This document shows, piece after piece, positions 1-64,000 of a stretch of DNA of 64,000 bases. Location of the stretch: contig NZ_RPDH01000002.1 of NCBI RefSeq assembly GCF_003813775.1, positions 1,736,001 through 1,800,000 of the forward strand, in the 5' to 3' direction. A program made the translations under genes and the position numbers. The stretch comes from Chitinophaga lutea. GTDB taxonomy: Bacteria; Bacteroidota; Bacteroidia; Chitinophagales; Chitinophagaceae. Below the pieces are notes generated by a model. It was not told the origin of the DNA. It worked only from the letters and a program-made list of their open reading frames with translations, and searched no databases. Numbering within the stretch: the first letter of the stretch is position 1; each line of letters starts with the position of its first letter.

Positions 1-1
1 G

Positions 2-1645
2 CCCGGCCGGCCGTTCCGCAACAAAACGACCTTCGAGTTTGAAGTGGATGATTATAACGAGTATTTCCTCAACCAGCTGTTTGAACTGCTGACGGAATAC
101 GGCCCGGTGCATGAAGTATGGTTCGACGGCGCTCATCCCAAAACCAAAGGCGGTCAGCAATACAATTACGCCGCCTGGAAAAAACTGATCCACACACTGG
201 CCCCGAAAGCGGTGATTTTCGGAAGAGAAGATGTACGCTGGTGCGGCAACGAATCGGGGAAAACCCGTGCAGAAGAATGGAACGTGCTCCCCTACTCCAC
301 CAATCCCACAACAGCCAGTCATTTCCCGGACATGACAAAGGATTTCCTCGGCCAGCGCTCCGAACTGGCAGGCGCGCGTTTTCTGCACTACCAGCAGGCG
401 GAAACGAATACCTCCATCCGTGAAGGATGGTTTTACCGCGACGATCACCGGCAGAAAGTGCGCAGCGCGGACGATGTGTTCGATATTTATGAACGCTCTG
501 TAGGCGGCAATTCCACTTTCCTGCTCAACATCCCGCCCAACCGCGAAGGACGTTTCTCCCCTACCGATTCCGCAGTATTGTACGAAACCGGCCGCAGGAT
601 AAAAGCCACTTACGGCGCCAGCCTGTTCCGCGGCGCGAAAGGCCCGCAGGCGATACTCGACGGCAATGCCAACACGGCATTCAACCTCCCCGGCACTACC
701 GGCGCGATCGACATCACGACACCTGCACCGGTCACGATCAACCGTATCGTCATCCAGGAAGCGGTGCGCACCAGCAGCGAACGGGTGGAAAAACATGCAG
801 TGGATGCATGGATAGACGGGCAGTGGAAAGAGATCGCCACATCCACCAACATCGGATACAAACGTATTTTACGTTTCCCGGATGTGACAGCCGCCCGCTT
901 CCGCGTGCGCATCATCGAATCACGGTTTGCACCGGCAATCAGTCATATATCGGCACATTATTTCAAAAGCCGTCCACCGCAGCTGTCCATCACCCAGTCG
1001 GTTGACGGGCTTGTTGCCATTGCGCCGCTGCAACAGGAATTCAACTGGAAGCCCCATGGAGAGAATGCCACAAAAAACCTCTCCACGTTCGACATCTATT
1101 ACACCACAGACGGTTCTGCGCCCGGCACCGGCTCCGCGAAATACACCGCGCCGTTCCGCATGCCGCCTGGTGAAGTGAGGGCTGTTTCGGTGCAGGGGAA
1201 AGATCAAAGCGACGTGTTCCGCCAGGCCATCGGTCTGATCAAACAACACTGGAAATTATCAGCCGCCAGCAGCGAACGCAACAGGCGCCCCGCAACCGCG
1301 GCATTCGACGCCAACAGCAAAACGTTCTGGCAATCGGCCGACGGCGGGCCGCACAGTATCACGATCGATCTCGGCGCAACGCACCAGTTGAAAGGGTTTG
1401 CTTACACGCCGCAAACCGTGAACGCAGAAGGCATGATGGCCAAAGGCCGCCTGATGGTGAGCCAGGACGGGCAACAATGGCAGCTGGCGGAGCCATTCGA
1501 ATTCGGGAACCTCATCAACGATCCCGTTACCCGGCACCACTACTTCCGTAATAGCGTATCTGCACGATATGTAAGGATCGAAGCCACTGAAACGGCGGCG
1601 GGCAGCCCCTCGCTGACGATCGCGGAACTCGATTTCTTCGAGTAG
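2..1645 (+). CDS. Alpha-L-fucosidase, GH29, with F5/8 and chitobiase-like C-terminal domains (5' truncated)
   Basis: Glycoside hydrolase that releases terminal L-fucose; the frame is open from base 2, so the start lies outside the window and the GTG at 44 is internal. Counting from that GTG, the end of the GH29 barrel is visible with the probable nucleophile Asp28 in VHEVWFDGA. It is followed by a discoidin/F5-8-like beta-sandwich (~205-310), a chitobiase C-terminal-like domain with FDIYYTTDGSAPG (~345-400), and a second F5/8-type domain (~405-533). Such added domains usually bind carbohydrate. A second, shorter GH29 enzyme lies at 39.5-41.0 kb. The gene ends in TAG just before a strong hairpin. 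The family call is secure; the linkage specificity cannot be read from the sequence. Confidence 0.93.
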   Translation, partial: PGRPFRNKTTFEFEVDDYNEYFLNQLFELLTEYGPVHEVWFDGAHPKTKGGQQYNYAAWKKLIHTLAPKAVIFGREDVRWCGNESGKTRAEEWNVLPYSTNPTTASHFPDMTKDFLGQRSELAGARFLHYQQAETNTSIREGWFYRDDHRQKVRSADDVFDIYERSVGGNSTFLLNIPPNREGRFSPTDSAVLYETGRRIKATYGASLFRGAKGPQAILDGNANTAFNLPGTTGAIDITTPAPVTINRIVIQEAVRTSSERVEKHAVDAWIDGQWKEIATSTNIGYKRILRFPDVTAARFRVRIIESRFAPAISHISAHYFKSRPPQLSITQSVDGLVAIAPLQQEFNWKPHGENATKNLSTFDIYYTTDGSAPGTGSAKYTAPFRMPPGEVRAVSVQGKDQSDVFRQAIGLIKQHWKLSAASSERNRRPATAAFDANSKTFWQSADGGPHSITIDLGATHQLKGFAYTPQTVNAEGMMAKGRLMVSQDGQQWQLAEPFEFGNLINDPVTRHHYFRNSVSARYVRIEATETAAGSPSLTIAELDFFE

Positions 1646-1676
1646 CTGCATGTGCGGCAAAGATATTGTAACAAAA

Positions 1677-1700
1677 AAGGCGGGAGTTTCATCCCGCCTT
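1677..1700. terminator. Bidirectional Rho-independent terminator
   Basis: A perfect 9-bp stem (AAGGCGGGA / TCCCGCCTT) with a 6-base loop, with A-rich sequence before and T-rich sequence after. It lies between the fucosidase stop on the plus strand and the end of the convergent minus-strand gene, so it can serve both. Confidence 0.85.
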
Positions 1701-1705
1701 TTCTG

Positions 1706-2055
1706 TTACATCTTTTTATAATTCGAATATTCGTTGACCGTGATCATTTCCACCGGCCTGCCCAACACCCGCAAGCTGCTCGAAACTTCCTCCCGCAGCG
1801 GCAGGTAACGTTTCCTGTCTTCCATATACCGATAGGTAACATTACGGCAGGTACGTCATGAACGGAATACCGTTTGTTCCTGAGATCGCAGACGCGGCTG
1901 CTGTCGATAAAGCAGTGAAAAGACAGGGCTACACCGTTGTAGCCGGTATTCCGTACAAAATAGATCTTGCCCGTTCCGGCTGCATCCTGTGCGAAAGCGG
2001 ATACAGATAAGCACAGTGCAACAAATGCCGTCAGGGTGGTTTTTAAAAATTCCAT
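1706..2055 (-). pseudogene. Small exported DUF2846-like protein, frameshifted
   Basis: The first ~75 codons from the ATG at 2055 encode a signal peptide (MEFLKTTLTAFVALCLSVSAFA) and a DUF2846-like core (GKIYFVRNTGYNGVALSFHCF, LRNKRYSVHDVPA). In that frame the tail then becomes an implausible Cys/Arg-rich run ending at 1744. Adding one base near 1845 (ACGGC to ACCGGC on the plus strand) restores VHDVPAGNVTYRYMEDRKR and an open frame to TAA at 1706, about 116 aa in total. The length (350 nt) is exactly one base short of a whole number of codons. The gene lies 17 bases after the 270-aa gene and probably shares its promoter. It is either a real loss of frame or a base-calling error. The DUF2846 assignment is by memory of the pattern and is tentative. 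Confidence 0.7.
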
Positions 2056-2072
2056 ACGACGAATGAGGGATT

Positions 2073-2885
2073 TTATTTCGTGTAAAGTGGAGAGCGTTTC
2101 AACAGATATTCCAGGGTGTTTTTATAGGCATCCTGTGTGTTCCAGAATGAAGTTCTGTCCTGGTCGTACACGCTGGTGCCCTTGTCGTTATATATGGCCA
2201 GGCTGAGTTTGGTCTGGAAATTCTGCGTGGCTGTGCCATAGGAATATGCATTGACCTTGCGGTCTTTGTCGTCGTCCTTGGATTTGGCGGTACCGGAAAC
2301 GGACTGGTAAGTTGTTTGTGTGGTTTTATTCATATTCACGACGCCATCCACCACATATTCAACACCAAGCATATTGCACAGATCATCCATCGTATACCCC
2401 TTGATATTCTGACGGTTGATGCCGGCTTTGATCAGCATGGCGTTGGTAGTGCGGGGATTAAGGATGGTGAAGACGCCCGCATGTTTGCTCATATAGGAAA
2501 AACATTCGTTCTGCACCTGCTCGCTGATAGCATCGTCTGCCGGCTGACCATCGCGGACGAAAGTAAAAGGCAGTATCGCCACTTTGTTGTGGTGGTCTTC
2601 CAGGCCCGGGCTGTTCTGCGGTTTTTCAGCGGATGCCTGCGGCTGGTTGTTGAAAACCTGGATACGGCCGCTACCGAAAGTGATCTTCATGATTTCGGCC
2701 TTTTTGATATTGTATACCAGCGTTTCGCCGGCATAGGCGAATTCCACGTCGCCGTCGTTGATTTTAACCACCTTACCGGTGAGCTCTTCCCCGTTGAGTT
2801 TGAGAATAACGTCGTTTTTAAGGGATTGGGCAAAAGAGATCAATACCGCCAGCAAAAGCGTGATAGATGCGAAAATTTTTTTCAT
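2073..2885 (-). CDS. Exported protein with CsgG/TolB-like domain
   Basis: A 270-aa protein with a signal peptide (residues 1-19, ending LISFAQS). An N-terminal small beta domain typical of Bacteroidota follows (DVILKLNGEELTGKVVKI, then IKKAEIMKITF). After a short linker, KVAILPFTFVRDGQ begins a CsgG/TolB N-terminal-like alpha/beta fold (~100-200) seen in periplasmic proteins that bind outer-membrane lipoproteins or peptidoglycan factors. It heads a two-gene unit with the frameshifted DUF2846-like gene. A perfect TATATTTG -7 element lies at 2909-2916. Its role is probably envelope-related, but no substrate or partner can be named. The domain call is moderately confident. Confidence 0.65.
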   Translation of the reverse strand: MKKIFASITLLLAVLISFAQSLKNDVILKLNGEELTGKVVKINDGDVEFAYAGETLVYNIKKAEIMKITFGSGRIQVFNNQPQASAEKPQNSPGLEDHHNKVAILPFTFVRDGQPADDAISEQVQNECFSYMSKHAGVFTILNPRTTNAMLIKAGINRQNIKGYTMDDLCNMLGVEYVVDGVVNMNKTTQTTYQSVSGTAKSKDDDKDRKVNAYSYGTATQNFQTKLSLAIYNDKGTSVYDQDRTSFWNTQDAYKNTLEYLLKRSPLYTK

Positions 2886-2908
2886 GCTATTTTAAATTAG
2901 GGTTGATG

Positions 2909-2916
2909 CAAATATA
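2909..2916 (-). promoter_or_regulatory. Bacteroidota -7 promoter element (TATATTTG)
   Basis: Exact match to TAnnTTTG, 24 bases before the ATG at 2885. A TTG lies upstream but at 17 bases, slightly closer than the usual 19-21. Confidence 0.55.
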
Positions 2917-2954
2917 AAGAAATACGGCTTATCCAATCCGCCGTGACTGCCATA

Positions 2955-4208
2955 CTACAACTGCAAAGGCATTAAACCAGGCGCCGGGCGCCGCCCCGAA
3001 GCCGCGCCCAGTATGGCAACAGCGCTGCAAAAGGCGATCACCGCCACAGCGGGAAATATCACCGCTTTGTCGCCGGTCGCGTCGATCAGCCGGCCCATCA
3101 ACGGCTCGCCGATAGCGGCGAACACATACGCCACCATGTTCATGACGCCTGTGCCGGTGCCCACGTAACTTTGCCCCAGCAGTTCCGGGGCCAGCGGCCA
3201 GAAGTTCGCCTGCGGGCCGTAGGAAAAGAAACCAGCACAAAACACCAGCACACCGATGGTGACGCCGCTTTTCACGTTGAGCATATAGATCAATGCAGAC
3301 AGCAGGCCGCAGATCATCATGCCGGTAAAGATCGACGCCACCCGGTTACCGCCGAACAGCCGGTCGGAGATGAACCCGAACGCAAACGCGCCCACCGCCA
3401 TACCTGCCGGCAACAGCACACTGATCCAGACTTTCGAAGGGGCGCCGGTGAAATCAGTGCTCAGGAAATATAACGGGATCCAGAAGATCAGCGCATAACG
3501 CGCCATGCTTTGAAAACCCAGCGACAGGCATACGACCAGGAAACGTTTGTTGCCCAGCACGGCAGCATATGCCTGTTGCCAGCCCGGGCGGGTGTTACGC
3601 TCTACTTCTTCCGGCGAGATTTCCCGTGGGGCGTTCCGCACGAAAATGAAGAAGATGATCACCACGCCTGCAAGAAATAATACCGGGATGCGGAAAACAC
3701 TGCGCCAGTTTTCTTCCACGAGAAGGATGGAGAAGACATAGGTAACAACAGACGACAAACCCGCGGACATGGTGTACAGACCGTACGCCAGCCCTTTGTT
3801 ACCGCTGCGCCACCAGTTGGCGATGATGCGGCTGCCGGAGGCCCAGGCCATCGACTGAAAATATCCATTCAGGCACCACAGCACCAGTATCACTATATAC
3901 GAATCCGAAAAACTGATCAGGATGTTTGCCGCTGCGGATAACAAACCGCCAACCGCGATCATGTGTTTCGGGCTGAACCTGTCTGCCAGGTTGCCGTTGA
4001 TCAGCTGCCCTACCGCATAGCCCGCCAGCATGGCGAAACTGATCCACCCTATTTTTTCGAACGAAATATGCAATGTGTCTGCCAGCTGGTGCGAAGCCCA
4101 GCCGAAGTTATGGCGGCCCGTATAAAAAAACAGGTAGCAGCACATTGTGAGCAACAGCATCCTCCACCGCCCGCTTTCCTCGGGCGTGCGCATGTTTTGT
4201 GGTTCCAT
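2955..4208 (-). CDS. MFS transporter, organophosphate:phosphate antiporter (OPA/GlpT) type
   Basis: A 417-aa inner-membrane carrier with about 12 hydrophobic segments. The start (CCYLFFYTGRHNFGWASHQL) and the loop GNLADRFSPKHMIAVGG are typical of the OPA branch, which exchanges glycerol-3-phosphate, hexose phosphates, phosphoglycerate or phosphonates for phosphate. It is divergent from the XRE-cupin regulator and shares its intergenic region, which contains a TTTCCT-N5-GAAA dyad at 4304-4318. The neighbouring secreted phosphatase-superfamily enzyme supports a phosphorus-containing or dephosphorylated substrate. The MFS call is secure; the substrate is inferred from family and context. Confidence 0.85.
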   Translation of the reverse strand: MEPQNMRTPEESGRWRMLLLTMCCYLFFYTGRHNFGWASHQLADTLHISFEKIGWISFAMLAGYAVGQLINGNLADRFSPKHMIAVGGLLSAAANILISFSDSYIVILVLWCLNGYFQSMAWASGSRIIANWWRSGNKGLAYGLYTMSAGLSSVVTYVFSILLVEENWRSVFRIPVLFLAGVVIIFFIFVRNAPREISPEEVERNTRPGWQQAYAAVLGNKRFLVVCLSLGFQSMARYALIFWIPLYFLSTDFTGAPSKVWISVLLPAGMAVGAFAFGFISDRLFGGNRVASIFTGMMICGLLSALIYMLNVKSGVTIGVLVFCAGFFSYGPQANFWPLAPELLGQSYVGTGTGVMNMVAYVFAAIGEPLMGRLIDATGDKAVIFPAVAVIAFCSAVAILGAASGRRPAPGLMPLQL

Positions 4209-4293
4209 GAGGCAAATGATTTAAGAGAGCATTCCTGTTATCCGAATACTCCGAAAACTGATCATACAAACGAGGTTCACTGTGGCGTGCAGC

Positions 4294-4372
4294 GACTTAA
4301 CTATTTCCTGACACGAAACTATATTTCTTATTCGTTAATTTAGCGGTGTTATTCTTAAATAATCGTTAAGTC
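4294..4372. repeat. Spaced inverted repeat GACTTAAC / GTTAAGTC in the divergent promoter region
   Basis: The 8-bp arms at 4294-4301 and 4365-4372 are exact reverse complements 63 bases apart. They flank the region that must hold both the transporter and regulator promoters. This could be a second operator or chance. Confidence 0.35.
4304..4318. promoter_or_regulatory. Candidate operator 1 of the XRE-cupin regulon (TTTCCT-N5-GAAA)
   Basis: TTTCCTGACACGAAA, a dyad TTTCCT-nnn-ACGAAA with one mismatch, between the transporter and regulator genes. The same motif recurs before the phosphatase-like gene (5020-5034) and twice before the alcohol dehydrogenase (7237-7251, 7258-7272). Confidence 0.6.
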
Positions 4373-4374
4373 AT

Positions 4375-4995
4375 ATGCACGAGGAATCACAACAGGATGC
4401 GGTGAACAGCGGGCACCTTGTCTATCACCGGATAGGCGGGCTGATCCGCCGCTACAGAAAGGAAAAAGGCCTGAAGCTGCTGGATCTTTCCGGTGTTACC
4501 GGCATTAAATCGGCGATGCTTTCAAAGATCGAGAACGGCCGCATGCTCCCCACCATCCCCACACTTTTTACCATTATCCAGAAACTGGGCATCAAAACAG
4601 AAACCTTTTTCGCCGAGCTGAGCGCGGAGGACAATTTTCCCGGGTATATTTTTATCCCGAAAGACAGTTATACGGCTTACGAAAAAGAAGAAGGCGCTAC
4701 CGGCTTCGAATATCAATCCATCTTCGAAAACAACTTTGCAGGCGGCGCGTTCCAGATCTCGCTATTGACGCTGCGACCCGGTGCACGGCGGCAACAGGTC
4801 ACTACTTCCGCTTACGAATACCTGTATGTACTGAGCGGCAAGCTGCAATACCAGCTCGAAGACAAAACCTTCGATCTTTCTGAAGGCGATTCACTGTTTT
4901 TCGACGGCAACATTGCCCACGTGCCCATCAATCATAAGAAAAACACCACCGTACGCCTGTTGGTCATGTATTTCTTTGGTGAATTGAGCCGGTAA
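4375..4995 (+). CDS. XRE-family regulator with C-terminal cupin domain
   Basis: A 206-aa cytoplasmic transcription factor. Residues ~22-77 form a Cro/C1-type helix-turn-helix (GLIRRYRKEKGLKLLDLSGV, AMLSKIENGRMLPTIPTLF). Residues ~125-200 form a cupin-2 barrel (TLRPGARRQQ, YLYVLSGKLQYQL, GDSLFFDGNIAHVPIN) that probably senses a small ligand. Proteins of this architecture commonly control a neighbouring catabolic gene set. It is divergent from the transporter and 75 bases ahead of the phosphatase-like gene. The recurring TTTCCT-N5-GAAA dyad is its likely binding site and implies autoregulation. The start is the ATG at 4375. The domain calls are secure; target genes are inferred. Confidence 0.88.
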   Translation: MHEESQQDAVNSGHLVYHRIGGLIRRYRKEKGLKLLDLSGVTGIKSAMLSKIENGRMLPTIPTLFTIIQKLGIKTETFFAELSAEDNFPGYIFIPKDSYTAYEKEEGATGFEYQSIFENNFAGGAFQISLLTLRPGARRQQVTTSAYEYLYVLSGKLQYQLEDKTFDLSEGDSLFFDGNIAHVPINHKKNTTVRLLVMYFFGELSR

Positions 4996-5019
4996 CAAAT
5001 TTACTGAATGGAAATTAAT

Positions 5020-5034
5020 TTTCCTATAAAGAAA
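5020..5034. promoter_or_regulatory. Candidate operator 2 of the XRE-cupin regulon
   Basis: TTTCCTATAAAGAAA, 35 bases before the ATG of the phosphatase-like gene. It has the same spacing and arms as operator 1 and lies just upstream of a possible -7 element (TATCTTGA). Confidence 0.6.
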
Positions 5035-5069
5035 TTTCTGTTTTATCTTGACCGGAAATTTTTATTGTT

Positions 5070-5960
5070 ATGATATCAGTAAAATCCACCCGGTTGCTGG
5101 TGGCATGCCTCTTCATCTTGTGCCACCAGGCCATCGCCCAGCGCACACCGAAGCACATTATCCTGATCGGTTCGGACGGGTTCGGGGCCTATGCATTTCA
5201 ACAATCTCAGACGCCGGTGCTGCGCGGAATGATGCAAAAAGGTTCCTGGACGTTGCATGCCAGGACCGTACTTCCTTCCTCCAGTGCTCCCAACTGGGCG
5301 TCAATGGTAATGGGCGCCGGGCCTGAGTTACATGGGTATACCACCTGGGGCAGTAAAAAGCCCGATCTGCCGGCAAGAGTGCTGGATGAATACGGCATGT
5401 TCCCCACCGTGTATGCCCTGCTGCGCAAGGCCCGGCCGCAAAGCGAGATTGGTGTCATTTACGAGTGGGACGGCATCGGCTACCTTTTCCCGAAAGCAGC
5501 CGTGAATAAAGATCAAAATTCAGATGGCGATGTAGCGGTTGCCGCGGCCGCCTGCGATTACATCAAATCAAAGAAGCCGGCCTTCCTTTTTGTGCACCTG
5601 CACGATGTGGACAGCGTGGGTCATAAAGTAGGTCACGGCACGCCGGAATATTATGCCGCCATCGAGCGCACCGATACGCACGTCGGAGAAATTCTACAGG
5701 CCATCCGCGACGCCGGCATGGAGCAAAACACCGTTGTTATTTTCACGGCCGACCATGGCGGCATCAATAAAGGCCACGGCGCGATTTCGATGAATGAAAT
5801 GGAAATCCCATGGATCGTAAAGGGCCCCGGCATCCGGCAGAACCATGAGGTACAGGGCAGCGTCATGACCTTCGACACGGCCGCCACCATTGCCCGGCTC
5901 TTCGGGCTGGTGCAGCCGCAGGTCTGGATTGGCAAGGCCATTACGGAAATTTTCAAATAG
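5070..5960 (+). CDS. Exported alkaline-phosphatase-superfamily hydrolase (phosphodiesterase/phosphatase type)
   Basis: A 296-aa enzyme with a signal peptide cut near residue 24 (HQAIAQ). Superfamily metal-site motifs are visible: IILIGSDGFGA (Asp36), PSSSAPNWASM where Ser72 sits at the usual Thr/Ser nucleophile position, HLHDVDSVGH, FTADHGG and a late GHG. It therefore likely hydrolyses a phospho- or sulfo-ester, or a phosphonate, in the periplasm using two metal ions. Nucleotide pyrophosphatases usually have Thr at this position; Ser suggests a separate subgroup. It lies downstream of the XRE regulator and upstream of a strong terminator. The fold is secure; the substrate is unknown. Confidence 0.85.
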   Translation: MISVKSTRLLVACLFILCHQAIAQRTPKHIILIGSDGFGAYAFQQSQTPVLRGMMQKGSWTLHARTVLPSSSAPNWASMVMGAGPELHGYTTWGSKKPDLPARVLDEYGMFPTVYALLRKARPQSEIGVIYEWDGIGYLFPKAAVNKDQNSDGDVAVAAAACDYIKSKKPAFLFVHLHDVDSVGHKVGHGTPEYYAAIERTDTHVGEILQAIRDAGMEQNTVVIFTADHGGINKGHGAISMNEMEIPWIVKGPGIRQNHEVQGSVMTFDTAATIARLFGLVQPQVWIGKAITEIFK

Positions 5961-5965
5961 ACAAA

Positions 5966-5998
5966 GCCGCGCCTGTCAAGCGCGGCTTTTTGTTTTTT
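5966..5998 (+). terminator. Rho-independent terminator
   Basis: GCCGCGC / GCGCGGC stem (5966-5972, 5980-5986) with a 7-base loop followed by TTTTTGTTTTTT. It closes the phosphatase-like gene and faces the convergent alcohol dehydrogenase gene. Confidence 0.9.
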
Positions 5999-6078
5999 CA
6001 TTACCAGTTCCGGATGGGCCATCATCTGATTCAAATCACGGACATCGCCGTATATACGTTTCCGTTTGTTTTCGTCGT

Positions 6079-7182
6079 CTATAGCCTGACACCCACACGC
6101 AGGGGCCTGTTCGCCAGGGCATATTCAAACGCCTCTTTCGCCGCTTCGAGCGGAAATTCCTTTTCCACCAAGCTGCCGAATGGATATTTCTCCCAATTCC
6201 CCCGCATAAAATCAAAGGCATATCTGAAGTCGTCGAAATTATAGTTGTGCAGGCCTTTAATGGTCAGCAGGTTGCGGATAATGTATTCGGGACTGAACTG
6301 CAAAGGCCGTGTGTTGAACACTGCGCCGATCCACACCGCGCATCCGCCGATGCCCAGGCACGACAAGCCAAACTCCATAGCCTCCGGCGAACCGCTCATA
6401 TCGAAAGCGATGTCGATCCCTTTTCCGCCGGTGCGTTCACGAAGGATTCCGCGCAGTTCCGCCTGATCGTTTTTCATGTCGAACAGCCCGTCGGCGCCAA
6501 AGCGCTGTGCATCGTCCACTCTTTTCGCCGTAATATCTGCCGCCGCAATCCATGCCGCACCAGCCTCCCTGCACATCGCTGCACAGGTAATGCCCAAATG
6601 TCCCATACCGGTGATGAGGATGTTTTTATCCTTCACATCGCCCGCCATGCGCAACGCGCCGGCTACGGTGGCTACCGAACAGTTGATGGTAGCCGCCACG
6701 GATGCCGGCATGTTTTCCGGGAGTTTGATAATGCCGGTATGCGCTTTCAACACACAAAATTCCGCCAGCCCCCCATGAAAGGCCTCCTCGCCCGACACCC
6801 GCACGTGCCCATATTTATAGAGGCCGTCCCCTTTTTGCGGCATGCCGCGCAGCGAATGAAACGATGCCGGGTCGCTCGAAAAAATCGTCCACGTTACACG
6901 ATCGCCGGGCTGCAATGGTTCTCCAAACAAATCAACACCGGGATGATCTGGATGCAGTTGTACGATCTCCCCTACGATCTCGTGCCCAAGCACCGTGGGA
7001 CAAGGTTCCTGCCGCAGGCCGCAATAGGTGTGCAGATCGCTGCCGCAGATGGTGGTGTAGATGTTTCGTACGAGCATTTCGCCGGGCTGCAATGCCCGAA
7101 CACGCAGCTCTTTGAGGCGGAACGGCTCCCCCGGGCCGTCGAACAGGGCCAGTTTGCCGTGTAATGCGGAATGTTCTGTCAT
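6079..7182 (-). CDS. Zinc-dependent alcohol dehydrogenase (MDR), similar to the phosphonate-associated group
   Basis: A 367-aa medium-chain dehydrogenase oxidising an alcohol with NAD(P). Catalytic-zinc motifs are TTICGSDLHTY and VLGHEIVGEI (~50-75). The nucleotide-binding motif is ITGMGHLGITCAA (~195). The long loop (FGEPLQPGDRVTWTIFSSDP) and CSVATVAGA resemble zinc alcohol dehydrogenases repeatedly found beside phosphonate-catabolism genes (HpnZ-like). No four-Cys structural zinc loop is obvious. Two operator-like dyads 21 bp apart precede it, matching those of the XRE-regulated genes, so it probably belongs to that regulon although it faces the phosphatase gene. The enzyme class is secure; the phosphonate link is inferred. 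Confidence 0.85.
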   Translation of the reverse strand: MTEHSALHGKLALFDGPGEPFRLKELRVRALQPGEMLVRNIYTTICGSDLHTYCGLRQEPCPTVLGHEIVGEIVQLHPDHPGVDLFGEPLQPGDRVTWTIFSSDPASFHSLRGMPQKGDGLYKYGHVRVSGEEAFHGGLAEFCVLKAHTGIIKLPENMPASVAATINCSVATVAGALRMAGDVKDKNILITGMGHLGITCAAMCREAGAAWIAAADITAKRVDDAQRFGADGLFDMKNDQAELRGILRERTGGKGIDIAFDMSGSPEAMEFGLSCLGIGGCAVWIGAVFNTRPLQFSPEYIIRNLLTIKGLHNYNFDDFRYAFDFMRGNWEKYPFGSLVEKEFPLEAAKEAFEYALANRPLRVGVRL

Positions 7183-7236
7183 GGGTGCGGGTGCCCACTT
7201 TTGTTGGAGTACCTGAAGACAAAGATGGGAAAATTA

Positions 7237-7272
7237 TTTCCTTAAAAGAAAATAATATTTCCTGTTAGGAAA
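7237..7272. promoter_or_regulatory. Candidate operators 3 and 4 of the XRE-cupin regulon (tandem)
   Basis: TTTCCTTAAAAGAAA (7237-7251) and TTTCCTGTTAGGAAA (7258-7272). The second has perfect 6-bp arms. They start 21 bp apart, two helical turns, so two dimers could bind the same face. A near -7 element (CATCTTTG on the minus strand, 7/8) lies between them and the dehydrogenase start. Confidence 0.62.
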
Positions 7273-7347
7273 AATTATTTTCATTCAAGCCACGGTTTTC
7301 ATGCCGAAATCCAGGCATGGGATAACCGAAATACTTTAGCACGACGG

Positions 7348-8378
7348 TTAATCCAATTGTCCATTTCCCAGGCTGGATTCAACTTCTTCGACTGTAGGGA
7401 GCTGTGACTTCAATTCCTCCGAAATAACTTGCGATAATTCGAAAGCGCTCACGCCGATGGGCTTATTCATATCCCGTAAAGCATATTCCACTTCAATTTT
7501 GTCTTTCGACCTGCAAAGCAAATTCCAATTGAGCAATGATCGGACGGATGCTTTAACATGGAATCAACCGCAGAAAGATAAAAGTTCAATTTTCCGGCAT
7601 ACTCCGGCTTGAATCGACCTGCTTTCAACTCAATCACGACAAAACACCGGAGATGCAAATGATAAAAGAGCAGGTCGATAAAATAGTCAGTTTCATTTAC
7701 CCCTATTTTATACTGCCTCCCGACAAAAGCAAATCCTTTCCCCAACTCCAGCATGAATTCCGTTATCTTTTGAGTAAGTGCGTACTCTATTTCACGTTCC
7801 TGGGCATCCATTTCAAGTCCCAAAAAATCAAAGTGGTACGGATCTTTAATCGTTTCTTTTGCAAGATCCGACTGAGGACGGGGCAAAGTGAGCTCAAAAT
7901 TATGATCTGCACTCCCCAGCCTTGCATGAAATCCATTTTTAATATTTATATCCAACGTATCGCGCGACCAGCCGTACTTGTGCGTGGCTTTAGCGTAAAT
8001 AATCACAATGTCTATATCTTTTACCCTCGATATCAGGAGTGTCTGATACGACCAGGGCAATTGTGCCACAGGCTGCGGCACAAATTCGCAGGTAGATGAA
8101 AAGAACAGGTACCATTGTCTTATCGTGTATAGATTTCTACGAGAGAACCCATTAATTTTCGGGAAGCTGCTTTTAAGATCCAATGAAAGCCGTTGCAAGA
8201 AGTTATCGCCCCATTTAAATTCCGCCTGCCTGTCTACTATTTCTTTCCCTAGCTGCCAATACAGGTCAATAAGGACGAGGTTAAAATTTGATGCCGCTTT
8301 TAGTTGAGCACGGTGAACTTTGGCCTTAATCTCTAAAAACCATTCTTTATATGCCTTTTCAAAAACAGGTTTGTTCAT
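7348..8378 (-). pseudogene. DUF1016 / YhcG-type PDDEXK nuclease, frameshifted near the C-terminus
   Basis: From the ATG at 8378 this reads as a DUF1016 protein. An N-terminal helical domain comes first (LYWQLGKEIVDRQ, WGDNFLQRLSLDL, FSRRNLYTIRQWYLFF). It is followed by a PD-(D/E)xK nuclease core with the motifs NETDYFIDLLFYH and VVIELKAGRFKPEYAGKL. After HCSIGI the frame is lost. One extra A at about 7520-7522 restores ...ILLCRSKDKIEVEYALRDMN and carries on to TAA at 7348, giving ~343 aa, normal for the family. The locus is clearly AT-richer than its neighbours, in keeping with horizontal transfer. DUF1016 proteins are orphan nucleases often linked to mobile or defence loci. The catalytic residues lie before the break, so a truncated protein might still fold. 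Confidence 0.85.
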
Positions 8379-8461
8379 AGCAATTGCTGAGTTAACAGAT
8401 CGCTCTTTAGTTCAAAGATCCTACCAGGCACGTTAAAAGTTCGTTATCGAATGCAGCCCAC

Positions 8462-8860
8462 TCACCCCAACGGAAACTCCTCTATGCTCCTGAACAACGG
8501 CTTTTTCAGCTTCTTCCCTTCAGCAATGGCCCAGTTCGCCATGGCATGCAGCACCGGCCGCAGCGCCATGCCCATCTCCGTTAAACTGTACGTCACATGC
8601 GGCGGCACTACCGGCATCGCCACGCGCAATATCAGCCCATCGGCCTCCAGTTGTTTGAGATGCTGCACCAGCATCTTTTCGGTCACATGCGGCATCGCTT
8701 TCTTCAGCTCGCTGTACCGCTTGCTGCCAGACAGCAAATGAAACAGGATAATAGGCTTCCAGTAGCCGCCGATCTTCTCCATCACATACGTAATGGGGCA
8801 CAGCTTGAATACCGTTTGTTTGTTGAGCTGGATGGTGGATTGTTCTTTCGCCTTCGTCAT
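8462..8860 (-). CDS. HxlR-family transcriptional regulator
   Basis: A 132-aa winged-helix regulator (VMEKIGGYWKPIILFHL, RYSELKKAMPHVTEKMLVQH, THVTYSLTEMG-type wing region). The ATG at 8860 is chosen because it leaves the divergent promoter free; the longer open frame to 8986 would run into the neighbouring gene. HxlR proteins often sense reactive or redox-active compounds and control an adjacent oxidoreductase. Here the divergent neighbour is an NmrA-type reductase. Repeats overlapping that promoter (8876-8901) are the likely operator. No conserved N-terminal Cys-based sensor can be proved, although Cys lies in FKLCPITYVM. Confidence 0.88.
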   Translation of the reverse strand: MTKAKEQSTIQLNKQTVFKLCPITYVMEKIGGYWKPIILFHLLSGSKRYSELKKAMPHVTEKMLVQHLKQLEADGLILRVAMPVVPPHVTYSLTEMGMALRPVLHAMANWAIAEGKKLKKPLFRSIEEFPLG

Positions 8861-8875
8861 GATACATACTTTAGG

Positions 8876-8914
8876 GTAAGTACTTGTCAAAAAGTAAGTA
8901 CGAAGATACTTTTG
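8876..8914 (+). promoter_or_regulatory. Consensus promoter with overlapping HxlR-type operator
   Basis: TTG at 8884-8886, a 20-base spacer and TACTTTTG at 8907-8914 match the Bacteroidota promoter consensus and read toward the NmrA gene. Direct repeats GTAAGTAC (8876-8883 and 8894-8901) and the palindrome AAGTACTT (8878-8885) cover the -33 element, as expected for repression by the divergent regulator. Confidence 0.7.
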
Positions 8915-8942
8915 CATCAGCAAATCACCAAACAACAAAAGT

Positions 8943-9833
8943 ATGAACATCACCCTCACCGGTTCTTTAGGGAACATCAGCAGCAAACTAACGGAAATCC
9001 TTGTCGGGAAAGGGCATCAGGTAACCCTCATCAGTCAGCAGCCTTCACGCGCGGCCCAGATCGAAGCAATGGGAGCAACGGCGGCCATCGGTTCCGTGGA
9101 AGACGAGTCCTTTCTCCGGAGCGCTTTCAGCGGGGCCGATGCCGTGTACACGATGGTGCCGCCGAATTTCAGCGCACCGGACTACAACGCCTTCGTGCGG
9201 AATGTACAGGACCGGTATGCCGCAGCCATCGAAGCAACGGGCATTTCACATGTGGTGAACCTGAGCAGCAGCGGGTCACCCCTCTCCGGCAGCGCGCCGC
9301 TGCAGGGTTATGAAAACCTGGAAACACGGCTTGATCGGCTGACCGGCACCAGCATCCTGCACCTCCGGCCCGGCGGCTTTTATTCCAACTTCTATGGCAG
9401 TATTCCGCTTATCCGCCATCAGGGCATTATCGGCAATAACTTCGACGCATCCGCCACCATGATCATGAGCCACCCGCACGACATCGCGGAAGCGGCGGCA
9501 ACAGCACTGCACACACGGTCGTTTGCAGGAAAAGAAATCCTTTACATCGTCAGTGACCGGAAAACAGGCCACGAAGCGGCCCAGATAATCGGCCACGCCG
9601 TTGGTCGCCCGGAACTGCAATGGGTGCGATTCCCGGACGATCAGTTACTCGATGCCCTCGTCGCCGGCGGATTTTCCCGCGATGCGGCGCAGCACTACAT
9701 CGTAGACATGGGCATCGCCATCCGCGAAGGCCTGCTTGACGCGCACTATCAGCAGAACACGCACGAAGAATGGGGGACGCGCAGCTTCGATGTATTCGCA
9801 TCGGAATTTGCGCAGGCTTATGCCCATTCCTGA
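8943..9833 (+). CDS. NmrA-type NAD(P)-binding reductase (atypical SDR)
   Basis: A 296-aa cytoplasmic protein. The Rossmann start MNITLTGSLGNISSKLTEIL carries a variant glycine motif. It continues with GKGHQVTLIS, GADAVYTMVPP and VVNLSSSGSP, typical of the NmrA/azoreductase-like atypical short-chain dehydrogenases that bind NAD(P) and reduce quinones or act as redox sensors. The classical YxxxK catalytic pair is not evident, as is usual in this group. The promoter directly upstream is near-consensus and overlaps repeats likely bound by the divergent HxlR regulator, so expression is probably induced by a reactive compound. The exact substrate is unknown. Confidence 0.82.
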   Translation: MNITLTGSLGNISSKLTEILVGKGHQVTLISQQPSRAAQIEAMGATAAIGSVEDESFLRSAFSGADAVYTMVPPNFSAPDYNAFVRNVQDRYAAAIEATGISHVVNLSSSGSPLSGSAPLQGYENLETRLDRLTGTSILHLRPGGFYSNFYGSIPLIRHQGIIGNNFDASATMIMSHPHDIAEAAATALHTRSFAGKEILYIVSDRKTGHEAAQIIGHAVGRPELQWVRFPDDQLLDALVAGGFSRDAAQHYIVDMGIAIREGLLDAHYQQNTHEEWGTRSFDVFASEFAQAYAHS

Positions 9834-9894
9834 GCCACCGGTTCATTTCTGGCAGAAATGTTGTGCTGTAATGATCCATCAAAACAACGGCGCA

Positions 9895-11508
9895 ATGGCT
9901 TCGAATCAACAACCATGGTGGCAGACGGGCATCATTTACCAGGTATATCCCCGTTCTTTCCAGGACAGCAACGGCGACGGTGTAGGCGACCTGAAAGGTA
10001 TCCGCCGGCGGCTCGATCATCTGCAATGGCTGGGTATCGACGCCATCTGGCTGTCGCCGATCTTTCCCTCTCCCATGGCTGATTTCGGTTATGACGTCAG
10101 CAACTATACGGATATACACCCGCTGTTCGGCAACCTCGCCGATTTCGATGAACTGCTGCAAGCCGTACATGCACGGGGCATGAAGCTGCTGTTGGATCTC
10201 GTTCCCAATCATACCTCGCATCAGCATCCCTGGTTCCTGGAATCCCGTTCCAGCCGCGATAACCCGAAACGCGACTGGTATATCTGGAAAGATCCGCAGC
10301 CGGACGGCTCCCTGCCGAATAACTGGCTGAGCGTGTTCGGTGGCAGTGGATGGGAATGGGACGAGCGCACGGAGCAGTATTATTACCACGCTTTTCTCAA
10401 AGAACAGCCGGACCTCAACTGGCGGAATCCGGAAGTACAGGAAGCGATGTTCAACGTCATGCGCTTCTGGCTGGATAAAGGAGTAGACGGGTTCAGGGTG
10501 GATGTACTCTGGTTCATTTTTAAAGACGAACAGTTGCGCGACAACCCGGTGAACCCCGACTATGCGCCGCATCTGCCCACTTTCGACCAGCTGCTGCCGG
10601 TGTATTCCACCGATCAGCCGGAAGTGCAGGACATTACGCGTAAAATGCGGAGCGTGCTGGAAGAATACGAAGGGGACCGGGTTTTGATAGCGGAAGTATA
10701 CCTGCCCATTCCCAGGTTGATGGCGTACTACGGAGAAAACAACAACGGCGCCCATCTGCCATTTAATTTCCTGCTGATGGCGCTGCCCTGGGATGCCCGG
10801 CAGATCGCCGCCACCATCGACGAATACGAAGGCGCGTTACCGCCTGGCGGATGGCCGAACTGGGTGCTCAGCAATCACGACCGGCCGCGCATCGCCAGCC
10901 GCGTCGGCATGCACCAGGCCGCGGTGGCAGCCATGCTGTTGCTGACGCTTCGCGGCACGCCCACCATTTACTACGGCGATGAAATCGCCATGCGTGATGT
11001 AGCCATTCCCCGGGAGGAGATACAGGATCCGCAGGGCCTCAATATGCCGGATAAAAACCTGAGCAGGGACCCGGCACGCACCCCCATGCAGTGGGACGAG
11101 GGCAAAAATGCGGGGTTCTCCCCGGGCAAACCCTGGCTGAGGCTGGATAAAGCATATGCGCGGACGAATGTGCAATCGCAACGGGCCGACGCCCATTCCA
11201 TGCTACGCCTCTTTCACCGCCTGATTCAGTTGCGGCGGAAGGAGCCTGCCCTCTCGGCCGGCAGTTACAATGCCGTGTATGCAGACAGCCAGGTGATGGC
11301 CTTTACCCGGCGCAGCGAAGGCCATCCATCGTTCCTCATCGTGCTCAACCTGACGCACCGGCCGGGTTATTTTCGCCCGGATAATTTTTCATTTAACGGA
11401 ACAGTGGAGATCGCCGTTTCCCGCGAGCTAGAAGGCGGCAAAGTCAGCCATACGATCAGCCTCGACGGGGACGAAGGCCTGCTGATCCGGCTGCACGAAC
11501 CTTCCTGA
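9895..11508 (+). CDS. GH13 alpha-glucosidase / oligo-1,6-glucosidase-like enzyme
   Basis: A ~537-aa alpha-amylase-family hydrolase of alpha-linked gluco-oligosaccharides. The opening WWQTGIIYQVYPRSFQD is characteristic of exo-acting alpha-glucosidases. Conserved blocks are LDLVPNHTS (region I), GFRVDVLWF with nucleophile Asp (region II), VLIAEVYLP with acid Glu (region III) and LSNHDRPR (region IV). No signal peptide is seen, so it is probably cytoplasmic. I prefer the ATG at 9895 because the conserved fold starts right after it; the ATG at 9871 is possible, and the longer open frame back to 9736 overlaps the NmrA gene and is unlikely. It is probably cotranscribed with NmrA or has a weak promoter of its own. 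Confidence 0.9.
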   Translation: MASNQQPWWQTGIIYQVYPRSFQDSNGDGVGDLKGIRRRLDHLQWLGIDAIWLSPIFPSPMADFGYDVSNYTDIHPLFGNLADFDELLQAVHARGMKLLLDLVPNHTSHQHPWFLESRSSRDNPKRDWYIWKDPQPDGSLPNNWLSVFGGSGWEWDERTEQYYYHAFLKEQPDLNWRNPEVQEAMFNVMRFWLDKGVDGFRVDVLWFIFKDEQLRDNPVNPDYAPHLPTFDQLLPVYSTDQPEVQDITRKMRSVLEEYEGDRVLIAEVYLPIPRLMAYYGENNNGAHLPFNFLLMALPWDARQIAATIDEYEGALPPGGWPNWVLSNHDRPRIASRVGMHQAAVAAMLLLTLRGTPTIYYGDEIAMRDVAIPREEIQDPQGLNMPDKNLSRDPARTPMQWDEGKNAGFSPGKPWLRLDKAYARTNVQSQRADAHSMLRLFHRLIQLRRKEPALSAGSYNAVYADSQVMAFTRRSEGHPSFLIVLNLTHRPGYFRPDNFSFNGTVEIAVSRELEGGKVSHTISLDGDEGLLIRLHEPS

Positions 11509-11569
11509 CAAACTATCATTTCAATTGCCGGAGATAAAATTTTCCCCCACGTGAAACTTTTATCCCGTA

Positions 11570-11600
11570 TTGCCATCGCGCGCCATGCCGGCTAACTTGC
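11570..11600 (+). promoter_or_regulatory. Possible promoter of the imine-reductase-like gene
   Basis: TTG at 11570-11572, an exact 20-base spacer and TAACTTGC (6/8 match to TAnnTTTG), 24 bases before the ATG at 11624. Confidence 0.4.
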
Positions 11601-11623
11601 AGGCATTATCAAAACAGTTGAAG

Positions 11624-12508
11624 ATGACAGGAACAAACAACAAAGTAAGTGTAATCGGTTTGGGAGTGATGGGCTCGGCCATCGCCCGCGCATTCATCGC
11701 AAAAGGATTTGAGGTGACCATCTGGAACAGGGATCACACGAAGGCGGCCCCGCTCATCGCGAAAGGCGCCACACTGGCCGCAAACGTCAGTGAGGCCGTG
11801 GAAGCCAGCCCGGTGCTGGTGATCTGCGTAGCGGACTATAAAGTCACCCGTAAAATATTCGAAGCTGCCGGCGCTACTGCCGCACTGAACGGACGCACCA
11901 TCGTGCAGCTGAGCACAGGCACCCCCAAGGAAGCCCGCGAGCTGGAAGTATGGGCGAAACAGCATGGCGCACATGCTTTGAATGGCGACATACTCGCCTG
12001 GCCCAGGCAGATCGGCACGGATGAAGCGACCATCACCGTTTCCGGCAACGAAAACAAATTCAAACTGCATGAAACAGTACTGAAGGCGCTGGGCGGATCA
12101 GTCAGCTATCTCGGCGAAGAAGCCGGCGCTTCGGCGGTACAGTTTTCAGCCGTGATGGCCTACCTGGCAGGCAGCTGGATAGGTTTTACGCATGGCGCGC
12201 TGATCATGGAAAACGAAGGCATGCGGACGGATGAATTCGGTGCGCTGATCGAGCACATCTCTCCCATCCTCGCTGTGGAATCAAGACATATGGGAACAGT
12301 GATCCAGCACAGTCAATTCACCGATCCCGAGAGCACGATCCAGACCACCGGCAACGACCTGCACCTGCTGGTGCAGCAGGCGGCGGAAGCGGGCATCAGC
12401 AGTGAACTGCCGAAGTTTGCCGCGGATATCTTCCAGCGGGCGATTGACGCGGGTTACGGCGCGGAAGAACATGCTGCGATTATCAAAGTACTGAGAAAAC
12501 CAGTCTGA
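11624..12508 (+). CDS. Imine-reductase-like / beta-hydroxyacid dehydrogenase-family NAD(P) oxidoreductase
   Basis: A 294-aa protein. The N-terminal Rossmann domain starts VSVIGLGVMGSAIARAF and VTIWNRDHTKAAPLIAKGA. The middle block (GDILAWPRQIGTDEATITVS, VLKALGGSVSYLGEEAGAS) follows the imine-reductase pattern more closely than classical 3-hydroxyisobutyrate dehydrogenases, which keep a Lys-x-x-x-Asn motif not seen here. Imine reductases use NADPH to reduce cyclic imines and dimerise through the C-terminal helical domain. The ATG at 11624 is chosen over the upstream TTG at 11570 because the Rossmann strand follows directly. It lies after the GH13 gene and converges on an HxlR regulator. The subgroup assignment is moderate. 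Confidence 0.75.
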   Translation: MTGTNNKVSVIGLGVMGSAIARAFIAKGFEVTIWNRDHTKAAPLIAKGATLAANVSEAVEASPVLVICVADYKVTRKIFEAAGATAALNGRTIVQLSTGTPKEARELEVWAKQHGAHALNGDILAWPRQIGTDEATITVSGNENKFKLHETVLKALGGSVSYLGEEAGASAVQFSAVMAYLAGSWIGFTHGALIMENEGMRTDEFGALIEHISPILAVESRHMGTVIQHSQFTDPESTIQTTGNDLHLLVQQAAEAGISSELPKFAADIFQRAIDAGYGAEEHAAIIKVLRKPV

Positions 12509-12515
12509 CTGCGGC

Positions 12516-12545
12516 GGCCGGGCTCTTTTGGGCGAGGGCCCGGCC
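12516..12545. terminator. GC-rich inverted repeat between convergent genes (possible terminator)
   Basis: GGCCGGGC (12516-12523) and GCCCGGCC (12538-12545) form an 8-bp stem with a 14-base loop. There is no T-tract, so intrinsic termination is uncertain. Confidence 0.4.
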
Positions 12546-12552
12546 TGCCTTT

Positions 12553-12951
12553 TCAGGCATGTTTCCGCAACTCCTCTGGGAGAAACTCGCAGGAGCCTGC
12601 GGTGTATGCGGCGTTGTTGCGGTGAATGTACTCTTTATGCGTATTGCCCCACTCCTCCAGCACATCAATCACCGGCAGCACGCTCTGACCGACCGTGGTA
12701 AAATGGTACTCCACCCGCGCAGGCACTTCGGCATAGATCTCTTTGTAAATCATCCCGTATTCTTCCAGTTCCTTCAGGTGGAGGTTGATGATGCGGGGAT
12801 TGACCTCCTGCATCTCACGATGAATGGCGCTCGGCCGCCGCACGCCGCGGCGGATGCAATCCATGATCCAGGCTTTCCATTTGCCGCCGATCACCTTGAT
12901 GGCTACCGCCAGCCCGCAATCCAGCATTTCGGGTATTTTCTTTTCGTACAT
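12553..12951 (-). CDS. HxlR-family transcriptional regulator
   Basis: A 132-aa winged-helix protein of the HxlR family (CGLAVAIKVIGGKWKAWIM, RRPSAIHREMQEVNPRIINL, VEYHFTTVGQSVLPV), paralogous to the one at 8.5 kb but not closely similar. It has Cys residues at CGLAV and CEFLP. It is convergent with the imine-reductase-like gene and lies just past the end of the large GH172 operon, from which it is probably transcribed separately: a perfect TATCTTTG element sits 18 bases before its ATG. Its target is not evident from position. Confidence 0.88.
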   Translation of the reverse strand: MYEKKIPEMLDCGLAVAIKVIGGKWKAWIMDCIRRGVRRPSAIHREMQEVNPRIINLHLKELEEYGMIYKEIYAEVPARVEYHFTTVGQSVLPVIDVLEEWGNTHKEYIHRNNAAYTAGSCEFLPEELRKHA

Positions 12952-12968
12952 GGTGGAAAGATTTCCTC

Positions 12969-12976
12969 CAAAGATA
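12969..12976 (-). promoter_or_regulatory. Bacteroidota -7 element (TATCTTTG)
   Basis: Exact TAnnTTTG match before the HxlR gene; no TTG was found at the normal distance upstream. Confidence 0.5.
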
Positions 12977-13029
12977 TAACCTAACAGGCAGGCCGGGCAT
13001 ACTGAAAAAATTATCCCTATGGCTTGCGG

Positions 13030-14421
13030 CTATTTAATTGCTACATCCCAGGAGTCTGTACGGAACGGAGACACCGGCAGCCCTTCCCCGCTGAAAAGAT
13101 TGCCCATGGCGGCATCCCTGAATCCGTAACGAACGGCTACAGGTGCTTTTACCATCGGGCTCGATACGGTGACCTGCTGGCCGCGGATGGAGATGGTGGC
13201 AGGATGGAATATTCTGTCCGGCCCGGCCATCAGCCATTCCGTCGCTACCGGTCCTTTTATTTTCAATCCCTTGTCGCCCGTGAATGTCACCACGGCTTTC
13301 TTCCCCTGTATGTCCATATTCCTGAAAACCGGGCTTTGGAACGGGATGCCCTGTTTGTGATACGTATTCACGAGGGCCATATTCGCGAGGCGCCATCCCA
13401 CATCATGTTTATTCGCCGGGTGAACGTTGTGGGTGTCGGCCACGAGGTCGGTAACGACCACCATCCCGGTTTTATGATGCGTGGCGCTTTGCAGCTGCGC
13501 CTCCCGCAGCAGGGCGCCTGTGTTTTTGAGGCGGTACACAAACGGCGCGATCTGCACGAAATAAAATGGCAGGTCCCTTTGCCAGGCATCGCGCCAGCTG
13601 TCGATCATCGCCGTGAATAAGCGGCGGTATGTGGAGGCCGCGCCGGTATTGTTCTCTCCCTGGTACCAGATGACGCCGGCAATGGCATAGTGGGTTACGG
13701 GCGCGATCATCGCGTTGAATGCGTATCCGGGCTCGTAGGGGCACATGCCGCTGGGCTCTATTTTTTTTGCCGCCTGCGCCAACACCGGGTCTTTGTGCAC
13801 GATGCCGCCCGGCGTCCAGATTTCCGCGGCGGTACCGCCCCAGCTGGCAGCAATGAGCCCAACGGGCACGTTGAGCTCTTTACTTAAACGTTTTCCGAAA
13901 AAATAGGCGACTGCGCTGAAAGACGGCAACGTGGCGCTGTCGCAGGCCGTCCATTGCCCTTCGCAGTTTTCCTGCGGGTAAGGAGCGGTTGTTTTCGGGA
14001 TGTGAAAAAAGCGGACGTTTTGCAGATGCGCCGTGGGCAGTTCCGCTTTGATATCCTGCAGCCCCCATTGCCCGCACATCTCCATATTGCTCTGCCCGGA
14101 GCAGATCCATACTTCCCCTACCATCACGTTGGTCAGCACGATCGTGTTTTTCCCTTTCAGGGTGATGGTGTGCGGGCCACCGGCCGCCGGCGTCGCGATG
14201 TTGATTTCCCAGCGGGCATCGCGGGAGCCGGTGGTTTCATATGTTTTTTTATCCCATGATGGCGTCAGGGTGATTTTTTCATGCGGATCCGCCCAGCCCC
14301 ATATTTTGACACTGTCGCGCTGCTGTAACACCATATTGCTGGCGATTACGGCCGGCAGGCGGATGTTGCCGCGGCTGCACAATGCGGCGCACATCAGGAT
14401 GATCAGACTAACTCCGCGCAT
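13030..14421 (-). CDS. Exported sialate O-acetylesterase-like SGNH hydrolase
   Basis: A 463-aa exported esterase. A short signal peptide (SLIILMCAALCSRG) is followed by a beta-sandwich start (LPAVIASNMVLQQRDSVKIWG). The SGNH core then has the nucleophile motif GEVWICSGQSNMEM, a further block GVIWYQGENNT, and a late HPANKHDVGWRLAN with the likely Asp/His pair. Such enzymes remove O-acetyl groups from sialic acids or plant and microbial glycans. It is the last gene of the 13-gene operon, starting 4 bases after the large GH172 gene. Here it probably deacetylates the same glycan that the GH172 enzymes cut; sialic acid need not be the substrate. Family call firm, substrate open. Confidence 0.9.
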   Translation of the reverse strand: MRGVSLIILMCAALCSRGNIRLPAVIASNMVLQQRDSVKIWGWADPHEKITLTPSWDKKTYETTGSRDARWEINIATPAAGGPHTITLKGKNTIVLTNVMVGEVWICSGQSNMEMCGQWGLQDIKAELPTAHLQNVRFFHIPKTTAPYPQENCEGQWTACDSATLPSFSAVAYFFGKRLSKELNVPVGLIAASWGGTAAEIWTPGGIVHKDPVLAQAAKKIEPSGMCPYEPGYAFNAMIAPVTHYAIAGVIWYQGENNTGAASTYRRLFTAMIDSWRDAWQRDLPFYFVQIAPFVYRLKNTGALLREAQLQSATHHKTGMVVVTDLVADTHNVHPANKHDVGWRLANMALVNTYHKQGIPFQSPVFRNMDIQGKKAVVTFTGDKGLKIKGPVATEWLMAGPDRIFHPATISIRGQQVTVSSPMVKAPVAVRYGFRDAAMGNLFSGEGLPVSPFRTDSWDVAIK

Positions 14422-14425
14422 GTAT

Positions 14426-16639
14426 TCATTTTAAAGTGGGAAGAATGTAACTGTACACGTCGTATTTCAGTTCGCTCCAAACGCTTTTGCGGGGGAAGGG
14501 ATGACCTGGGTACAGTTCCTGTGTATCGGGAACGAATTGGATTTTCACCCGGATGGCATCGCGCCCTTTTGTAAGCGAAGCGGGGATCAGGAACTCATCG
14601 TCACGGAAACGCCGGTTGGAGGTTTCGACTTTGTATTGCCGCGGCGCCAGTTCTCCCGGCGGCCGTGAAATCACATACGTGTTCGCGCCGGCCAGGTACC
14701 AGGTGCCCGCCTTCTGCCATTTGTCCGTTCCCGCCGGGGCAACGAATACTTCCGCCGTCTGGTTGGGATAACCGTAGTCGAGCGTCCGGCGTAACAGTGC
14801 GCCCAGGTTGTTTTTCCGGAGGCGGACGGTGAACTCTGAAGTACCCGTAGTCGTGCGCCCGTCTTCTTTATGCGCCGGGTAAATTTCCTTGCCGATCAAC
14901 TCCTTGTAACCCGGCCGTTTGGGCAGATCATATCCCCACGCGTGCGCGGGATAGGCATCCGGTCCCCATTCATATCTTGAAAGGATGGTATCTACAGCAG
15001 AAGCCTGGGGAGACGTATAATCATGCGCCTGTTCGTCGGCAATTTTGCCCACATCCAGCGAATCCGTTTTCACCAGCGATGGCGACGGCAGGCCGTACCA
15101 GTAACACACCGTTTCGTAATGTTCCTGCGCCACATTTTCATTATGCTCGAAGCGGATGACGGCGCGTTTTCCAAACGGCATCAGGTCGGCCAGCAGGAAG
15201 CGGTACGCGGATTGGATGAGGTCCTTGTCGTTGACGGCCGTTTTCTTTTCAGTAGACCCGCAGGGATGACCGGCGAGCGGAAGCGTCATGTTCTCCCCTC
15301 CCCAATAGTCGCCCCCGCCGGCCCATTCTTCGGTACCCGTGCCGTATGCCTGGGGTGTTTGACTATCGTCGAAGAAGAAGCGCGGGTCGCCTTCCAGCGT
15401 GCTCAGATTGGCGTTGTGCGAGAAAATGAAAGAAGTGCCCAGAAAGCTGCCGGACCATTCGGCGTGGCCCTCAGCACCCTGCGTATCGAGCCAGGTCATA
15501 TCCCTGCCCAGTTCCGGTTTCGGGATGTTTCGATAAGTGGCATGGAAATAAGCGCTCCGCGCCGCAGGCAGCCTCGAGCGTTCATACCGCACCTCATAGC
15601 CGATTTCCGTATCACCGGGACGAATATCCGTCAGTTCGAACCTGGCGGATTTGAAAAACGGCATCGGGTAATAACAGGCCAGCTCCACTTTATTGGCGGC
15701 ATAATCAAAACGGATATTGACAGGCAGCCCCTTCACGAGGTATGTTTTCTTTTCCCGGTTGAAAAAGGTACCGGCGCCGAAAAACAGGCATAACGGCGCG
15801 TCGATGGAAGGATGCGCCGCATCGTCCCAGGTCACCCGCAGCCGCACCCGCTCCAGCGTTTCCGCTTTATCCAGCGGCAGTGTCAGCTTTAAAGCTCTCA
15901 CCGCCGATGGGCCTGATTTGATTTCGCCCAGTGATACAACTTCTTTATCGAGCTTCACCCGGCCGCTGATCTTTTTGATGTTTTGCGGCGCAAAGTCCGT
16001 TCCGGCACGCTGCAAAAGTGCGGTAACGTCCTGATCGGGCGCTTGGCCGATATGCCAGCTGCGAAGCGGGGCAGACAAATCGTCCCTGTTCGCATACAGG
16101 TGATAAATGTAATACCCCGTTCCGTAAAACGTTCTCGAATAAGCGATCCGCATCGACTGTTGAAAACCCAGCGGCGCCCAGATGAGGTTGGCGCCTTTGG
16201 TGGTGCCCCACGTCCACGCAATCGGCTCCGGGAACGTTGCCGCCGGTATGAACGCCGTACCCTTGAACTTTTTGACGGCATCCACGGGATCGGCGGTGGC
16301 AGTTTCGGACACGATGTTATCCTTTCCATCCACCGTAAAATGCCAGGGGCTGCCATGCCAGTGATTGGCGCGGAAGAAATACAGCACGCCGGCGCCTTTC
16401 ACATCAAGCGTCACGTTTTCATCTTCCCTGTTCATAAACAGGAAATTCGACGCATCATAACCGCCGCCGTTACGCGCGTAAGTGCTGCGCATGTAAGCGC
16501 GTACGCCGATGCGCTGCAACGGTAACTGCTCCCATGCACGGAAAGCATCGTAGCCCATTGGAATTTTATGCTGCTGCGCGGGCGCATCCATCGCCGCACA
16601 ACAGCCTATCAGCAATAAAATCCGGAATATTCGAGTCAT
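14426..16639 (-). CDS. Large GH172 (DUF2961) glycosidase with C-terminal beta domain
   Basis: A 737-aa exported protein with a signal peptide ending near APAQQ. The DUF2961/GH172 jelly-roll region runs from about residue 40 to 430. It includes RSTYARNGGGYDASN, TLDVKGAGVLYFFRANHW, and the family hallmark AYGTGTEEWAGGGDYWGG, whose acidic residue after GTGT is the best candidate for part of the catalytic site. Residues ~430-737 add a beta-rich region. GH172 members studied elsewhere act on alpha-D-fructofuranosyl or alpha-D-arabinofuranosyl linkages. This is the longest of four GH172 proteins in the operon and has diverged strongly from the three ~390-aa copies, so it may cut a different bond. 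Confidence 0.85.
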   Translation of the reverse strand: MTRIFRILLLIGCCAAMDAPAQQHKIPMGYDAFRAWEQLPLQRIGVRAYMRSTYARNGGGYDASNFLFMNREDENVTLDVKGAGVLYFFRANHWHGSPWHFTVDGKDNIVSETATADPVDAVKKFKGTAFIPAATFPEPIAWTWGTTKGANLIWAPLGFQQSMRIAYSRTFYGTGYYIYHLYANRDDLSAPLRSWHIGQAPDQDVTALLQRAGTDFAPQNIKKISGRVKLDKEVVSLGEIKSGPSAVRALKLTLPLDKAETLERVRLRVTWDDAAHPSIDAPLCLFFGAGTFFNREKKTYLVKGLPVNIRFDYAANKVELACYYPMPFFKSARFELTDIRPGDTEIGYEVRYERSRLPAARSAYFHATYRNIPKPELGRDMTWLDTQGAEGHAEWSGSFLGTSFIFSHNANLSTLEGDPRFFFDDSQTPQAYGTGTEEWAGGGDYWGGENMTLPLAGHPCGSTEKKTAVNDKDLIQSAYRFLLADLMPFGKRAVIRFEHNENVAQEHYETVCYWYGLPSPSLVKTDSLDVGKIADEQAHDYTSPQASAVDTILSRYEWGPDAYPAHAWGYDLPKRPGYKELIGKEIYPAHKEDGRTTTGTSEFTVRLRKNNLGALLRRTLDYGYPNQTAEVFVAPAGTDKWQKAGTWYLAGANTYVISRPPGELAPRQYKVETSNRRFRDDEFLIPASLTKGRDAIRVKIQFVPDTQELYPGHPFPRKSVWSELKYDVYSYILPTLK

Positions 16640-16656
16640 GGTCTGTGCGTTTTAAT

Positions 16657-17616
16657 TCATTGTTGCTTTTTCCATTTGAGGGGGGCGAGATACAGCCCTT
16701 TTTTATCCCAGCCCGTATTCGTAATGAACCATCCTTCTTTTTCATCAAAAATCACTTCGGCAGCATGCACGGGCAATGTGCAAACGAGCTGCTCTATCGG
16801 GAAATGTTCCGGGTCTTTCGACCAATACACTGCCGTGAGGTTGTAAGCGGTCATCGCCTTGCAGATGAACAGGTAAAACAATCCGTCTTTGCGCACCACA
16901 AAAGGGCTTTCGGCATCGCCGCCCCAGTAGATCTCGTACGGCTGCACGTGCGCGATCTTTGGGCCGCTCCAGTGCAGCAAATCCGGGCTGGTGCGCACGG
17001 CCACGGCGGAACGGAGGTCGGTTTCGTTCACCACCCGCGTGTAATAGTAATAATACCGGTGGTTATATTGAAGGATGTAAGAATCCCGGGCATGCCCGGG
17101 ATCACTGAAGAGCGGGTTCCTGTCGTGCCGCTTCCAGTTAAAAAGATCTTTGCTCGTGGCGAGCCGCAGTTGCCCCCACGAAGCATATTCAGGCGCATTT
17201 TTCTGCATATTGCCGGTATTGTAAAACATGTAATACGTTCCCTTTTCCCGGATCACGTGGGGCGCCCACAACACCCGCTCCTCCCCGCGCCGGGCGCTCA
17301 TGGCATACCCGTGATCTTCCCATTTGGCCTGGCGGATGGAAGTTGCCGAAGCGTGAAAGAACCGTGTTTCATCCCAGGGCCGTACGGGCAAATGATGGAT
17401 GATACCATACGCATGCCAGCTGCCGTCGGCGCCTTTGATCAAAGTATGGTCATTCGTGTACCAGGCGCTGTCCCCTTCCTTGCGGGTGTCGTTCGGGTTG
17501 AAGATGTGCGTAAAGGGGCCGCTGATCTCCGGAACGAGATAAGGAACGGTTTGCGCGTTTACTTCCGAACAAGCGCACAGGATGCTGATCAACAAAAAAA
17601 TATACCTGTTGTGCAT
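16657..17616 (-). CDS. Exported five-bladed beta-propeller glycoside hydrolase-like protein (GH43/GH32/GH117 clan-like)
   Basis: A 319-aa protein with a leader that could be a lipoprotein signal (SILCACSEV). The repeated propeller blades are visible: YTNDHTLIKGADGSWHAYGI, ERVLWAPHVIREKGTYYMFY, LRLATSKDLFNWKRH, DSYILQYNHRYYYYYTR and DAESPFVVRKDGLFYLFICK. Acidic residues near DHT, WAPH and ESPF occupy the places where GH43/GH32-type enzymes carry their three catalytic carboxylates. It probably cleaves an arabinofuranosyl, xylosyl or fructosyl unit from the operon's substrate. The position between HisD-like and GH172 genes supports this. The fold is confident; the exact family needs profile searching. 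Confidence 0.75.
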   Translation of the reverse strand: MHNRYIFLLISILCACSEVNAQTVPYLVPEISGPFTHIFNPNDTRKEGDSAWYTNDHTLIKGADGSWHAYGIIHHLPVRPWDETRFFHASATSIRQAKWEDHGYAMSARRGEERVLWAPHVIREKGTYYMFYNTGNMQKNAPEYASWGQLRLATSKDLFNWKRHDRNPLFSDPGHARDSYILQYNHRYYYYYTRVVNETDLRSAVAVRTSPDLLHWSGPKIAHVQPYEIYWGGDAESPFVVRKDGLFYLFICKAMTAYNLTAVYWSKDPEHFPIEQLVCTLPVHAAEVIFDEKEGWFITNTGWDKKGLYLAPLKWKKQQ

Positions 17617-17622
17617 GGCCGC

Positions 17623-18915
17623 TTATTTTTCGCCGACGGTTTCTTTCTGATAACGTTTTACCCGCAGGGCCGCCTGCTCTCGGTGGCCGGCAAACCCTTC
17701 CAGGTCGCAGAGGCGCATGGCATATTCACCGATCGTTACGCTGGCTTCGGGTGTGCAGCGCTGGTAAGTGCAGTTCTTCAGAAACTTGCCCACCCACAGG
17801 CCGCCGGTGTAACGGGCTGCTTTCATCGTGGGCAGCGTATGGTTCGTGCCGATCACTTTGTCGCCGTACGCCACATTGGTTTCCGGGCCGAGGAAAAGCG
17901 CGCCGTAATTGGTCATATTGTCGAGAAAATACTGCGGGTCTTTCGTCAGTACTTCCACATGCTCGCAAGCCAGCGCATCGGCCTCCCGGAGCGCCTCTTC
18001 CAGGTCGTCCACGATCATCACGGTACCGCATTCGTCCCAGGCCACGCGGGCAATATCGGCGGTGGACAAGGTTTTCAGCTGCCGCTGAATTTCCGCCAAT
18101 GTACCGGCGGCCAGTTCGGCCGAGGTGGTGATGAGTGTTGCCGGTGAAGTGGGGCCATGTTCCGCCTGCCCTAACAGGTCGCAGGCCACCATTTCCGCAT
18201 CGGCGGTTTCATCGGCGATCACCAGTATTTCGGTGGGCCCGGCAAACAGGTCGATGCCCACGCGGCCGAACAATTGCCGTTTTGCTTCGGCCACATACGC
18301 GTTGCCCGGCCCCACGATCATATCCACCGCGGCCATCGACGGGGTACCGATCGCCATGGCGCACATGGCCTGCACGCCACCCAGGATATAGATTTCGTCC
18401 GCGCCCGCAAAATGCATGGCGCACACCGTGGCTTCAGGGATTTTGCCGTTGATGGGCGGCGTACAGGCGATGACCCTTTTTACGCCGGCTACCCGCGCGG
18501 TGAGCACGCTCATATGCGCGGAGGCCACCATCGGGTAGCGCCCGCCCGGAATGTAACAGCCCACACTGTTAACGGGAATATTTTTATGCCCGAGAAATAC
18601 GCCGGGCAATGTTTCTATTTCGATGTCCAGAATGGAAGCGCGCTGCTGCTCCGCGAAAAAGCGGATCTGCTGCTGCGCAAAACGGATGTCGTCTTTCACC
18701 TGTTGCGGCGTGCGGTCCACGATCTCCCTGATCTGACCGTCCGTCAGCCGGAAAGATTCGGGCAACCAGTTATCGAACGACGCGGCGAACCTGCGCACGG
18801 CGGCATCGCCTTCCTCTTCCACGGCTTTGATCATATCCGCCACGGTTTTCCTGGTATCCGCATCTGCGTTCCTGATATCGGATTCGCTTTTCCCTTTTTT
18901 CAAATACCTGCTCAT
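17623..18915 (-). CDS. HisD-family NAD-dependent dehydrogenase, probably catabolic
   Basis: A 430-aa cytoplasmic homologue of histidinol dehydrogenase. Family landmarks are kept: [41 protein letters not shown], the zinc ligands in LLGQAEHGP (Gln, His), the catalytic Glu-His in CEHVEVL, the Asp ligand in [14 protein letters not shown] and a late His in [13 protein letters not shown]. It should therefore oxidise a primary alcohol to an acid in two NAD steps using zinc. No other histidine gene is near, and the gene is embedded in a sugar-utilisation operon. Catabolic HisD homologues such as sulfopropanediol dehydrogenase (HpsN) are known, so the substrate here is probably a polyol, amino-polyol or sugar alcohol released from the imported glycoside. 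It would be wrong to name it hisD. Confidence 0.85.
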
Positions 18916-18959
18916 TGGTTTGATTTAATCGCCCGGAGGCTTGGTTAACTTTTTTATGA

Positions 18960-20126
18960 TTAATTCCCCCATAAGGCGGGATCGTTTCCTTTACTTTTTC
19001 GCCATTCGTTCCGCCACCGGTGAATGTCTGCCGGCCCTATCAGCGGCCGCGGCCTGCGGGCCGCCGCATCCGGGATAGCGGGTATCCGTGATGCGACGGA
19101 CTGGTACCAGTAAGCCACGCTGGCCAGGTCGAGGGTCAGCACATTCATGCTGCCATGCTCGATGGTGAAGCGGAAGGAGTCATCGAAATAAACCGGGTCC
19201 TGGATATGGAAACGGTAGATGTGCGTTCTGCCCAAAAAGCCTTTTTCACCGTTCACTTTGGGATAACCGAAATAAGGCGTGGAATACGGCGCCTGCGGCG
19301 CGCCCCAGGATGTGTTGAAATAATCTTCGGTACCGGTGCCATGCAGAGCAGGCAGTTCCCCGCCGTCGATGAATATCATGTCGTCTCCTTCCCCATACCA
19401 GTATGGCGTGGGCGAATGCACATAGTAGTTCACGCCGGCGAAATGCCCCTTTCCCTTGATATCTGCGATGAGATAGTTGTGCCGTCCGTTTTTATTGGGT
19501 TTGCCCGGCCCGAACATCCAGTGCTCATTCTCTACACTGTCTTCCGCAGCGGTCAGCTCCCGGTTGTACCAGGCGTGGAAGCGACCGGTATTCGGGGGCA
19601 GCTGCTTCATCTCCGCGTAGTCGATATAGAAGTACAGGGTACTGATTTCGGTGGCCGACTGGTTCTCTATTGCTATCCTTGCCCCGTTCGAAAACGGCAT
19701 CGCAAAATAGCAGACCAGTCCCATGCCGTTGGCCGGCGTTGCCGCCAGCGGAGCGGATGTAAAAAGATAGGTATCGTTCCAGCCCTGGCCGAAGAAGGGG
19801 CCGATGGGCGACTGCACGGAAGGGAAATCATTGCCGTCCCAGTACATGCTGATGACCACATCGTTCCGGCTGAGTTTATCCGGCTCCGGCCCCATCGTGA
19901 TCCAGATATGCTGGATGATGCCCGCGCCTTTCACGTCGAAGATCGTCCGCTTCCCGCCGGGCGCGATGCGCCGGAGGTTGTCGTGATTATCGCCCGAGCG
20001 GTCGTAACTGCTGACACGCCTGGAACGCACGTTCTCACGGATGCGCGTCAGGTCCGTCATCTCCTGCGCAATGGATTGCACGGAGCATAGGATGCATACA
20101 ACGATATAGCAGAAAGTTCTTTTCAT
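18960..20126 (-). CDS. GH172 (DUF2961) glycosidase, copy A of a tandem pair
   Basis: A 388-aa exported protein (signal peptide ending IVVCILCSVQSIAQ). It is a compact single-domain DUF2961/GH172 enzyme: SRRVSSYDRSG, FDVKGAGIIQHIWITM, PIGPFFGQGWND, GEGDDMIFIDGGELPALHG and the signature GTGTEDYFN. It is clearly paralogous to the next gene upstream, with matching C-termini (RWRNEWRKSKGNDP-LWGN). Predicted activity is on furanosyl linkages such as alpha-D-arabinofuranose or alpha-D-fructofuranose, as for characterised GH172 members. GH172 proteins act as oligomers, so the two tandem copies could form mixed assemblies. It lies 10 bases after copy B and 44 bases before the HisD-like gene. Confidence 0.88.
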   Translation of the reverse strand: MKRTFCYIVVCILCSVQSIAQEMTDLTRIRENVRSRRVSSYDRSGDNHDNLRRIAPGGKRTIFDVKGAGIIQHIWITMGPEPDKLSRNDVVISMYWDGNDFPSVQSPIGPFFGQGWNDTYLFTSAPLAATPANGMGLVCYFAMPFSNGARIAIENQSATEISTLYFYIDYAEMKQLPPNTGRFHAWYNRELTAAEDSVENEHWMFGPGKPNKNGRHNYLIADIKGKGHFAGVNYYVHSPTPYWYGEGDDMIFIDGGELPALHGTGTEDYFNTSWGAPQAPYSTPYFGYPKVNGEKGFLGRTHIYRFHIQDPVYFDDSFRFTIEHGSMNVLTLDLASVAYWYQSVASRIPAIPDAAARRPRPLIGPADIHRWRNEWRKSKGNDPALWGN

Positions 20127-20136
20127 AACCAGCTAA

Positions 20137-21309
20137 TTAGTTGCCCCACAGTTGGGGGTCGTTGCCTTTGCTTTTTCGCCATTCGTTCCGCCAGCGGTGG
20201 AAATCACCGATGTTGATCAGCGGTTTCGGCGCGCGGGCGGCTTTGTCCGGAATGGGCGGCACAGCCGTCGCCTCGTGCTGGTACCAGTAGGCCACGCTGG
20301 CCAGGTCGAGCGTCAGTACGTTGTTATGGCCGTGCTCTATCGTGAACTTAAATGCCTTGTTGAAGTACAGCGGGTCGGTGATGTGAAAGCGGTACAGGTG
20401 CGTTCTGCCCAGCCATCCCATATCGTTGTTCACACGCGGATAACCGTAATAGGCATGCTGGAAAACGTTCTTCGGGCAGAAAGCCGTATTGAAATAATCT
20501 TCCGTGCCGGTGCCGTGCAGCGTGGGAGAAGGCGCGCCGTCGATATAGATCATGTCGTCGCCTTCGCCATACCATACCGGGGTTGGACAATGCACGTAAT
20601 AGTTCACGCCCACGAAATGCCCTTTCCCTTTGATGTCGGCAAACACATAATTGTCTTTACCGGTGGTATTGTAACCTGTTTTACCGAGGATGCCCCATTC
20701 ATTCTCTCCGCCGTCACCGGCAGAACCGGCGAGCTGTTTGTTGTACCAGCTGTGGAAGCGGCCGGAGTTGGGCGGCAGTTTGTCCATCGCCACATAATCC
20801 ACGTAGTAATAAAAATTGTCAATGGCCCTGCCCGTCTGGTTTTCGATTTCTATTCTGGCGCCGTTCGCGAAGGGCATGCTGAAATAACTCACCAGGCCTT
20901 TGCCGCGGTCGGGGCCGGCAATGAGCGGCAGGGAACTGAACTCATACGATTCTCCCCAGCCTTGCCCGAAGAAAGGGCCGATGGGCGCCACCACGGAGGC
21001 TTCCGGCTTGCCGTCCCAGTACATCCGGATGATGATGTCGTTACGGTTCAGGGCGCCCGGCTCCGGCGCCATGGTGATCCAGATATGGTTGATGATGCCC
21101 ACGCCTTTCACGTCGAACACCACTTTCTTTTCATCTTTTTCTATCCGCAGGAAATCGCCGTTGCCGCCGGTTTTATCGTAACTGCTGACCCGCCTGGAGG
21201 TCATGCCCTGTTGTATCTGCGCCAGTGCGGCGAGGTCGGTGGCGGGTGTTTGTCCTTTTACGCATATCGCCGCGATGCACAGCAGGGCGATGGTCATTCC
21301 TTTTTTCAT
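20137..21309 (-). CDS. GH172 (DUF2961) glycosidase, copy B of a tandem pair
   Basis: A 390-aa exported GH172 protein (signal ending CIAAICVKGQ). It has the same block order as copy A: SRRVSSYDKTG, FDVKGVGIINHIWITM, PIGPFFGQGWGE, YVHCPTPVWYGEGDDMI, GTGTEDYFNTAF and RTHLYRFHITDP. The strong similarity to copy A across the whole length points to a local duplication. The differing stretch just after GTGTEDYFN (CPKNVFQHAYYGYP versus GAPQAPYSTPYFGYP) borders the likely active site and could give different specificity. It is 7 bases downstream of the alpha/alpha-barrel gene. Confidence 0.88.
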   Translation of the reverse strand: MKKGMTIALLCIAAICVKGQTPATDLAALAQIQQGMTSRRVSSYDKTGGNGDFLRIEKDEKKVVFDVKGVGIINHIWITMAPEPGALNRNDIIIRMYWDGKPEASVVAPIGPFFGQGWGESYEFSSLPLIAGPDRGKGLVSYFSMPFANGARIEIENQTGRAIDNFYYYVDYVAMDKLPPNSGRFHSWYNKQLAGSAGDGGENEWGILGKTGYNTTGKDNYVFADIKGKGHFVGVNYYVHCPTPVWYGEGDDMIYIDGAPSPTLHGTGTEDYFNTAFCPKNVFQHAYYGYPRVNNDMGWLGRTHLYRFHITDPLYFNKAFKFTIEHGHNNVLTLDLASVAYWYQHEATAVPPIPDKAARAPKPLINIGDFHRWRNEWRKSKGNDPQLWGN

Positions 21310-21316
21310 GTGTCTT

Positions 21317-23449
21317 TTATTTTCGCATCATTGATTCGATCACTGCGCCGGCAGGCTGGCCGATGGCGGAGTGTTTGGTAACGTCCCAGAAATTTTCCCG
21401 CTGCTGTATCTGCGCCAGCGTAGTCACTATCCAGCTCTGTATCCAGCCGGAAAGCGTGCACCAGGTGCCCCAGCCCGCATCGGAATTGGACGCCCAGTAA
21501 TCCCATCGCCCGAAATCAAAACCCCTGAACCAGGCGCCGTCGAGATCTTTGTGTTTTTCGCTTTGCACCTGGATGCGGACGAGAAAATCCGCCAGTTTGT
21601 TCACAGCCGCCTGGTATTTCTTATCCCCTGTAGCGGCGGCGGCCTCATTCAGGCTGAACACCGCGAAGTTGCAGGTGTATATCATACAGGCGGCTTTTTC
21701 GCCGTTGCGGAAGATCAGCGAGCCTTCATCGGAGCCGTAGTCGTTGTTCGTTTTCAATTCTTTGAACATGCCCTTGCCTTTGCCGAGCTCCTCCATGATG
21801 GCGCCGCTTTCGTCCTGGTATTTCAATATTTCGTTCACCATTTTGTCGAGCCACTGCCGGTGTTCCGGTGTGTCTTCCACCCGCACCAGCCAGGCCAGCG
21901 GGAGAATGATGCGCGCACGTTGCGTTTGCATGCTGCTGCCCCACAACCATTTGCCGGGGTAACCTTCCATGGTGATCCGGAGCGCTTCTTTCGTTTGGGT
22001 CAGAAGCGGCGCGTACCTGGTTTTATCATACAGCCATAAATAACAGGCCCACATCCATGATTCGAAATGAGGGGAGATATGAATGAGATCGCGGTTCTGG
22101 TAGAACGGTAAACCGTTTTTGATGATATCCGCTTCTTCCAGCCGCTCGCCGCGGAAACCTTTGCGGCCGGTGGTCCTGAAGTTGCCCATGATGGCTTCCG
22201 TCAGTTCTTTGTCCCAGCGGCCGCTGTTCAGATATGAAGCCGCCCCGATGGCGCCTAGAATGGCCCTTGCATTATCGTCGCCATAGAAAGTGCCCGCGGC
22301 GGTGGTGGCCCAGCCGATGAGCCCGTACGCGGGGCTCGCGGGATCATTCTTTGCGCCGGCCCGCATATTGGAGGTGCGGAACATATAATCGATCAGGCGC
22401 GCAGATTTATCTTTATACGCCTGGTTCCCGAACAACCGCCCTGCCGCTGCGAGCGCCATACTGGCTTCGCCCTGCACATCCGCCCGCATCCAGTAGCGAT
22501 ATTGCTGGTTGCCGTTGTAATAAATGGTTGACGTGTGGCCTTCGATGATGCCGAGGCTGCCATCGCCGTTCGGTTTGCCGCCCACCGGCGGGCCTACGGG
22601 AGGATTGGCGCTGTTGTATCGCTGCCAGTCTTTTTCCCAGGCAGGATGCACAAAAAAGCGGCCGTTATCGAACCAGGCGGTTCCTCTCCGCACACTGTTC
22701 AGCCGGGCATTTGCGGGCAGCGCCGCCGTTCTCCCGAACATGGGACGCACGTCTTCTTCCCACCGGTTCAACCGGACATTCTGCTCCCCGGTGATACGCG
22801 ACAGAATATAGGCCCACACCGCTTTTACGGAAACCGTCGGTTCGTAGCGCCCGGTCTGGAAATTACTCAGGCCGGTCATCGCCACCAGGGCGTTTTCCTT
22901 TTCGAATAACAGGGGATACGTTTTGGTATCGGCCAGCCCGTATTCCGCTTTATCGAAGCCTACTACTTTCGCCAGCACGATCATTGGCCGGGCCGCCGCA
23001 ACGGGTAACACATGGCAGTTCTGTATGCCGAGCAAACTCATCGGTGCGAGCGAGGCGCCGAAAACGTCCGCCGTCACTACCCCGCGTTCCAGCTGTGTTT
23101 CCACCGGCTTCGCGGGAATGTCGAGGCCGGGGAATGCCGATGGATATTCCACGTACAGCCGGAGTGATTTTTTTGCGGCATCGTCGAGCAGCTGGCGGGA
23201 GATGCGGTTCACCGGATCCGGCTGCGGATAATTATCCGCCAGCAAAAAAACGCCGGCTCCTTTGGGCGCCGCTTCCACCGCGGCTTCCGGCGTGGGAAAT
23301 TTTTTAACGGTGAACCCTTCACGTTGTAAAAGCCTGTACAGGTCGTTGCGCGCATTGCCGTAGAAGTATACGGTTTTCGGTGCGGCGGCCGCAGCCGTCA
23401 TACAAAGGGCGCACAACCATATGATCAGTGTTGCTTGTATTGTTTTCAT
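21317..23449 (-). CDS. Exported two-part protein with alpha/alpha-barrel (glycosidase-like) domain, function unknown
   Basis: A 710-aa protein with a signal peptide (LIIWLCALCMTAAAAA). Residues ~25-230 resemble a ThuA/amidotransferase-like Rossmann region (TVYFYGNARNDLYRLLQ, GAGVFLLADNYPQPD). Residues ~290-700 are helix-rich with repeated Trp/Tyr/Gly motifs (QQYRYWMRADVQGEASMALA, DLIHISPHFESWMWACYLWL, GAWFRGFDFGRWDYW, DAGWGTWCTLSGW) typical of (alpha/alpha)6 barrels such as GH88, GH105, GH127 or epimerase folds. I cannot assign a family. It overlaps the ceramidase-like start by 4 bases, showing translational coupling, and sits between that gene and the GH172 pair, so it very likely works on the same substrate. 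Confidence 0.6.
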   Translation of the reverse strand: MKTIQATLIIWLCALCMTAAAAAPKTVYFYGNARNDLYRLLQREGFTVKKFPTPEAAVEAAPKGAGVFLLADNYPQPDPVNRISRQLLDDAAKKSLRLYVEYPSAFPGLDIPAKPVETQLERGVVTADVFGASLAPMSLLGIQNCHVLPVAAARPMIVLAKVVGFDKAEYGLADTKTYPLLFEKENALVAMTGLSNFQTGRYEPTVSVKAVWAYILSRITGEQNVRLNRWEEDVRPMFGRTAALPANARLNSVRRGTAWFDNGRFFVHPAWEKDWQRYNSANPPVGPPVGGKPNGDGSLGIIEGHTSTIYYNGNQQYRYWMRADVQGEASMALAAAGRLFGNQAYKDKSARLIDYMFRTSNMRAGAKNDPASPAYGLIGWATTAAGTFYGDDNARAILGAIGAASYLNSGRWDKELTEAIMGNFRTTGRKGFRGERLEEADIIKNGLPFYQNRDLIHISPHFESWMWACYLWLYDKTRYAPLLTQTKEALRITMEGYPGKWLWGSSMQTQRARIILPLAWLVRVEDTPEHRQWLDKMVNEILKYQDESGAIMEELGKGKGMFKELKTNNDYGSDEGSLIFRNGEKAACMIYTCNFAVFSLNEAAAATGDKKYQAAVNKLADFLVRIQVQSEKHKDLDGAWFRGFDFGRWDYWASNSDAGWGTWCTLSGWIQSWIVTTLAQIQQRENFWDVTKHSAIGQPAGAVIESMMRK

Positions 23450-24666
23450 CTTGCTGTGTTATTGGAATGTAACGCCGCCAGCATCTGTGATGCGGCAACG
23501 GTGATCAGCGCATCCGCTTCTTCGCCGAGGTACGACCATTTACCCGGGCCGGTTTCATAACCGCCTTCTTCAAATGCTGTGGGCGTTGGTATGTAACCGA
23601 TGGTATTTTCCGCGTATGCCGCCACGATGGTATGTTCGAAAGGAGATGCCCGTTCGATCGCCAGTGCGGTTTGGGTGAAGGGCTCGCCGGGAATGAATAC
23701 AATCGCCAGCGAACCGATGGCGATGGCATTCAGCCGTGCGAGCGCTTCCGGTTCCTGCGGCATGCCGGCTTCCGGCCGCACCGGCAGGAGTATTTCACGA
23801 TGGATATAACGGAACGCCTCATCGCACAGTGTACCCTCGTGCCGCCGCACCAGCGCCGCCAATGCCCTGCCGTGCTCCTGCGCATACGCGGGGCCGCCGG
23901 AGACGGTAGGCGGATTGATATCGCCCGCGGCGCCGTTCAGGAAAAGGGGCATACCGAATTCTCCCGATGCTTCCAGCGCCACGCACATTTCGCCGGGAAA
24001 CTCCGATGAAATATGCGGCATACACATTTCATGCACAGGGTGGCAGACGGCATGCACCAATGTGGCGATCGCCTCGCCGCGCACACCGTGGAAGATCACC
24101 GTATGCACACGCCGGTCGACCGGCCCGCGTGCCATCAGTTCCGGCGCGATGGGTTGCAGCGAATCGGACATCACGACGCCTTCCGGCGTGGGAATGCGGC
24201 GCTGCATGGAATATCCTGCCAGCTCCTCCACCGCCACGGATGGGTAACAGGGTCGTGCATTGGTAGCCGCCTGCAGGATGGCGTCCCTGATTTTCCGTTC
24301 CACATCGGCCAGCCAGCTTTTGTAAACCGGCGTGCGGTAGAGGCCGGAGAGCGCCACCGATTCAGGGCCGTTATGGGTATGCGTGCAGGCGATGATGATC
24401 TTGTCGGGCGGGATGATGTCTGACAAAGCCCGTTTGAAACGCCGCCAGCCGCCTGCGGCCGCATCGTTCAGCGCCAGCAGGTCGAGCGACACGATCGCCA
24501 CCAAATCCTTCACCGTGCCCAGCACCAGCACCCGCGCCTTCAGTGGCAGCCGCACCGACTCAAAAGGTTCGTACAACCCGTTCACCGACGACGTTAGCAA
24601 ACCCACTTCCAGCGGTGGTGTAATATCCGTTACCGAAGTACCGGCGAGTAATTGCGATGGTTCCAT
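23446..24666 (-). CDS. Neutral/alkaline ceramidase-like amidohydrolase domain protein, no signal peptide
   Basis: A 406-aa protein with the N-terminal catalytic fold of neutral ceramidases: LLAGTSVTDITPPLEVGL, ACTHTHNGPES (zinc His-x-His), HAVCHPVHEM, FLNGAAGDINPP and FIPGEPFTQ. True ceramidases are secreted and add a C-terminal Ig-like domain; both are missing here, so this is one of the many short bacterial family members and is probably cytoplasmic or periplasmic by another route. It may hydrolyse an amide or a related bond in the imported compound. It overlaps the next gene by 4 bases and follows the amidotransferase-like gene by 8. Family fold firm; ceramide is an unlikely substrate. Confidence 0.78.
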   Translation of the reverse strand: MEPSQLLAGTSVTDITPPLEVGLLTSSVNGLYEPFESVRLPLKARVLVLGTVKDLVAIVSLDLLALNDAAAGGWRRFKRALSDIIPPDKIIIACTHTHNGPESVALSGLYRTPVYKSWLADVERKIRDAILQAATNARPCYPSVAVEELAGYSMQRRIPTPEGVVMSDSLQPIAPELMARGPVDRRVHTVIFHGVRGEAIATLVHAVCHPVHEMCMPHISSEFPGEMCVALEASGEFGMPLFLNGAAGDINPPTVSGGPAYAQEHGRALAALVRRHEGTLCDEAFRYIHREILLPVRPEAGMPQEPEALARLNAIAIGSLAIVFIPGEPFTQTALAIERASPFEHTIVAAYAENTIGYIPTPTAFEEGGYETGPGKWSYLGEEADALITVAASQMLAALHSNNTAR

Positions 24667-24674
24667 ATAGTCGG

Positions 24675-25484
24675 TTACGCGGTTTGTTTTTTAACCCAGT
24701 CGAGCGACTGCTGCCAGAATGCGTCATAGCTGTCCCACAATTCGAAATTCAGGCCCCAGTGCGGCGCGGGATCGGACATATAGGTCAGAATGCGGCCCTT
24801 GCCGTATTCGCCCGCCACTACCAGCGGGTGGCCCGTTTCTTTCACACGCACCAACACTTCGCCTTCTGGTTTGGCGGTTACTTCGTTATAACCGAAAATC
24901 GGCGGGAAATTTTTCCAGTTCAGACCTTTTACTGCCGGATGATCCGGCACCAGCACCTCGGCCGTAAACCCTGCGGACGATTCCACGAGGTCTTCCGTAG
25001 CAAGGCATTGCACCGGTAATGCGTTGGAGAATGAGCTCCTGCCCCAGCCGCCTTTACCGAACGCTCCGCTGAACGACAGCCAGCCGCCCAACATCAGCAG
25101 CCCGCCACCGTCCGCGATCCAGTTCTTCACCGTCGTCAGCCTGTCCGGGAAAGTCACCACCGTATCCTTGCGCTGCGCGCGGTCGAAGAAACTGGGGAAA
25201 AGGTGAAAACATTTTGCTTCCACATCGCTGATGATGAGGCCGGTTGAAGTGCCGAGAATTTCCTCGAGGCGGCCGGGCTGCATGCGGTACAATTCCCAGT
25301 TGGCCATGCTGGTTACATCCACCACCGGGTCGATGGCTTTTACCAGTCTTTTTCCGTAGAAGTGGAGATCTGCGTCTTTGGTTTCCGTTCCGAAAGGTGT
25401 TTCGATAAATAAAGGTCCTACGCTGAATACCCAGTCGCCCAGGTACAGCACGTGCCCACGTTTTACATCCGTCGTTTGTTGCAT
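24675..25484 (-). CDS. Putative glutamine-amidotransferase-fold protein (DUF1355-like)
   Basis: A 269-aa protein without a signal peptide. The sequence VLYLGDWVFSVGPLFIETPF, then IISDVEAKCFHLFPSFF, WIADGGGLLMLGGWLSFSG and VVAGEYGKGRILTYMSDPAPHWG matches the PF07090-type class I amidotransferase-like fold common beside Bacteroidota glycan loci. A Cys is present in EAKCFHLF, but it does not sit in a clear catalytic elbow, so amidotransferase activity is doubtful. It lies between the symporter (19 bases) and the ceramidase-like gene (8 bases). I cannot assign a reaction; a role in handling the imported product is inferred from position only. Confidence 0.65.
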   Translation of the reverse strand: MQQTTDVKRGHVLYLGDWVFSVGPLFIETPFGTETKDADLHFYGKRLVKAIDPVVDVTSMANWELYRMQPGRLEEILGTSTGLIISDVEAKCFHLFPSFFDRAQRKDTVVTFPDRLTTVKNWIADGGGLLMLGGWLSFSGAFGKGGWGRSSFSNALPVQCLATEDLVESSAGFTAEVLVPDHPAVKGLNWKNFPPIFGYNEVTAKPEGEVLVRVKETGHPLVVAGEYGKGRILTYMSDPAPHWGLNFELWDSYDAFWQQSLDWVKKQTA

Positions 25485-25503
25485 GTTATCTTGATTTTAT
25501 GAG

Positions 25504-27357
25504 TTAATTCGTTTGAGTGACTGCGGCCTCTTCCATTTCTACACCGGCAGCAGCCGTATTATCCGCCGCCCTTCGGGCGAGCACCGCCAGGTATCGTTGC
25601 GCCATTTTCCAGAAAATGATGAAGCTGATCACCGCCGCCGCGATGGTCCATACGCCGGTGAGATACCGCGCGAACCATGCATGGGTAAGCCCCAGCATCA
25701 GCATCGATACGGACGCGGTTCCGATGATGGCGATGAATATCCCGCGGAAGACCAGTTTGAATGAACCGGCACTGCCTGGCTGATCAAGGTGCTGATAGGG
25801 CGTCCAGCAGCCGAGCGGATGCGCGCGGAGGTAGAACTTCCGCAGCAGTTCGTCGGGATCCGGTTTGGTGAGCAGCGCAACGGCGACCCATAATACCGTG
25901 GTCAGCCCCATCACCAGCAGCGTTTGCCAGTACCAGGCGATGTTCAGGCTATCCGCCCAGGGCACGCCCAGGAATGCCAGCAGTTTCGGCCCCAGCACCA
26001 CGAGGCAGAATATGGCGGCGCCGCCGAAAGAAGCCGCTACGCGGGCGGGGCCGTTAAAGCGCCACCACCACCACTGCGCCCAGTTGGCGGGCAGTTCCGC
26101 CGCACTGAGCGACAGCATAAATATGGCCACGTCGGTGATGATGAGCACATTGAATACTACCGCGACAGATAATGCGAGGATGATGATCATACCCACTTTT
26201 CCCATCAGCATGTAATGACTTTCTTTTGCTTTGGGCACGAACCAGCGGCGGTAGATATCGCTCACCAGCACCTGGCTGCCGAAGTTGAGGTTATCGCCAA
26301 CGGTCGACATCGTAGCCGCCAGCATCGCCGCCACCATCAATCCCATCGCGCCCACGGGCAGCAGTGTTTTCATCAGCCGCCCGTATACCAGTTCCCTGTC
26401 CGCATCGATCTGCCGCAGTTCCGGCCACATCACCGCCGCGCTGATGCTCGGCAGCGTAACCAGCAGCAGCAGGAGGAACATACTGATAGCCGCCACCACG
26501 TACATGGTCAATGCTTCAGAGGGTGTGCGCGTGGAGAGGATGCGTTGCCCTTCCATGGCTCCGCCCATCGGGGCCGCATCTCCGCCGTAGCCGATGCTCT
26601 GGCCCAGCAGCCATCCCAGTGCGGCGGCCAGCGGGAACACGGCATGATTCTCCGGGGGCACGGAGCCGAGTATTTCGGCACCTGCAGGGCCGAATTGTGC
26701 ACGAATGGCGGTCACCATCGCCTCCGCGCCGCCGAAGTGTTCCAGCGTGAGCCAGGCCAGCATCAGCGTGCCTGCCAGGAAAATGATCATCTGGATAAAA
26801 TTGGAGATCACCACGCCTTTATAACCCGAAGAGAATACGAACAGCAGCGAGATCGGCACTACCAGGCAAAGCGTTTGCAGTTTGGTGAGGTCGAATGCCG
26901 GCCCCATGATCTTGCAGGCTGCCAGCAGTGTAATGCCCGTCCATGCCGGCATCGCCACCATCGATGTACGGATGGCTATCCAGAGCCGCATGGCGGCGGC
27001 CGCTCCCTTCGGGAAGCGCAGGTCATAAAATTCAAGCGAGGTGAACAGGTTCAGGCGCCGCCAGAAAACGGCGAACAATACGCCGCCGAGAAAGAGCGCG
27101 AGGCCGAACCGGCTCAGGTACCACCAGCAGATGAAACCGCCGGTGGCCACGGCGAGGCCGCCGTAGCCCGTGGCCGCATCCGGACTTACCAGCGCGGCCG
27201 TATAGGAAATACCGTTCAGCCAGCCGGGAATTTTCCGGCCGCCGAGAAAGAAGTTGTCCATGCTTTTGTTCGCGAAACGGCGGTGCCAGAAGCCGGTGCC
27301 GAGCATCAGCAAAATGTAAACCACTACGATCCAGATGTCTATTTGATGCCAGTTCAT
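25504..27357 (-). CDS. Sodium:solute symporter (SSS family)
   Basis: A 617-aa inner-membrane protein with ~14 hydrophobic segments. It begins WIVVVYILLMLGTGFWHRRF and GGRKIPGWLNGISYTAALVS, the usual SSS first and second helices with the Na+-site region. AMLAATMSTVGDNLNFGSQVLVSDIYR is the characteristic SSS helix-8 block. It would couple Na+ entry to uptake of a sugar or related small molecule into the cytoplasm. It lies third-to-fourth in the operon after SusC, SusD and the first GH172 gene, which fits import of the product released in the periplasm. Substrate not predictable from sequence alone. Confidence 0.9.
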   Translation of the reverse strand: MNWHQIDIWIVVVYILLMLGTGFWHRRFANKSMDNFFLGGRKIPGWLNGISYTAALVSPDAATGYGGLAVATGGFICWWYLSRFGLALFLGGVLFAVFWRRLNLFTSLEFYDLRFPKGAAAAMRLWIAIRTSMVAMPAWTGITLLAACKIMGPAFDLTKLQTLCLVVPISLLFVFSSGYKGVVISNFIQMIIFLAGTLMLAWLTLEHFGGAEAMVTAIRAQFGPAGAEILGSVPPENHAVFPLAAALGWLLGQSIGYGGDAAPMGGAMEGQRILSTRTPSEALTMYVVAAISMFLLLLLVTLPSISAAVMWPELRQIDADRELVYGRLMKTLLPVGAMGLMVAAMLAATMSTVGDNLNFGSQVLVSDIYRRWFVPKAKESHYMLMGKVGMIIILALSVAVVFNVLIITDVAIFMLSLSAAELPANWAQWWWWRFNGPARVAASFGGAAIFCLVVLGPKLLAFLGVPWADSLNIAWYWQTLLVMGLTTVLWVAVALLTKPDPDELLRKFYLRAHPLGCWTPYQHLDQPGSAGSFKLVFRGIFIAIIGTASVSMLMLGLTHAWFARYLTGVWTIAAAVISFIIFWKMAQRYLAVLARRAADNTAAAGVEMEEAAVTQTN

Positions 27358-27376
27358 ATGTGACGATGCCTGTTGA

Positions 27377-28585
27377 TCAGAGAATGCCTTTTAAACGTTG
27401 CGCCAGCGGGGCCAGCGGCGGCAGGTTATTCTGCGGTTTATTGAGGTAGAAATAAGCCGTGGCGGAATAATGATCCACCCTGTAAAAATTCACCCACTCA
27501 TCTGCCGGAAAACGGTCGTCCGTATAATCCGGGTAGTTGGGCTCTTCCAGCAGTTTCACGAGGCCCTGCTGCGTCATCACGGAGATGGGCTTCACTTTCC
27601 CGCCGGCTTTTGCAATGGCCCTGATTTTATCTCTTCCGCCGCCGCCCATTTCCTGTATGGTCACTTTGCACGACGACTGGAAGTACACGGGGTCAGGGAT
27701 GTGATAACGGTAAAAGGCGTACTGCCCCTTTTGTTTATCGACAACCGGCGCGCCCTGGTACAGCTGCGCGAAAGGGCCGAGGTTCCAGGCGGAGCCTACG
27801 TAATCTTCCGTACCGGTGCCCGCGAGCGTAGGATGTTCCTTATCCCCGTCGAGGTACATTTTTACTTCGCCTTCACCGAACCAGGTATCACCGTAAATCC
27901 TATCCGGCACGATGCTGAGATTGGTTCCCAGGAAACGCCCTCTCCCGCTCACTTCCGGCAGTATTTCAAAATCCTCGCCCAGCTGATTGTTGTCGCTGCT
28001 GTTCCAGTATGCGTGGAAGTAGGCGATATTATCCGGGTGTTTTTTCACTTTGGTGAGGTTCACATCGAAGAACAGCAGCTGGTTATGTTTTGACTCGTTC
28101 ACAAAAACGATCTTCGCATGTTTTTTAAACGGCATGGGAATAACACAGTTGAAGGATTTGCCTTCCGGATCGGAGAACAGCGCGTTTTGAAACGGCGTTC
28201 TCCTGCCGAGACCGATGCCGAAGAAATCGCCCAGCGGTACCGCCACGGCCGGCTTTTCGGCCCCGTCCCAATACATTTCGATGTAGATGGAACGGAGCGA
28301 CGCCGGGCTTCTTTCGATGATGGTCATCCAGATGCGGTTGATCGTGCCCGCGCCTTCGTAATCCATCATCACCTTCCGTTCGCCCGGTTTCACCCATTCC
28401 GCAGCGCGCCCTTTCGCGCCTTTATTTTCCATCCCACCTTTCCCTTTCGCGCCGGTCGGGTTTTCGAGGCTGATCCATTGTGTTTCCGTGCCGGCAGGCA
28501 ATTCGAACAGCTGCTGGGCAGTGGCCGCTGCCGGTAAAAGGCAGCATAACAATAGCAGCTTGCCTGCATTACATAATCTGATCAT
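27377..28585 (-). CDS. GH172 (DUF2961) glycosidase directly after SusD
   Basis: A 402-aa exported GH172 protein (signal ending CLLPAAATAQ). It has ETQWISLENPTGAKGKGGM, VMMDYEGAGTINRIWMTI, VAVPLGDFFGIGLGR, WFGEGEVKMYLDGDKEHPTL and the signature LAGTGTEDYVGSAWNLG. The start is of the large DUF2961 subgroup that opens with a Gly/Lys-rich loop and differs clearly from the tandem A/B copies. Being directly after SusD, it is probably the first enzyme to meet the captured substrate at the outer membrane or in the periplasm. Spacing is 24 bases to SusD and 19 to the symporter. Confidence 0.88.
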   Translation of the reverse strand: MIRLCNAGKLLLLCCLLPAAATAQQLFELPAGTETQWISLENPTGAKGKGGMENKGAKGRAAEWVKPGERKVMMDYEGAGTINRIWMTIIERSPASLRSIYIEMYWDGAEKPAVAVPLGDFFGIGLGRRTPFQNALFSDPEGKSFNCVIPMPFKKHAKIVFVNESKHNQLLFFDVNLTKVKKHPDNIAYFHAYWNSSDNNQLGEDFEILPEVSGRGRFLGTNLSIVPDRIYGDTWFGEGEVKMYLDGDKEHPTLAGTGTEDYVGSAWNLGPFAQLYQGAPVVDKQKGQYAFYRYHIPDPVYFQSSCKVTIQEMGGGGRDKIRAIAKAGGKVKPISVMTQQGLVKLLEEPNYPDYTDDRFPADEWVNFYRVDHYSATAYFYLNKPQNNLPPLAPLAQRLKGIL

Positions 28586-28609
28586 TCGTACGTTGTTGTT
28601 TGATGATAT

Positions 28610-30445
28610 TTACCAGCCGGGATTCTGTACCAGCTTCCGGTTTTTCTCGAGTTCGCGCTGCTGTATGGGCCAGAGGTAATGTTTCTTCTCGAACACTCTT
28701 TTTTCCATCACCCTCCGGGCGTAAAATGCATTGCTGGAAATATTGTACCCGTCCATCAGCACATCGATGCCGTAAATATTGCCGTTATCGGTGGTTTCCG
28801 CGGTTTTCCAGCGGTGCGTATCAAAATAGCGGTGTGTTTCAAATGCCAGTTCTATCCTTCTTTCGTGGCGGATCCTTTCGCGCATATCGGCCTGCGACAA
28901 CCCCGTGGGCAATCCCGGCAGCCCGGCGCGCTCACGTATCAGGTTCACATACTTGTACACGTCCGCCACGGGGCCCTGCGCTTCGTTCAATGCTTCGGCG
29001 TAGTTGAGGTACTGTTCGCCGAGGCGGAAAAACACCCAGGTGCGGATGGGGCCCGCTTTCGGTTGCATGACGTAAAAGGGGTTCGTCAGTTTCCTCATAA
29101 GATACCCCGTTTCGCTGAAATTTGCACCGGCATCGAACGGCCTTCCATCCAGCCCGCCTTTCCAGAACTGCAGCGGCGTAACCCTGTTCTGCGGAGCGCC
29201 CGTCTTGAATTTCGCGCCGGTGAAGCTGATGCTGGCATAAAAGCGGGGCTCCCTGCCTACATACATGCCCCGTGTACCCGCGTAATAATAATCGGTGGCG
29301 GCAGGCGCCTGTGTGCTTTCGTTGTACGCGGATGCCGGGTTGACAATGGGTGTCAGGTTGGCGTTATATCCCAGGATGGGGCGGGTGCCATCAGCCATTT
29401 CATAATCGTCCACGATGTTCTGTGTGGCGGCCTGCAGGGGCCAGTTGGCGCCGGGCATGCCGCGGGGCTCGCTGTATGCGTCGATGTTGAGGTAACCGGG
29501 ATCGTTGCTCGTAAAAAACACCTCGTCGTTGAAGTTGACGTAAAATATTTCACTGTAGTTCTTCACCGGGTTACTGCCGGAGCGGTGCAATTTATGCCCG
29601 GCGGATTCGGCCAGGTCGATGCAGGCTTTGGCGGCGGTGGCGGCATCCTGCCACCGCGTCGGCACGGCGTCAGGGAACAGGCGTACCCCGTCTTTATCTT
29701 TGAAAGCCGCATAATCCGGGTTGCCGTTCCAGAGCGGGCTGGCCATATACAGCAGCACCCTTGCCTTCAGCGCCGCGCAGGTTGCCTTGGAAGGCTTTCC
29801 GTAGTCGGTGGTCGCCGTTACCCGTGCGGGGAGCAACGCAGCCGCTTTATCGCATTCGGCAACGATGAACTCCACGCATTTTTCAATCGGCTGCCGTTTG
29901 AACGCCACCAGGTCTTCATCGAGCAGCAGCGTTCTATCGATGACCGGCACGGGACCGTACACGCGGATGAGGAAAAAATGATTGAGCGCGCGCAGGAAAA
30001 GCGCCTCCCCTTTCCAGTTACTGATACGGTCGGCCGAGGCCAGCTCCGAAGGCGCGAGTCTGTCGATATTTTCGAGGAAGATGTTGGCTTTACGAATGGC
30101 GAAATAGCTGTGCGACCAGATATCCTGCACATATGAATCCGCATTCCAGTTCCCGTTGTTCATCGCATTGCTGAAATTCGGCTCATGCCCGATCTCCAGC
30201 TCGTCAGAAGCAGCGTTGAACACGTTATTCGGGGCGCAGCCGTTGCAGGGATTATCCACCATCGCCAGCTCTTTCGGGAGGTGGGAATAGATATTGGCCA
30301 GGAATTGTTCGGCAAATACAGGATTGGTAAACACCTGCTCCTGCGTCAGATCTTCATCCGGTGTTTTCTCCAGGTAGTCCTTTGAACACGACGGCGCTAC
30401 CAGCAGGAACACAGTCGCGAGCACGGGGATGATATATGATTTCAT
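28610..30445 (-). CDS. SusD/RagB-family outer-membrane lipoprotein
   Basis: A 611-aa surface glycan-binding lipoprotein with lipobox VAPSC (mature N-terminal Cys ~20). SusD hallmarks are KDYLEKTPDEDLTQEQVF, FLANIYSHLP, helical TPR-like repeats (RKANIFLENID, ALFLRALNHFFLIRVYGPVP) and the C-terminal RIRHERRIELAFETHRYFD block. It forms a lid over the SusC barrel, catching the glycan and passing it on. It starts 21 bases after susC. Binding residues cannot be deduced, but Trp and Tyr are frequent in the central region. Confidence 0.95.
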   Translation of the reverse strand: MKSYIIPVLATVFLLVAPSCSKDYLEKTPDEDLTQEQVFTNPVFAEQFLANIYSHLPKELAMVDNPCNGCAPNNVFNAASDELEIGHEPNFSNAMNNGNWNADSYVQDIWSHSYFAIRKANIFLENIDRLAPSELASADRISNWKGEALFLRALNHFFLIRVYGPVPVIDRTLLLDEDLVAFKRQPIEKCVEFIVAECDKAAALLPARVTATTDYGKPSKATCAALKARVLLYMASPLWNGNPDYAAFKDKDGVRLFPDAVPTRWQDAATAAKACIDLAESAGHKLHRSGSNPVKNYSEIFYVNFNDEVFFTSNDPGYLNIDAYSEPRGMPGANWPLQAATQNIVDDYEMADGTRPILGYNANLTPIVNPASAYNESTQAPAATDYYYAGTRGMYVGREPRFYASISFTGAKFKTGAPQNRVTPLQFWKGGLDGRPFDAGANFSETGYLMRKLTNPFYVMQPKAGPIRTWVFFRLGEQYLNYAEALNEAQGPVADVYKYVNLIRERAGLPGLPTGLSQADMRERIRHERRIELAFETHRYFDTHRWKTAETTDNGNIYGIDVLMDGYNISSNAFYARRVMEKRVFEKKHYLWPIQQRELEKNRKLVQNPGW

Positions 30446-30466
30446 GATACCAGTTTTTTTGATTGA

Positions 30467-33400
30467 CTAAAAATTAGCTTCCAGCCCGAAGTTGTAGTTG
30501 CGGGGGATGGGATAACCGCCCGTGCCGAAATCGGATTCCGGGTCGATGACCTTGATCTTGTCCCAGGTGGCGAGGTTCGTTCCCTGTATAAATACCCGCA
30601 CGCTTTTGAGCGACGCTTTTTTGGTGACGTTGACAGGGATGGTGTAACCGATCTCCGCGTTTTTGATCCGCAGGTAGTCGCCGCTCCGCTGCCAGAGCGT
30701 GGAACCGGTGTAATTGTTGGTACTGCCCGCCCGCACTGCCGGGAATTCCGCATGGGCGTTGTTGCCGCCCACGACAAACCGTTTGTCGTACACCTGCTGC
30801 ATCACGTTGTAATAACCGGCCTGTCCGGAGAAAGCCCAGGCCGTCCAGCCCTGCGTGAAAAAGAAGTCGCGGCGTGCCGCGCCGGTGAAAAAGATGGTGG
30901 CGTCGAAACCTTTCCAGGCCGCAGTAGCACCGAAGCCGTACATGATCTGCGGTTCTGTGCCGTAGCTGCCGATGATGGTACGGTCGGCCGTGGTGATCTT
31001 GCCGTCTTTGTTGATGTCCTCGTATTTGATATCGCCGGGGCGGATAACCGACTGGAGGGCCGTTTGCGAGGGACTGTTGTCGATGTCGCGCTGGTCCTGG
31101 AAAAACCCGAGCGCGCGGTAACCGAGGTTGGAGCCGATGGCGCTGCCCCTGAAATCCTGGTAGGGATACAATGCCGGCGGCGCGTCGTTTTCGATGATGG
31201 TATTTTTCGCGAAAGTGAAGTTGCCGGTGAAGGAATAATACAATCCTTTTTTAGTGGTGTTGCGGAGCTGGAGGTTCGCTTCAAATCCCTTGTTCTCGGT
31301 AATGCCCACGTTGCCGAAAGGTACGGTGCCCGGCGGGTAACCGGCATAGATCGGGATGGTCCTGCGCTCGAGCAACTGCCCGTCGCGGCGTTCGTGGAAA
31401 AGGGTGGAAGATAGCACCACTTTCCCGTTGAACATTTCCAGGTCGAATCCCAGATCTGTTTTGTATGCGGTTTCCCAGGTTACGTTCACGTTCCCGATGC
31501 GCGCTTCGCTTTTGCCGCCGGGGTTCGTATTCTGATCGATGCCGAACACGTATCCCCCTGCCGATTTATTGTACGTGCTCAGGTAGAGGAAACGGGCGCC
31601 GCCGATGCGGTCGTTCCCCACGATCCCGTAGTTACCGCGCAGTTTCAGCAAACTGATCACGTTCCTGTTCCAGAATTTTTCGCCCGATACGATCCAGCCG
31701 GCGCCGATGGCCGGGAAGAACCCGTAGCGTTTGCCTTTCGGGAAATTTTCAGAACCGTTATAACCCGCGCTCAGCTGCAGGAGGTAACGGTAATCGTAGT
31801 TGTAGGTTACCCTGCCGATGAGGCCCTGCCGCCTTTCGGGCAGGTTCTGCACGGAATTGCCGGCGTTGACGTTGGTGAATTCCCGCCTTTCCGCCGTGAG
31901 CATGCCCGTTACCTGGTGCGCACCGAAAGAACGCTCATAGTCCACGCCCACCTGCCCGTACATGGTTCTGTAGGTTTCGTTGCGGTTCTCGAAGCCCAGC
32001 GGGGTTTCGGTGGACCATTGTTTGTAAGTTTCCACGCCCGTTACCGGATCTTTCGCATAAGAATAGGTAGCCGGTGATTTGCGCCGGATGTTCTGCGTGA
32101 TGTCCACCACGTCGAACGCCACGAGGCCGCGGGCGGACAGGCCTTTGGTGATGTACGAAAGGTCCCACTTCGCCGAAAGGTTGCTCACCAGGGTGTTATA
32201 GAATTGTTTGGTATAGCCCGTTTGTGTCACCAGTGCGTACGGGTTCAGCAGCAGGTCGCCGAAAGCGCCCGGCTGGCTGCCGTTCGGGTTTTTCACCGGG
32301 TAAGTGTTCGGTGCGGTGAGTTTCAGGTTGGCCAGGATGTTACCCGCATCCCTGCCCGGAAAATTGGTGTTGGAAATGATGCCCGACAGCCCTAATGCCA
32401 ATGAAAATCTTTTGCTGAGTTTCACGTCCACGTTCGACCGGAAATTGTAGCGTTTCAGCGCCGCGTTGGTTTTGTAGCTGTTGGCCGGGTCTTCGTTGTA
32501 GATGCCTTCCTGAATGGTGTAACCGAGGTTGAGGTAATATTTTACCACCTCCGTACCGCCCGATACGCCGAGGTTATTGATGAGCTGGCGTGTTCTTTTT
32601 TTCAGCACCACGTCGTACCAGTTCACGTTGGGATACATGTACGGGTCGGAGCCGTCTTTGTACTTCTGGATTTCCGCGTCGGTGAATTTCGGCCGCTCTC
32701 CTACGTTGGTCAACGCTTCATTGTGAAGCAGCGCATATTCGTACCCGTCGATATTGTCTTCGATGCGCATCGGCACCACGATGGCCGCTTCCGAACGGAA
32801 GGTGATATTCGGTTTGCCCACCGTGCCTTTCCGCGTGGTGATCATGATCACGCCGTTGGCGCCCCTGTTGCCGTACACGGCGGTGGAAGCCGCGTCTTTC
32901 AGTACGGAGAAACTTTCTATTTCCTGGATGTTCATCGTCGTCCAGTAATCCTGCAGTTCACGTTCCACACCATCCACGATGATCAGTGGTTTGTTGGTGC
33001 CGCTTTGCGACACGAGCCCGCGGATGAATACTTTCGCCGCGTCGTAGCCCGGTTCGCCGGAGGTCTGCCGTGTGATGATGCCTGCGAGTTTACCGCCGAT
33101 CGCGTTGGTCAGCGAAGGTGTGGCGTATTTCTGTATCTCCCTGGCGGATACGGACGATACGGCGCCCACCATCGTGATCTTTTTCTGGGTACCGTAGCCT
33201 ACTACCTGTACCTCGTTGAGTTTGCGGCTTTCTTCGTCCGGCGCCAGCTTGATCGTCATTGTTTTTTGCGCGCCCACCTTTACGGTAGTGTTGTAATAAC
33301 CGAGAAAGCTGAAGATGAGGGAGTCTTCCTCACGCGCCACTTCGATCATGAACTTGCCGTTCATATCGGTGGTAACGCCTGTTTGGGTGCCCTTCACCCG

Positions 33401-33634
33401 TACCGACGCCCCGGGCAGGGCCTCGTCGTTTTCGTTGAACACCGTTCCGGACACAACGAATGAGCGCTGTTGCATGGCTGCGGTTGTTGTGGTGCTACCC
33501 GTCTTTGCGGCCGCCGGTGTCATAAAAAAGATGAGCAGTAAAGATGTGGTGATGCTGGCGGCAGCGATGCGCCGGCCGCCGGAGATTTGTCCGAACAAAA
33601 GATCGGTGAACCTGAATCCCGTAGAGAATTGCAT
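30467..33634 (-). CDS. SusC/RagA-family TonB-dependent outer-membrane transporter
   Basis: A 1055-aa protein. The ATG at 33634 is chosen because a signal-anchor (SITTSLLLIFFMTPAAA) follows and the longer open frame to 33739 is leader sequence. Domains: carboxypeptidase-regulatory-like beta-sandwich (~57-140, VSGTVFNENDEALPGASV), TonB-box region (LNEVQVVGYGTQKK), plug (~160-270, with LIIVDGVERE and the SusC motif YGNRGANGVIMITTRKG), then a 22-strand barrel ending in Phe (NFGLEANF). It imports oligosaccharides using TonB energy. It is the first gene of the 13-gene operon. A ~210-base leader with a LacI-type palindrome and a hairpin lies upstream. Confidence 0.95.
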   Translation of the reverse strand: MQFSTGFRFTDLLFGQISGGRRIAAASITTSLLLIFFMTPAAAKTGSTTTTAAMQQRSFVVSGTVFNENDEALPGASVRVKGTQTGVTTDMNGKFMIEVAREEDSLIFSFLGYYNTTVKVGAQKTMTIKLAPDEESRKLNEVQVVGYGTQKKITMVGAVSSVSAREIQKYATPSLTNAIGGKLAGIITRQTSGEPGYDAAKVFIRGLVSQSGTNKPLIIVDGVERELQDYWTTMNIQEIESFSVLKDAASTAVYGNRGANGVIMITTRKGTVGKPNITFRSEAAIVVPMRIEDNIDGYEYALLHNEALTNVGERPKFTDAEIQKYKDGSDPYMYPNVNWYDVVLKKRTRQLINNLGVSGGTEVVKYYLNLGYTIQEGIYNEDPANSYKTNAALKRYNFRSNVDVKLSKRFSLALGLSGIISNTNFPGRDAGNILANLKLTAPNTYPVKNPNGSQPGAFGDLLLNPYALVTQTGYTKQFYNTLVSNLSAKWDLSYITKGLSARGLVAFDVVDITQNIRRKSPATYSYAKDPVTGVETYKQWSTETPLGFENRNETYRTMYGQVGVDYERSFGAHQVTGMLTAERREFTNVNAGNSVQNLPERRQGLIGRVTYNYDYRYLLQLSAGYNGSENFPKGKRYGFFPAIGAGWIVSGEKFWNRNVISLLKLRGNYGIVGNDRIGGARFLYLSTYNKSAGGYVFGIDQNTNPGGKSEARIGNVNVTWETAYKTDLGFDLEMFNGKVVLSSTLFHERRDGQLLERRTIPIYAGYPPGTVPFGNVGITENKGFEANLQLRNTTKKGLYYSFTGNFTFAKNTIIENDAPPALYPYQDFRGSAIGSNLGYRALGFFQDQRDIDNSPSQTALQSVIRPGDIKYEDINKDGKITTADRTIIGSYGTEPQIMYGFGATAAWKGFDATIFFTGAARRDFFFTQGWTAWAFSGQAGYYNVMQQVYDKRFVVGGNNAHAEFPAVRAGSTNNYTGSTLWQRSGDYLRIKNAEIGYTIPVNVTKKASLKSVRVFIQGTNLATWDKIKVIDPESDFGTGGYPIPRNYNFGLEANF

Positions 33635-33749
33635 AAATAATAGGTTTAAAGGGTTCGGCGTTTGTTCAATTTTTGCATTAACGTGAAAAACATGGAAGGC
33701 CTGAGGCCCGGCTACGATCTTATCCTGTCTAAGGAGCATACGATTGCTT

Positions 33750-33770
33750 CATAGCGGCGGCTGCGCTATG
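33750..33770 (-). other. Hairpin in the susC leader
   Basis: A perfect 7-bp stem, CATAGCG (33750-33756) and CGCTATG (33764-33770), with a 7-base loop. It lies about 115 bases before the susC ATG in probable 5' untranslated RNA. It may affect RNA stability or translation. There is no T-tract, so it is not a terminator. Confidence 0.4.
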
Positions 33771-33845
33771 GAGATTCTGGCTGATAGGCGGAGCGCTGCA
33801 ATACGGCACCGCGTATGGTCATTCAACGAACATTCAATCTATAAA

Positions 33846-33859
33846 TGAATACGTATTCA
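33846..33859. promoter_or_regulatory. Perfect LacI-type operator palindrome before susC
   Basis: TGAATACGTATTCA is an exact 14-bp palindrome with the central CG step typical of LacI-family sites. It lies between susC and the lacI-type gene. A 12/14 copy lies at the lacI promoter (34926-34939). On the minus strand it follows a T-rich TATTTTTTG, one base longer than a -7 consensus. Confidence 0.75.
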
Positions 33860-33883
33860 AAAAATAAAATGGCAAAAAAATAT

Positions 33884-34888
33884 TTACTTCCTGGACTTCA
33901 CGGTGTTCCGCACCACGAGATGGCCTTTCATCATGATGATCTGCGGTTGGGCGGATTGATCGCCGATTTCCTGTGTCAGCAGTTCAACCGTACTGTCTAC
34001 CATTTCTTCCAGCGGCTGTTCCCAGGTGGTGAGGGAATAGGACGGCCATTCGGACATACGGATGTTATCAAATCCGACTACGGACACGTCTTCGGGGATA
34101 CGGAGGCCCATCGTCCGGATGGCGTCCATGACGCCGAGGGCGATGATGTCGTTCCCGCAAAAGATACAATCGATGTGTTTATTTCTGGTGATCAGTTCCT
34201 GGGCAGCTTTAAAACCGCTCTCAAACGTGTAATTGCCCGGTTCGATCATGAGATTTTTGATTTTTCTTTCCTGCAGCACTTCCCTGAAACCCTTCAGCCG
34301 GTCGATGGTGGTAGAGGTATCGGAGGGACCGGAGACAAAGGCGAACGACTGATGGCCCAGTTCCACAAGGTACGTGGCGATCTGCTTGGCGGCCAGGTAG
34401 TTGTCGCAGAACACGGCGCTGCTTTCCAGGTGCTCGGTATACCGGTTGAACAGCACCACGGCGATCCCGTAGCGCTTGAATTTTTCCGAGGCGGAGGAAG
34501 ATAACAGGGCATCGGTGATGATCACCCCGTCTATATTATATTCCAGGAGCTGCGTGATTTCGCTTTCCTGTATTTCTTCGTTTTCCGAATTGATGAAGAT
34601 GAGATGGTACCCGAGAGCGGAAAAGCGGTTGTGGAAGATTTCCAGCACGGCGGAATAAAAAGGATTGCGGATGTTGCGCATCACAATCCCGATCATCATG
34701 CTTTTCCGGGTGATCAGGCTCCGGGCATGGGCATTGGGCTTGTAGCCCAGCTTTTCGGCGGCAGCCAGTATTTTCTTCCGCTTTTTCTCGGATACGTTCG
34801 TATTGCCGGCAAATACCCTGGAAACGGTAGACTGCGAAACCCCTGCGGCTTCGGCTACGTCGAGAGAAGTGTAATTCTTTCTTTCCAA
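33884..34888 (-). CDS. LacI-family transcriptional regulator
   Basis: A 334-aa DNA-binding regulator. The helix-turn-helix and hinge (SLDVAEAAGVSQSTVSRVFA, KILAAAEKLGYKPNAHARSL) precede a periplasmic-binding-protein-like sensor domain (IGIVMRNIRNPFYSAVLE, DGVIITDALL, CIFCGNDIIALGVMDAIRT, VVGFDNIRMSEWPSYSLTT). The frame has no ATG before the first helix; the start is the TTG at 34888. It probably binds a sugar or its metabolite and controls the downstream operon and itself, given the palindromes at 33846 and 34926. It is on the same strand as susC but separated from it by 250 bases containing the operator, so susC likely has its own promoter. Confidence 0.92.
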   Translation of the reverse strand: MERKNYTSLDVAEAAGVSQSTVSRVFAGNTNVSEKKRKKILAAAEKLGYKPNAHARSLITRKSMMIGIVMRNIRNPFYSAVLEIFHNRFSALGYHLIFINSENEEIQESEITQLLEYNIDGVIITDALLSSSASEKFKRYGIAVVLFNRYTEHLESSAVFCDNYLAAKQIATYLVELGHQSFAFVSGPSDTSTTIDRLKGFREVLQERKIKNLMIEPGNYTFESGFKAAQELITRNKHIDCIFCGNDIIALGVMDAIRTMGLRIPEDVSVVGFDNIRMSEWPSYSLTTWEQPLEEMVDSTVELLTQEIGDQSAQPQIIMMKGHLVVRNTVKSRK

Positions 34889-34925
34889 GGTTTGCTTTTT
34901 ATTGAAAATCAGGTGATTTGAAAAA

Positions 34926-34953
34926 TGACTGCGTATTCATTTCTACAAATATA
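34926..34953 (-). promoter_or_regulatory. lacI-type gene promoter with overlapping operator
   Basis: The -7 element TATATTTG (minus strand, 34946-34953) is an exact TAnnTTTG match. Seven bases downstream lies TGACTGCGTATTCA (34926-34939), a 12/14 match to the perfect palindrome before susC and placed over the expected transcription start. Autoregulation is the natural reading. No TTG is seen at -33. Confidence 0.65.
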
Positions 34954-35021
34954 ATAGGCTTTTTTAAAAAAGAAGAGAAATTTTTTAATTGCCTGTTATT
35001 TTTTTGGATAAAGCGGGCATG

Positions 35022-36464
35022 TTAATCCCGCCTGGCCTCCATTTCCTTCCCGTTCTGAAACAGCGTCAGCTTTTTAGCCACGCCGGCGCTGTCTTTTTCG
35101 AACCTGAGCCGGGCGGTCACTACCGTATAGAAGAATTCGTTTTCAGAAGACGGATAGATTTCCACTTTCGGTTGCCCCGTCAGTTGTGCGTATGCCTGGT
35201 TCAACTCGGTGGTAATAGTAAATTTGAAGCCCGGCGCCAGGGTGTATACACCCTCTATGGTTTTCAGCTGGGCGGGACTGAGCGCAACGCTTTTCATGAA
35301 CGGCGTGGGCGTGGGCATGCTGAACGGTTTATCAAACAATATGTTCTCCGTTGCGCCGCACAACTGGTACAAGCTGACGACATTGTAAATGTTGGTCAGG
35401 ATGATGATGGTCTTCTTTTTTTCCGGGTAACGCGCGATGATGGTCATGTATCCGGGGTATCCGCCTGAATGCATATATCTGCGCCCGGTGGTTTCATCGG
35501 GTGGCAGGATGAGCCAGCCATAACCGTAAGCCAGGCCGGCAAACGCCGCCACGCTACCGTTATTAAGCCTGCCCGGTACATAGGCCAGCTGTTGCCGGCT
35601 TTCCCTGATCAGTCTGCCTGTGTACAGGGCGTGGTCCCACTTGAGCAGGTCTTCCGTGTTGCTGCTGATGCCGTAGGGGCCTGCCACACCGTCGAAATAA
35701 TACTGGTACCGATTTGCCTTCACGCTGTCGTTGATCACGAAACGGCCGGCGGCCGGACTGTAAACATGCCCAAGGGCGTAATTGTCCAGCACCTTGCTGG
35801 CGGCTCTCCTCGCATACACACGGGAATCGGTCATGTTCAGGGGACGGAAAATGTTTTTATCAAGATAATCCGCGAACGGCATCCCCGATATTTTCTCCAC
35901 AATGAGCGCCAGCAATACATAGTTGGTATTGGAATACGCCAGCATTTCGCCTGGCTTAAAAAGCGCCGGCAGCTTGCTCTTCACCATGGCATCCAGGATG
36001 TCTTTGTTATAATTGATGCGTGTCACATCCACCCTTGTTTCATCCCACGGCAAAAATTCCGGAATGCCGGACGTATGCCGCAGCAGGTTGTCGATGGTAA
36101 CGCCGGGATAGTGCAGCGACGGGAAATATTGTCCGATATCGTCCTGGTAACTGAGTTTACCCCGGTCCTGCAACTGCATGATGGCCATGGCCGTAAATTG
36201 TTTGGCAACGGACGCGAGCTCAAAAACGCTCCCCTCATGCAACAACTGTTTCGTTTCAAAATTGGCGTACCCGAAAGCCTTTTTATAAACAGGCCGCCCC
36301 TCTTCGGCAATCAGCACACAACCATTGAATACACCTTGCCGGTGCAGGGTTTCAAACAGGGAATCCAGCTTCTTCTTCGTTTGGGCAAAGCCGGGGAGAA
36401 TGGGTAACATCAGCAGGGAACAAGCGAGCAGCGTCCGGAAAGGGCTGTAAAATTGACGGTTCAT
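35022..36464 (-). CDS. Exported serine hydrolase, class C beta-lactamase family
   Basis: A 480-aa protein with a signal peptide (LLACSLLMLPILPGFAQ). The beta-lactamase/D-Ala-D-Ala peptidase fold shows the nucleophile motif ASVAKQFTAM (Ser-x-x-Lys), the Tyr-x-Asn motif YSNTNYVLLALIVEK and HSGGYPGYM in the third-motif place. A ~100-residue C-terminal beta domain follows (~375-480). Such proteins cleave peptides, esters or D-amino-acid bonds and are rarely true beta-lactamases. It lies 31 bases after the GH43 gene and is likely cotranscribed with it. Confidence 0.88.
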   Translation of the reverse strand: MNRQFYSPFRTLLACSLLMLPILPGFAQTKKKLDSLFETLHRQGVFNGCVLIAEEGRPVYKKAFGYANFETKQLLHEGSVFELASVAKQFTAMAIMQLQDRGKLSYQDDIGQYFPSLHYPGVTIDNLLRHTSGIPEFLPWDETRVDVTRINYNKDILDAMVKSKLPALFKPGEMLAYSNTNYVLLALIVEKISGMPFADYLDKNIFRPLNMTDSRVYARRAASKVLDNYALGHVYSPAAGRFVINDSVKANRYQYYFDGVAGPYGISSNTEDLLKWDHALYTGRLIRESRQQLAYVPGRLNNGSVAAFAGLAYGYGWLILPPDETTGRRYMHSGGYPGYMTIIARYPEKKKTIIILTNIYNVVSLYQLCGATENILFDKPFSMPTPTPFMKSVALSPAQLKTIEGVYTLAPGFKFTITTELNQAYAQLTGQPKVEIYPSSENEFFYTVVTARLRFEKDSAGVAKKLTLFQNGKEMEARRD

Positions 36465-36495
36465 ACCCGAATTTAATTAATTCTGCGGTAAATCG

Positions 36496-37398
36496 CTAGG
36501 ATACCTGCCCCACTCCTTCCGTCGTCATCACCACCCGTTTGAGCGTACCATCGGCGTTATAATACAGATGGTCGACGCACACGGAACGCCGGTGGCTTCC
36601 GCCATCGGGAGGCAATGCGCCGTTGTGATAGATGAAATAACTCTGTCCGTTGTATTCAAGGATGCTGCCCCGGTTGGTGGCGCAGTTGCCTGCCACCTCG
36701 TTGAGAATACCTTTGAATACCCAGGGCCCGTCTACGCGGCGGCTCATGGCATAGGCCACTTTTTCGGGGAATTGATAACCGTACAAAAGGTAATACCAGC
36801 CATTGCGCTGATGCAGCCACGCCCCTTCCGAAAAAGATGGCAGGTATACCTGGTGGATTTCACCTTCTACCTCGATCATGTTGTTTTTCAGACGGGTGTA
36901 AAAACACTGGTTCTTGCCCCAGAAAAGATAGGCCTGACCGGTGTTGTCGATCAGTACGGTGGGGTCGATGCTAAAGATATCATCCGCTGTGTACGGCAAC
37001 ATATCACTGCTGATCAGCGCGCTGCCGCGCGCGTCTTTGAAAGGACCTTCGGGCCTGTCGGCCACCGCGACGGCAATGGCTCGCCCGGGAATGTCTTTAT
37101 GATCTACGGCGGCGTACCAATAGAACACATCGTCGCGCTGCACCACCTGCGAGGCCCAGGCCCCTCCCTTCACCCAGCTGAAATCTCTCGCTCGCAGCGG
37201 CGAGCGGTGCTCTTCCCAGTATACCAAATCCACCGACGAAAAACAAAGCCACTCGTGCATGATGTATTCTTCGGTGCCCGGCGGGGCTTCATCGTGCCCC
37301 GTGTACATATATACTTTTCCGTTAGCTACGAGCGCGTTGGCATCTGCCGTGTATTTGTGCCTGATCACCGGGTTGCCGGATGCTGGTTGCTGTTGCAT
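36496..37398 (-). CDS. GH43-family glycoside hydrolase
   Basis: A 300-aa five-bladed beta-propeller enzyme acting on beta-xylosides or alpha-L-arabinofuranosides. Motifs: HKYTADANALVANGKVYMY (first catalytic Asp, base), SIDPTVLIDNTGQAYLFWG (Asp that tunes pKa) and YLPSFSEGAWLHQRNG (Glu acid). No signal peptide is present, so the enzyme is probably cytoplasmic and processes imported oligosaccharides. It is in a probable two-gene unit with the serine hydrolase. It is separate from the large operon but could use its products. Confidence 0.88.
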   Translation of the reverse strand: MQQQPASGNPVIRHKYTADANALVANGKVYMYTGHDEAPPGTEEYIMHEWLCFSSVDLVYWEEHRSPLRARDFSWVKGGAWASQVVQRDDVFYWYAAVDHKDIPGRAIAVAVADRPEGPFKDARGSALISSDMLPYTADDIFSIDPTVLIDNTGQAYLFWGKNQCFYTRLKNNMIEVEGEIHQVYLPSFSEGAWLHQRNGWYYLLYGYQFPEKVAYAMSRRVDGPWVFKGILNEVAGNCATNRGSILEYNGQSYFIYHNGALPPDGGSHRRSVCVDHLYYNADGTLKRVVMTTEGVGQVS

Positions 37399-37558
37399 GA
37401 TAGTTATTCTTTGTTGTCCGGGAAAGCCTCAATTATTATGCCCGCGCGTACCAACGGTCTGTTTGAGGAAATGACCGGCGCCGCTGGTCAACGGGTTTGT
37501 GCAATAAAAGGAATGACTGCCGGCACCAACGAACGGTGGAAGTTTTCATGTATCATGA

Positions 37559-38029
37559 TCAATACGCCAATAACCGCCCGCATGCGATGATCGCGATCCA
37601 CAACATGATGGAACAAACGGCGATTGCTTTTGCCGGGATGGGCATCTCCGTGCTGTTGTGCCACCGGGAACGGAAAACCGCGAACAGCCAGGCATTGCAG
37701 GCAGCGAGCACCAGCAGGATCAGCTTCGTCCGGAAAACAGGATCATAACCCAGGGTATGGGCGTTTGTCATAAACAGCAGTATGCCGGAAGGTATGATGA
37801 GCCACAGGCCGCGCCGCGACCACGACAGTAAGTGTTTTGCCAGTCCTGCTACCGGCAGGTGTTTGGCGAATCCCAGCAAACGGAAGTCAAACAGCAGTGC
37901 GGGGCCTACCAGCAATACGATCCCCACAATATGGATAATCTCGATGACAGGATACAGCCAGGCAGCCTGGCGGATATGCACCGCCAGCGGGGTGTTTTCC
38001 AGCCATTGCAGCCAATCCGCAACAGCCAT
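37559..38029 (-). CDS. DUF6644-like four-helix membrane protein
   Basis: A 156-aa inner-membrane protein with about four transmembrane helices (AAWLYPVIEIIHIVGIVLLV, GLWLIIPSGILLFMTN, LILLVLAACNAWLFAVF, AIAVCSIMLWIAIIACGRLL). The His in the first helix (IIHIVG) could bind haem or metal; this is a guess. Its ATG overlaps the stop of the upstream DUF6152-like gene by one base (TGATG), so the two are translationally coupled. Function unknown. Confidence 0.7.
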   Translation of the reverse strand: MAVADWLQWLENTPLAVHIRQAAWLYPVIEIIHIVGIVLLVGPALLFDFRLLGFAKHLPVAGLAKHLLSWSRRGLWLIIPSGILLFMTNAHTLGYDPVFRTKLILLVLAACNAWLFAVFRSRWHNSTEMPIPAKAIAVCSIMLWIAIIACGRLLAY

Positions 38030-38382
38030 CAGCGCAGTTCGTATTTGTTGCCGTCGATAAAAATACGCTCGGCGCGCATTTCATCCTTGATTTCCTTGTG
38101 GGGATATCCCACCACGCGCAGCGACCTCCCTTTCTTTACCATATCAGCCTTCACACCACGGTCGCGCATGCGGGTGACCGGTGCAAGTATGACCGTCCAC
38201 ACTTTTTTATCCTGCACCACTTTGATGGTAGCGTGTGGATTTTCATACACAGATGATTCAATAACACCGGTGTAATCGAGGGTTTTGGTTTGATCGTAGT
38301 TCGCCCAGCCGTGGTGAGGCGGTGTGAAGGAAACGCAGAGCGTAAAGAGCAGGACTGCGAAGAGATTTTTTAGTACAATCAT
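38029..38382 (-). CDS. DUF6152-like small exported protein
   Basis: A 117-aa protein with a signal peptide (LFAVLLFTLCVSFTPP) and a small OB/beta-barrel-like domain: HHGWANYDQTKTLDYTGVIE, ENPHATIKVV, WTVILAPVTRMRDRG and VVGYPHKEIKDEMRAERI. The pattern matches DUF6152, a periplasmic family usually next to DUF6644 membrane proteins, sometimes near copper or redox genes. The two-gene coupling with the following membrane gene suggests they act together in or at the membrane. Function unknown. A TATATTTA near-consensus -7 lies upstream. Confidence 0.72.
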   Translation of the reverse strand: MIVLKNLFAVLLFTLCVSFTPPHHGWANYDQTKTLDYTGVIESSVYENPHATIKVVQDKKVWTVILAPVTRMRDRGVKADMVKKGRSLRVVGYPHKEIKDEMRAERIFIDGNKYELR

Positions 38383-38583
38383 ACAGCAGTATTTAATGAT
38401 GACTAATGGATTCCCGTCTGTATAAATATACCAAATTCCGCCATCATTCCTACCAGCTGAAATCCTTCAGGCTTACGCTACCGCTCATATGGATGTTTTT
38501 CAGGTCCGCCCCCTTGCAGGCCAGCTCTTTCAGTGTATGAAGCCTGCACACAACAACAATCCGGCAACATACCAGGAAACGCG

Positions 38584-39444
38584 CTACAACTTGAGGCTCA
38601 CCGTCAACCCGCTGTTTTCCGTGCCGTAAAACGGCGATACGGATACGCGGTTGTTCTTTTTCAAGCGGCGGTGAAATTCCGGTACAAATATCCCGGAGCC
38701 GGCGCCGATCACCAGACCAAGCAGCACATCGGTCCTGAAATGTTTGCCGGCCCGCATCCGGTAGTAGCCTACCAGCGAGGGCGGGATGGCTGCGGCGGTA
38801 TAGATCGCGGCCCTTTTCAGGCCTTTGATCTGGTGGTAGTCGGTGAAGACCTTCGCGAAGAAAAACGTGGAGGTGGCGGCAAAAGAAACGTGGCCGCTGA
38901 AGAAGGAATTGCTTTTTGCGATACCGACTTTCTGCTCCAGCGGGATGTCGGTATTATACACGTACGGCCTGGTGCGGCGCACGGGGAATGCCGCCGCGAA
39001 ATAAATCGCATTATCGACCGTATGGGAAACAAGGTACATCGTGATCAGGTCGAGCCAGTCTTTGCGTATCTGCTTGTCTGCCGCCAGCAGCAGGGGACTG
39101 AGGATGGAAATATTCAGGAAAAGATCGGAATACTCCTGCGCTTTGGTGAAATAGGCGGGATTGGAAAAGATGACCGGCCGGTCGAAGCCGTTCACGTTGC
39201 CGGGGTTCAGATGCGCCACGTCAGACGCGTTGTACGCCGAGGTACGGTCGAGCGCCGCAAAGCCAAAATATGAGGTACCCAATGCCAGCACGGAGGCGGG
39301 CAGTTCATACTTCAATGTAACCTGGTATATTTTTTCTCTTTTTGCGGTCACCACGGAATCCGACTGACCGGAAGCGGCGCCGGCGATAAAAATCAAAAAG
39401 AGGCACAGCACACTGTGCATCCTGCTGCAATTGAACCCAAACAT
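38584..39444 (-). CDS. PAP2-family phosphatase
   Basis: A 286-aa protein of the type-2 phosphatidic acid phosphatase family, which removes phosphate from lipid phosphates or undecaprenyl pyrophosphate in the periplasm. A signal peptide ends near AGAASG. The three catalytic motifs are RRTRPYV (C1), NSFFSGHVSFA (C2) and GYYRMRAGKHFRTDVLLG (C3, Arg-x5-His-x3-Asp). Several hydrophobic helices are present. The last residues look like a beta-barrel-type C-terminus (SGLTVSLKL), as in some outer-membrane PAP2 proteins. It is transcribed alone, following the fucosidase unit by 44 bases on the same strand. Confidence 0.88.
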   Translation of the reverse strand: MFGFNCSRMHSVLCLFLIFIAGAASGQSDSVVTAKREKIYQVTLKYELPASVLALGTSYFGFAALDRTSAYNASDVAHLNPGNVNGFDRPVIFSNPAYFTKAQEYSDLFLNISILSPLLLAADKQIRKDWLDLITMYLVSHTVDNAIYFAAAFPVRRTRPYVYNTDIPLEQKVGIAKSNSFFSGHVSFAATSTFFFAKVFTDYHQIKGLKRAAIYTAAAIPPSLVGYYRMRAGKHFRTDVLLGLVIGAGSGIFVPEFHRRLKKNNRVSVSPFYGTENSGLTVSLKL

Positions 39445-39488
39445 AGGCGGAATACTTTTCTGCGGGTAAATATAAAGAATATTCCGGC

Positions 39489-41003
39489 CTATCTTTTATC
39501 CAGGTCGATCACGGATATCTCATAAATGGAAGGCGGCGCACTGGCTTTAAGGACCCTGAAGCGCAGGCTGCCGGTTTTATAACTCCGCGGCAGTCGTATC
39601 ACCTTGCAGTCGCCCATCGGCTCATGCCCGAGGAAAATCGTTTCCCAGCGGCCGTTCTGCAGGATGTCCACCGTGTATTCCTGTATGCGGGGTAACCTCA
39701 CCTGCGAAAACCCGTCGGGCAGGTTTTTCGTGTCTTTATATTCGAAGATGCTGATCTTGTTGAAGGGCTCGTTGGCATTCAGCGTTATCTCCAGGCTGGC
39801 CAGCGTGTCCCTGGATGCCCAGCGACTGTCGAGGTTGCCATCGGTCACCAGTGCTCCTTCGTACCGCTTCCCTTTTTCTTCCCATACGCTCGAAGCCTGC
39901 ACGGGTTTTAACGCAGAGATGAAGCGGCCGTTTCCTGGAAGGGGTTTGTTCATGGCGAGGCCGAGGCGCTTACCCAGGCTGATGGCCGTCAGGGCTTCGT
40001 ATTCCCGGATGCGGCCGGTTTGATCGGGCGGGATGTTCACCACCAGTGCGTTATCGTTATCGGTGCACCAGTAGAACAGCTCCTCCAGTTCATCCAGTTC
40101 GCGGGCGGGCAGCTGCGCCGACTTCTGGAACCAGTTCCAGCGGTGGCTGATACACAGCGTATGCTCGAAAGGCATATAGTACGATTTGCCTTCGTGCAGG
40201 TATTGTTTTTTATCGAAACGGGTGATGATCTTCGGATCCCACAGCCGGAAATCCGACGGAAAGTACTGGAAGAAATATTTATCGTCCACCGTCATTTCGG
40301 AAGGCGGTGTGTACTTCCGCTTGCCTTCTTCGTTCACGATGGTGTGATTGACGCTCACCGCACAGGCAGGGTTGAACTTTTTCACCAGCCGGTAAATCTG
40401 GTCGATACCCCAATCCTGCGGCTTGCGGTCCCATCCCCCATCGAGCCACAGTTCGCAGATGGGCCCGTATTGTGTAAAGAGCTCGGTGAGCTGTTTCAGC
40501 ATATAGTCGATGTATACCTGCGGATTTTTGTCTTTATACGACGGTTCATGCCGGTCCCACAGCGAATAATACACCGCAAACTGCAGCCCGTATTTGCGGC
40601 AGGCATCAGCGACGGCTTTCACCACATCCGTTTTAACGGGGGAAGCCGCCACGTCGTAGGTAGTGTACTGACTGTTCCAGAGGCAGAACCCGTCGTGATG
40701 TTTGGTGATGAGCAGCACATAACGGAAACCCGCATCCCGGGCCGTACGCACCCACTGGTCCGGGTCGAGCTGTGTGGGATTGTATTTTTCCGCGGGGATG
40801 GTGCCGTCCGACCATTCCACATCGGCAAAGGTATTGACGCCGAAGTGGATGAACATGCCGTAGCCGCGTTTGATCATCGCCTGCTGGGCGGGATTGGGCC
40901 GGGTACCCGGTTGTTGTATCTGTGCAGAGAGGCCCATGCAGGTCAGCATCAGTACCAGGAGGCTGCCAATGTGTTTTTTCAGATCGGTCATTTTGTTCGT
41001 CAT
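39489..41003 (-). CDS. Alpha-L-fucosidase, GH29, with C-terminal F5/8-like domain
   Basis: A 504-aa exported GH29 enzyme. The ATG at 41003 (MTNKMTDLKK) is chosen since a signal peptide follows (GSLLVLMLTCMGLSAQ); the longer open frame to 41153 covers the promoter region. The barrel contains RGYGMFIHFGVNTFADVEW, LLITKHHDGFCLW and the nucleophile region PICELWLDGGWD, whose Asp matches that of the other fucosidase at the left edge. Residues ~370-504 form a discoidin-like domain. It has one accessory domain where the first enzyme has three. A possible promoter (TTG, 21 bases, TTCTTTTG) lies 120 bases upstream. Confidence 0.93.
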   Translation of the reverse strand: MTNKMTDLKKHIGSLLVLMLTCMGLSAQIQQPGTRPNPAQQAMIKRGYGMFIHFGVNTFADVEWSDGTIPAEKYNPTQLDPDQWVRTARDAGFRYVLLITKHHDGFCLWNSQYTTYDVAASPVKTDVVKAVADACRKYGLQFAVYYSLWDRHEPSYKDKNPQVYIDYMLKQLTELFTQYGPICELWLDGGWDRKPQDWGIDQIYRLVKKFNPACAVSVNHTIVNEEGKRKYTPPSEMTVDDKYFFQYFPSDFRLWDPKIITRFDKKQYLHEGKSYYMPFEHTLCISHRWNWFQKSAQLPARELDELEELFYWCTDNDNALVVNIPPDQTGRIREYEALTAISLGKRLGLAMNKPLPGNGRFISALKPVQASSVWEEKGKRYEGALVTDGNLDSRWASRDTLASLEITLNANEPFNKISIFEYKDTKNLPDGFSQVRLPRIQEYTVDILQNGRWETIFLGHEPMGDCKVIRLPRSYKTGSLRFRVLKASAPPSIYEISVIDLDKR

Positions 41004-41212
41004 CTTAAAAGTATCCGGAGTAAGGATTGGATGTTCGTTTTTGTGTCCGGCAACAAAAGAAAGGGATTTTTCCCCTATTCCGCAACATCCGCTAATATGG
41101 AACCGGTTTTGGTTAAAATACGGTAAACCGCCCCAAAAGGCAGCCGGGGCCATTTTTGTTTATCTTTTTGGTGAAATTACCTCATATTGCAACCTTATAT
41201 ATCTTTTACACC

Positions 41213-42655
41213 TTGAAATCAGCAAACGAAAAAGCGGACGCACAGCAACTCAGAAGAGGTTTACAAAACCGGCATATCCAGCTCATTGCGCTGGGCGGGG
41301 CCATCGGTACGGGGCTGTTCCTCGGCATTGGTCCGGCGGCGGTGCTGGCCGGCCCTTCCGTCATTTTAGGCTACGCCATGGGCGGCATCATTGCGTTTTT
41401 CATCATGCGCCAGCTGGGCGAGATGGTGGTAGACGAGCCGGTATCCGGCAGTTTCAGCCATTTTGCCTATAAGTACTGGGGCAGCTTCGCCGGGTTTGCT
41501 TCCGGCTGGAATTACTGGGTGCTTTACATCCTGGTGAGCATGTCGGAACTGACGGCCATCGGCATATACGTGCAGTTCTGGTGGCCCGAAATCCCGCTAT
41601 GGGCGTCGAGCCTTTTCTTTTTCCTTGCCATCAATGCGCTGAACCTCAGTTCTGTAAAAGTATACGGAGAAGCGGAGTTCTGGTTTTCGATCATCAAGGT
41701 GATCGCCATCATCGCCATGATCATTTTCGGCGTGTACCTGCTGCTGAGCGGTACCGGCGGCCCGGGCGCCGGCATACAGAACCTTTGGAACGACGGCGGC
41801 TTTTTCCCGAAAGGCCTGATGACGGCCGACGGACAGGGCGGTTATCAGGGGCTCCTGGCGGCCATCGCCCTTATCATGTTTTCATTCGGGGGGCTCGAGC
41901 TCATCGGCATCACTGCAGCAGAAGCGGAGCAACCGGAAAAAACCATTCCCAAAGCCACCAACCAGGTGATCTACCGCATCCTGATCTTTTACGTGGGTGC
42001 ACTCGTGATACTTTTTGCACTGTCGCCGTGGAAGAGCATCACCACCGACAGCAGCCCGTTCGTGATGGTGTTCGAAAGCCTGAAAGGTTTCCAGTTCAGC
42101 CTCTTCGGCAAAACCATTTATTTCACCAGCCTCATCGCCAATGCCCTCAACCTCATCGTACTGACCGCCGCGCTGTCTGTTTACAACAGCTGTGTGTACA
42201 GCAACAGCAGGATGTTATACGGACTGGCGGAGCAGGGCAATGCCCCTTCGTTTTTATCGAAGCTGAACAAAAACCACGTGCCGGTTAATGCCACGCTGAT
42301 ATCGGGCCTGTTTGCCGCGGTGTGCATCATCGTCAATAAACTCATGCCGGAAAAAGCGCTGGAAGTACTGATGTCGCTGGTAGTATCGTGCCTGATACTC
42401 AACTGGCTCATGATCAGCGTGGTGCACCTGAAGTTCAAAAAACACAAACGCGAAGCGCAAATACGGACGAAATTCCCATCCTTTCTTTACCCGGTGTCGA
42501 ACTACATCTGCCTGATATTCCTGACCGGCATACTGGTGCTGATGTGGATTACCGGTATGACGACCCCCGTGGCGCTGATCCCGGGCTGGCTGGTGTTCTT
42601 GTACCTGTGTTACCTTGGCGTGAAGCGAAACAAATCTTATACCCCCGGGTATTAA
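41213..42655 (+). CDS. Amino-acid permease (APC superfamily)
   Basis: A 480-aa inner-membrane carrier with 12 helices: RHIQLIALGGAIGTGLFLG (helix 1, unwound GAIGTG), VSGSFSHFAYKYWGSFAGF and FGGLELIGITAAEAEQPEK (helix 6 region) as in AroP/ProY/GABA permeases. There is no ATG ahead of helix 1; the TTG at 41213 (LKSANEKADAQQLRR) is the best start because it yields the usual soluble N-terminal tail. Another TTG at 41156 is possible. It likely imports an amino acid with protons. It is transcribed away from the fucosidase and ends at a strong terminator. Confidence 0.88.
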   Translation: MKSANEKADAQQLRRGLQNRHIQLIALGGAIGTGLFLGIGPAAVLAGPSVILGYAMGGIIAFFIMRQLGEMVVDEPVSGSFSHFAYKYWGSFAGFASGWNYWVLYILVSMSELTAIGIYVQFWWPEIPLWASSLFFFLAINALNLSSVKVYGEAEFWFSIIKVIAIIAMIIFGVYLLLSGTGGPGAGIQNLWNDGGFFPKGLMTADGQGGYQGLLAAIALIMFSFGGLELIGITAAEAEQPEKTIPKATNQVIYRILIFYVGALVILFALSPWKSITTDSSPFVMVFESLKGFQFSLFGKTIYFTSLIANALNLIVLTAALSVYNSCVYSNSRMLYGLAEQGNAPSFLSKLNKNHVPVNATLISGLFAAVCIIVNKLMPEKALEVLMSLVVSCLILNWLMISVVHLKFKKHKREAQIRTKFPSFLYPVSNYICLIFLTGILVLMWITGMTTPVALIPGWLVFLYLCYLGVKRNKSYTPGY

Positions 42656-42691
42656 AAAAGAGGGCTGCTCCATGAGCGGCCCTCTTTTTTT
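42654..42691. terminator. Rho-independent terminator
   Basis: AGAGGGC / GCCCTCT stem (42659-42665, 42679-42685) with an inner GCTC/GAGC extension, flanked by A6 and T-rich runs. It ends the permease gene. Confidence 0.9.
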
Positions 42692-42760
42692 AGGCAGTAG
42701 GTGGAGATATTTACCCGATTATCGGTATATTACTATACTTATTTATCTCCCTGACCCGCT

Positions 42761-43513
42761 ATGCTTAACTATTATGAAATACTCGGAGTAGCCGATTTTT
42801 CAGCACCGGAAGTCGTCAGGAAAGCACACCGGATGCTTTCCAAACAGCACCACCCCGATCTCAATAACAGCGATAAATTTCATGAGGAAAGGTTCAAGGA
42901 AATCCAGCATGCTTATGAGCAGCTGCGCAATCCCGACCAGAAGGCCGCATTCGACACACGGCTGCGCTATTACTATTCCATCCGCGATCATCATCAATAT
43001 ACCGCGCAGGAAAGCTACCATCAATACGCTCCTCCTCCGCAGCCCGACAGCTCTTATACGCCCACGGGAAAAGGGCAATCACCGGTGATGGCAATCGTGT
43101 TTTTTTTGATCTTTTTTTCCCTGTTGAAAATATTCCTGGCGCAGCCCTGGGACGATAATGCACCGCCGCCAAGGCAAGCCCCATTCAAATTCCAGACAAG
43201 CGAGCCTCTTTTTTCACCTGAAAACAAAACACCGGAAGCCAGTCAGGAGCAATCTGTTTTCCAAAGGGAAGCTTCCCCTTTCCAGCCAACTACCACTGCT
43301 TTTCCCGCTCTAAAAGACACAACGGTGGTACAAAAAACCTTCAGAACCGGTTCATCGAGAGATGCGGTAAGGGCCGCTCAGGGCACACCGGAATGGGTGA
43401 CGATACACAATGGTTCGGAAATGTGGACCTATGGCAATAGCGTGGTCATCTTTAAAAACAACGCGGTGGACAGTTATCACAACATCGGCAGGAACCTCCA
43501 TGTTGAAAACTGA
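42761..43513 (+). CDS. Membrane-anchored J-domain protein
   Basis: A 250-aa type III J-protein. The J-domain (residues 1-66) has the HPD motif at 31-33 (SKQHHPDLNN) and so should stimulate a DnaK ATPase. A Tyr/His/Pro-rich linker follows, then one transmembrane helix (~108-126, VMAIVFFLIFFSLLKIFLA), another linker, and a C-terminal ~60-residue module (FRTGSSRDAVRAAQGTPEW, VIFKNNAVDSYHN) resembling the SmpA/OmlA-type fold, probably periplasmic. This would put the chaperone-recruiting end in the cytoplasm and a sensor-like end outside. It is a lone gene between a terminator and a convergent gene. Function beyond J-activity unknown. Confidence 0.85.
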   Translation: MLNYYEILGVADFSAPEVVRKAHRMLSKQHHPDLNNSDKFHEERFKEIQHAYEQLRNPDQKAAFDTRLRYYYSIRDHHQYTAQESYHQYAPPPQPDSSYTPTGKGQSPVMAIVFFLIFFSLLKIFLAQPWDDNAPPPRQAPFKFQTSEPLFSPENKTPEASQEQSVFQREASPFQPTTTAFPALKDTTVVQKTFRTGSSRDAVRAAQGTPEWVTIHNGSEMWTYGNSVVIFKNNAVDSYHNIGRNLHVEN

Positions 43514-43521
43514 GTGGTATC

Positions 43522-44358
43522 TTACTCCTTCAGGAATGTTTCAATCATGTCTACCACGAACGCCGGCATGCCCGGTTGTTTGGGAGGAGCGCAGATTTCG
43601 GCGATATATTCCCCGTGAACACCGGGCAGTATCGCCAGTTTCGCATGCTGCAGCGTACGCGATAATTCGAGTGCGTGTGCAGGCTGCACAGCGTCCGCAT
43701 CGCCACCGATCACGAGCGCAGGCGCCGCAATGCCTTTGATCGATGCATCGGGGATATCCTTGAACGCAATCATTCTTTCCGAGTCGCGCTTAAACATGGC
43801 CTGTAAGCCTTTCGGATCGGGATTGATGGCTTTATACGCCTCTTGCAGCGGGGTGGGCATCTGGTCGAGCGTGGCCTTTTCCATCATATCGAAAAAGCCT
43901 GGCGGCATGCCGCTCCGTTTGTAGAGCGTAGATGCGAGTACCAGTTTATTGACGAGTTGGGGATGCCTGATAGCGATCTGCAGGCAGGTGGTGCCGCCGT
44001 TGCTGAAGCCCATAAAATCCGCCCTGGCGATATTGAGCTGGCCCAATAAAGCGGCTACGTCATCCGCATCCTGTTCAAAACTGTAAGGCCGGTCGATGTC
44101 TGCCGTATGGCCGTGCGATTGTGTTTCCACCGCAATCACACGATGATTCCTGGAGAGCTCCGGCAGGATGCGGCCAAACGTGGTGTAGATAGTAGAACCT
44201 CCGCCGTGTATCAACACGAGCGGACTGCCGCTGCCGTGAATCTCATAGTACATCTTCAAGCCGTTCACCGTGGCAAAGTGGCCTGTTGGTTGCTGCTGTG
44301 CTTTCATCTGGAAAAATGTCAATACTAAAAATGTAAAAATGGCGAGTGTCCGTTTCAT
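43522..44358 (-). CDS. Exported alpha/beta hydrolase
   Basis: A 278-aa protein. The start at 44358 (MKRTLAIFTFLVLTFFQMKA) yields a signal peptide; the longer open frame to 44451 overlaps the Rid gene. Fold motifs: YYEIHGSGSPLVLIHGGGST (oxyanion region), nucleophile elbow MGFSNGGTTC (Ser), IGGDADAVQP (Asp) and PGVHGEYIAE (His). It is probably an esterase or peptidase of the periplasm. It lies 89 bases after the Rid gene on the same strand and converges on the J-protein gene with 8 bases between stops. Confidence 0.88.
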   Translation of the reverse strand: MKRTLAIFTFLVLTFFQMKAQQQPTGHFATVNGLKMYYEIHGSGSPLVLIHGGGSTIYTTFGRILPELSRNHRVIAVETQSHGHTADIDRPYSFEQDADDVAALLGQLNIARADFMGFSNGGTTCLQIAIRHPQLVNKLVLASTLYKRSGMPPGFFDMMEKATLDQMPTPLQEAYKAINPDPKGLQAMFKRDSERMIAFKDIPDASIKGIAAPALVIGGDADAVQPAHALELSRTLQHAKLAILPGVHGEYIAEICAPPKQPGMPAFVVDMIETFLKE

Positions 44359-44447
44359 GGGTTCATCTGTTTTTCGAAAACACAAACTTAAGCCCGATTC
44401 AGGAACAGCAGCATACCTGAACTCGCCAATCTGCGGGGTGATTTGCG

Positions 44448-44951
44448 TCATTTTTTATCTTCGGGCACCACGGCTACGGCTTCAATTCCCACAAGGTAGT
44501 CGGGGTTCGCCAAACCGGCTACAAACTGCATGGTGACCACCGGCGGGTTAGGCCGGTTGCCCCACACTTTCTGGAAGCCTTCAAAACCGGCGCGGAGATC
44601 CTGTCCGTGCACCACATACACCGTCCATTTGACCAGGTTCTCCCAATCGCCGCCGGCTGCGTGCAAAGCTGTTTCCACGTTCTTCAGCGCCTGCTCCGTC
44701 TGCGCTTTCAGGTCGCCCTTCCCCACAATTTCACCGGCAGCATTGTTGGCGTTCATCTCGCCGATGTAAATCGTTTTGGCATTTCCCTGTATGGTAATCA
44801 CATTGGTAAATGCAGGGTTCTTTATCAATCCGTCTGGATTAATGTGTTTGATTGTCAGCGTGTCCATGATGTGAACGGTTTGAGGATGCGTGTTTTTGTT
44901 TGCCTGGCCACAGAAAGCAAAAAGCGGAATGAGTATGATCAGTTTTTGCAT
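44448..44951 (-). CDS. Exported Rid-family (RidA-like) protein
   Basis: A 167-aa member of the RidA/YjgF/UK114 family, normally cytosolic imine deaminases of ~130 aa. This one starts at 44951 with an apparent export leader (MQKLIILIPLFAFCGQ, possibly a lipobox around the Cys). The Rid core runs from ~45 (FTNVITIQGNAKTIYIGEM, EQALKNVETALHAAGGDWEN, VVHGQDL). At the place of the catalytic Arg (near QFVAGLANPDYLVGIEA) there is Gly and a one-residue insertion, so deaminase activity is doubtful. It neighbours an exported alpha/beta hydrolase. Family secure; role unknown. Confidence 0.82.
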   Translation of the reverse strand: MQKLIILIPLFAFCGQANKNTHPQTVHIMDTLTIKHINPDGLIKNPAFTNVITIQGNAKTIYIGEMNANNAAGEIVGKGDLKAQTEQALKNVETALHAAGGDWENLVKWTVYVVHGQDLRAGFEGFQKVWGNRPNPPVVTMQFVAGLANPDYLVGIEAVAVVPEDKK

Positions 44952-45003
44952 GACCGTATGCTTTTGCGGGAAAGGGCACAATCATCATGCCAGCGGATTT
45001 TTA

Positions 45004-46071
45004 CTATTTCACTGCTACCACATAACAGCCGTCGAGCGAATGCACATAATCGGTATCATACCCTACCGTCAACAGCTGAAAGTTGCAACCGGGCAGCGGG
45101 AAATAATCCAGTTTCCCCCATTTGTACGATTCATAAAAAGCCGGCCAGCTGCCGTTTTTGGGATAATACTGGCAGGGGTGTTTAAATACCAGGGAATCGT
45201 TCGGGAAAGTGAGGCTGAAATACCCCGTGCCGTCCCAGTTCGCAGGAGTATTGGTGGGCGCAGGCGCCATAATGCCCGCCCTGCGGGCGGGATTGTAATC
45301 TTCCCTGAGGAAGTAGCGGATACGGAGCGGCGATTTTTCACCGGTCCAGTTATAGCGGCGTCCGTCCTCATATGAATGGGCCGTTATCGGGATCAGTGTT
45401 CTGAAGCGTGTACCGAATTTCGTATCGATATCAATGTTGTTAGGAGAAGGCGCATACACCTTCTGTACTTTTCCTTTGATGGAAAAGAAAAACACCTGCC
45501 GGCTGCCGCTGCTGTCGTATTCATGATCGCTGAGGCTGGCATCCGCGGCGTCATACAGGGCATTGACCAGTGTTTTTAACTGATACGCCTCCATCTTGAG
45601 CGCGGCATTGGTTTCTTTGTAAGGAAGCTGCGCTGCGCCGCCACCGGTGAGATAATTGGTGTAATGATTTTTATACAGGAGATGACCGTTAAATTCACGG
45701 CCCCAGTCCTCTTCACCGGCGCCATCCGCCAATGTATCGATCACATTGCCGTTCACATCGAGGCGATAGTACGTGGTATTCAGCAAGGTTTTCCGGATCT
45801 CGCCTTCCTGTTCGGTATCCATCTTCCCGATTACCACCGTCTGCGTAGTGTCGTCCACCGCAACGAGGCTGATCCTGCCTGTGCATAGCGGTTTGATGCG
45901 ATGATGCTGCGATGCGACCTCCTCCCCGAGCGACGGATATTGTTTGTATTCCTCGGGAAGACGGGATAAAAAATAGGCGGCTGAGTGGAAGTACCGGTAC
46001 ACATACCAGCCTGCGATACCAACGGCGACAAGGGCAACAATGTACAGGATAAACATCGGTTTTCGTTTCAT
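45004..46071 (-). CDS. Uncharacterised protein with N-terminal membrane anchor
   Basis: A 355-aa protein starting MKRKPMFILYIVALVAVGIAGWYVYRYF-like (split here: MKRKPMFILYIVALV, then AGWYVYRYF), a single N-terminal transmembrane helix with the rest probably periplasmic. The soluble part is mixed alpha/beta with many Tyr and Asp; recognisable stretches are ISLVAVDDTTQTVVIGKMD, YYRLDVNGNVIDTL and NWDGTGYFSLTFPNDSLVF. The middle looks like repeating beta strands that could bind a ligand. I recognise no family. It lies 50 bases upstream of the Rid gene's terminal region but is read on its own. Confidence 0.6.
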   Translation of the reverse strand: MKRKPMFILYIVALVAVGIAGWYVYRYFHSAAYFLSRLPEEYKQYPSLGEEVASQHHRIKPLCTGRISLVAVDDTTQTVVIGKMDTEQEGEIRKTLLNTTYYRLDVNGNVIDTLADGAGEEDWGREFNGHLLYKNHYTNYLTGGGAAQLPYKETNAALKMEAYQLKTLVNALYDAADASLSDHEYDSSGSRQVFFFSIKGKVQKVYAPSPNNIDIDTKFGTRFRTLIPITAHSYEDGRRYNWTGEKSPLRIRYFLREDYNPARRAGIMAPAPTNTPANWDGTGYFSLTFPNDSLVFKHPCQYYPKNGSWPAFYESYKWGKLDYFPLPGCNFQLLTVGYDTDYVHSLDGCYVVAVK

Positions 46072-46215
46072 TAAACACAATGGGTTAATAATGGGGCTTA
46101 AGGTAACAAATTTTATTGGTTGTGAAATGCCTGCCGTTGTAGTTGCGGTGATGCAACGCCCAGGCCTTTATCAATTCTGCGACAGGTAAAGGCTCACAGG
46201 CCCAGGCTATATACT

Positions 46216-46248
46216 TAAAAAGGGAAGCTGCATTCGCCGCAGCTTCCC
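46216..46248 (-). terminator. Rho-independent terminator of the beta-helix gene
   Basis: A 10-bp perfect stem, GGGAAGCTGC (46222-46231) and GCAGCTTCCC (46239-46248), with a 7-base loop; on the minus strand it is followed by TTTTTAAG. It lies 21 bases after the stop of the 792-aa gene. Confidence 0.88.
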
Positions 46249-46268
46249 TCCGGAATAAATGAGTTGTT

Positions 46269-48647
46269 TTAAAGCGCCGTCCAACCAGTAGTACCGGTGC
46301 CGGATTCTTTTATGTAAAAAGTACTGCCGGTTCCTCCGTCTGTACGCCGGTAGGTAGAGCCAACAGCCGCTGTCACCGCGCCTTCGGGAGTACCGGGACC
46401 GGCAAGGTCGAGCACATTGCCGCCGAAATTGGTTTTCACGGAGAAAGTTTCCCCGGCGAAGGGCACGATCACAAAGTAGGCCACATCGAGGCCGGTAGTG
46501 GCAGGGGTTAACAGCAGCTCACCGTTGAGGCCGTCCGGCGCGGTGCGGTGATCGGCTTCCACGCTGATGATCTGCCAGTTCGTGCCCACGGAGTGGGTTT
46601 GAGACACGTTGTAAGTCGTGCTGCCCGCAACATCCGCGAAGGCTAGCGTCACATCTTTGGTACCGCTTATACTTCTGACTTTGGCGTACAGCATCCAACG
46701 CATTTTAGGAAAATAGCGCCCGATCGTCAGCGTGTTCGCCAGTGTGCCAAACGGATTGCGGAGGCGCAGTGCGCCGGTTGCGGAGAAACGCACATAAGCA
46801 TTCGCATCAAGCGCTGGGTCCGTCAGGTATTGCAATGCCGGACTGCCCACGTAAATCTGCGTGGCGGCCGGGAAAAACAGCACCTGGTCGCTCTGGTGCG
46901 GCGCACCGGCATTGCCTTTGAACACGTGATCGGGCCAGAAGCCACCGACCGCTTTCGACAAAGAGAAACGCGACAGGTAAGCAAAACTCTGCTGGGAATC
47001 GCCGCCCGTCTCATCCCGATGGAAGGTGATCTGGTTGTTCAGCCCCTGGTTATCGAGGTTGCTTTCTTTCCCCATCAGCCTGCCTTTGATGATGTTGCCG
47101 TCGCCCGGTACTTTCAGCTTGCTGTTTAGGTTGATACCAACGGCATTGAATACACTGTAATTGGTGTCGAAGGTGATGTAATTGTTCAGGGCGTTGTCCT
47201 GGATACTGCCGGCAGTAATGTGCCGCGGGCCGCTGTGCACGGTAATACCAAAACCCTCTATCCGTACGTATTCCCGGTTTTTCATGTAAGCAATGTCGAA
47301 GGGGCCTTCGGTGTACATTTCATCGAAAGAAACATTGGCGTTGGCATACCGGATCTTTGAATCGTAATTCAATACGCGGATAGCCGCGCGGCTCGACTGG
47401 CAGCCGAACGTACCGAACCCGCACTGGTAGATGTTGGTCACGCTCAGCCCGCAGCGCATGGTTTGCGCGGTGATCAGTTGCTGAATAGACCATTCATCGG
47501 CGGCAAATTCGATGCTTTTAGGATGGCCGCCGGCGGGTATCATAAACGTCTGCGGCGGCAATGCCCTCGGCGGTGCAGGGGGTTCGGAAGGATCGGGGGT
47601 GGGCTCCACCTCGGGATTGTCGGCCACGTTGAAGGCAATGGCAGCACCTCCCGCTGAAGCAGCCAGCTGGAAGGTGCCTGCACCGGCGTTGACGCCGGTC
47701 ACGTAATAACGCTTGCGGGGCCGTATGGCCAATACACTCGCATCCGTGTCCGATACCAGCTGGCGCTCATTGACGTCGTAAAGCAGGGCCACCTGGTCGC
47801 CGTTGGCGGGCAGCGGCGTTCCAGTGAACGTGTTGGCCGCCGCGTCGATAGCCGTGATCTGCGTGGGCGAAAGGTCTTTGTGCGTTTCGGAAACCCCCAT
47901 CACAAAACCGTAGTCGCACGACCGGATTTCAAGGCGGCCGTTGACGTTTACTTTGTAAGGCGCACCGGTGAAGAACACCCCGCAACCGCCGTAACCTGCG
48001 ATGGTGCCGCCGCCGGATTTGGTGATGAACACATCTTCAAACAGGTAGCCCACGCCTTCGCCGGGCAGGTGGATGGCGCAGTTGCCGATCCGTTCACCGC
48101 CGAAGCCGACTCTTTTGTAGGTAGCACGACTGTCTGCGGAAGTTTCCAGCGTGATGGTGAAGTTTTTAATGGTGAGCTCTTCCACCTTGATGTAACCGGC
48201 TTCGCCGGCGCCTTTCCAGTAGAAGATGTCCTGCAGCTGCTTGCCGCGGATCCATACCTTGTTGCTGAGCCCTTCCAGCGAACGCACGCCGGTGATGTCG
48301 ACCTTGCCGAGCTCATAAGTGCCGTCCGGGAAGAGCAGGCGTTTGCGCACGCCGGTGGTCCGGCAATAATCGAGCGCTTTCTGTACTGCCTGCGTGTCGT
48401 CAGTATTCACACCTTTGGCCCCGAACCATTTTACATTGACGGGGAATGTCTCTATCCGTATCCACCTGCCCGTGGGCTGGCCGGTGGTGAAAACGGTGCC
48501 GCCGTCTTCCCCGGCAGCTGACGTGGCGTTCCAGTAAAAATCTCCGCCGCCGCCGTCTGCCGGGGCATGATATCCCAGTACGGTTACCAGTTCATTGGGC
48601 GTTGTGCCCGTGTAGGCTTTCAAATCTGCAATGGTGTTTTTCGTCAT
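46269..48647 (-). CDS. Large right-handed beta-helix protein, tailspike/pectate-lyase-3-like
   Basis: A 792-aa protein; the ATG at 48647 (MTKNTIADLKAYTG) is preferred to that at 48659. It has no signal peptide. The N-terminal ~110 residues have the phage-tailspike pattern (LVTVLGYHAPADGGGGDFYW, WFGAKGVNTDDTQAVQKAL). A beta-helix follows with short repeating strands (~115-560), interrupted by a Pro-rich insert (~355-375, PDPSEPPAPPRALPP). A C-terminal beta-sandwich region follows (~590-792). This pattern occurs in pectate-lyase-3-type enzymes and phage depolymerases. No phage genes are near. A perfect TACTTTTG -7 element lies at 48682-48689. Confidence 0.7.
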   Translation of the reverse strand: MTKNTIADLKAYTGTTPNELVTVLGYHAPADGGGGDFYWNATSAAGEDGGTVFTTGQPTGRWIRIETFPVNVKWFGAKGVNTDDTQAVQKALDYCRTTGVRKRLLFPDGTYELGKVDITGVRSLEGLSNKVWIRGKQLQDIFYWKGAGEAGYIKVEELTIKNFTITLETSADSRATYKRVGFGGERIGNCAIHLPGEGVGYLFEDVFITKSGGGTIAGYGGCGVFFTGAPYKVNVNGRLEIRSCDYGFVMGVSETHKDLSPTQITAIDAAANTFTGTPLPANGDQVALLYDVNERQLVSDTDASVLAIRPRKRYYVTGVNAGAGTFQLAASAGGAAIAFNVADNPEVEPTPDPSEPPAPPRALPPQTFMIPAGGHPKSIEFAADEWSIQQLITAQTMRCGLSVTNIYQCGFGTFGCQSSRAAIRVLNYDSKIRYANANVSFDEMYTEGPFDIAYMKNREYVRIEGFGITVHSGPRHITAGSIQDNALNNYITFDTNYSVFNAVGINLNSKLKVPGDGNIIKGRLMGKESNLDNQGLNNQITFHRDETGGDSQQSFAYLSRFSLSKAVGGFWPDHVFKGNAGAPHQSDQVLFFPAATQIYVGSPALQYLTDPALDANAYVRFSATGALRLRNPFGTLANTLTIGRYFPKMRWMLYAKVRSISGTKDVTLAFADVAGSTTYNVSQTHSVGTNWQIISVEADHRTAPDGLNGELLLTPATTGLDVAYFVIVPFAGETFSVKTNFGGNVLDLAGPGTPEGAVTAAVGSTYRRTDGGTGSTFYIKESGTGTTGWTAL

Positions 48648-48681
48648 GTTAACAAACATTTTGAGGTTATTGTATGCAGAT

Positions 48682-48689
48682 CAAAAGTA
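48682..48689 (-). promoter_or_regulatory. Bacteroidota -7 element (TACTTTTG)
   Basis: Exact TAnnTTTG match 34 bases before the beta-helix ATG at 48647. The -33 element is weak (GTTC). Confidence 0.5.
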
Positions 48690-48729
48690 ACCGCGGGCTA
48701 CGCAGTGAACGTACGCAGCAAGAATGTAT

Positions 48730-49587
48730 TTATTTTTTCACGGCATCCTTTGCAATCACCGTCCAGTCGCTGCTGCCGAACCCTTTGGCAATCCAGCGAT
48801 CCATTTCTTCCGCAATCGCCGGTATCACGGCCAGCGTACCGTTTTTCTCCTGCACGGAATTGATGAACAGCTGCGTGTCTTTGCGGGCCATATTCAGTTC
48901 CCACGATGGTTTGCTGTAGTCGCCGGCGCTCATGCGCTGCAGACGGGCTGGCATCATCTGCGCGGGGTTCCAGAGACTGAACAGATCGCCCACATCCTGC
49001 ACGGACACGTTTAAGGCTTTGCCCAGTGCAAGCGTATCGGACAGGCCGGCGGTAAATGCCACGAGGAAGCAGTTCCCCACCAGTTTCATAGCCGCCGCCT
49101 TGCCTTCCTCCGCACCAAAGTTGATCACCTTACCGGTCATCTGGTCGAGCAGCGGTTGCACTTTTTCGATCACTTCCTGGTTGCCGGATACGAGCATAAA
49201 ACCGCTGCCTTCCCTGGCGTTGGCCGGGCCCATGAACACCGGGGCGTGCAGGTAGGTGAAGCCGCGCGATTTCCATTCCGCGGTGCGCTGGATGGCGCCG
49301 GTGGCTGAAGTGGTGGTATGATCGATGATCATGGCGCCCGCTTTAAAACCGGGTGCGGCGGCGGCCAGCACATCATTCACGCTGTCGTCGTCTTTCAGCG
49401 TTACGTGGATATAATCGGCGCTTTTTACGGCCGCAGCCACGTCTGCCGACACAGCCGCGCCCAGCGCTTCCAGCGCGGCGGCTTTTTCAGGGCTTCTGTT
49501 CCATACCTGCACCTTTTCTCCCCTGTCCAGCATCGCTTTTACGAAATTTGTCCCCAGCAGGCCCATGCCCAGGAATGCTCTTGCCAT
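48730..49587 (-). CDS. Beta-hydroxyacid dehydrogenase (3-hydroxyisobutyrate / glyoxylate reductase type)
   Basis: A 285-aa NAD(P)-dependent oxidoreductase. The N-terminal Rossmann motif is FLGMGLLGTNFVKAML with VQVWNRSPEKAAAL. The substrate-binding DHTTTSATGAIQRT follows, and the catalytic Lys-x-x-x-Asn motif KLVGNCFLVAF is present, unlike the imine-reductase-like gene at 11.6 kb. It likely reduces a semialdehyde or beta-keto acid such as succinic semialdehyde or glyoxylate. The C-terminal helical domain completes the dimer. It is divergent from the DMT transporter gene by ~150 bases. Confidence 0.9.
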   Translation of the reverse strand: MARAFLGMGLLGTNFVKAMLDRGEKVQVWNRSPEKAAALEALGAAVSADVAAAVKSADYIHVTLKDDDSVNDVLAAAAPGFKAGAMIIDHTTTSATGAIQRTAEWKSRGFTYLHAPVFMGPANAREGSGFMLVSGNQEVIEKVQPLLDQMTGKVINFGAEEGKAAAMKLVGNCFLVAFTAGLSDTLALGKALNVSVQDVGDLFSLWNPAQMMPARLQRMSAGDYSKPSWELNMARKDTQLFINSVQEKNGTLAVIPAIAEEMDRWIAKGFGSSDWTVIAKDAVKK

Positions 49588-49735
49588 ATCTTTTTTTGTT
49601 TAAAGTTAAGCGAATCAGGGAAATCAGCCGTGTTACCGCCTCTCCCTCCGCTGTACGAATTTGAATACATTGCTTACATTCGTTGTGTACAGCAACCGTG
49701 CGAGTGGCCATATCTTACCCTGTTTAACGAACTAT

Positions 49736-50641
49736 ATGACCGGCAATCAACGTATCAAAGGGCTCATCAGCATTATATTCGTAATGCTCATCTGGGGCAG
49801 TTCCTTTACCGTCACAAAAATCGTGGTCACCGAAGTACCGCCCGTTATTTTCGCCGTCATCCGCAACATCATCGGTTGCCTCGCCCTCCTGCCGTTTTAC
49901 CTGATACAGCGAACGAAAGTCAAACAGCCGCTGCCGTATGGAAAGCTGGTATTGATGGGGCTGGCTGGCACTACCTTCTATTATTTTGTTTTTAATACCG
50001 GGATGAAATATGTATCCGCCTCCACCGGCGCTTTGATCGAAGGCCTGGTCCCGGTAGCCATTGCCGTGCCAGCTGCGCTGATCCTAAAAGAGCATCTGCG
50101 GAAAACCACTATCGCCGGCATTGTGCTGTCTGTGACGGGGGTGATACTGGTGGGGTTCGTGGGGAATGCTTCCAAATCGTCCAACGCATTGCTGGGCAGT
50201 ACCCTCGTGGTGTGCGCGGTGTGTCTGTGGAGCGTGTACACATTGCTGTCGAGAAGCCTCAAAGATGCAGATACCGTGCTGGTAACGACGGTAAGCACTT
50301 TTATCGGAACAGCGCTTTCCGTACCCGTAGGCATATACGAAGTGGTGCAGCACGGCATGCCGGAGATTCCGATGAAGGCCTGGCTGGGTATGACTTACCT
50401 CGGCATCTTCGCATCCGCCGTGGCATACTTTCTTTATAACCGGGCGCTGGAAAGCCTGCCGGCGGCGCAGGTGGGCAACTTCCTGAACCTTAACCCCGTG
50501 ATCGGCACCACCATCGCTTTTATTTTCCTGAAAGAAACGTTTACCGGCTGGCAATTTGCCGGAAGCGTGCTGGTGCTGGCGGGCATATGGCTCAGCAGTA
50601 TGCAGGGGAAGCGGGGAAAAACGATGAATATACCGCAATAG
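49736..50641 (+). CDS. DMT-superfamily (EamA) transporter
   Basis: A 301-aa inner-membrane protein with ten helices in two EamA repeats (first ~8-145: IFVMLIWGSSFTVTKIVV, MKYVSASTGALIEGLVPVAI; second ~155-290: LWSVYTLLSRSLKDADTV, LNLNPVIGTTIAFIFLKE). Proteins of this type export or import small metabolites such as amino acids. The start is the ATG at 49736 (MTGNQRIKGL), not the TTG at 49661, since the first helix then begins at the usual place. It ends in a bidirectional terminator. Confidence 0.9.
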   Translation: MTGNQRIKGLISIIFVMLIWGSSFTVTKIVVTEVPPVIFAVIRNIIGCLALLPFYLIQRTKVKQPLPYGKLVLMGLAGTTFYYFVFNTGMKYVSASTGALIEGLVPVAIAVPAALILKEHLRKTTIAGIVLSVTGVILVGFVGNASKSSNALLGSTLVVCAVCLWSVYTLLSRSLKDADTVLVTTVSTFIGTALSVPVGIYEVVQHGMPEIPMKAWLGMTYLGIFASAVAYFLYNRALESLPAAQVGNFLNLNPVIGTTIAFIFLKETFTGWQFAGSVLVLAGIWLSSMQGKRGKTMNIPQ

Positions 50642-50642
50642 C

Positions 50643-50674
50643 AAAACGGCCCGCTCAAAAGAACGGGCCGTTTT
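50643..50674. terminator. Bidirectional Rho-independent terminator
   Basis: AAAACGGCCCG (50643-50653) and CGGGCCGTTTT (50664-50674) pair perfectly with a 10-base loop. It lies between the convergent EamA and outer-membrane protein genes. Confidence 0.92.
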
Positions 50675-50698
50675 CATTTTCATCAAAAACAAAATCAA

Positions 50699-51247
50699 TT
50701 AGAATCTTGCAGCGATGCCCACTTTAATAACCGCCAGGTCGTAACCCACTTCAGAGAAAGCGGCAAAGTTGCGATGGAAGAAATAACGTGCTCCCACCAG
50801 TAAACCGGCATGCACCCTTGTATTTTTATCGGTCCGCTCTGCGGTTTCACCGCTGAGTTTGAATTTATTCTTTTCGAAACGGAGACCCAGTTGGGCAGCA
50901 CCGTACACGTCGAGATTTTCAGGCAGATATTTTTCGAGATGCCAGGTGCCTCTCAGTGCGAACAGGGAGTTGTTCCATTTGCTTTCGTAGCCTGCAATAC
51001 CACCATCATATTTTTCACTCTGGAAAGCAACGATAGCACCCACGCCTATACGGCCCGGGCCCGTCTGGAACGGCAGCATATGCTCATATGAAAGGCTCAC
51101 GGCCGGAGTGGATTTGTAATTACCGGCATAACCCAGTGTGCTGGCGAAACCGACACCAAGCTGCAAAGATTGTTTGAAGTAAGCTGACTGAGCGCTTGCG
51201 GTAGTCATTCCGCAGAAAAGGGCGCAAACAAATAATACATGTTTCAT
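50699..51247 (-). CDS. Small outer-membrane beta-barrel protein
   Basis: A 182-aa protein with a signal peptide (LFVCALFCGMTTASAQ) and alternating hydrophobic strands typical of an eight-stranded barrel (QLGVGFASTLGYAGNY, PAVSLSYEHML, IGVGAIVAFQ, VHAGLLVGARYFF), ending in an aromatic Phe (KVGIAARF), the outer-membrane assembly signal. It resembles OmpX/OmpA-barrel porin-like proteins of Bacteroidota. It has the best promoter in the window directly upstream (51275-51306). Role: a structural or small-molecule interaction function; no more can be said. Confidence 0.85.
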   Translation of the reverse strand: MKHVLFVCALFCGMTTASAQSAYFKQSLQLGVGFASTLGYAGNYKSTPAVSLSYEHMLPFQTGPGRIGVGAIVAFQSEKYDGGIAGYESKWNNSLFALRGTWHLEKYLPENLDVYGAAQLGLRFEKNKFKLSGETAERTDKNTRVHAGLLVGARYFFHRNFAAFSEVGYDLAVIKVGIAARF

Positions 51248-51274
51248 GATAGAATTAGCACTTTAATGTGCGCG

Positions 51275-51306
51275 CAAAAATATTACAACCAGCCGTGTTA
51301 TTCAAA
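51275..51306 (-). promoter_or_regulatory. Full-consensus Bacteroidota promoter
   Basis: On the minus strand TTTG (51303-51306), 20 bases, TATTTTTG (51275-51282). Both elements match the consensus, and the ATG of the outer-membrane protein gene lies 27 bases downstream. Confidence 0.85.
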
Positions 51307-51309
51307 AAA

Positions 51310-51550
51310 AATTAGCATGAGCGGTGAAAATACGGGGCTGAAGTGTTATCAGGCCGGATTAAGCCGCTATCTCCAAAGCCTTCACCCACAGCCACTTCGT
51401 ATATGGTTCCGGGTTATGCCCCCTGTTTTCCGTTATAAAAAATTACCTGTTTCCTGGTATACGGCCGATTAACATACTGGTGCATGGCGATATACTTTTC
51501 ATGTGGCCGGATGCCATACCTGAAAACCTGATCTTCCCGCCCAGACACCA
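51310..51550. other. Gene-free stretch between the outer-membrane protein promoter and a terminator
   Basis: No open frame with a recognisable protein, RNA gene or repeat was seen here. It is probably the non-transcribed space upstream of the outer-membrane protein promoter and downstream of the Gfo/Idh gene's terminator. Confidence 0.6.
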
Positions 51551-51551
51551 T

Positions 51552-51590
51552 AAAAAAGGGACAGCCTGTTATGGCTATCCCTTTTTTTTT
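51552..51590 (-). terminator. Rho-independent terminator of the Gfo/Idh gene
   Basis: AAAAAAGGGA / TCCCTTTTTT (51552-51561, 51578-51587) with inner AGCC/GGCT pairing. On the minus strand a T-run follows the stem. It lies 14 bases after the stop at 51604. Confidence 0.9.
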
Positions 51591-51603
51591 ATGGCAAAAA
51601 AGT

Positions 51604-53031
51604 TTACACTTTATAATACTGCTCCCAGCCTTTGCGAGGCGGCGGGCCTACCAGCAACTCGTTTGCGTGTTTATTATTGGTGATGATCTTTTTCTCGCGG
51701 TCGAATTCCAGTTTGGTATTCGTCCATTGTGCGAGCACACCGAGGCAGAATACCTGGCTCAACGGGCCTGCGATGGCAAACGGCGAGCGGGTCTGCTCTT
51801 GTCCCTTGCAGGCCAGCAGGAAGTTCGCAAAGTGATTGGACGGGCTTTGGGGCACCTCAGGCAGCCTGGAAGCCATTTCCTTTCCTTTTTCTTCCGGGAT
51901 GATAGACAGCGTACTGCCGTGTGAACCGCCTTTAAAAGTCAGATCCTTGCCGTAAATGATTTTACCCGGGTTGAGCTTGGCCGGTTTGATAGCGCCGGTG
52001 CTCGGCGGGGGGATGTTCGGGTCGAGGCCGGACACGCCATAGCCTGCCGGAATCGGCGGAAGGTTGTCCACACCATCGTACCACATCACCTCTACCGCCG
52101 GCAGCTTGCCGCGTTTCGGAAATTTGAAGGACAGCGTGGATGAAGTGGGATAGAAAAAGTTATTATGCCCCGTCAGTTTGACGGGCGTCACTTCCGAAGG
52201 CAGGCCCATATCGAGGAACTGGTGGGCAGTGTCGAGGATGTGTGCACCCCAGTCGCCCAGCGCGCCCATACCGAAATCGAACCAGCAGCGCCATTGGCCG
52301 TTCACAAAATCTTTGTTGTACTGGTGGTTGTTCGTGGCCATTTGCCAAACGTCCCAGTCGAGGGTAGCCGGCAGCTGCTCGGCCGGCGGAAAGGCTTTGA
52401 TGTTCGTATCCCAGCCGTGCCAGCGGCGCGGAGAGTTCATGTGGGCGGTGATGCTGGTCACATCCTTGATGATGCCCGCGTCCACCCAAGCCTTGAACTG
52501 GAAATAATTAGCTTCGGAGTGCCCCTGGTTGCCCATCTGGGTTACCACCTTGTTATATTTTTTGGCGGCCTTCATCATCAGCTCCACTTCCTGGAAGGTG
52601 CGCGCCATGGGTTTTTCCACGTACACGTGTATGCCCAGGCCCATGGCCATCATGGTAATGGGAAAGTGGGAGAAGTCCGGCACGCCGATAGACACGGCGT
52701 CTATCTGTTTGCCCATTTTATCGAACATTTGCCGGAAGTCCTGGAACCGCGGCACGTTCGGGAATTGTTTCAGGATTTTTTGTGTATGCGGCGCACCCAT
52801 ATCCACATCGCACAATGCCACGATATTGGCCAGGCCGGTTTTGTAAAGCGCCTCGGTGATTTCCGCGCCGCGGTTGCCGATGCCGATGCAGGCCAGATTT
52901 ACTTTCTCATTGGGCCCCAGTTTGCGGGGCGCCGGCATTCCCTTTGCCATCAGGAGCCCCGGTGTGGCTACGGCCGCAGACGCCAGCATGGCCTGCTTCA
53001 GGAACCGTCTCCTCGAATATTCGTTATTCAT
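51604..53031 (-). CDS. Gfo/Idh/MocA-family oxidoreductase with Tat signal
   Basis: A 475-aa enzyme exported in folded form: the twin-arginine motif SRRRFLKQAMLASAAVATPG is at residues 6-25. The NAD(P)-binding Rossmann motif LACIGIGNRGAEI and the family Glu-Lys-Pro motif in VYVEKPMARTFQ are clear, with a C-terminal beta-sheet domain (WCWFDFGMGALGDWGAH). Such periplasmic Gfo/Idh enzymes are widespread in Bacteroidota and often oxidise or reduce sugars, sometimes with a tightly bound cofactor. It is transcribed alone, ending at the terminator at 51.55 kb. Substrate unknown. Confidence 0.92.
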   Translation of the reverse strand: MNNEYSRRRFLKQAMLASAAVATPGLLMAKGMPAPRKLGPNEKVNLACIGIGNRGAEITEALYKTGLANIVALCDVDMGAPHTQKILKQFPNVPRFQDFRQMFDKMGKQIDAVSIGVPDFSHFPITMMAMGLGIHVYVEKPMARTFQEVELMMKAAKKYNKVVTQMGNQGHSEANYFQFKAWVDAGIIKDVTSITAHMNSPRRWHGWDTNIKAFPPAEQLPATLDWDVWQMATNNHQYNKDFVNGQWRCWFDFGMGALGDWGAHILDTAHQFLDMGLPSEVTPVKLTGHNNFFYPTSSTLSFKFPKRGKLPAVEVMWYDGVDNLPPIPAGYGVSGLDPNIPPPSTGAIKPAKLNPGKIIYGKDLTFKGGSHGSTLSIIPEEKGKEMASRLPEVPQSPSNHFANFLLACKGQEQTRSPFAIAGPLSQVFCLGVLAQWTNTKLEFDREKKIITNNKHANELLVGPPPRKGWEQYYKV

Positions 53032-53106
53032 AACTCAGCGATTTATTAAAGCTTGAACGGCCAAAATACTAAAAAAATGCACTTTTTCCATCGATTGCAA
53101 AAAATT

Positions 53107-53131
53107 ATGAAAGGGAGCCCGGAGGCTCCCG
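53107..53131 (-). terminator. Probable terminator after the tandem OYE genes
   Basis: Perfect GGGAGCC / GGCTCCC stem (53114-53120, 53125-53131) with a 4-base loop, followed on the minus strand by TTTCATAATTTTTTG. It lies ~170 bases after the stop at 53300; no gene is evident in between. Confidence 0.65.
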
Positions 53132-53299
53132 CTGGTGTTTTTTATCCTGTCTGACGGTAAGATGATTCTGTTGGTGGTAATTTGCTCGCCGCGACGTTTT
53201 CCGGCGGACGAGGACCGGGGCTCCCCGTTGGCGACTCCTGTCTGCCTCTATTTTGCCGGCGCCAGGGGCATTATCCGGGCGGGGCTCAATGCTGCCGTT

Positions 53300-54409
53300 T
53301 CATTTATCCGCCGTCGCACTTTCCCTGTACGTTTCATAATCTGTATAACCATGCGCTGCCCCACCGTAATGGAGGTTCCGCTGAGGAGGTGTGAGCGCCC
53401 AGCCGTAACGGAGCCGCTCGGGCAGGTCGGGGTTGGCGATGAAAGGCTCCCCAAAGCCGGCCAGGTCGATCAGGCCGTCGTTAATGTATTGTTCGGATTT
53501 GGTGCGGTCCATCCCTCCTGTCAGCAGCAGCACCCCATTGTACGCTTTGCGAAAACGGGCGATGAACCCGTCGGGCAACGCGAAGCTGCCGCGCGACTGC
53601 TGGTCCATGATATCGATGAACGCGATGTGGCGTTTTCCCAGTTCCCGCGCCAGGTACTGATAGGTGTCTTCCAGTTCCGGGTAATGCGGCATTTCATGAA
53701 GGCCACCGTACGGGGTGAGCCGGATGGCCACTTTCCCCGCCCCGACGCGCGCAATGCAGGCATCGATAGCCTCCAGTAAAAAGCGGCTGCGGTTGTGAAT
53801 GGAGCCGCCATATTCATCGGAGCGGATATTCACGAAAGGATTCAGAAACTGCTCGATGAGGTAACCGTTGGCGCCATGCAGTTCCACCCCGTCGAAACCG
53901 GCCGCGATGGCATTGGCCGCGGCGTTGGCGAAGTCGTTCACCACCTGCGCGATTTCCGCTACCGGCAAAGCTCTCGGTTTGGAGCAGGGCACAAAGTTCT
54001 CTTTACCCTGCTCGTCGTATGCCCAGGCGCTGGAATGCAGCGCCTGCAGGTCGGAAGCACTGACCGGCGCAATGCCGCCCGGCTGGTTGGTGATGTGCGA
54101 CACGCGGCCCACGTGCCAGAGCTGCGCGAATATTTTCGTGCCTTTTGCATGCACCGCCTCCGTCACCAGTTTCCATCCTGCCGTTTGCGCCACGGTGTAC
54201 AACCCGGGTATATGCAGCACGCCCGATGCGGTGGGAGAGATCGCCACCCCTTCGGTAATGATGAGGCCGGCGCCGGCTCTCTGGCGGTAATACAGGGCGT
54301 TCATGTGGTTGGGAATACCGTCCGGGTTACGTGCGCGGGTCATGGGCGCCATCACGATGCGGTTTTTCAGTTCGAGCCCTCTCTGCTGAAATGGTTCAAA
54401 TAGTTTCAT
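53300..54409 (-). CDS. Old Yellow Enzyme (NADH:flavin oxidoreductase), copy 1
   Basis: A 369-aa FMN-dependent ene-reductase that reduces activated C=C bonds or nitro compounds with NAD(P)H. Family signatures: LKNRIVMAPMTRARNPDGIP, TNQPGGIAPVSASDLQA, the FMN/substrate pair and acid Tyr in VELHGANGYLIEQFLNPF, and RSDEYGGSIHNRSRF. It starts 12 bases after the second copy and is probably cotranscribed. The ~40% similar neighbour suggests duplication followed by specialisation. Confidence 0.94.
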   Translation of the reverse strand: MKLFEPFQQRGLELKNRIVMAPMTRARNPDGIPNHMNALYYRQRAGAGLIITEGVAISPTASGVLHIPGLYTVAQTAGWKLVTEAVHAKGTKIFAQLWHVGRVSHITNQPGGIAPVSASDLQALHSSAWAYDEQGKENFVPCSKPRALPVAEIAQVVNDFANAAANAIAAGFDGVELHGANGYLIEQFLNPFVNIRSDEYGGSIHNRSRFLLEAIDACIARVGAGKVAIRLTPYGGLHEMPHYPELEDTYQYLARELGKRHIAFIDIMDQQSRGSFALPDGFIARFRKAYNGVLLLTGGMDRTKSEQYINDGLIDLAGFGEPFIANPDLPERLRYGWALTPPQRNLHYGGAAHGYTDYETYRESATADK

Positions 54410-54421
54410 TGTCCGGGTGGT

Positions 54422-55543
54422 TTATGCGTTCAGTGTTGATGCTTTCTGGTAAGTGGGATAATCGGTGTAGCCGGTTTGGGTGCCACCGAAAAAATGGGCC
54501 CTGTCGGGTTCGTTGAGTGCCAGGTTATGCTCCAGGCGGTACGGCAGATCGGGGTTGGCTATAAATGGCCGCCCGAAAGCCACCAGGTCTGCCCAGCCTT
54601 TCTGAACGGCCTCTTCCGCCCGTTCGCGCGTGTATTTGCCGGCGTAAATCAGCGTGCCGTCGAACGCCTCGCGGTAAGCCTCCTTGAAAGCCGCCGGCAT
54701 CACCGGTGCGTTGTCCCAATCTGCTTCCGCGATATGGATGTAGGCGATACCGATGCGATTGAGTAATTGCGCCGCCGCGATATAGGTTTCTTCCGGATGA
54801 TCGTCTACCGCGCCCATCAGCGTGGTCAGCGGCGCCTGGCGCACGCCCACTTTCTCTTTGCCGATGGCGTCTGCTACGGCCGACACCGCTTCGCGGAGAA
54901 AACGCAGCCGTTTTTCCAGCGTACCGCCGTATTCGTCGGTCCTGCGGTTGGTTTGTGAGTCGAGGAACTGCTCGATGAGGTACCCGTTGGCGCCGTGCAG
55001 CTCCACCCCGTCGAAGCCCGCCTGCATCGCATTTTCAGCGGCGCGGGCATAATCGCGGATAATACTATGGATTTCAGGGACAGTCAGCTCACGCGGCATG
55101 GAGTGCTGGAGCATTTGTCCCGCCCCACCGTCCGGGCCTTTGCCGTCCGGGTCCACGAATACTTTGACGCCTTCCGCGAGTATGGCGGACGGAGCTACGG
55201 GTGCCTCGCCGTTCCGCTGGAGACTGGTGTGCGACACGCGCCCCACATGCCAGAGCTGCGCGAAAATCTTCCCTCCTTTATCGTGTACGGCAGCCGTCAC
55301 CTTCTTCCAGCCTTTCACCTGGTCCGGCGTATAGATGCCCGGCGTCCAGGCATATCCCTGTCCCTGGCGGCTGATTTGTGTGCCTTCCGTGATGATGAGG
55401 CCGGCAGTCGCCCGCTGGCTGTAATACCTGGCCATCAGGTCCGTCGCCACATCGCCTGTGGCTGCCCTGGAGCGGGTCATGGGGGGCATTACTATCCTGT
55501 TCCGTAAAGTATGAATGCCCATTTGATAGGGTGAGAAAAGCAT
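54422..55543 (-). CDS. Old Yellow Enzyme (alkene reductase, NemA-like), copy 2
   Basis: A 373-aa paralogue: LRNRIVMPPMTRSRAATGDV, VELHGANGYLIEQFLDSQT, RTDEYGGTLEKRLRF and AFGRPFIANPDLPYRL. It is first in the two-gene unit, divergent from a LysR regulator across 100 bases. OYEs of this type respond to electrophiles and quinones. The divergent LysR pair supports induction by such a compound. Catalytic His/Asn and Tyr are all conserved. Confidence 0.94.
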   Translation of the reverse strand: MLFSPYQMGIHTLRNRIVMPPMTRSRAATGDVATDLMARYYSQRATAGLIITEGTQISRQGQGYAWTPGIYTPDQVKGWKKVTAAVHDKGGKIFAQLWHVGRVSHTSLQRNGEAPVAPSAILAEGVKVFVDPDGKGPDGGAGQMLQHSMPRELTVPEIHSIIRDYARAAENAMQAGFDGVELHGANGYLIEQFLDSQTNRRTDEYGGTLEKRLRFLREAVSAVADAIGKEKVGVRQAPLTTLMGAVDDHPEETYIAAAQLLNRIGIAYIHIAEADWDNAPVMPAAFKEAYREAFDGTLIYAGKYTRERAEEAVQKGWADLVAFGRPFIANPDLPYRLEHNLALNEPDRAHFFGGTQTGYTDYPTYQKASTLNA

Positions 55544-55608
55544 ATTGTGATGTTTTTGTTGTTGAACACCACAAAATTCCGCTAACTTAGACTATTATAA
55601 AAATAACT

Positions 55609-55628
55609 TAACTTTGATACTTGTATCA
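55609..55628 (+). promoter_or_regulatory. lysR-type gene promoter with overlapping inverted repeat
   Basis: TAACTTTG (55609-55616) is an exact -7 match. It overlaps TGATAC-tt-GTATCA (55615-55628), a 6-2-6 inverted repeat that contains the T-N11-A pattern of LysR-family sites. A good candidate for autoregulation and control of the divergent OYE genes. Confidence 0.6.
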
Positions 55629-55643
55629 CAAAACTGATATATC

Positions 55644-56543
55644 ATGTTACTGAACCTGGAGTGGCTCCGCACTTTTAAAGCGATTTATGAACACGGCACC
55701 CTTACCGGCGCGGCACAGGCGCTGTATGTGTCCCAACCCGGGGTAAGCCTTCACCTCAATTCGCTGGAAGCGTTCACGGGATATAAACTGTTCGACCGCT
55801 CGGCAAAAAAAATGGTGCCGACGGAACGGGGAAAAGTGCTTTATAATTTTGTGCTGGAGCCCATGACGAAACTGGAGTCAGCGGAGCAGCTGTTTCACAG
55901 AAGCACGATAGCCGACCGGGCAACGATCAGTATCGGGATGTGTTTCGAAACATTCCAGTTCACGCTGGAAGAGCACGTGTCTACCCTCCCGTTCAATGCC
56001 ATCATCAAATTCGGTGAGTACAAACAGATGATCCATGATCTGGACAAAGGGTTGCTCGATCTCATCATCACCCCGCAACGGAGCGACGATTCCAATCTTG
56101 AATACAAGGCCTTTGCGCGGGAACGCATCGTGCTGGTATGCGGCTCAAAAACGGATACTAAAGGGTTGCTCCCGCTGCTGAAAAAAAACAAACTGGCGGA
56201 AGCGCAGGAGTGGCTGAAGCAACAGATCTGGTATAGTACGGCGGCCGATATGGAACATCTAAGAAAATTCTGGCAGGTGAATTTCCGTCATCATATCGAC
56301 TTCAAACCGAACTACATCGTACCCAACATCAGCTCCATCGTACGCTGCCTGAGCGGCGGCGAAGGTTTTTCCGTGGTGCCTGATTTCCTGTGCCGGGCCG
56401 AAATCGAAGCAGGCGGCCTGAAACTGGCATGGGAAGGAAACAACGTACTGGAGAACACGCTACATTTCGGCACGCGCAAAAAGACTATTTATGCCAACGA
56501 GATCAACCTCGTGAAAGAGATTTTTATGAAAAAGATGGTGTAA
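55644..56543 (+). CDS. LysR-family transcriptional regulator
   Basis: A 299-aa regulator. N-terminal helix-turn-helix (LRTFKAIYEHGTLTGAAQAL, SQPGVSLHLNSLEAFTGYKL) and a LysR substrate-binding domain (~90-295; FGEYKQMIHDLDKGLLDLII, SSIVRCLSGGEGFSVVPDFL). It is divergent from the tandem OYE genes and probably controls them and itself through the TGATAC inverted repeat at 55615-55628. Inducer unknown; quinones or enones are plausible from the targets. Confidence 0.92.
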   Translation: MLLNLEWLRTFKAIYEHGTLTGAAQALYVSQPGVSLHLNSLEAFTGYKLFDRSAKKMVPTERGKVLYNFVLEPMTKLESAEQLFHRSTIADRATISIGMCFETFQFTLEEHVSTLPFNAIIKFGEYKQMIHDLDKGLLDLIITPQRSDDSNLEYKAFARERIVLVCGSKTDTKGLLPLLKKNKLAEAQEWLKQQIWYSTAADMEHLRKFWQVNFRHHIDFKPNYIVPNISSIVRCLSGGEGFSVVPDFLCRAEIEAGGLKLAWEGNNVLENTLHFGTRKKTIYANEINLVKEIFMKKMV

Positions 56544-56594
56544 TGGGCTAAATTGTATCTTATAACCTAAACCTTTAACCCACATCCCTTGCAG

Positions 56595-57611
56595 ATGAAA
56601 ACAACACCCATCTTAGCTGCGCTGATGTTTGCCGCAGCGGCAACTTCCGCCCAAAACACATTCCCCACTTCCGGTCCTGTTGGTATCGGCGCAACATCCC
56701 CGGATCATTCACTGACCGTAAGGGGCACCCACCATAATTCCAGCATTCATGTGAATTACGACCACTGGGGCGACGCCCTGTACTCCGCATCGCTTTTGTT
56801 ATGGGCCAGCGAACCAGGCATTAGCTACACCGGCGCAGGCATCGGTAACAATATATATAACGGGCCTACCGGCATCACCCGCAAATCAACGGCGCGCGGC
56901 GGTTCCTATATCCGTTTGCTAGACGGGCAGGTGAAAATACATACCGTCGATGTCAACGGCACACATTCCAACCCGCTGCACATGAGTACCGACGGCAAGG
57001 TAGGCATCGGGACGGAATACCCATTTGAAAAACTCTCCGTGATCGGCAACATCATGACCTGTTCGCCCTATCCGGGCTCCGGCCTTACGCCGCAGGCTGC
57101 CTGGGTAGGCTCGTACGCCACCAATGCCAACAGCTCACAGGTGGGCTTTGCCGGCATGAAAGTGGAATACGGCCGCCTTGGAGACCTGGATTTTAGTTCA
57201 ACGCTGAAGTTCCTGACTTGCCGCGACAATGAGCCGGTGGAACGGATGACGATCGATGCACAAGGCAACGTGGGCATCGGCAAAGCGGCACCTGCGAATT
57301 ACAAACTGGCGGTAGAGGGCACCATAGGCGCCCGGCGCGTTAAAATAACGCAGGAAACATGGGCCGATCATGTATTCGACAAAAGTCATCAACGCCCCTC
57401 ACTGGCCGCACTGGATCAATACATCACCGCGCACCGTCATCTCCCCGGCATACCCACTGCAGCAGAGGTCAAAGAAAATGGCGTTGATGTGGGTGATATG
57501 CAGGCGAAATTGCTCGAAAAGGTGGAAGAGTTGACCCTCTACCTGATCGAAGAGCGGAAGCGGAATGACGCGCTGGAGAAGCGGATACGGCAACTGGAAA
57601 AAAGAAAATAA
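56595..57611 (+). CDS. Exported tail-fibre-like protein with C-terminal coiled-coil / chaperone-like domain
   Basis: A 338-aa protein; the ATG at 56595 is used (the open frame back to a TTG at 56589 adds two codons). A signal peptide ends SAQNTFP. Repeated short motifs PVGIGATSPDHSLTV, KVGIGTEYPFEKLSV and NVGIGKAAPANYKLA are the Bacteroidota 'GIGT-P' tail-fibre-type repeats. The C-terminal ~70 residues (DHVFDKSHQRPSLAALDQYI, HRHLPGIPTAAEVKENG, then a coiled coil KLLEKVEELTLYLIEERKR) resemble the region that often self-processes or trimerises such proteins. Probably a surface or secreted fibre; function unknown. It ends at a strong terminator. Confidence 0.78.
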   Translation: MKTTPILAALMFAAAATSAQNTFPTSGPVGIGATSPDHSLTVRGTHHNSSIHVNYDHWGDALYSASLLLWASEPGISYTGAGIGNNIYNGPTGITRKSTARGGSYIRLLDGQVKIHTVDVNGTHSNPLHMSTDGKVGIGTEYPFEKLSVIGNIMTCSPYPGSGLTPQAAWVGSYATNANSSQVGFAGMKVEYGRLGDLDFSSTLKFLTCRDNEPVERMTIDAQGNVGIGKAAPANYKLAVEGTIGARRVKITQETWADHVFDKSHQRPSLAALDQYITAHRHLPGIPTAAEVKENGVDVGDMQAKLLEKVEELTLYLIEERKRNDALEKRIRQLEKRK

Positions 57612-57648
57612 AAAAGCGGGCTGCCCTGATAGAGCAGCCCGCTTTTTT
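57611..57648. terminator. Bidirectional Rho-independent terminator
   Basis: AAAAAGCGGGCTGC / GCAGCCCGCTTTTTT stem (57611-57624, 57634-57648) with a 9-base loop, between the tail-fibre-like gene and the convergent DUF5689 gene. Confidence 0.92.
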
Positions 57649-57655
57649 ATTGATC

Positions 57656-59182
57656 TTATGGCAATTTCAGTTTAGTAGTACCCTCTCCTTCGATCTCCGT
57701 CAGTGCGGACGTTTTAGTGAGCATCTTATTGTTCTGCGCCCGCAGTTTGGTCCACCTGCCGAGCGATACATTGTATTCACCGCCGAGCATGTACCATTGC
57801 CCTTCCGTCGAGTATCCAAGGTTGAGCGTGTTGGTGCCGCTTCTGTAAAACGGCTGATCTTCCTGCGTGATGGGATTCTTCAGATCGTACCAGTCTGTAT
57901 TGGTAATGCGATAACCGATGGCCGGAGGGCCGGCAGCATACAAACTTCCGCCCGTTCCTACCCAGATCACGTCTACCGGGCGCGACGTACCGGTTACCGT
58001 TGTGCCTGTAAATACCGCGATGCCGGATGCGTTGCCGCTGTTTGCGAGCAGGTTGCTGGTTTTGGTGCCAAAACCTTCGCCATTCAACGCTACGTAATCA
58101 AATGCCTTTATCCAGTTGGCTTCGGCAATGCTCGTGGAAGCGTCTCCATTGATCATTTTACGGGTGCCGCCTACATAAAAGATGGACCCCTTCGTCACTT
58201 TGCCACTGGTCAGGTTCATTTTATAGCTGCGCACACCGCCGGTGGCCCATCCGTTGGGGAGGAAGCCGGTAGGCGTGGCCGCGTTGGCGTTGTTGGAGGT
58301 AACGATGGAAAACGGCGTTACGGCGAAATCAATATCTTTGGTTGCCATGAACTGCATGTACTCATAACCACCGTCGGTGATGATGGTGGGATCCGCCAGG
58401 AAACCGGTGATCAGGATGGGAGATACCTCAATGGTAGAGCTGAGCGCCACCATATCTGCTGCGCTGCGCATGCGTAATTCAGGCACCGCCTTACCGTCTG
58501 CCCCTTCGGTATAAAAAGCGATACCGTATACGTTGGCCAGCACCGGCAGCTGGGTATTGGCAAACGAAGCGCCGGCTTCGGTATGCACTTTAATATAATC
58601 AAAACCGTCGTTGAGCACTTTGTTGCCGCTTAACACGTCGCCCGGCTGCGGTAACGGATCAAACCCGCCTTTCACCACCACGAGCAGGGTGCTCTCATAA
58701 ATTTGCGGGTTGGCCACCAGTTGGGCGGTAGTGACGCGGTTCAGCGGGAAAGTGATATTGCTGGCCGCCTTTTTAATGTCGTCTTTCTTGACACCGGTGA
58801 TTTGCAGCATGCCGTTTACTTTTTTCAGCGTGGCGCCTTCCACCTTTATGACCAGCGAGTCACCGGCCACATAATTGGCGGCTTCTTCCGTCGCAATGGC
58901 GATACCACGCAGGATATTGAGCCGGCGGCGGTCCTGCACGATCAGCAGGCCGGGCACCATGTTGCCGGCTCTGAAATCGGAGATCACGGTCACGGCAATT
59001 TTGTCGGAACCGAACATGTTTTCTTTGGTCAGAACCACATCTTTCCCCTTGTACATATTCCGGATATCGAATAACGCGATATACGGGGCGACATCGCCGC
59101 CGGGGTATGTATCCAGTTTGGCGCATCCCCAGAAGAAGACCAGGGCGGGCAGCAGGAACAGGTATATTGCTGATTTTTTCAT
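57656..59182 (-). CDS. DUF5689-domain lipoprotein
   Basis: A 508-aa probable lipoprotein (lipobox FFWGC, mature Cys ~20). The N-terminal DUF5689-type region (~40-240; VTVISDFRAGNMVPGLLIVQ, NILRGIAIATEEAANYVAGD, VVVKGGFDPLPQPGDVL) resembles an OB-like nucleic-acid-or-ligand fold common next to SusC/SusD genes. The C-terminal half is a beta-sandwich (GKVTKGSIFYVGGTRKMING, GNASGIAVFTGTTVTGTSRP) that probably sits at the cell surface. Third gene of the unit SusC, SusD-like, DUF5689 (36 bases after SusD). Likely a surface accessory of that uptake system. Confidence 0.82.
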   Translation of the reverse strand: MKKSAIYLFLLPALVFFWGCAKLDTYPGGDVAPYIALFDIRNMYKGKDVVLTKENMFGSDKIAVTVISDFRAGNMVPGLLIVQDRRRLNILRGIAIATEEAANYVAGDSLVIKVEGATLKKVNGMLQITGVKKDDIKKAASNITFPLNRVTTAQLVANPQIYESTLLVVVKGGFDPLPQPGDVLSGNKVLNDGFDYIKVHTEAGASFANTQLPVLANVYGIAFYTEGADGKAVPELRMRSAADMVALSSTIEVSPILITGFLADPTIITDGGYEYMQFMATKDIDFAVTPFSIVTSNNANAATPTGFLPNGWATGGVRSYKMNLTSGKVTKGSIFYVGGTRKMINGDASTSIAEANWIKAFDYVALNGEGFGTKTSNLLANSGNASGIAVFTGTTVTGTSRPVDVIWVGTGGSLYAAGPPAIGYRITNTDWYDLKNPITQEDQPFYRSGTNTLNLGYSTEGQWYMLGGEYNVSLGRWTKLRAQNNKMLTKTSALTEIEGEGTTKLKLP

Positions 59183-59218
59183 TGTGCGATTTTTAAGATA
59201 ATACCATGCTTGTTGCAG

Positions 59219-60739
59219 TTATGGTTTTTGCCACCATACCTGTGTTGAAATCACATCCGGGCCCTGGACAGCTATTGCCTGCCGGTAGTGGGTGGCGTTG
59301 GTCGACTGTACATACACCGGATAGGTCATACGGGCAGGCATCACTCCGTTGTTACGAAGGCCGGCGCCTTTCGGCAGAATCGGGTGCCCGGTGCGGCGGT
59401 ATTCAAACCATTGCTGCAAGTCTGTTAAAAACAGCGCATAGTATTTCTGCAGATGAATCAATTCCATCTTCTGGTCCAGCGTAAAACTTTCCGACCAGTC
59501 CATATCGGCGGCTGCGAGATATGTTACAATGTCTACCGTCCAGTTGGGCAACCACTGTTTGATACTGGCCTGCGCACCGTTATTGTAATAAGTACTGGCA
59601 GTTCCGGTAATCCATCCTTTGGCAGCTGCCTCCGCGAGGATCAACTGCACTTCCGCATAAGTCAGGATCATGCCTGTCTGCGCTTCGGTCATCAGGTTAA
59701 AAGCGGACGTGGTGGAATAGAAATAAGATTTTTTGACCGGTGTTTCTCCCGGCACATATCCACTGGGCACGCCGAGATAGGCCCCTGAATAAGGCGCGAT
59801 ACGCCACCTGTTAAAGGAGTTGTTGCCCCAGGTAGGAATATCGATACGGGGATCGTTCCAGGTAGTGAGGTTGTTGATGAAAAACTCTGCAATGCCGGGC
59901 GCCCTGAAGTCCTGCTCCCGCACGCCCATCAAAGGAGAAACGTAAGGGCCCGCACCTGTCCAGCGCAGTATGGCCGACTCTTCTATTTTAGAGATAAGCG
60001 GATAGGCGGTGGTCGTAGCGATCTGTTTGATTTTGTCGATACACTGCTGCGCTACCTCTGCTTTCCCGGAAATTCTCATCAGCAAACGCAGGTACAGGGA
60101 GTTGCCGAATCTGCGCCATTTGGCGATATCACCGGAAAATACAGGATCGCTGTCTGCTTTCATCGGGTAGGTAGTTGTATTTACCGTCGCAAGAATCGTG
60201 TTGGCTTCTTCGAGTTTTTTGAAAATATCCAGGTAAATCTCCTTTTGCGCATCGAAAGGCGGTTCCACGATGGCGGAATCTTTGGCGAGGTTCGATTTGA
60301 AGTAAGGTACATCTCCATAGGTATCCGTGAGCAGGGAATATACCCACGACTGACAGATCAATGAAACCGCCTGGTAGGTGGGCGTTTTCGTCAGCGGCTC
60401 GCCAGCAATCCGGTACATATCCTTGAAGTTGCTCAGTTCCGCATACCAGGCATTGTACAGGTAATCGGACCAGGTGGCGCGGTAATCGTAGCGGAACACT
60501 TTGCCGTCCGCATCGCTGATATCTACCGTCACCTGCATCAGTTCATTGTTAAAGTTCCGGTTACGCAGCAGGTTGGCGGTGAGCACGTTCACCAGCGCCG
60601 GCGCCATCAATTGGGCGGGCGTTGCCTCTGGCGAGTTGTTCGGGTCGGTGTTGGTTTTCGTGAAATCCTTGGTGCACGAAGGCAATAAAATGCCCAGCAC
60701 CAAAACAACAACCGTGATTTTATATATGATCTTCTTCAT
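59219..60739 (-). CDS. SusD-like (SusD_2 type) lipoprotein
   Basis: A 506-aa lipoprotein (lipobox LLPSC, mature Cys ~22). It follows the PF12771-type SusD-like pattern: KTNTDPNNSPEATPAQLMAP, SLICQSWVYSLLTDTYGDVPYF, FDAQKEIYLDIFKKLEEANTIL and FGNSLYLRLLMRISGKAEVA. It partners the SusC protein starting 11 bases upstream in transcription order. Substrate unknown; such pairs may bind peptides or glycans. Confidence 0.92.
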   Translation of the reverse strand: MKKIIYKITVVVLVLGILLPSCTKDFTKTNTDPNNSPEATPAQLMAPALVNVLTANLLRNRNFNNELMQVTVDISDADGKVFRYDYRATWSDYLYNAWYAELSNFKDMYRIAGEPLTKTPTYQAVSLICQSWVYSLLTDTYGDVPYFKSNLAKDSAIVEPPFDAQKEIYLDIFKKLEEANTILATVNTTTYPMKADSDPVFSGDIAKWRRFGNSLYLRLLMRISGKAEVAQQCIDKIKQIATTTAYPLISKIEESAILRWTGAGPYVSPLMGVREQDFRAPGIAEFFINNLTTWNDPRIDIPTWGNNSFNRWRIAPYSGAYLGVPSGYVPGETPVKKSYFYSTTSAFNLMTEAQTGMILTYAEVQLILAEAAAKGWITGTASTYYNNGAQASIKQWLPNWTVDIVTYLAAADMDWSESFTLDQKMELIHLQKYYALFLTDLQQWFEYRRTGHPILPKGAGLRNNGVMPARMTYPVYVQSTNATHYRQAIAVQGPDVISTQVWWQKP

Positions 60740-60750
60740 TGTTTTTCAGA

Positions 60751-63700
60751 TTAGAATCCAACAGTTAAGTTAACGCCCAGTGTACGGGTAGAAGGGAACT
60801 GCCCGATCTCGAAACCCTGTACGATGTCGGTGCCGTTGAGGGTACCGAATTCCGGATCAAATACCGGCCAGTCCGTCCACATAAAGAGGTTACGTCCGTA
60901 CACACCAACGTTGAGCCGCTGCAGGCGCAATTTTTTGGCAAGCTTGGGGCTCAGCGTGTAATCGAGGCGCGCTTCACGGAACTTGATGAAGTCGGTGCTG
61001 AAGGTGCTGCCTTCCGCATTGTCCTGACCGAAGTGCGAACGGTAGTACTCGTCAATGTCTGTAGCAATGACATCATTGGGGCGGTATTTACCGTCTGTGC
61101 CCATAATCACGCCCTTGCCGATGATACCGTTGTACCTGCCGGGCAGCGTTTTGGTGAGCTTGCCCTGTTCGGACAGTTTATAATGTGTCAGGGAATGGCC
61201 AACGGCACCAAACTGGCCGTCGAACAGGATATTGAGACGCCATTGTTTGTAGGCGAACTCGTTGCTCCAGCCGAGCTTCCATTTGGGAATGGTATTGCCG
61301 AGATAGATCACGTCTTCGGTCAGTTTGGCCCAGCCGGTTTGTGCATCGTAAATCACCTGGCCGTCCGGCGCGCGCTGGTAGCCCCTGCCATAAAGGTCGC
61401 CCATGCTGCCGCCTACGGTGGCCACGATCTGGCCGCCGGCTACAGGGCCCGTCTGCAACACTACAAAGCTGTCTACCAGTTCTTTGATGCGGTTGCGGTT
61501 CGCGGAATAAACAACGTTGGTATTCCAGCTGAAACCGTTTTTGTTCTTCACCGGCGAGCCGTTGAGGGTTACCTCGATGCCCCTGTTGCTTACAACACCT
61601 GCGTTGATGTAAGCCCGGCCGTAACCGGACGAACGGTCGATGATGCGCTGGAGGATCTGGTCTTTTGTATTGGCGGTGTATACGGTCAGGTCGATGCCCA
61701 CTCGGTTTTTATACATCTTGATAGCTGTACCCGCTTCGTAGGTAATGGTACGCAGCGGTTTCAGGTCGGGGTTGGCCAGGGTGGAAGGCAAACGCAGACC
61801 GCCATTATACAGGCTGCCGGCAGTGGGATAGCTGTACGAGGTGAGGTAAGGAATGGTACCGCCGCTGCCCACGCTTGCCACGGAGAAGCGCAGCTTGGCG
61901 AAACTGATGGAATTCGGCAGCCTGAATGCATCGGAAGCAACGAAACTCATGGCAGCCGACGGATAGAAGAAACCGGCGTTGGTGGTGCGGGACGGTGTGG
62001 CCAGCACACTGTTCCAGTCCTGGCGGGCGGTCACATCCAAAAAGAGATACCCTTTATACGCTCCGGAAATCAGACCGTAGAAACTGTTAACGGCATATTT
62101 ACTTTTCCAGGGCATGGACACCAGCGGACCGGCGTTGTTAGACATGGAATATACGCCGGGGTAAGTGAGCGAGTCGGCCCGCACCTCATCCCGGTTGTAG
62201 GAGTTCCGCAGCAGACTGCCGCCGGCAGTGGCCGAGATATCGAAATCCTTGTTGATCTTTTTGCTATAGCGCAGCAGGAAGTCTGAACTGGCTTCCTGTG
62301 AAAAGATGTTCTGCGTGCGGTAGCTGCCTTTCTGGAACTTCGCACCGGCGTCGAACGGACGGCTTTGCGCGCGCTGGTCATAAGAGAAGTCCATCGAGGT
62401 GCGCACCTGCAGGCTCAGTTCTTTGGTGAAATTATAAGAAGCCTGGATGTTACCGGTAACGCCATGACGGTTGGTGCTGTTGATAAACTCATACGCCACC
62501 GCAAACGGGTTTTCCGGGAAAGTGCTGTACGGGTAGCTGAGCTTCAGGTTCTCCTGGCCAAGCTGCCAGTAATTGCGCAGCCAGTCGAGGCTTGCATTCG
62601 GCTGCCAGAATATGTACCAGTACATAATGGACTGGTTGCCGTATCCCGCACCCGGTAGGTTATCGCTTTGTTTGTTAGTATAGTTTATTTTGGAAGAAAT
62701 CGTGAGTTTGTCGTTGATCTTCGAATTCACCGCCATTGCAACCGTATTCCGTTTATAGCCGGTATTCGGGATGATCCAGGTATTGTTCACGTTCGTTACG
62801 GAGAAGCGGGCCGTCGTTTTATCGGTGCCGCCGTCCACGCTCACGGAATTGGTGTAGGTTTCTCCCGGTCCGAAGAATTTATTCGCCCCATTCACATACG
62901 GTACCCATGGCGTTCTTTCCGCACCCTGTTTTTGCGTAACGGGGTCGTACTGGAAAAACTGCTGGCCGTCGAAACGCGGGCCGTAGGCGGAGCTGGTGCC
63001 GCTGGTGCTGCCCCCGTCGGCACTGGCGCCGTATGAGTAGTAGGGAGCCCCATCGGTGCCCTGTCCGTATTCAAATTGCAGGTCGGGCCAGCGGTTCACT
63101 TCTTCCCGCGATGCGTTGGAGTTGATCGTTACGCCGAGGCCTTTTCTTTTGGAACTGCCGGATTTGGTGGTGATGATGATCGCGCCGTTAGCGCCGCGCT
63201 GGCCGTACAATGCTGCCGCGCTGGGCCCTTTCAGGATGGTGAGCGATTCAATGTCTTCCGGGTTGATATCATTGAGCCCGCTGCCGTAATCCGCCGGCAT
63301 GTTATCGCTGCCGGTGCCGTAGGCAGATTCACCGCTGATGGCGCTGCGGCGGCCGCTACCCTGGTTCACCACCACACCGTCTACCACAATCAGCGCCTCA
63401 TTGTCGCCGGTGAGATTATTTTCCCCACGGAGAATGATTTTGTTTGATGCGGTGGGGCCGCTGCCGGAGCGCACGAGATTCACACCGGCCACTTTACCGG
63501 ACAATGCGTCCGACCAGTTGGAGGGCAGCGCTTCAGTGAGCTGCTCACCGTTGATCACCGGCGCCGAATAACCCAGCGCTTTTTCGTCGCGCTTGATACC
63601 GAGCGCGGTGGTGATTTCCACCTGTTGCAGCATTTTAGAGTCGGGCAGCATCTGTACGTTGAGGCGTTGCGTTTGCTGAACGGTGATTTCACGCGGCAAA

Positions 63701-64000
63701 TAACCGAGGAAAGAAAATACGAGTACGCTGCCGGGACCGGAAAGCGTAAGCTGGAAATTCCCGTCTTTATCACTGGCGGTGCCCCGGTTGCTGCCCTTCT
63801 GCCGGATGGTAACACCAATCAAAGGTTCCCCCTTTTCGTCAGTCACCTTCCCCCGCACCACTACCGCGGAGTCGGCGCGGGCGGCGGGTTGCAGGATACG
63901 TTCTTTAGTTGTGTTTGCTGGTTGTAAAATGGCTGGGTGCCTTTCTGCAGGCTTACCCAATGCGGTGCCAAGGGCACACAATTGGAGGCCGGTGATAAGT
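60751..64000 (-). CDS. SusC/RagA-family TonB-dependent transporter (5' truncated)
   Basis: The frame is open to the right edge, and the codons ahead of the apparent start (LITGLQLCALG) look like the end of a signal peptide, so the true start lies beyond the window. Domains seen: carboxypeptidase-regulatory-like (~45-125, VVRGKVTDEKGEPLIGVTIR), plug with ALIVVDGVVVNQG and YGQRGANGAIIITTKSG, then the barrel to the C-terminal Phe (TLGVNLTVGF). It is first in a SusC, SusD-like, DUF5689 unit with no adjacent hydrolase in view. Confidence 0.93.
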   Translation of the reverse strand, partial: LITGLQLCALGTALGKPAERHPAILQPANTTKERILQPAARADSAVVVRGKVTDEKGEPLIGVTIRQKGSNRGTASDKDGNFQLTLSGPGSVLVFSFLGYLPREITVQQTQRLNVQMLPDSKMLQQVEITTALGIKRDEKALGYSAPVINGEQLTEALPSNWSDALSGKVAGVNLVRSGSGPTASNKIILRGENNLTGDNEALIVVDGVVVNQGSGRRSAISGESAYGTGSDNMPADYGSGLNDINPEDIESLTILKGPSAAALYGQRGANGAIIITTKSGSSKRKGLGVTINSNASREEVNRWPDLQFEYGQGTDGAPYYSYGASADGGSTSGTSSAYGPRFDGQQFFQYDPVTQKQGAERTPWVPYVNGANKFFGPGETYTNSVSVDGGTDKTTARFSVTNVNNTWIIPNTGYKRNTVAMAVNSKINDKLTISSKINYTNKQSDNLPGAGYGNQSIMYWYIFWQPNASLDWLRNYWQLGQENLKLSYPYSTFPENPFAVAYEFINSTNRHGVTGNIQASYNFTKELSLQVRTSMDFSYDQRAQSRPFDAGAKFQKGSYRTQNIFSQEASSDFLLRYSKKINKDFDISATAGGSLLRNSYNRDEVRADSLTYPGVYSMSNNAGPLVSMPWKSKYAVNSFYGLISGAYKGYLFLDVTARQDWNSVLATPSRTTNAGFFYPSAAMSFVASDAFRLPNSISFAKLRFSVASVGSGGTIPYLTSYSYPTAGSLYNGGLRLPSTLANPDLKPLRTITYEAGTAIKMYKNRVGIDLTVYTANTKDQILQRIIDRSSGYGRAYINAGVVSNRGIEVTLNGSPVKNKNGFSWNTNVVYSANRNRIKELVDSFVVLQTGPVAGGQIVATVGGSMGDLYGRGYQRAPDGQVIYDAQTGWAKLTEDVIYLGNTIPKWKLGWSNEFAYKQWRLNILFDGQFGAVGHSLTHYKLSEQGKLTKTLPGRYNGIIGKGVIMGTDGKYRPNDVIATDIDEYYRSHFGQDNAEGSTFSTDFIKFREARLDYTLSPKLAKKLRLQRLNVGVYGRNLFMWTDWPVFDPEFGTLNGTDIVQGFEIGQFPSTRTLGVNLTVGF

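Follow-up and report, generated by a model that had tools for sequence, protein, structure and literature searches.

Why would an operon that appears to serve the use of a glycan carry a member of the histidinol dehydrogenase family, and what would control it? The locus that raises this question lies in a window of 64,000 nucleotides from Chitinophaga lutea, the whole stretch of DNA that was analysed. Thirteen open reading frames on the minus strand run from 33739 down to 13030 behind a lacI-type gene on the same strand:

13030..14421, minus strand: SASA-type carbohydrate esterase, 463 aa (PF03629, 73 bits, cut-off 24.8)
14426..16639, minus strand: GH172d, a long GH172 protein, 737 aa (PF11175, 141 bits; both catalytic Glu columns kept)
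16657..17616, minus strand: GH43-like protein, 319 aa (PF04616, 42 bits, cut-off 32.2)
17623..18915, minus strand: HisD*, HpsN-like member of the histidinol dehydrogenase family, 430 aa (PF00815, 460 bits)
18960..20126, minus strand: GH172c, 388 aa (PF11175, 273 bits; PDB 4kq7, E 9e-157, and 8ah3, E 9e-149)
20137..21309, minus strand: GH172b, 390 aa (PF11175, 272 bits; PDB 4kq7, E 3e-166, and 8ah3, E 1.5e-164)
21317..23449, minus strand: 710-aa protein, N-terminal domain and (alpha/alpha)6-type barrel (matches no Pfam family)
23446..24666, minus strand: CER, predicted neutral-ceramidase fold, 406 aa, no signal peptide by eye
24675..25484, minus strand: GAT, GATase1_like protein, 269 aa (PF07090, 181 bits; PDB 2gk3, E 5e-31)
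25504..27357, minus strand: SSF/SSS-type symporter, 617 aa (PF00474, 102 bits)
27377..28585, minus strand: GH172a, 402 aa (PF11175, 233 bits; both catalytic Glu columns kept)
28610..30445, minus strand: SusD-type lipoprotein (PF07980 and PF14322)
30467..33634, minus strand: SusC-type TonB-dependent transporter, reading frame open to 33739 (PF13715 and PF07715)
33846..33859, no strand assigned: candidate LacI operator, exact palindrome TGAATACGTATTCA, the sole exact site in the 6.6-Mb genome
33884..34888, minus strand: lacI-type regulator, 334 aa (PF00356 and PF13377)
34926..34939, no strand assigned: second operator-like site upstream of lacI, degenerate, with 2 mismatches

The intergenic gaps, counted in bases from the 3' end, are 4, 17, 6, 44, 10, 7, -4, 8, 19, 19, 24 and 21, and the thirteen genes appear to form a single predicted operon and transcript. 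The preliminary description of this DNA had recognised the thirteen same-strand genes; its range of 4-44 bases for the gaps holds at the upper end but misses the 4-base overlap of the CER and 710-aa genes. It was also right in placing a SusC/SusD pair at the head of the operon, where the two genes adjoin, and in naming an SSS symporter and an amidotransferase-like protein without signal peptide. Pfam matches above the curated cut-offs were obtained for the SusC-type protein (Plug/CarbopepD_reg_2), SusD, four DUF2961/GH172 proteins, SSF, GATase1_like, Histidinol_dh and SASA. The GH43-like and 710-aa genes had gone unnamed. The SusC start is probably better placed at 33634 (Met36 of the longer frame from 33739), because the reading frame of the C. 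cymbidii homologue has 1057 aa. Promoter and terminator scans, covering 12500-32400 only, gave results at or only slightly above those of shuffled sequences and were not used. For signal peptides the translations were inspected visually instead of with a predictor: the GH172s, the GH43-like, 710-aa and SASA proteins, SusD and SusC seemingly have one, and HisD*, CER and GAT seemingly do not.

The sugar is indicated mainly by the GH172 proteins, of which the locus does contain four of three types, as had been claimed (DUF2961, 141-273 bits against a cut-off of 27): GH172b and GH172c are 61% identical to one another, while GH172a and GH172d share only 31% and 26% identity with GH172c and thus represent two further types. 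In the alignment a catalytic Glu pair is invariant in all four (E246 and E267 in GH172c numbering). Mapped via the alignment of GH172b with 7v1v, it corresponds to E270 and E291, given as the catalytic residues of alphaFFase1 in the part of the source available to us (PMC8605356). The Asp adjoining the nucleophile is Glu in GH172d. GH172b and GH172c match 8ah3 (labelled DG02479), which we take to be DgGH172c/HMPREF9455_02479 of Dysgonomonas gadei, at 551 and 499 bits. The accessible text on DgGH172c describes activity on pNP-alpha-D-Araf and arabinan (PMC10115798). Their best solved match is the uncharacterised 4kq7, ahead of the D. gadei enzyme, and another characterised exo-alpha-D-arabinofuranosidase, 8ic8, is matched at only 103-106 bits. 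It might be argued that these enzymes act on alpha-D-fructofuranosides or difructose anhydrides, like the founding alphaFFase1, within a system for fructan by-products. They do still match alphaFFase1 (162 and 182 bits), but 8ah3 is matched with roughly three times the bit score, there is no GH32 domain among the 13 genes, and BACUNI_00161, the top match of GH172b and GH172c, is argued not to be a DFA I enzyme in what we could consult of PMC8605356. We regard such a system as very unlikely, and an ordinary fructan locus is likewise disfavoured by the stronger match to 8ah3. Since GH172b and GH172c are far closer to the solved D. gadei protein than to the fructofuranoside enzyme, D-arabinofuranosides are the better guess for their targets. 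The original furanose reading, which left D-fructofuranosyl and D-arabinofuranosyl linkages side by side, is in this way kept for the GH172 locus and sharpened.

Two further proteins are candidates for enzymes, the conserved 710-aa barrel protein and CER, which is of a cytoplasmic type. The assignment of CER as ceramidase-like without signal peptide is right as to the predicted fold, that of neutral ceramidase, and no signal was seen by eye; its ceramidase Pfam match lies below threshold (20.1 bits against 32.1). CER differs from neutral ceramidase in length, 406 aa as compared to 646 aa for the solved bacterial chain, and in having no visible signal peptide, and the two could be aligned solely around THTH and in a C-terminal stretch, which leaves out the segment of the catalytic Ser. 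In the motif GDINP of CER, read by eye, the Asn may stand in place of that Ser. The CER alignment comprised 43 of the best 120 listed matches, three proteins from the loci described below and the window protein; the alignment for the 710-aa model comprised 47 of the best 120 listed matches and the window protein. The 710-aa protein, with its (alpha/alpha)6-type barrel, was weighed against GH76-like glycosidases, in which two neighbouring Asp residues would be expected in such a barrel, and in all fold searches a family missing from the matches listed is not thereby excluded.

HisD* had been described as a HisD-family dehydrogenase. As to the family this is correct (PF00815, 460 bits, cut-off 27; TIGR00069, 458 bits, cut-off 243.8), but the motif is not of the HisD type, and the sequence points to an uncharacterised HpsN-like clade that is distinct from HisD. 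Its nearest solved structures are HpsN enzymes (377 bits; the best HisD reaches 259 bits), with which it aligns over the full length including the EH region. In the accessible part of PMC11382572, HpsN is filed under PF00815, the HisD-type motif is given as G-S-A-P-L and that of HpsN as GRY[AS]H, whose His126 binds the sulfonate together with Lys353. HisD* has GRYPM and GDKVIGTNH instead. GRYPM stands in place of GRY[AS]H in every one of 80 loci, which hold the best 80 of 151 relatives, and Met also occupies the His126 position in four further loci (L119-L122), that is in all 84 examined. The equivalent of Lys353 is kept in the same 84, with GDKVIGTNH, which aligns to GDKTSGPNH, in all 80 of the best 151. 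Could HisD* nevertheless be a sulfopropanediol dehydrogenase in a locus that uses a sulfonate-bearing glycoside? Its closest solved relatives being HpsN enzymes, the retained Lys and the name sulfopropanediol 3-dehydrogenase given to relatives in some sources would fit, but with the sulfonate-binding His126 of PMC11382572 replaced by Met throughout and no sulfolyase recognised among the 13 genes, we consider this extremely improbable; DHPS itself was rejected as substrate on account of the lost His126. Some sources name the relatives histidinol dehydrogenase. A role in histidine synthesis was rejected as well: the genome has a second copy with GTAPL and GDYASGTNH, in a locus with reading frames that resemble hisB and hisC by eye, and this copy is likely the histidine-pathway hisD.

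The company kept by HisD* was followed through the best 80 of its 151 relatives (24 Bacteroidota and 56 other loci). Gene calls in these loci were greedy open reading frames, so that clusters may miss genes, and only chosen neighbours were scanned with Pfam, so that absences weigh little. The proposed neighbourhood check for GH172, HisD* and SSF brought up the gene set in 13 further genomes: GAT, the 710-aa protein, GH172d and HisD* occur together in 13 of the 24 Bacteroidota loci, and 12 of these 13 also carry SSF and an intact CER in the same gene order. Singly, the SASA cluster is found in 12, GH172d in 13 and the GH43-like protein in 7 of the 24. The HisD* proteins of the 13 gene-set loci and of the window form one clade of 14 (support 98/98). 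Support for the Bacteroidota group of 26 tree rows is only 86/90, and three Bacteroidota HisD* (L120-L122) branch apart from the group containing the rest. The tree label for the set included L047, whose contig shows no GH172; so defined, it requires two changes on the tree, and one change in 30% of 200 bootstrap trees. In evenly sampled genomes HisD* is rare, occurring in 5 of 395 Bacteroidota (own genome included), and GH172d is found in one of the 395, its own, at E <= 1e-60; matches in the HisD* range occur in 3 of 299 Bacillota, one of them being the centre and two only 50-52% identical.

HisD* need not depend on the sugar released by GH172b and GH172c, since L010 keeps the gene set with GH172d as the sole GH172 found and L047, a short contig, shows just SSF-CER-HisD*. 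In a different reading the core target is no D-arabinofuranoside: a hydroxy-acid, as a neutral amide or lactone, would be imported by SSF, opened by CER and oxidised by HisD*, for instance 3,4-dihydroxybutanoate to malate, and the part of the GH172s would be limited to removing furanose decorations from glycosides of this acid. In its favour, L059, L047 and L119 combine SSF, a CER-like protein and HisD* but show no recognised GH172 (in L119 the genes are spread over both strands of a stretch of about 9 kb), and L056 has a Lar_N protein near HisD* (26.7 bits, cut-off 23.3). Outside the Bacteroidota, Bacillota often have other partners, namely a GntP-like permease, an SDR and 3HCDH-type dehydrogenases (in 29, 30 and 27, respectively, of the 56 loci among the best 80 of 151), and malate, needing no further dedicated enzyme, fits a regulon of one operon. 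Yet no such compound is known to us from a common glycan, the opening by CER is putative, and the GH172 set goes together with one HisD* clade, which suggests that furanosides matter. We hold this reading to be unlikely. Enzymes of hydroxyacid type near other HisD*, namely the Lar_N protein of L056, an FAD-oxidase_C/FeS protein in L119 and MR_MLE proteins, speak for the favoured reading given below; the GH127 gene beside HisD* in L025 and the genes resembling aromatic catabolism beside it in L120 speak against it.

Across phyla the most widespread partner of HisD* appears from these loci to be not GH172 but LacI with its operator. In the Bacillota HisD* mostly adjoins a related LacI (average identity 47%), and outside the Bacteroidota 46 of the 48 occurrences of the palindrome TGMATACGTATKCA are found upstream of HisD* at a distance of no more than 1.9 kb, spread over 28 of 30 genomes, with 3 sites for the reversed control; 30 of the 56 loci were used, and the consensus was derived from the same loci in which the sites were counted. 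LacI-type control, as first proposed for the Chitinophaga locus, is consistent with the lacI-type gene at 33884-34888 and with the single exact palindrome in 6.6 Mb, which stands ahead of SusC and is a candidate LacI operator. LacI orthologues were found in 11 of the 14 genomes with the GH172 set, seven of which have an exact site and four a site with one mismatch, and in 10 of 11 LacI-bearing relatives the palindrome is close to lacI or SusC; exact or one-mismatch equivalents of the second site flank lacI in relatives. The other three genomes (G007, G009 and G010) have no LacI at E <= 1e-60 and no exact palindrome. That only 1 of the 24 Bacteroidota loci, as extracted from the best 80 of 151, contains LacI is due to most loci ending before lacI. 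A search allowing two mismatches in seven genomes was uninformative (45-117 sites each, control 30-64); in four of the seven the lacI and SusC flanks were read directly, and in the remaining ones a LacI orthologue is missing at E <= 1e-60. As LacI and the palindrome accompany HisD* both in Bacillota and in the operon here, a LacI-operator-HisD* cassette common to both phyla appears to have been built into a GH172 glycan operon.

What, then, would the operon do? With rather more confidence than doubt, we suggest that it is a LacI-controlled SusC/SusD operon with a portable LacI-operator-HisD* cassette, serving the use of an alpha-D-arabinofuranoside-type glycan and the four-electron oxidation of a diol to a hydroxyacid; judging from the genes, this soil bacterium probably releases furanose sugars of an unusual kind from a glycan. 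Acting outside the inner membrane, the GH172 enzymes would remove furanose residues, most likely alpha-D-arabinofuranosyl, assisted by the GH43-like protein, the (alpha/alpha)6-barrel protein and the esterase. The product would be imported by SusC/SusD and then by the SSF symporter, and GAT, CER and HisD* would process it in the cytoplasm. Like HpsN and HisD, HisD* would use two NAD+ to turn a terminal -CHOH-CH2OH group into -CHOH-COOH. Its substrate would differ from theirs and would probably bear a carboxylate or keto-acid arm held by the kept Lys, and this substrate or a close relative would be the inducer sensed by LacI, here as in Bacillota. The gene set, the changed motif and the palindrome, with its scarcity in the genomes searched and its conservation between phyla, can be read from the sequence; enzyme activities, the sequence of steps, the substrate, the location in the cell, transcription as one unit and the binding of LacI to the palindrome are inferred. 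Secreted-type glycosidases and a cytoplasmic-type dehydrogenase agree with the original proposal of cutting outside and oxidation inside; its substrate part is putative, as is any use of sialylated, O-acetylated or amide glycans.

A specific version of this favoured reading is an oxidative D-arabinose route, in which D-arabinose would pass via D-arabinonate to 2-keto-3-deoxypentonate, HisD* would oxidise C5 to give 4-hydroxy-2-oxoglutarate (or act before the dehydratase), and an aldolase would yield pyruvate and glyoxylate. The genome has no fucose/D-arabinose-type isomerase of PF02952, a search whose control was positive in 3 of 14 genomes; MR_MLE proteins lie near HisD* in one cluster of three loci (L039/L061/L082, Pfam-scanned in L061 only), in L059 and in L119, and L059 has an RraA-like aldolase. 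The hydrolase of the known 2-keto-3-deoxypentonate branch is presumably of the FAH type. In L120, where the surrounding genes resemble aromatic catabolism, an SDR and an FAA_hydrolase adjoin HisD* and recall the dehydrogenase-hydrolase branch from that intermediate, as far as the available text describes it (PMC6336799), and D. gadei is stated to make a predicted fucose isomerase on D-arabinan (PMC10115798, in part). Among the 13 genes, however, Pfam revealed no enzyme that would make an obvious HisD* substrate from D-arabinose, which counts against the favoured reading as a whole, nor a dehydrogenase, lactonase or dehydratase of the route, and the genome holds no second exact operator site; the route is tentative and, in our view, rather unlikely. 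Broader, and falling a little short of an even chance, is the idea that HisD* adds a third enzyme type to the histidinol dehydrogenase family. It would be an NAD-dependent dehydrogenase that takes four electrons from a carboxylated diol, for example a 3-deoxy sugar acid, and would open an undescribed catabolic pathway; its cassette with LacI and operator would have been transferred between Bacillota and Bacteroidota without losing the DNA-binding specificity and would have entered a GH172 furanoside locus a single time.

The locus links an uncharacterised dehydrogenase clade, named histidinol or sulfopropanediol dehydrogenase in databases, with its likely repressor and with a palindrome of 14 bp that occurs in two phyla. 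As the small cassette of the Bacillota and the glycan operon of the Bacteroidota share the sensor, an inducer identified in one phylum would predict the substrate in the other, and this common switch makes the substrate directly testable. The combination of genes had been called undescribed, and the open-access literature searched yielded no description of it, of the HisD* clade or of the operator. Among the closest known systems is PUL42 of D. gadei for D-arabinan, with GH172 and GH183 and three GH172 genes, known to us from partial text without a gene list (PMC10115798); one product closely resembles GH172b and GH172c, provided that 8ah3 represents DgGH172c. DUF4185 (GH183) has no match in the 13 genes or in the genome, where its control was silent too, and the genome has no PF02952 isomerase; HisD*, CER, GAT, the 710-aa protein and the SSF symporter are present instead. 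The GH172 locus, which occurs in several soil genera, may thus serve for D-arabinan-like glycans with no need of the fucose-type isomerase of D. gadei. HpsN, the R-DHPS 3-dehydrogenase, belongs to the same family as HisD* and shares the EH region and the Lys353 equivalent along a full-length alignment; it lies near HpsO of PF13561 (PMC11382572, as far as accessible), and some HisD* likewise adjoin an SDR. Different from HpsN, HisD* has GRYPM and keeps company with LacI and a GntP-like permease or with SSF and GH172. HisD, finally, is of the same Pfam and TIGRFAM family, and HisD* is a separate paralogue beside the genome's other copy with its HisD-like motif.

The locus is a SusC/SusD glycan locus built around a dehydrogenase, HisD*, a 430-aa HpsN-like member of the histidinol dehydrogenase family. 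Reading of the open reading frames in the window, which spans G000:C2:1736001-1800000, gives a predicted operon of 13 genes, all on the minus strand, with intergenic gaps of -4 to 44 bases; the preliminary description had the thirteen same-strand genes right, its gap range (4-44) lacking one 4-base overlap. The operon is bounded by:

33634 (probable start; the open reading frame reaches 33739), minus strand: SusC, first gene
13030 (end), minus strand: SASA-type esterase, last gene

Transcription runs through SusC, SusD, GH172a, SSF, GAT (a GATase1_like protein), CER (a protein with a predicted ceramidase fold), a 710-aa protein without a Pfam family, GH172b, GH172c, HisD*, a GH43-like protein, GH172d and SASA, with the SusC/SusD pair at the head and the four GH172 proteins present as described before. 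A lacI-type gene lies directly upstream on the same strand. The earlier outline is borne out in part, the gene set itself being real. Beyond lacI, 35022-37398 encodes a Beta-lactamase-family (PF00144) and a GH43 protein in the orientation of lacI and upstream of it, both outside the operator-defined unit. Elsewhere in the window, at 57656-63981, there is another SusC/SusD pair with a gene for a DUF5689 protein after it.

Both catalytic glutamates, as given in PMC8605356, are retained in the alignment of all four operon GH172 proteins. GH172b and GH172c match PDB 8ah3 ('DG02479') with E values of 1.5e-164 and 9e-149, respectively; the uncharacterised structure 4kq7 scores slightly higher for both, and 8ic8, another characterised exo-alpha-D-arabinofuranosidase, matches them weakly (103-106 bits). 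We identify 8ah3, from its label, with DgGH172c (HMPREF9455_02479), a product of the D-arabinan locus of D. gadei. According to PMC10115798, DgGH172c cleaves pNP-alpha-D-Araf, arabinogalactan and lipoarabinomannan; GH172b and GH172c are predicted by similarity to be alpha-D-arabinofuranosidases. PF02952, the fucose/D-arabinose-type isomerase family, gave no match in this genome, with a control positive in 3 of 14 genomes, and PMC10115798 describes a predicted fucose isomerase made by D. gadei on D-arabinan. The genome search for DUF4185 gave zero matches, its control being likewise silent. A fifth GH172 lies far off in the genome (G000:C2:1073077-1073817), its DUF2961 score of 336.5 bits exceeding that of any operon copy.

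Among the 24 Bacteroidota loci within the best 80 of 151 HisD* relatives, 13, from Chitinophaga, Pedobacter, Flavitalea, Niabella and Mucilaginibacter, combine HisD* with GAT, the 710-aa gene and GH172d, and 12 of these retain the order SSF-GAT-CER-710. In the thirteenth, L013 (Pedobacter sp. V48), the contig ends close by and no SSF gene was seen; two shorter open reading frames (199 and 200 aa) seem to take the place of CER after GAT and before the 710-aa gene, perhaps through a frameshift or an assembly fault. L010 has GH172d and no other GH172 in the stretch available; L047, a Segetibacter MAG on a short contig, has SSF-CER-HisD*. Sister operons hold extra glycosidases: a GH123-type enzyme in L015, whose cluster recurs in L018 and L022, and both GH43 and GH116 in L018, the GH43 cluster recurring in L016 and L017. 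The HisD* proteins of the 13 loci and the window form a single clade of 14 rows (support 98/98), those nearest to the window's being from Chitinophaga (C. rupis, 89%), which points to a Chitinophaga-like host; that of L047 falls outside. A 44-row group (99/95) unites 26 Bacteroidota rows, supported as one group at only 86/90, with 18 others, Bacillota by name except L029, labelled Pseudomonas; L120-L122, also Bacteroidota, fall outside it. In an even sample, HisD* occurs in 5 of 395 Bacteroidota genomes, the window's included.

A LacI orthologue (67-93% identity) is present in 11 of 14 genomes, those of the 13 loci and of L047. None was found at E <= 1e-60 in G007, G009 and G010, where a divergent gene beside HisD* belongs to a cluster with an AraC-type member in L059. 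A palindrome scan of upstream regions found a similar site in many non-Bacteroidota loci and before the window SusC. The candidate operator, TGMATACGTATKCA, has a single exact copy in the 6.6-Mb genome, at window 33846-33859, and with one mismatch two further sites as against one for the reversed control; a second, degenerate site in the window lies upstream of lacI. A one-mismatch site at G000:C1:2193196 (L089) has nearby a SusC-type gene and another gene of the LacI type, whose product is 29% identical to that of the window. The palindrome is exact in seven of the 11 LacI-bearing genomes and carries one mismatch in the other four; across 23 Bacteroidota genomes there are 12 exact sites, against 1 for the reversed control. 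By coordinates, sites adjoin lacI or SusC in 10 of the 11; in G020 palindrome and lacI are on separate contigs.

Of the 56 other loci among the best 80 of 151 relatives, 47 contain a member of the window-LacI-matching cluster, and a GntP-like permease (29/56), an SDR (30/56) and a 3HCDH-type dehydrogenase (27/56) recur, families being assigned from cluster representatives. Where a LacI match is no more than two genes away from HisD*, its identity to the window LacI is 47% on average (29-58%, n=44); six of eight more distant ones show 24-41%, and the other two, in L049 (59%) and L010 (67%), look orthologous to it. Of these 56 loci, the genomes of 30 were examined for TGMATACGTATKCA, which was found in 28 of them, at 48 sites (reversed control, 3), 46 of them at most 1.9 kb upstream of HisD*; as the consensus derives from those loci, presence there is partly built in, while rarity elsewhere in those genomes and presence in Bacteroidota are not. 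One outlying site (L114 5166, Paenibacillus agricola) is away from HisD* and immediately precedes an Fe-ADH/ALDH-type operon, a possible regulon member, and a second (L113) is near Fe-ADH/ALDH-type genes. At L119 5864-9535 (G086) the HisD*-adjacent regulator looks interrupted, since IS21-type transposase genes appear to split the lacI-type gene in two.

Outside the GH172 set, enolase-superfamily proteins occur near HisD* in L039/L061/L082 (one cluster), L059 and L119, accompanied in L059 by an RraA-like aldolase and amidohydrolases and in L119 by an FAD-oxidase_C/FeS protein; L056 has a weak Lar_N match and L120 an SDR and FAA_hydrolase. These neighbours fit a 2-hydroxyacid product and sugar-acid-related substrates. 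Because L120 also has genes resembling aromatic catabolism, and the strand opposite HisD* in L025 carries a GH127 gene, we commit only to the reaction type of HisD*. First substrate candidates are 2-keto-3-deoxypentonate and 3,4-dihydroxybutanoate, named because structural reasoning suggests that either might chelate zinc in a six-membered ring, as with DHPS and histidinol. L120 and L122 represent a different use of the same HisD* clade: in both, HisD* adjoins an SDR and an FAD_binding_3 protein, together with a glyoxalase/dioxygenase-superfamily protein in L120 and gluconolactonase-like and GH3 proteins in L122.

HisD* scores 377 bits against HpsN structures and 259 bits against the best HisD. 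According to PMC11382572, the HpsN motif is G-R-Y-A/S-H, with His126 and Lys353 binding the sulfonate, and that of HisD is G-S-A-P-L. HisD* has G-R-Y-P-M in place of both and is therefore by motif neither HpsN nor HisD, so that the HisD homologue proposed initially stands as to family and not as to type. GRYPM and GDKVIGTNH occur in all 80 loci of the best 80 of 151 relatives; L120-L122 have GRYPM and L119 GTYAM, all four with GDKVIGTNH, and Met and Lys are retained in 84 of 84 relatives, the window not counted. The other HisD of the same genome has GTAPL and GDYASGTNH. What the analysis adds is a separate clade for HisD* and a palindrome that two phyla have in common. The retained Lys suggests a substrate with an anionic arm, and loss of the His would speak against a sulfonate: HpsN and HisD* have the Lys in common, whereas His126 of HpsN is replaced by Met in HisD*.
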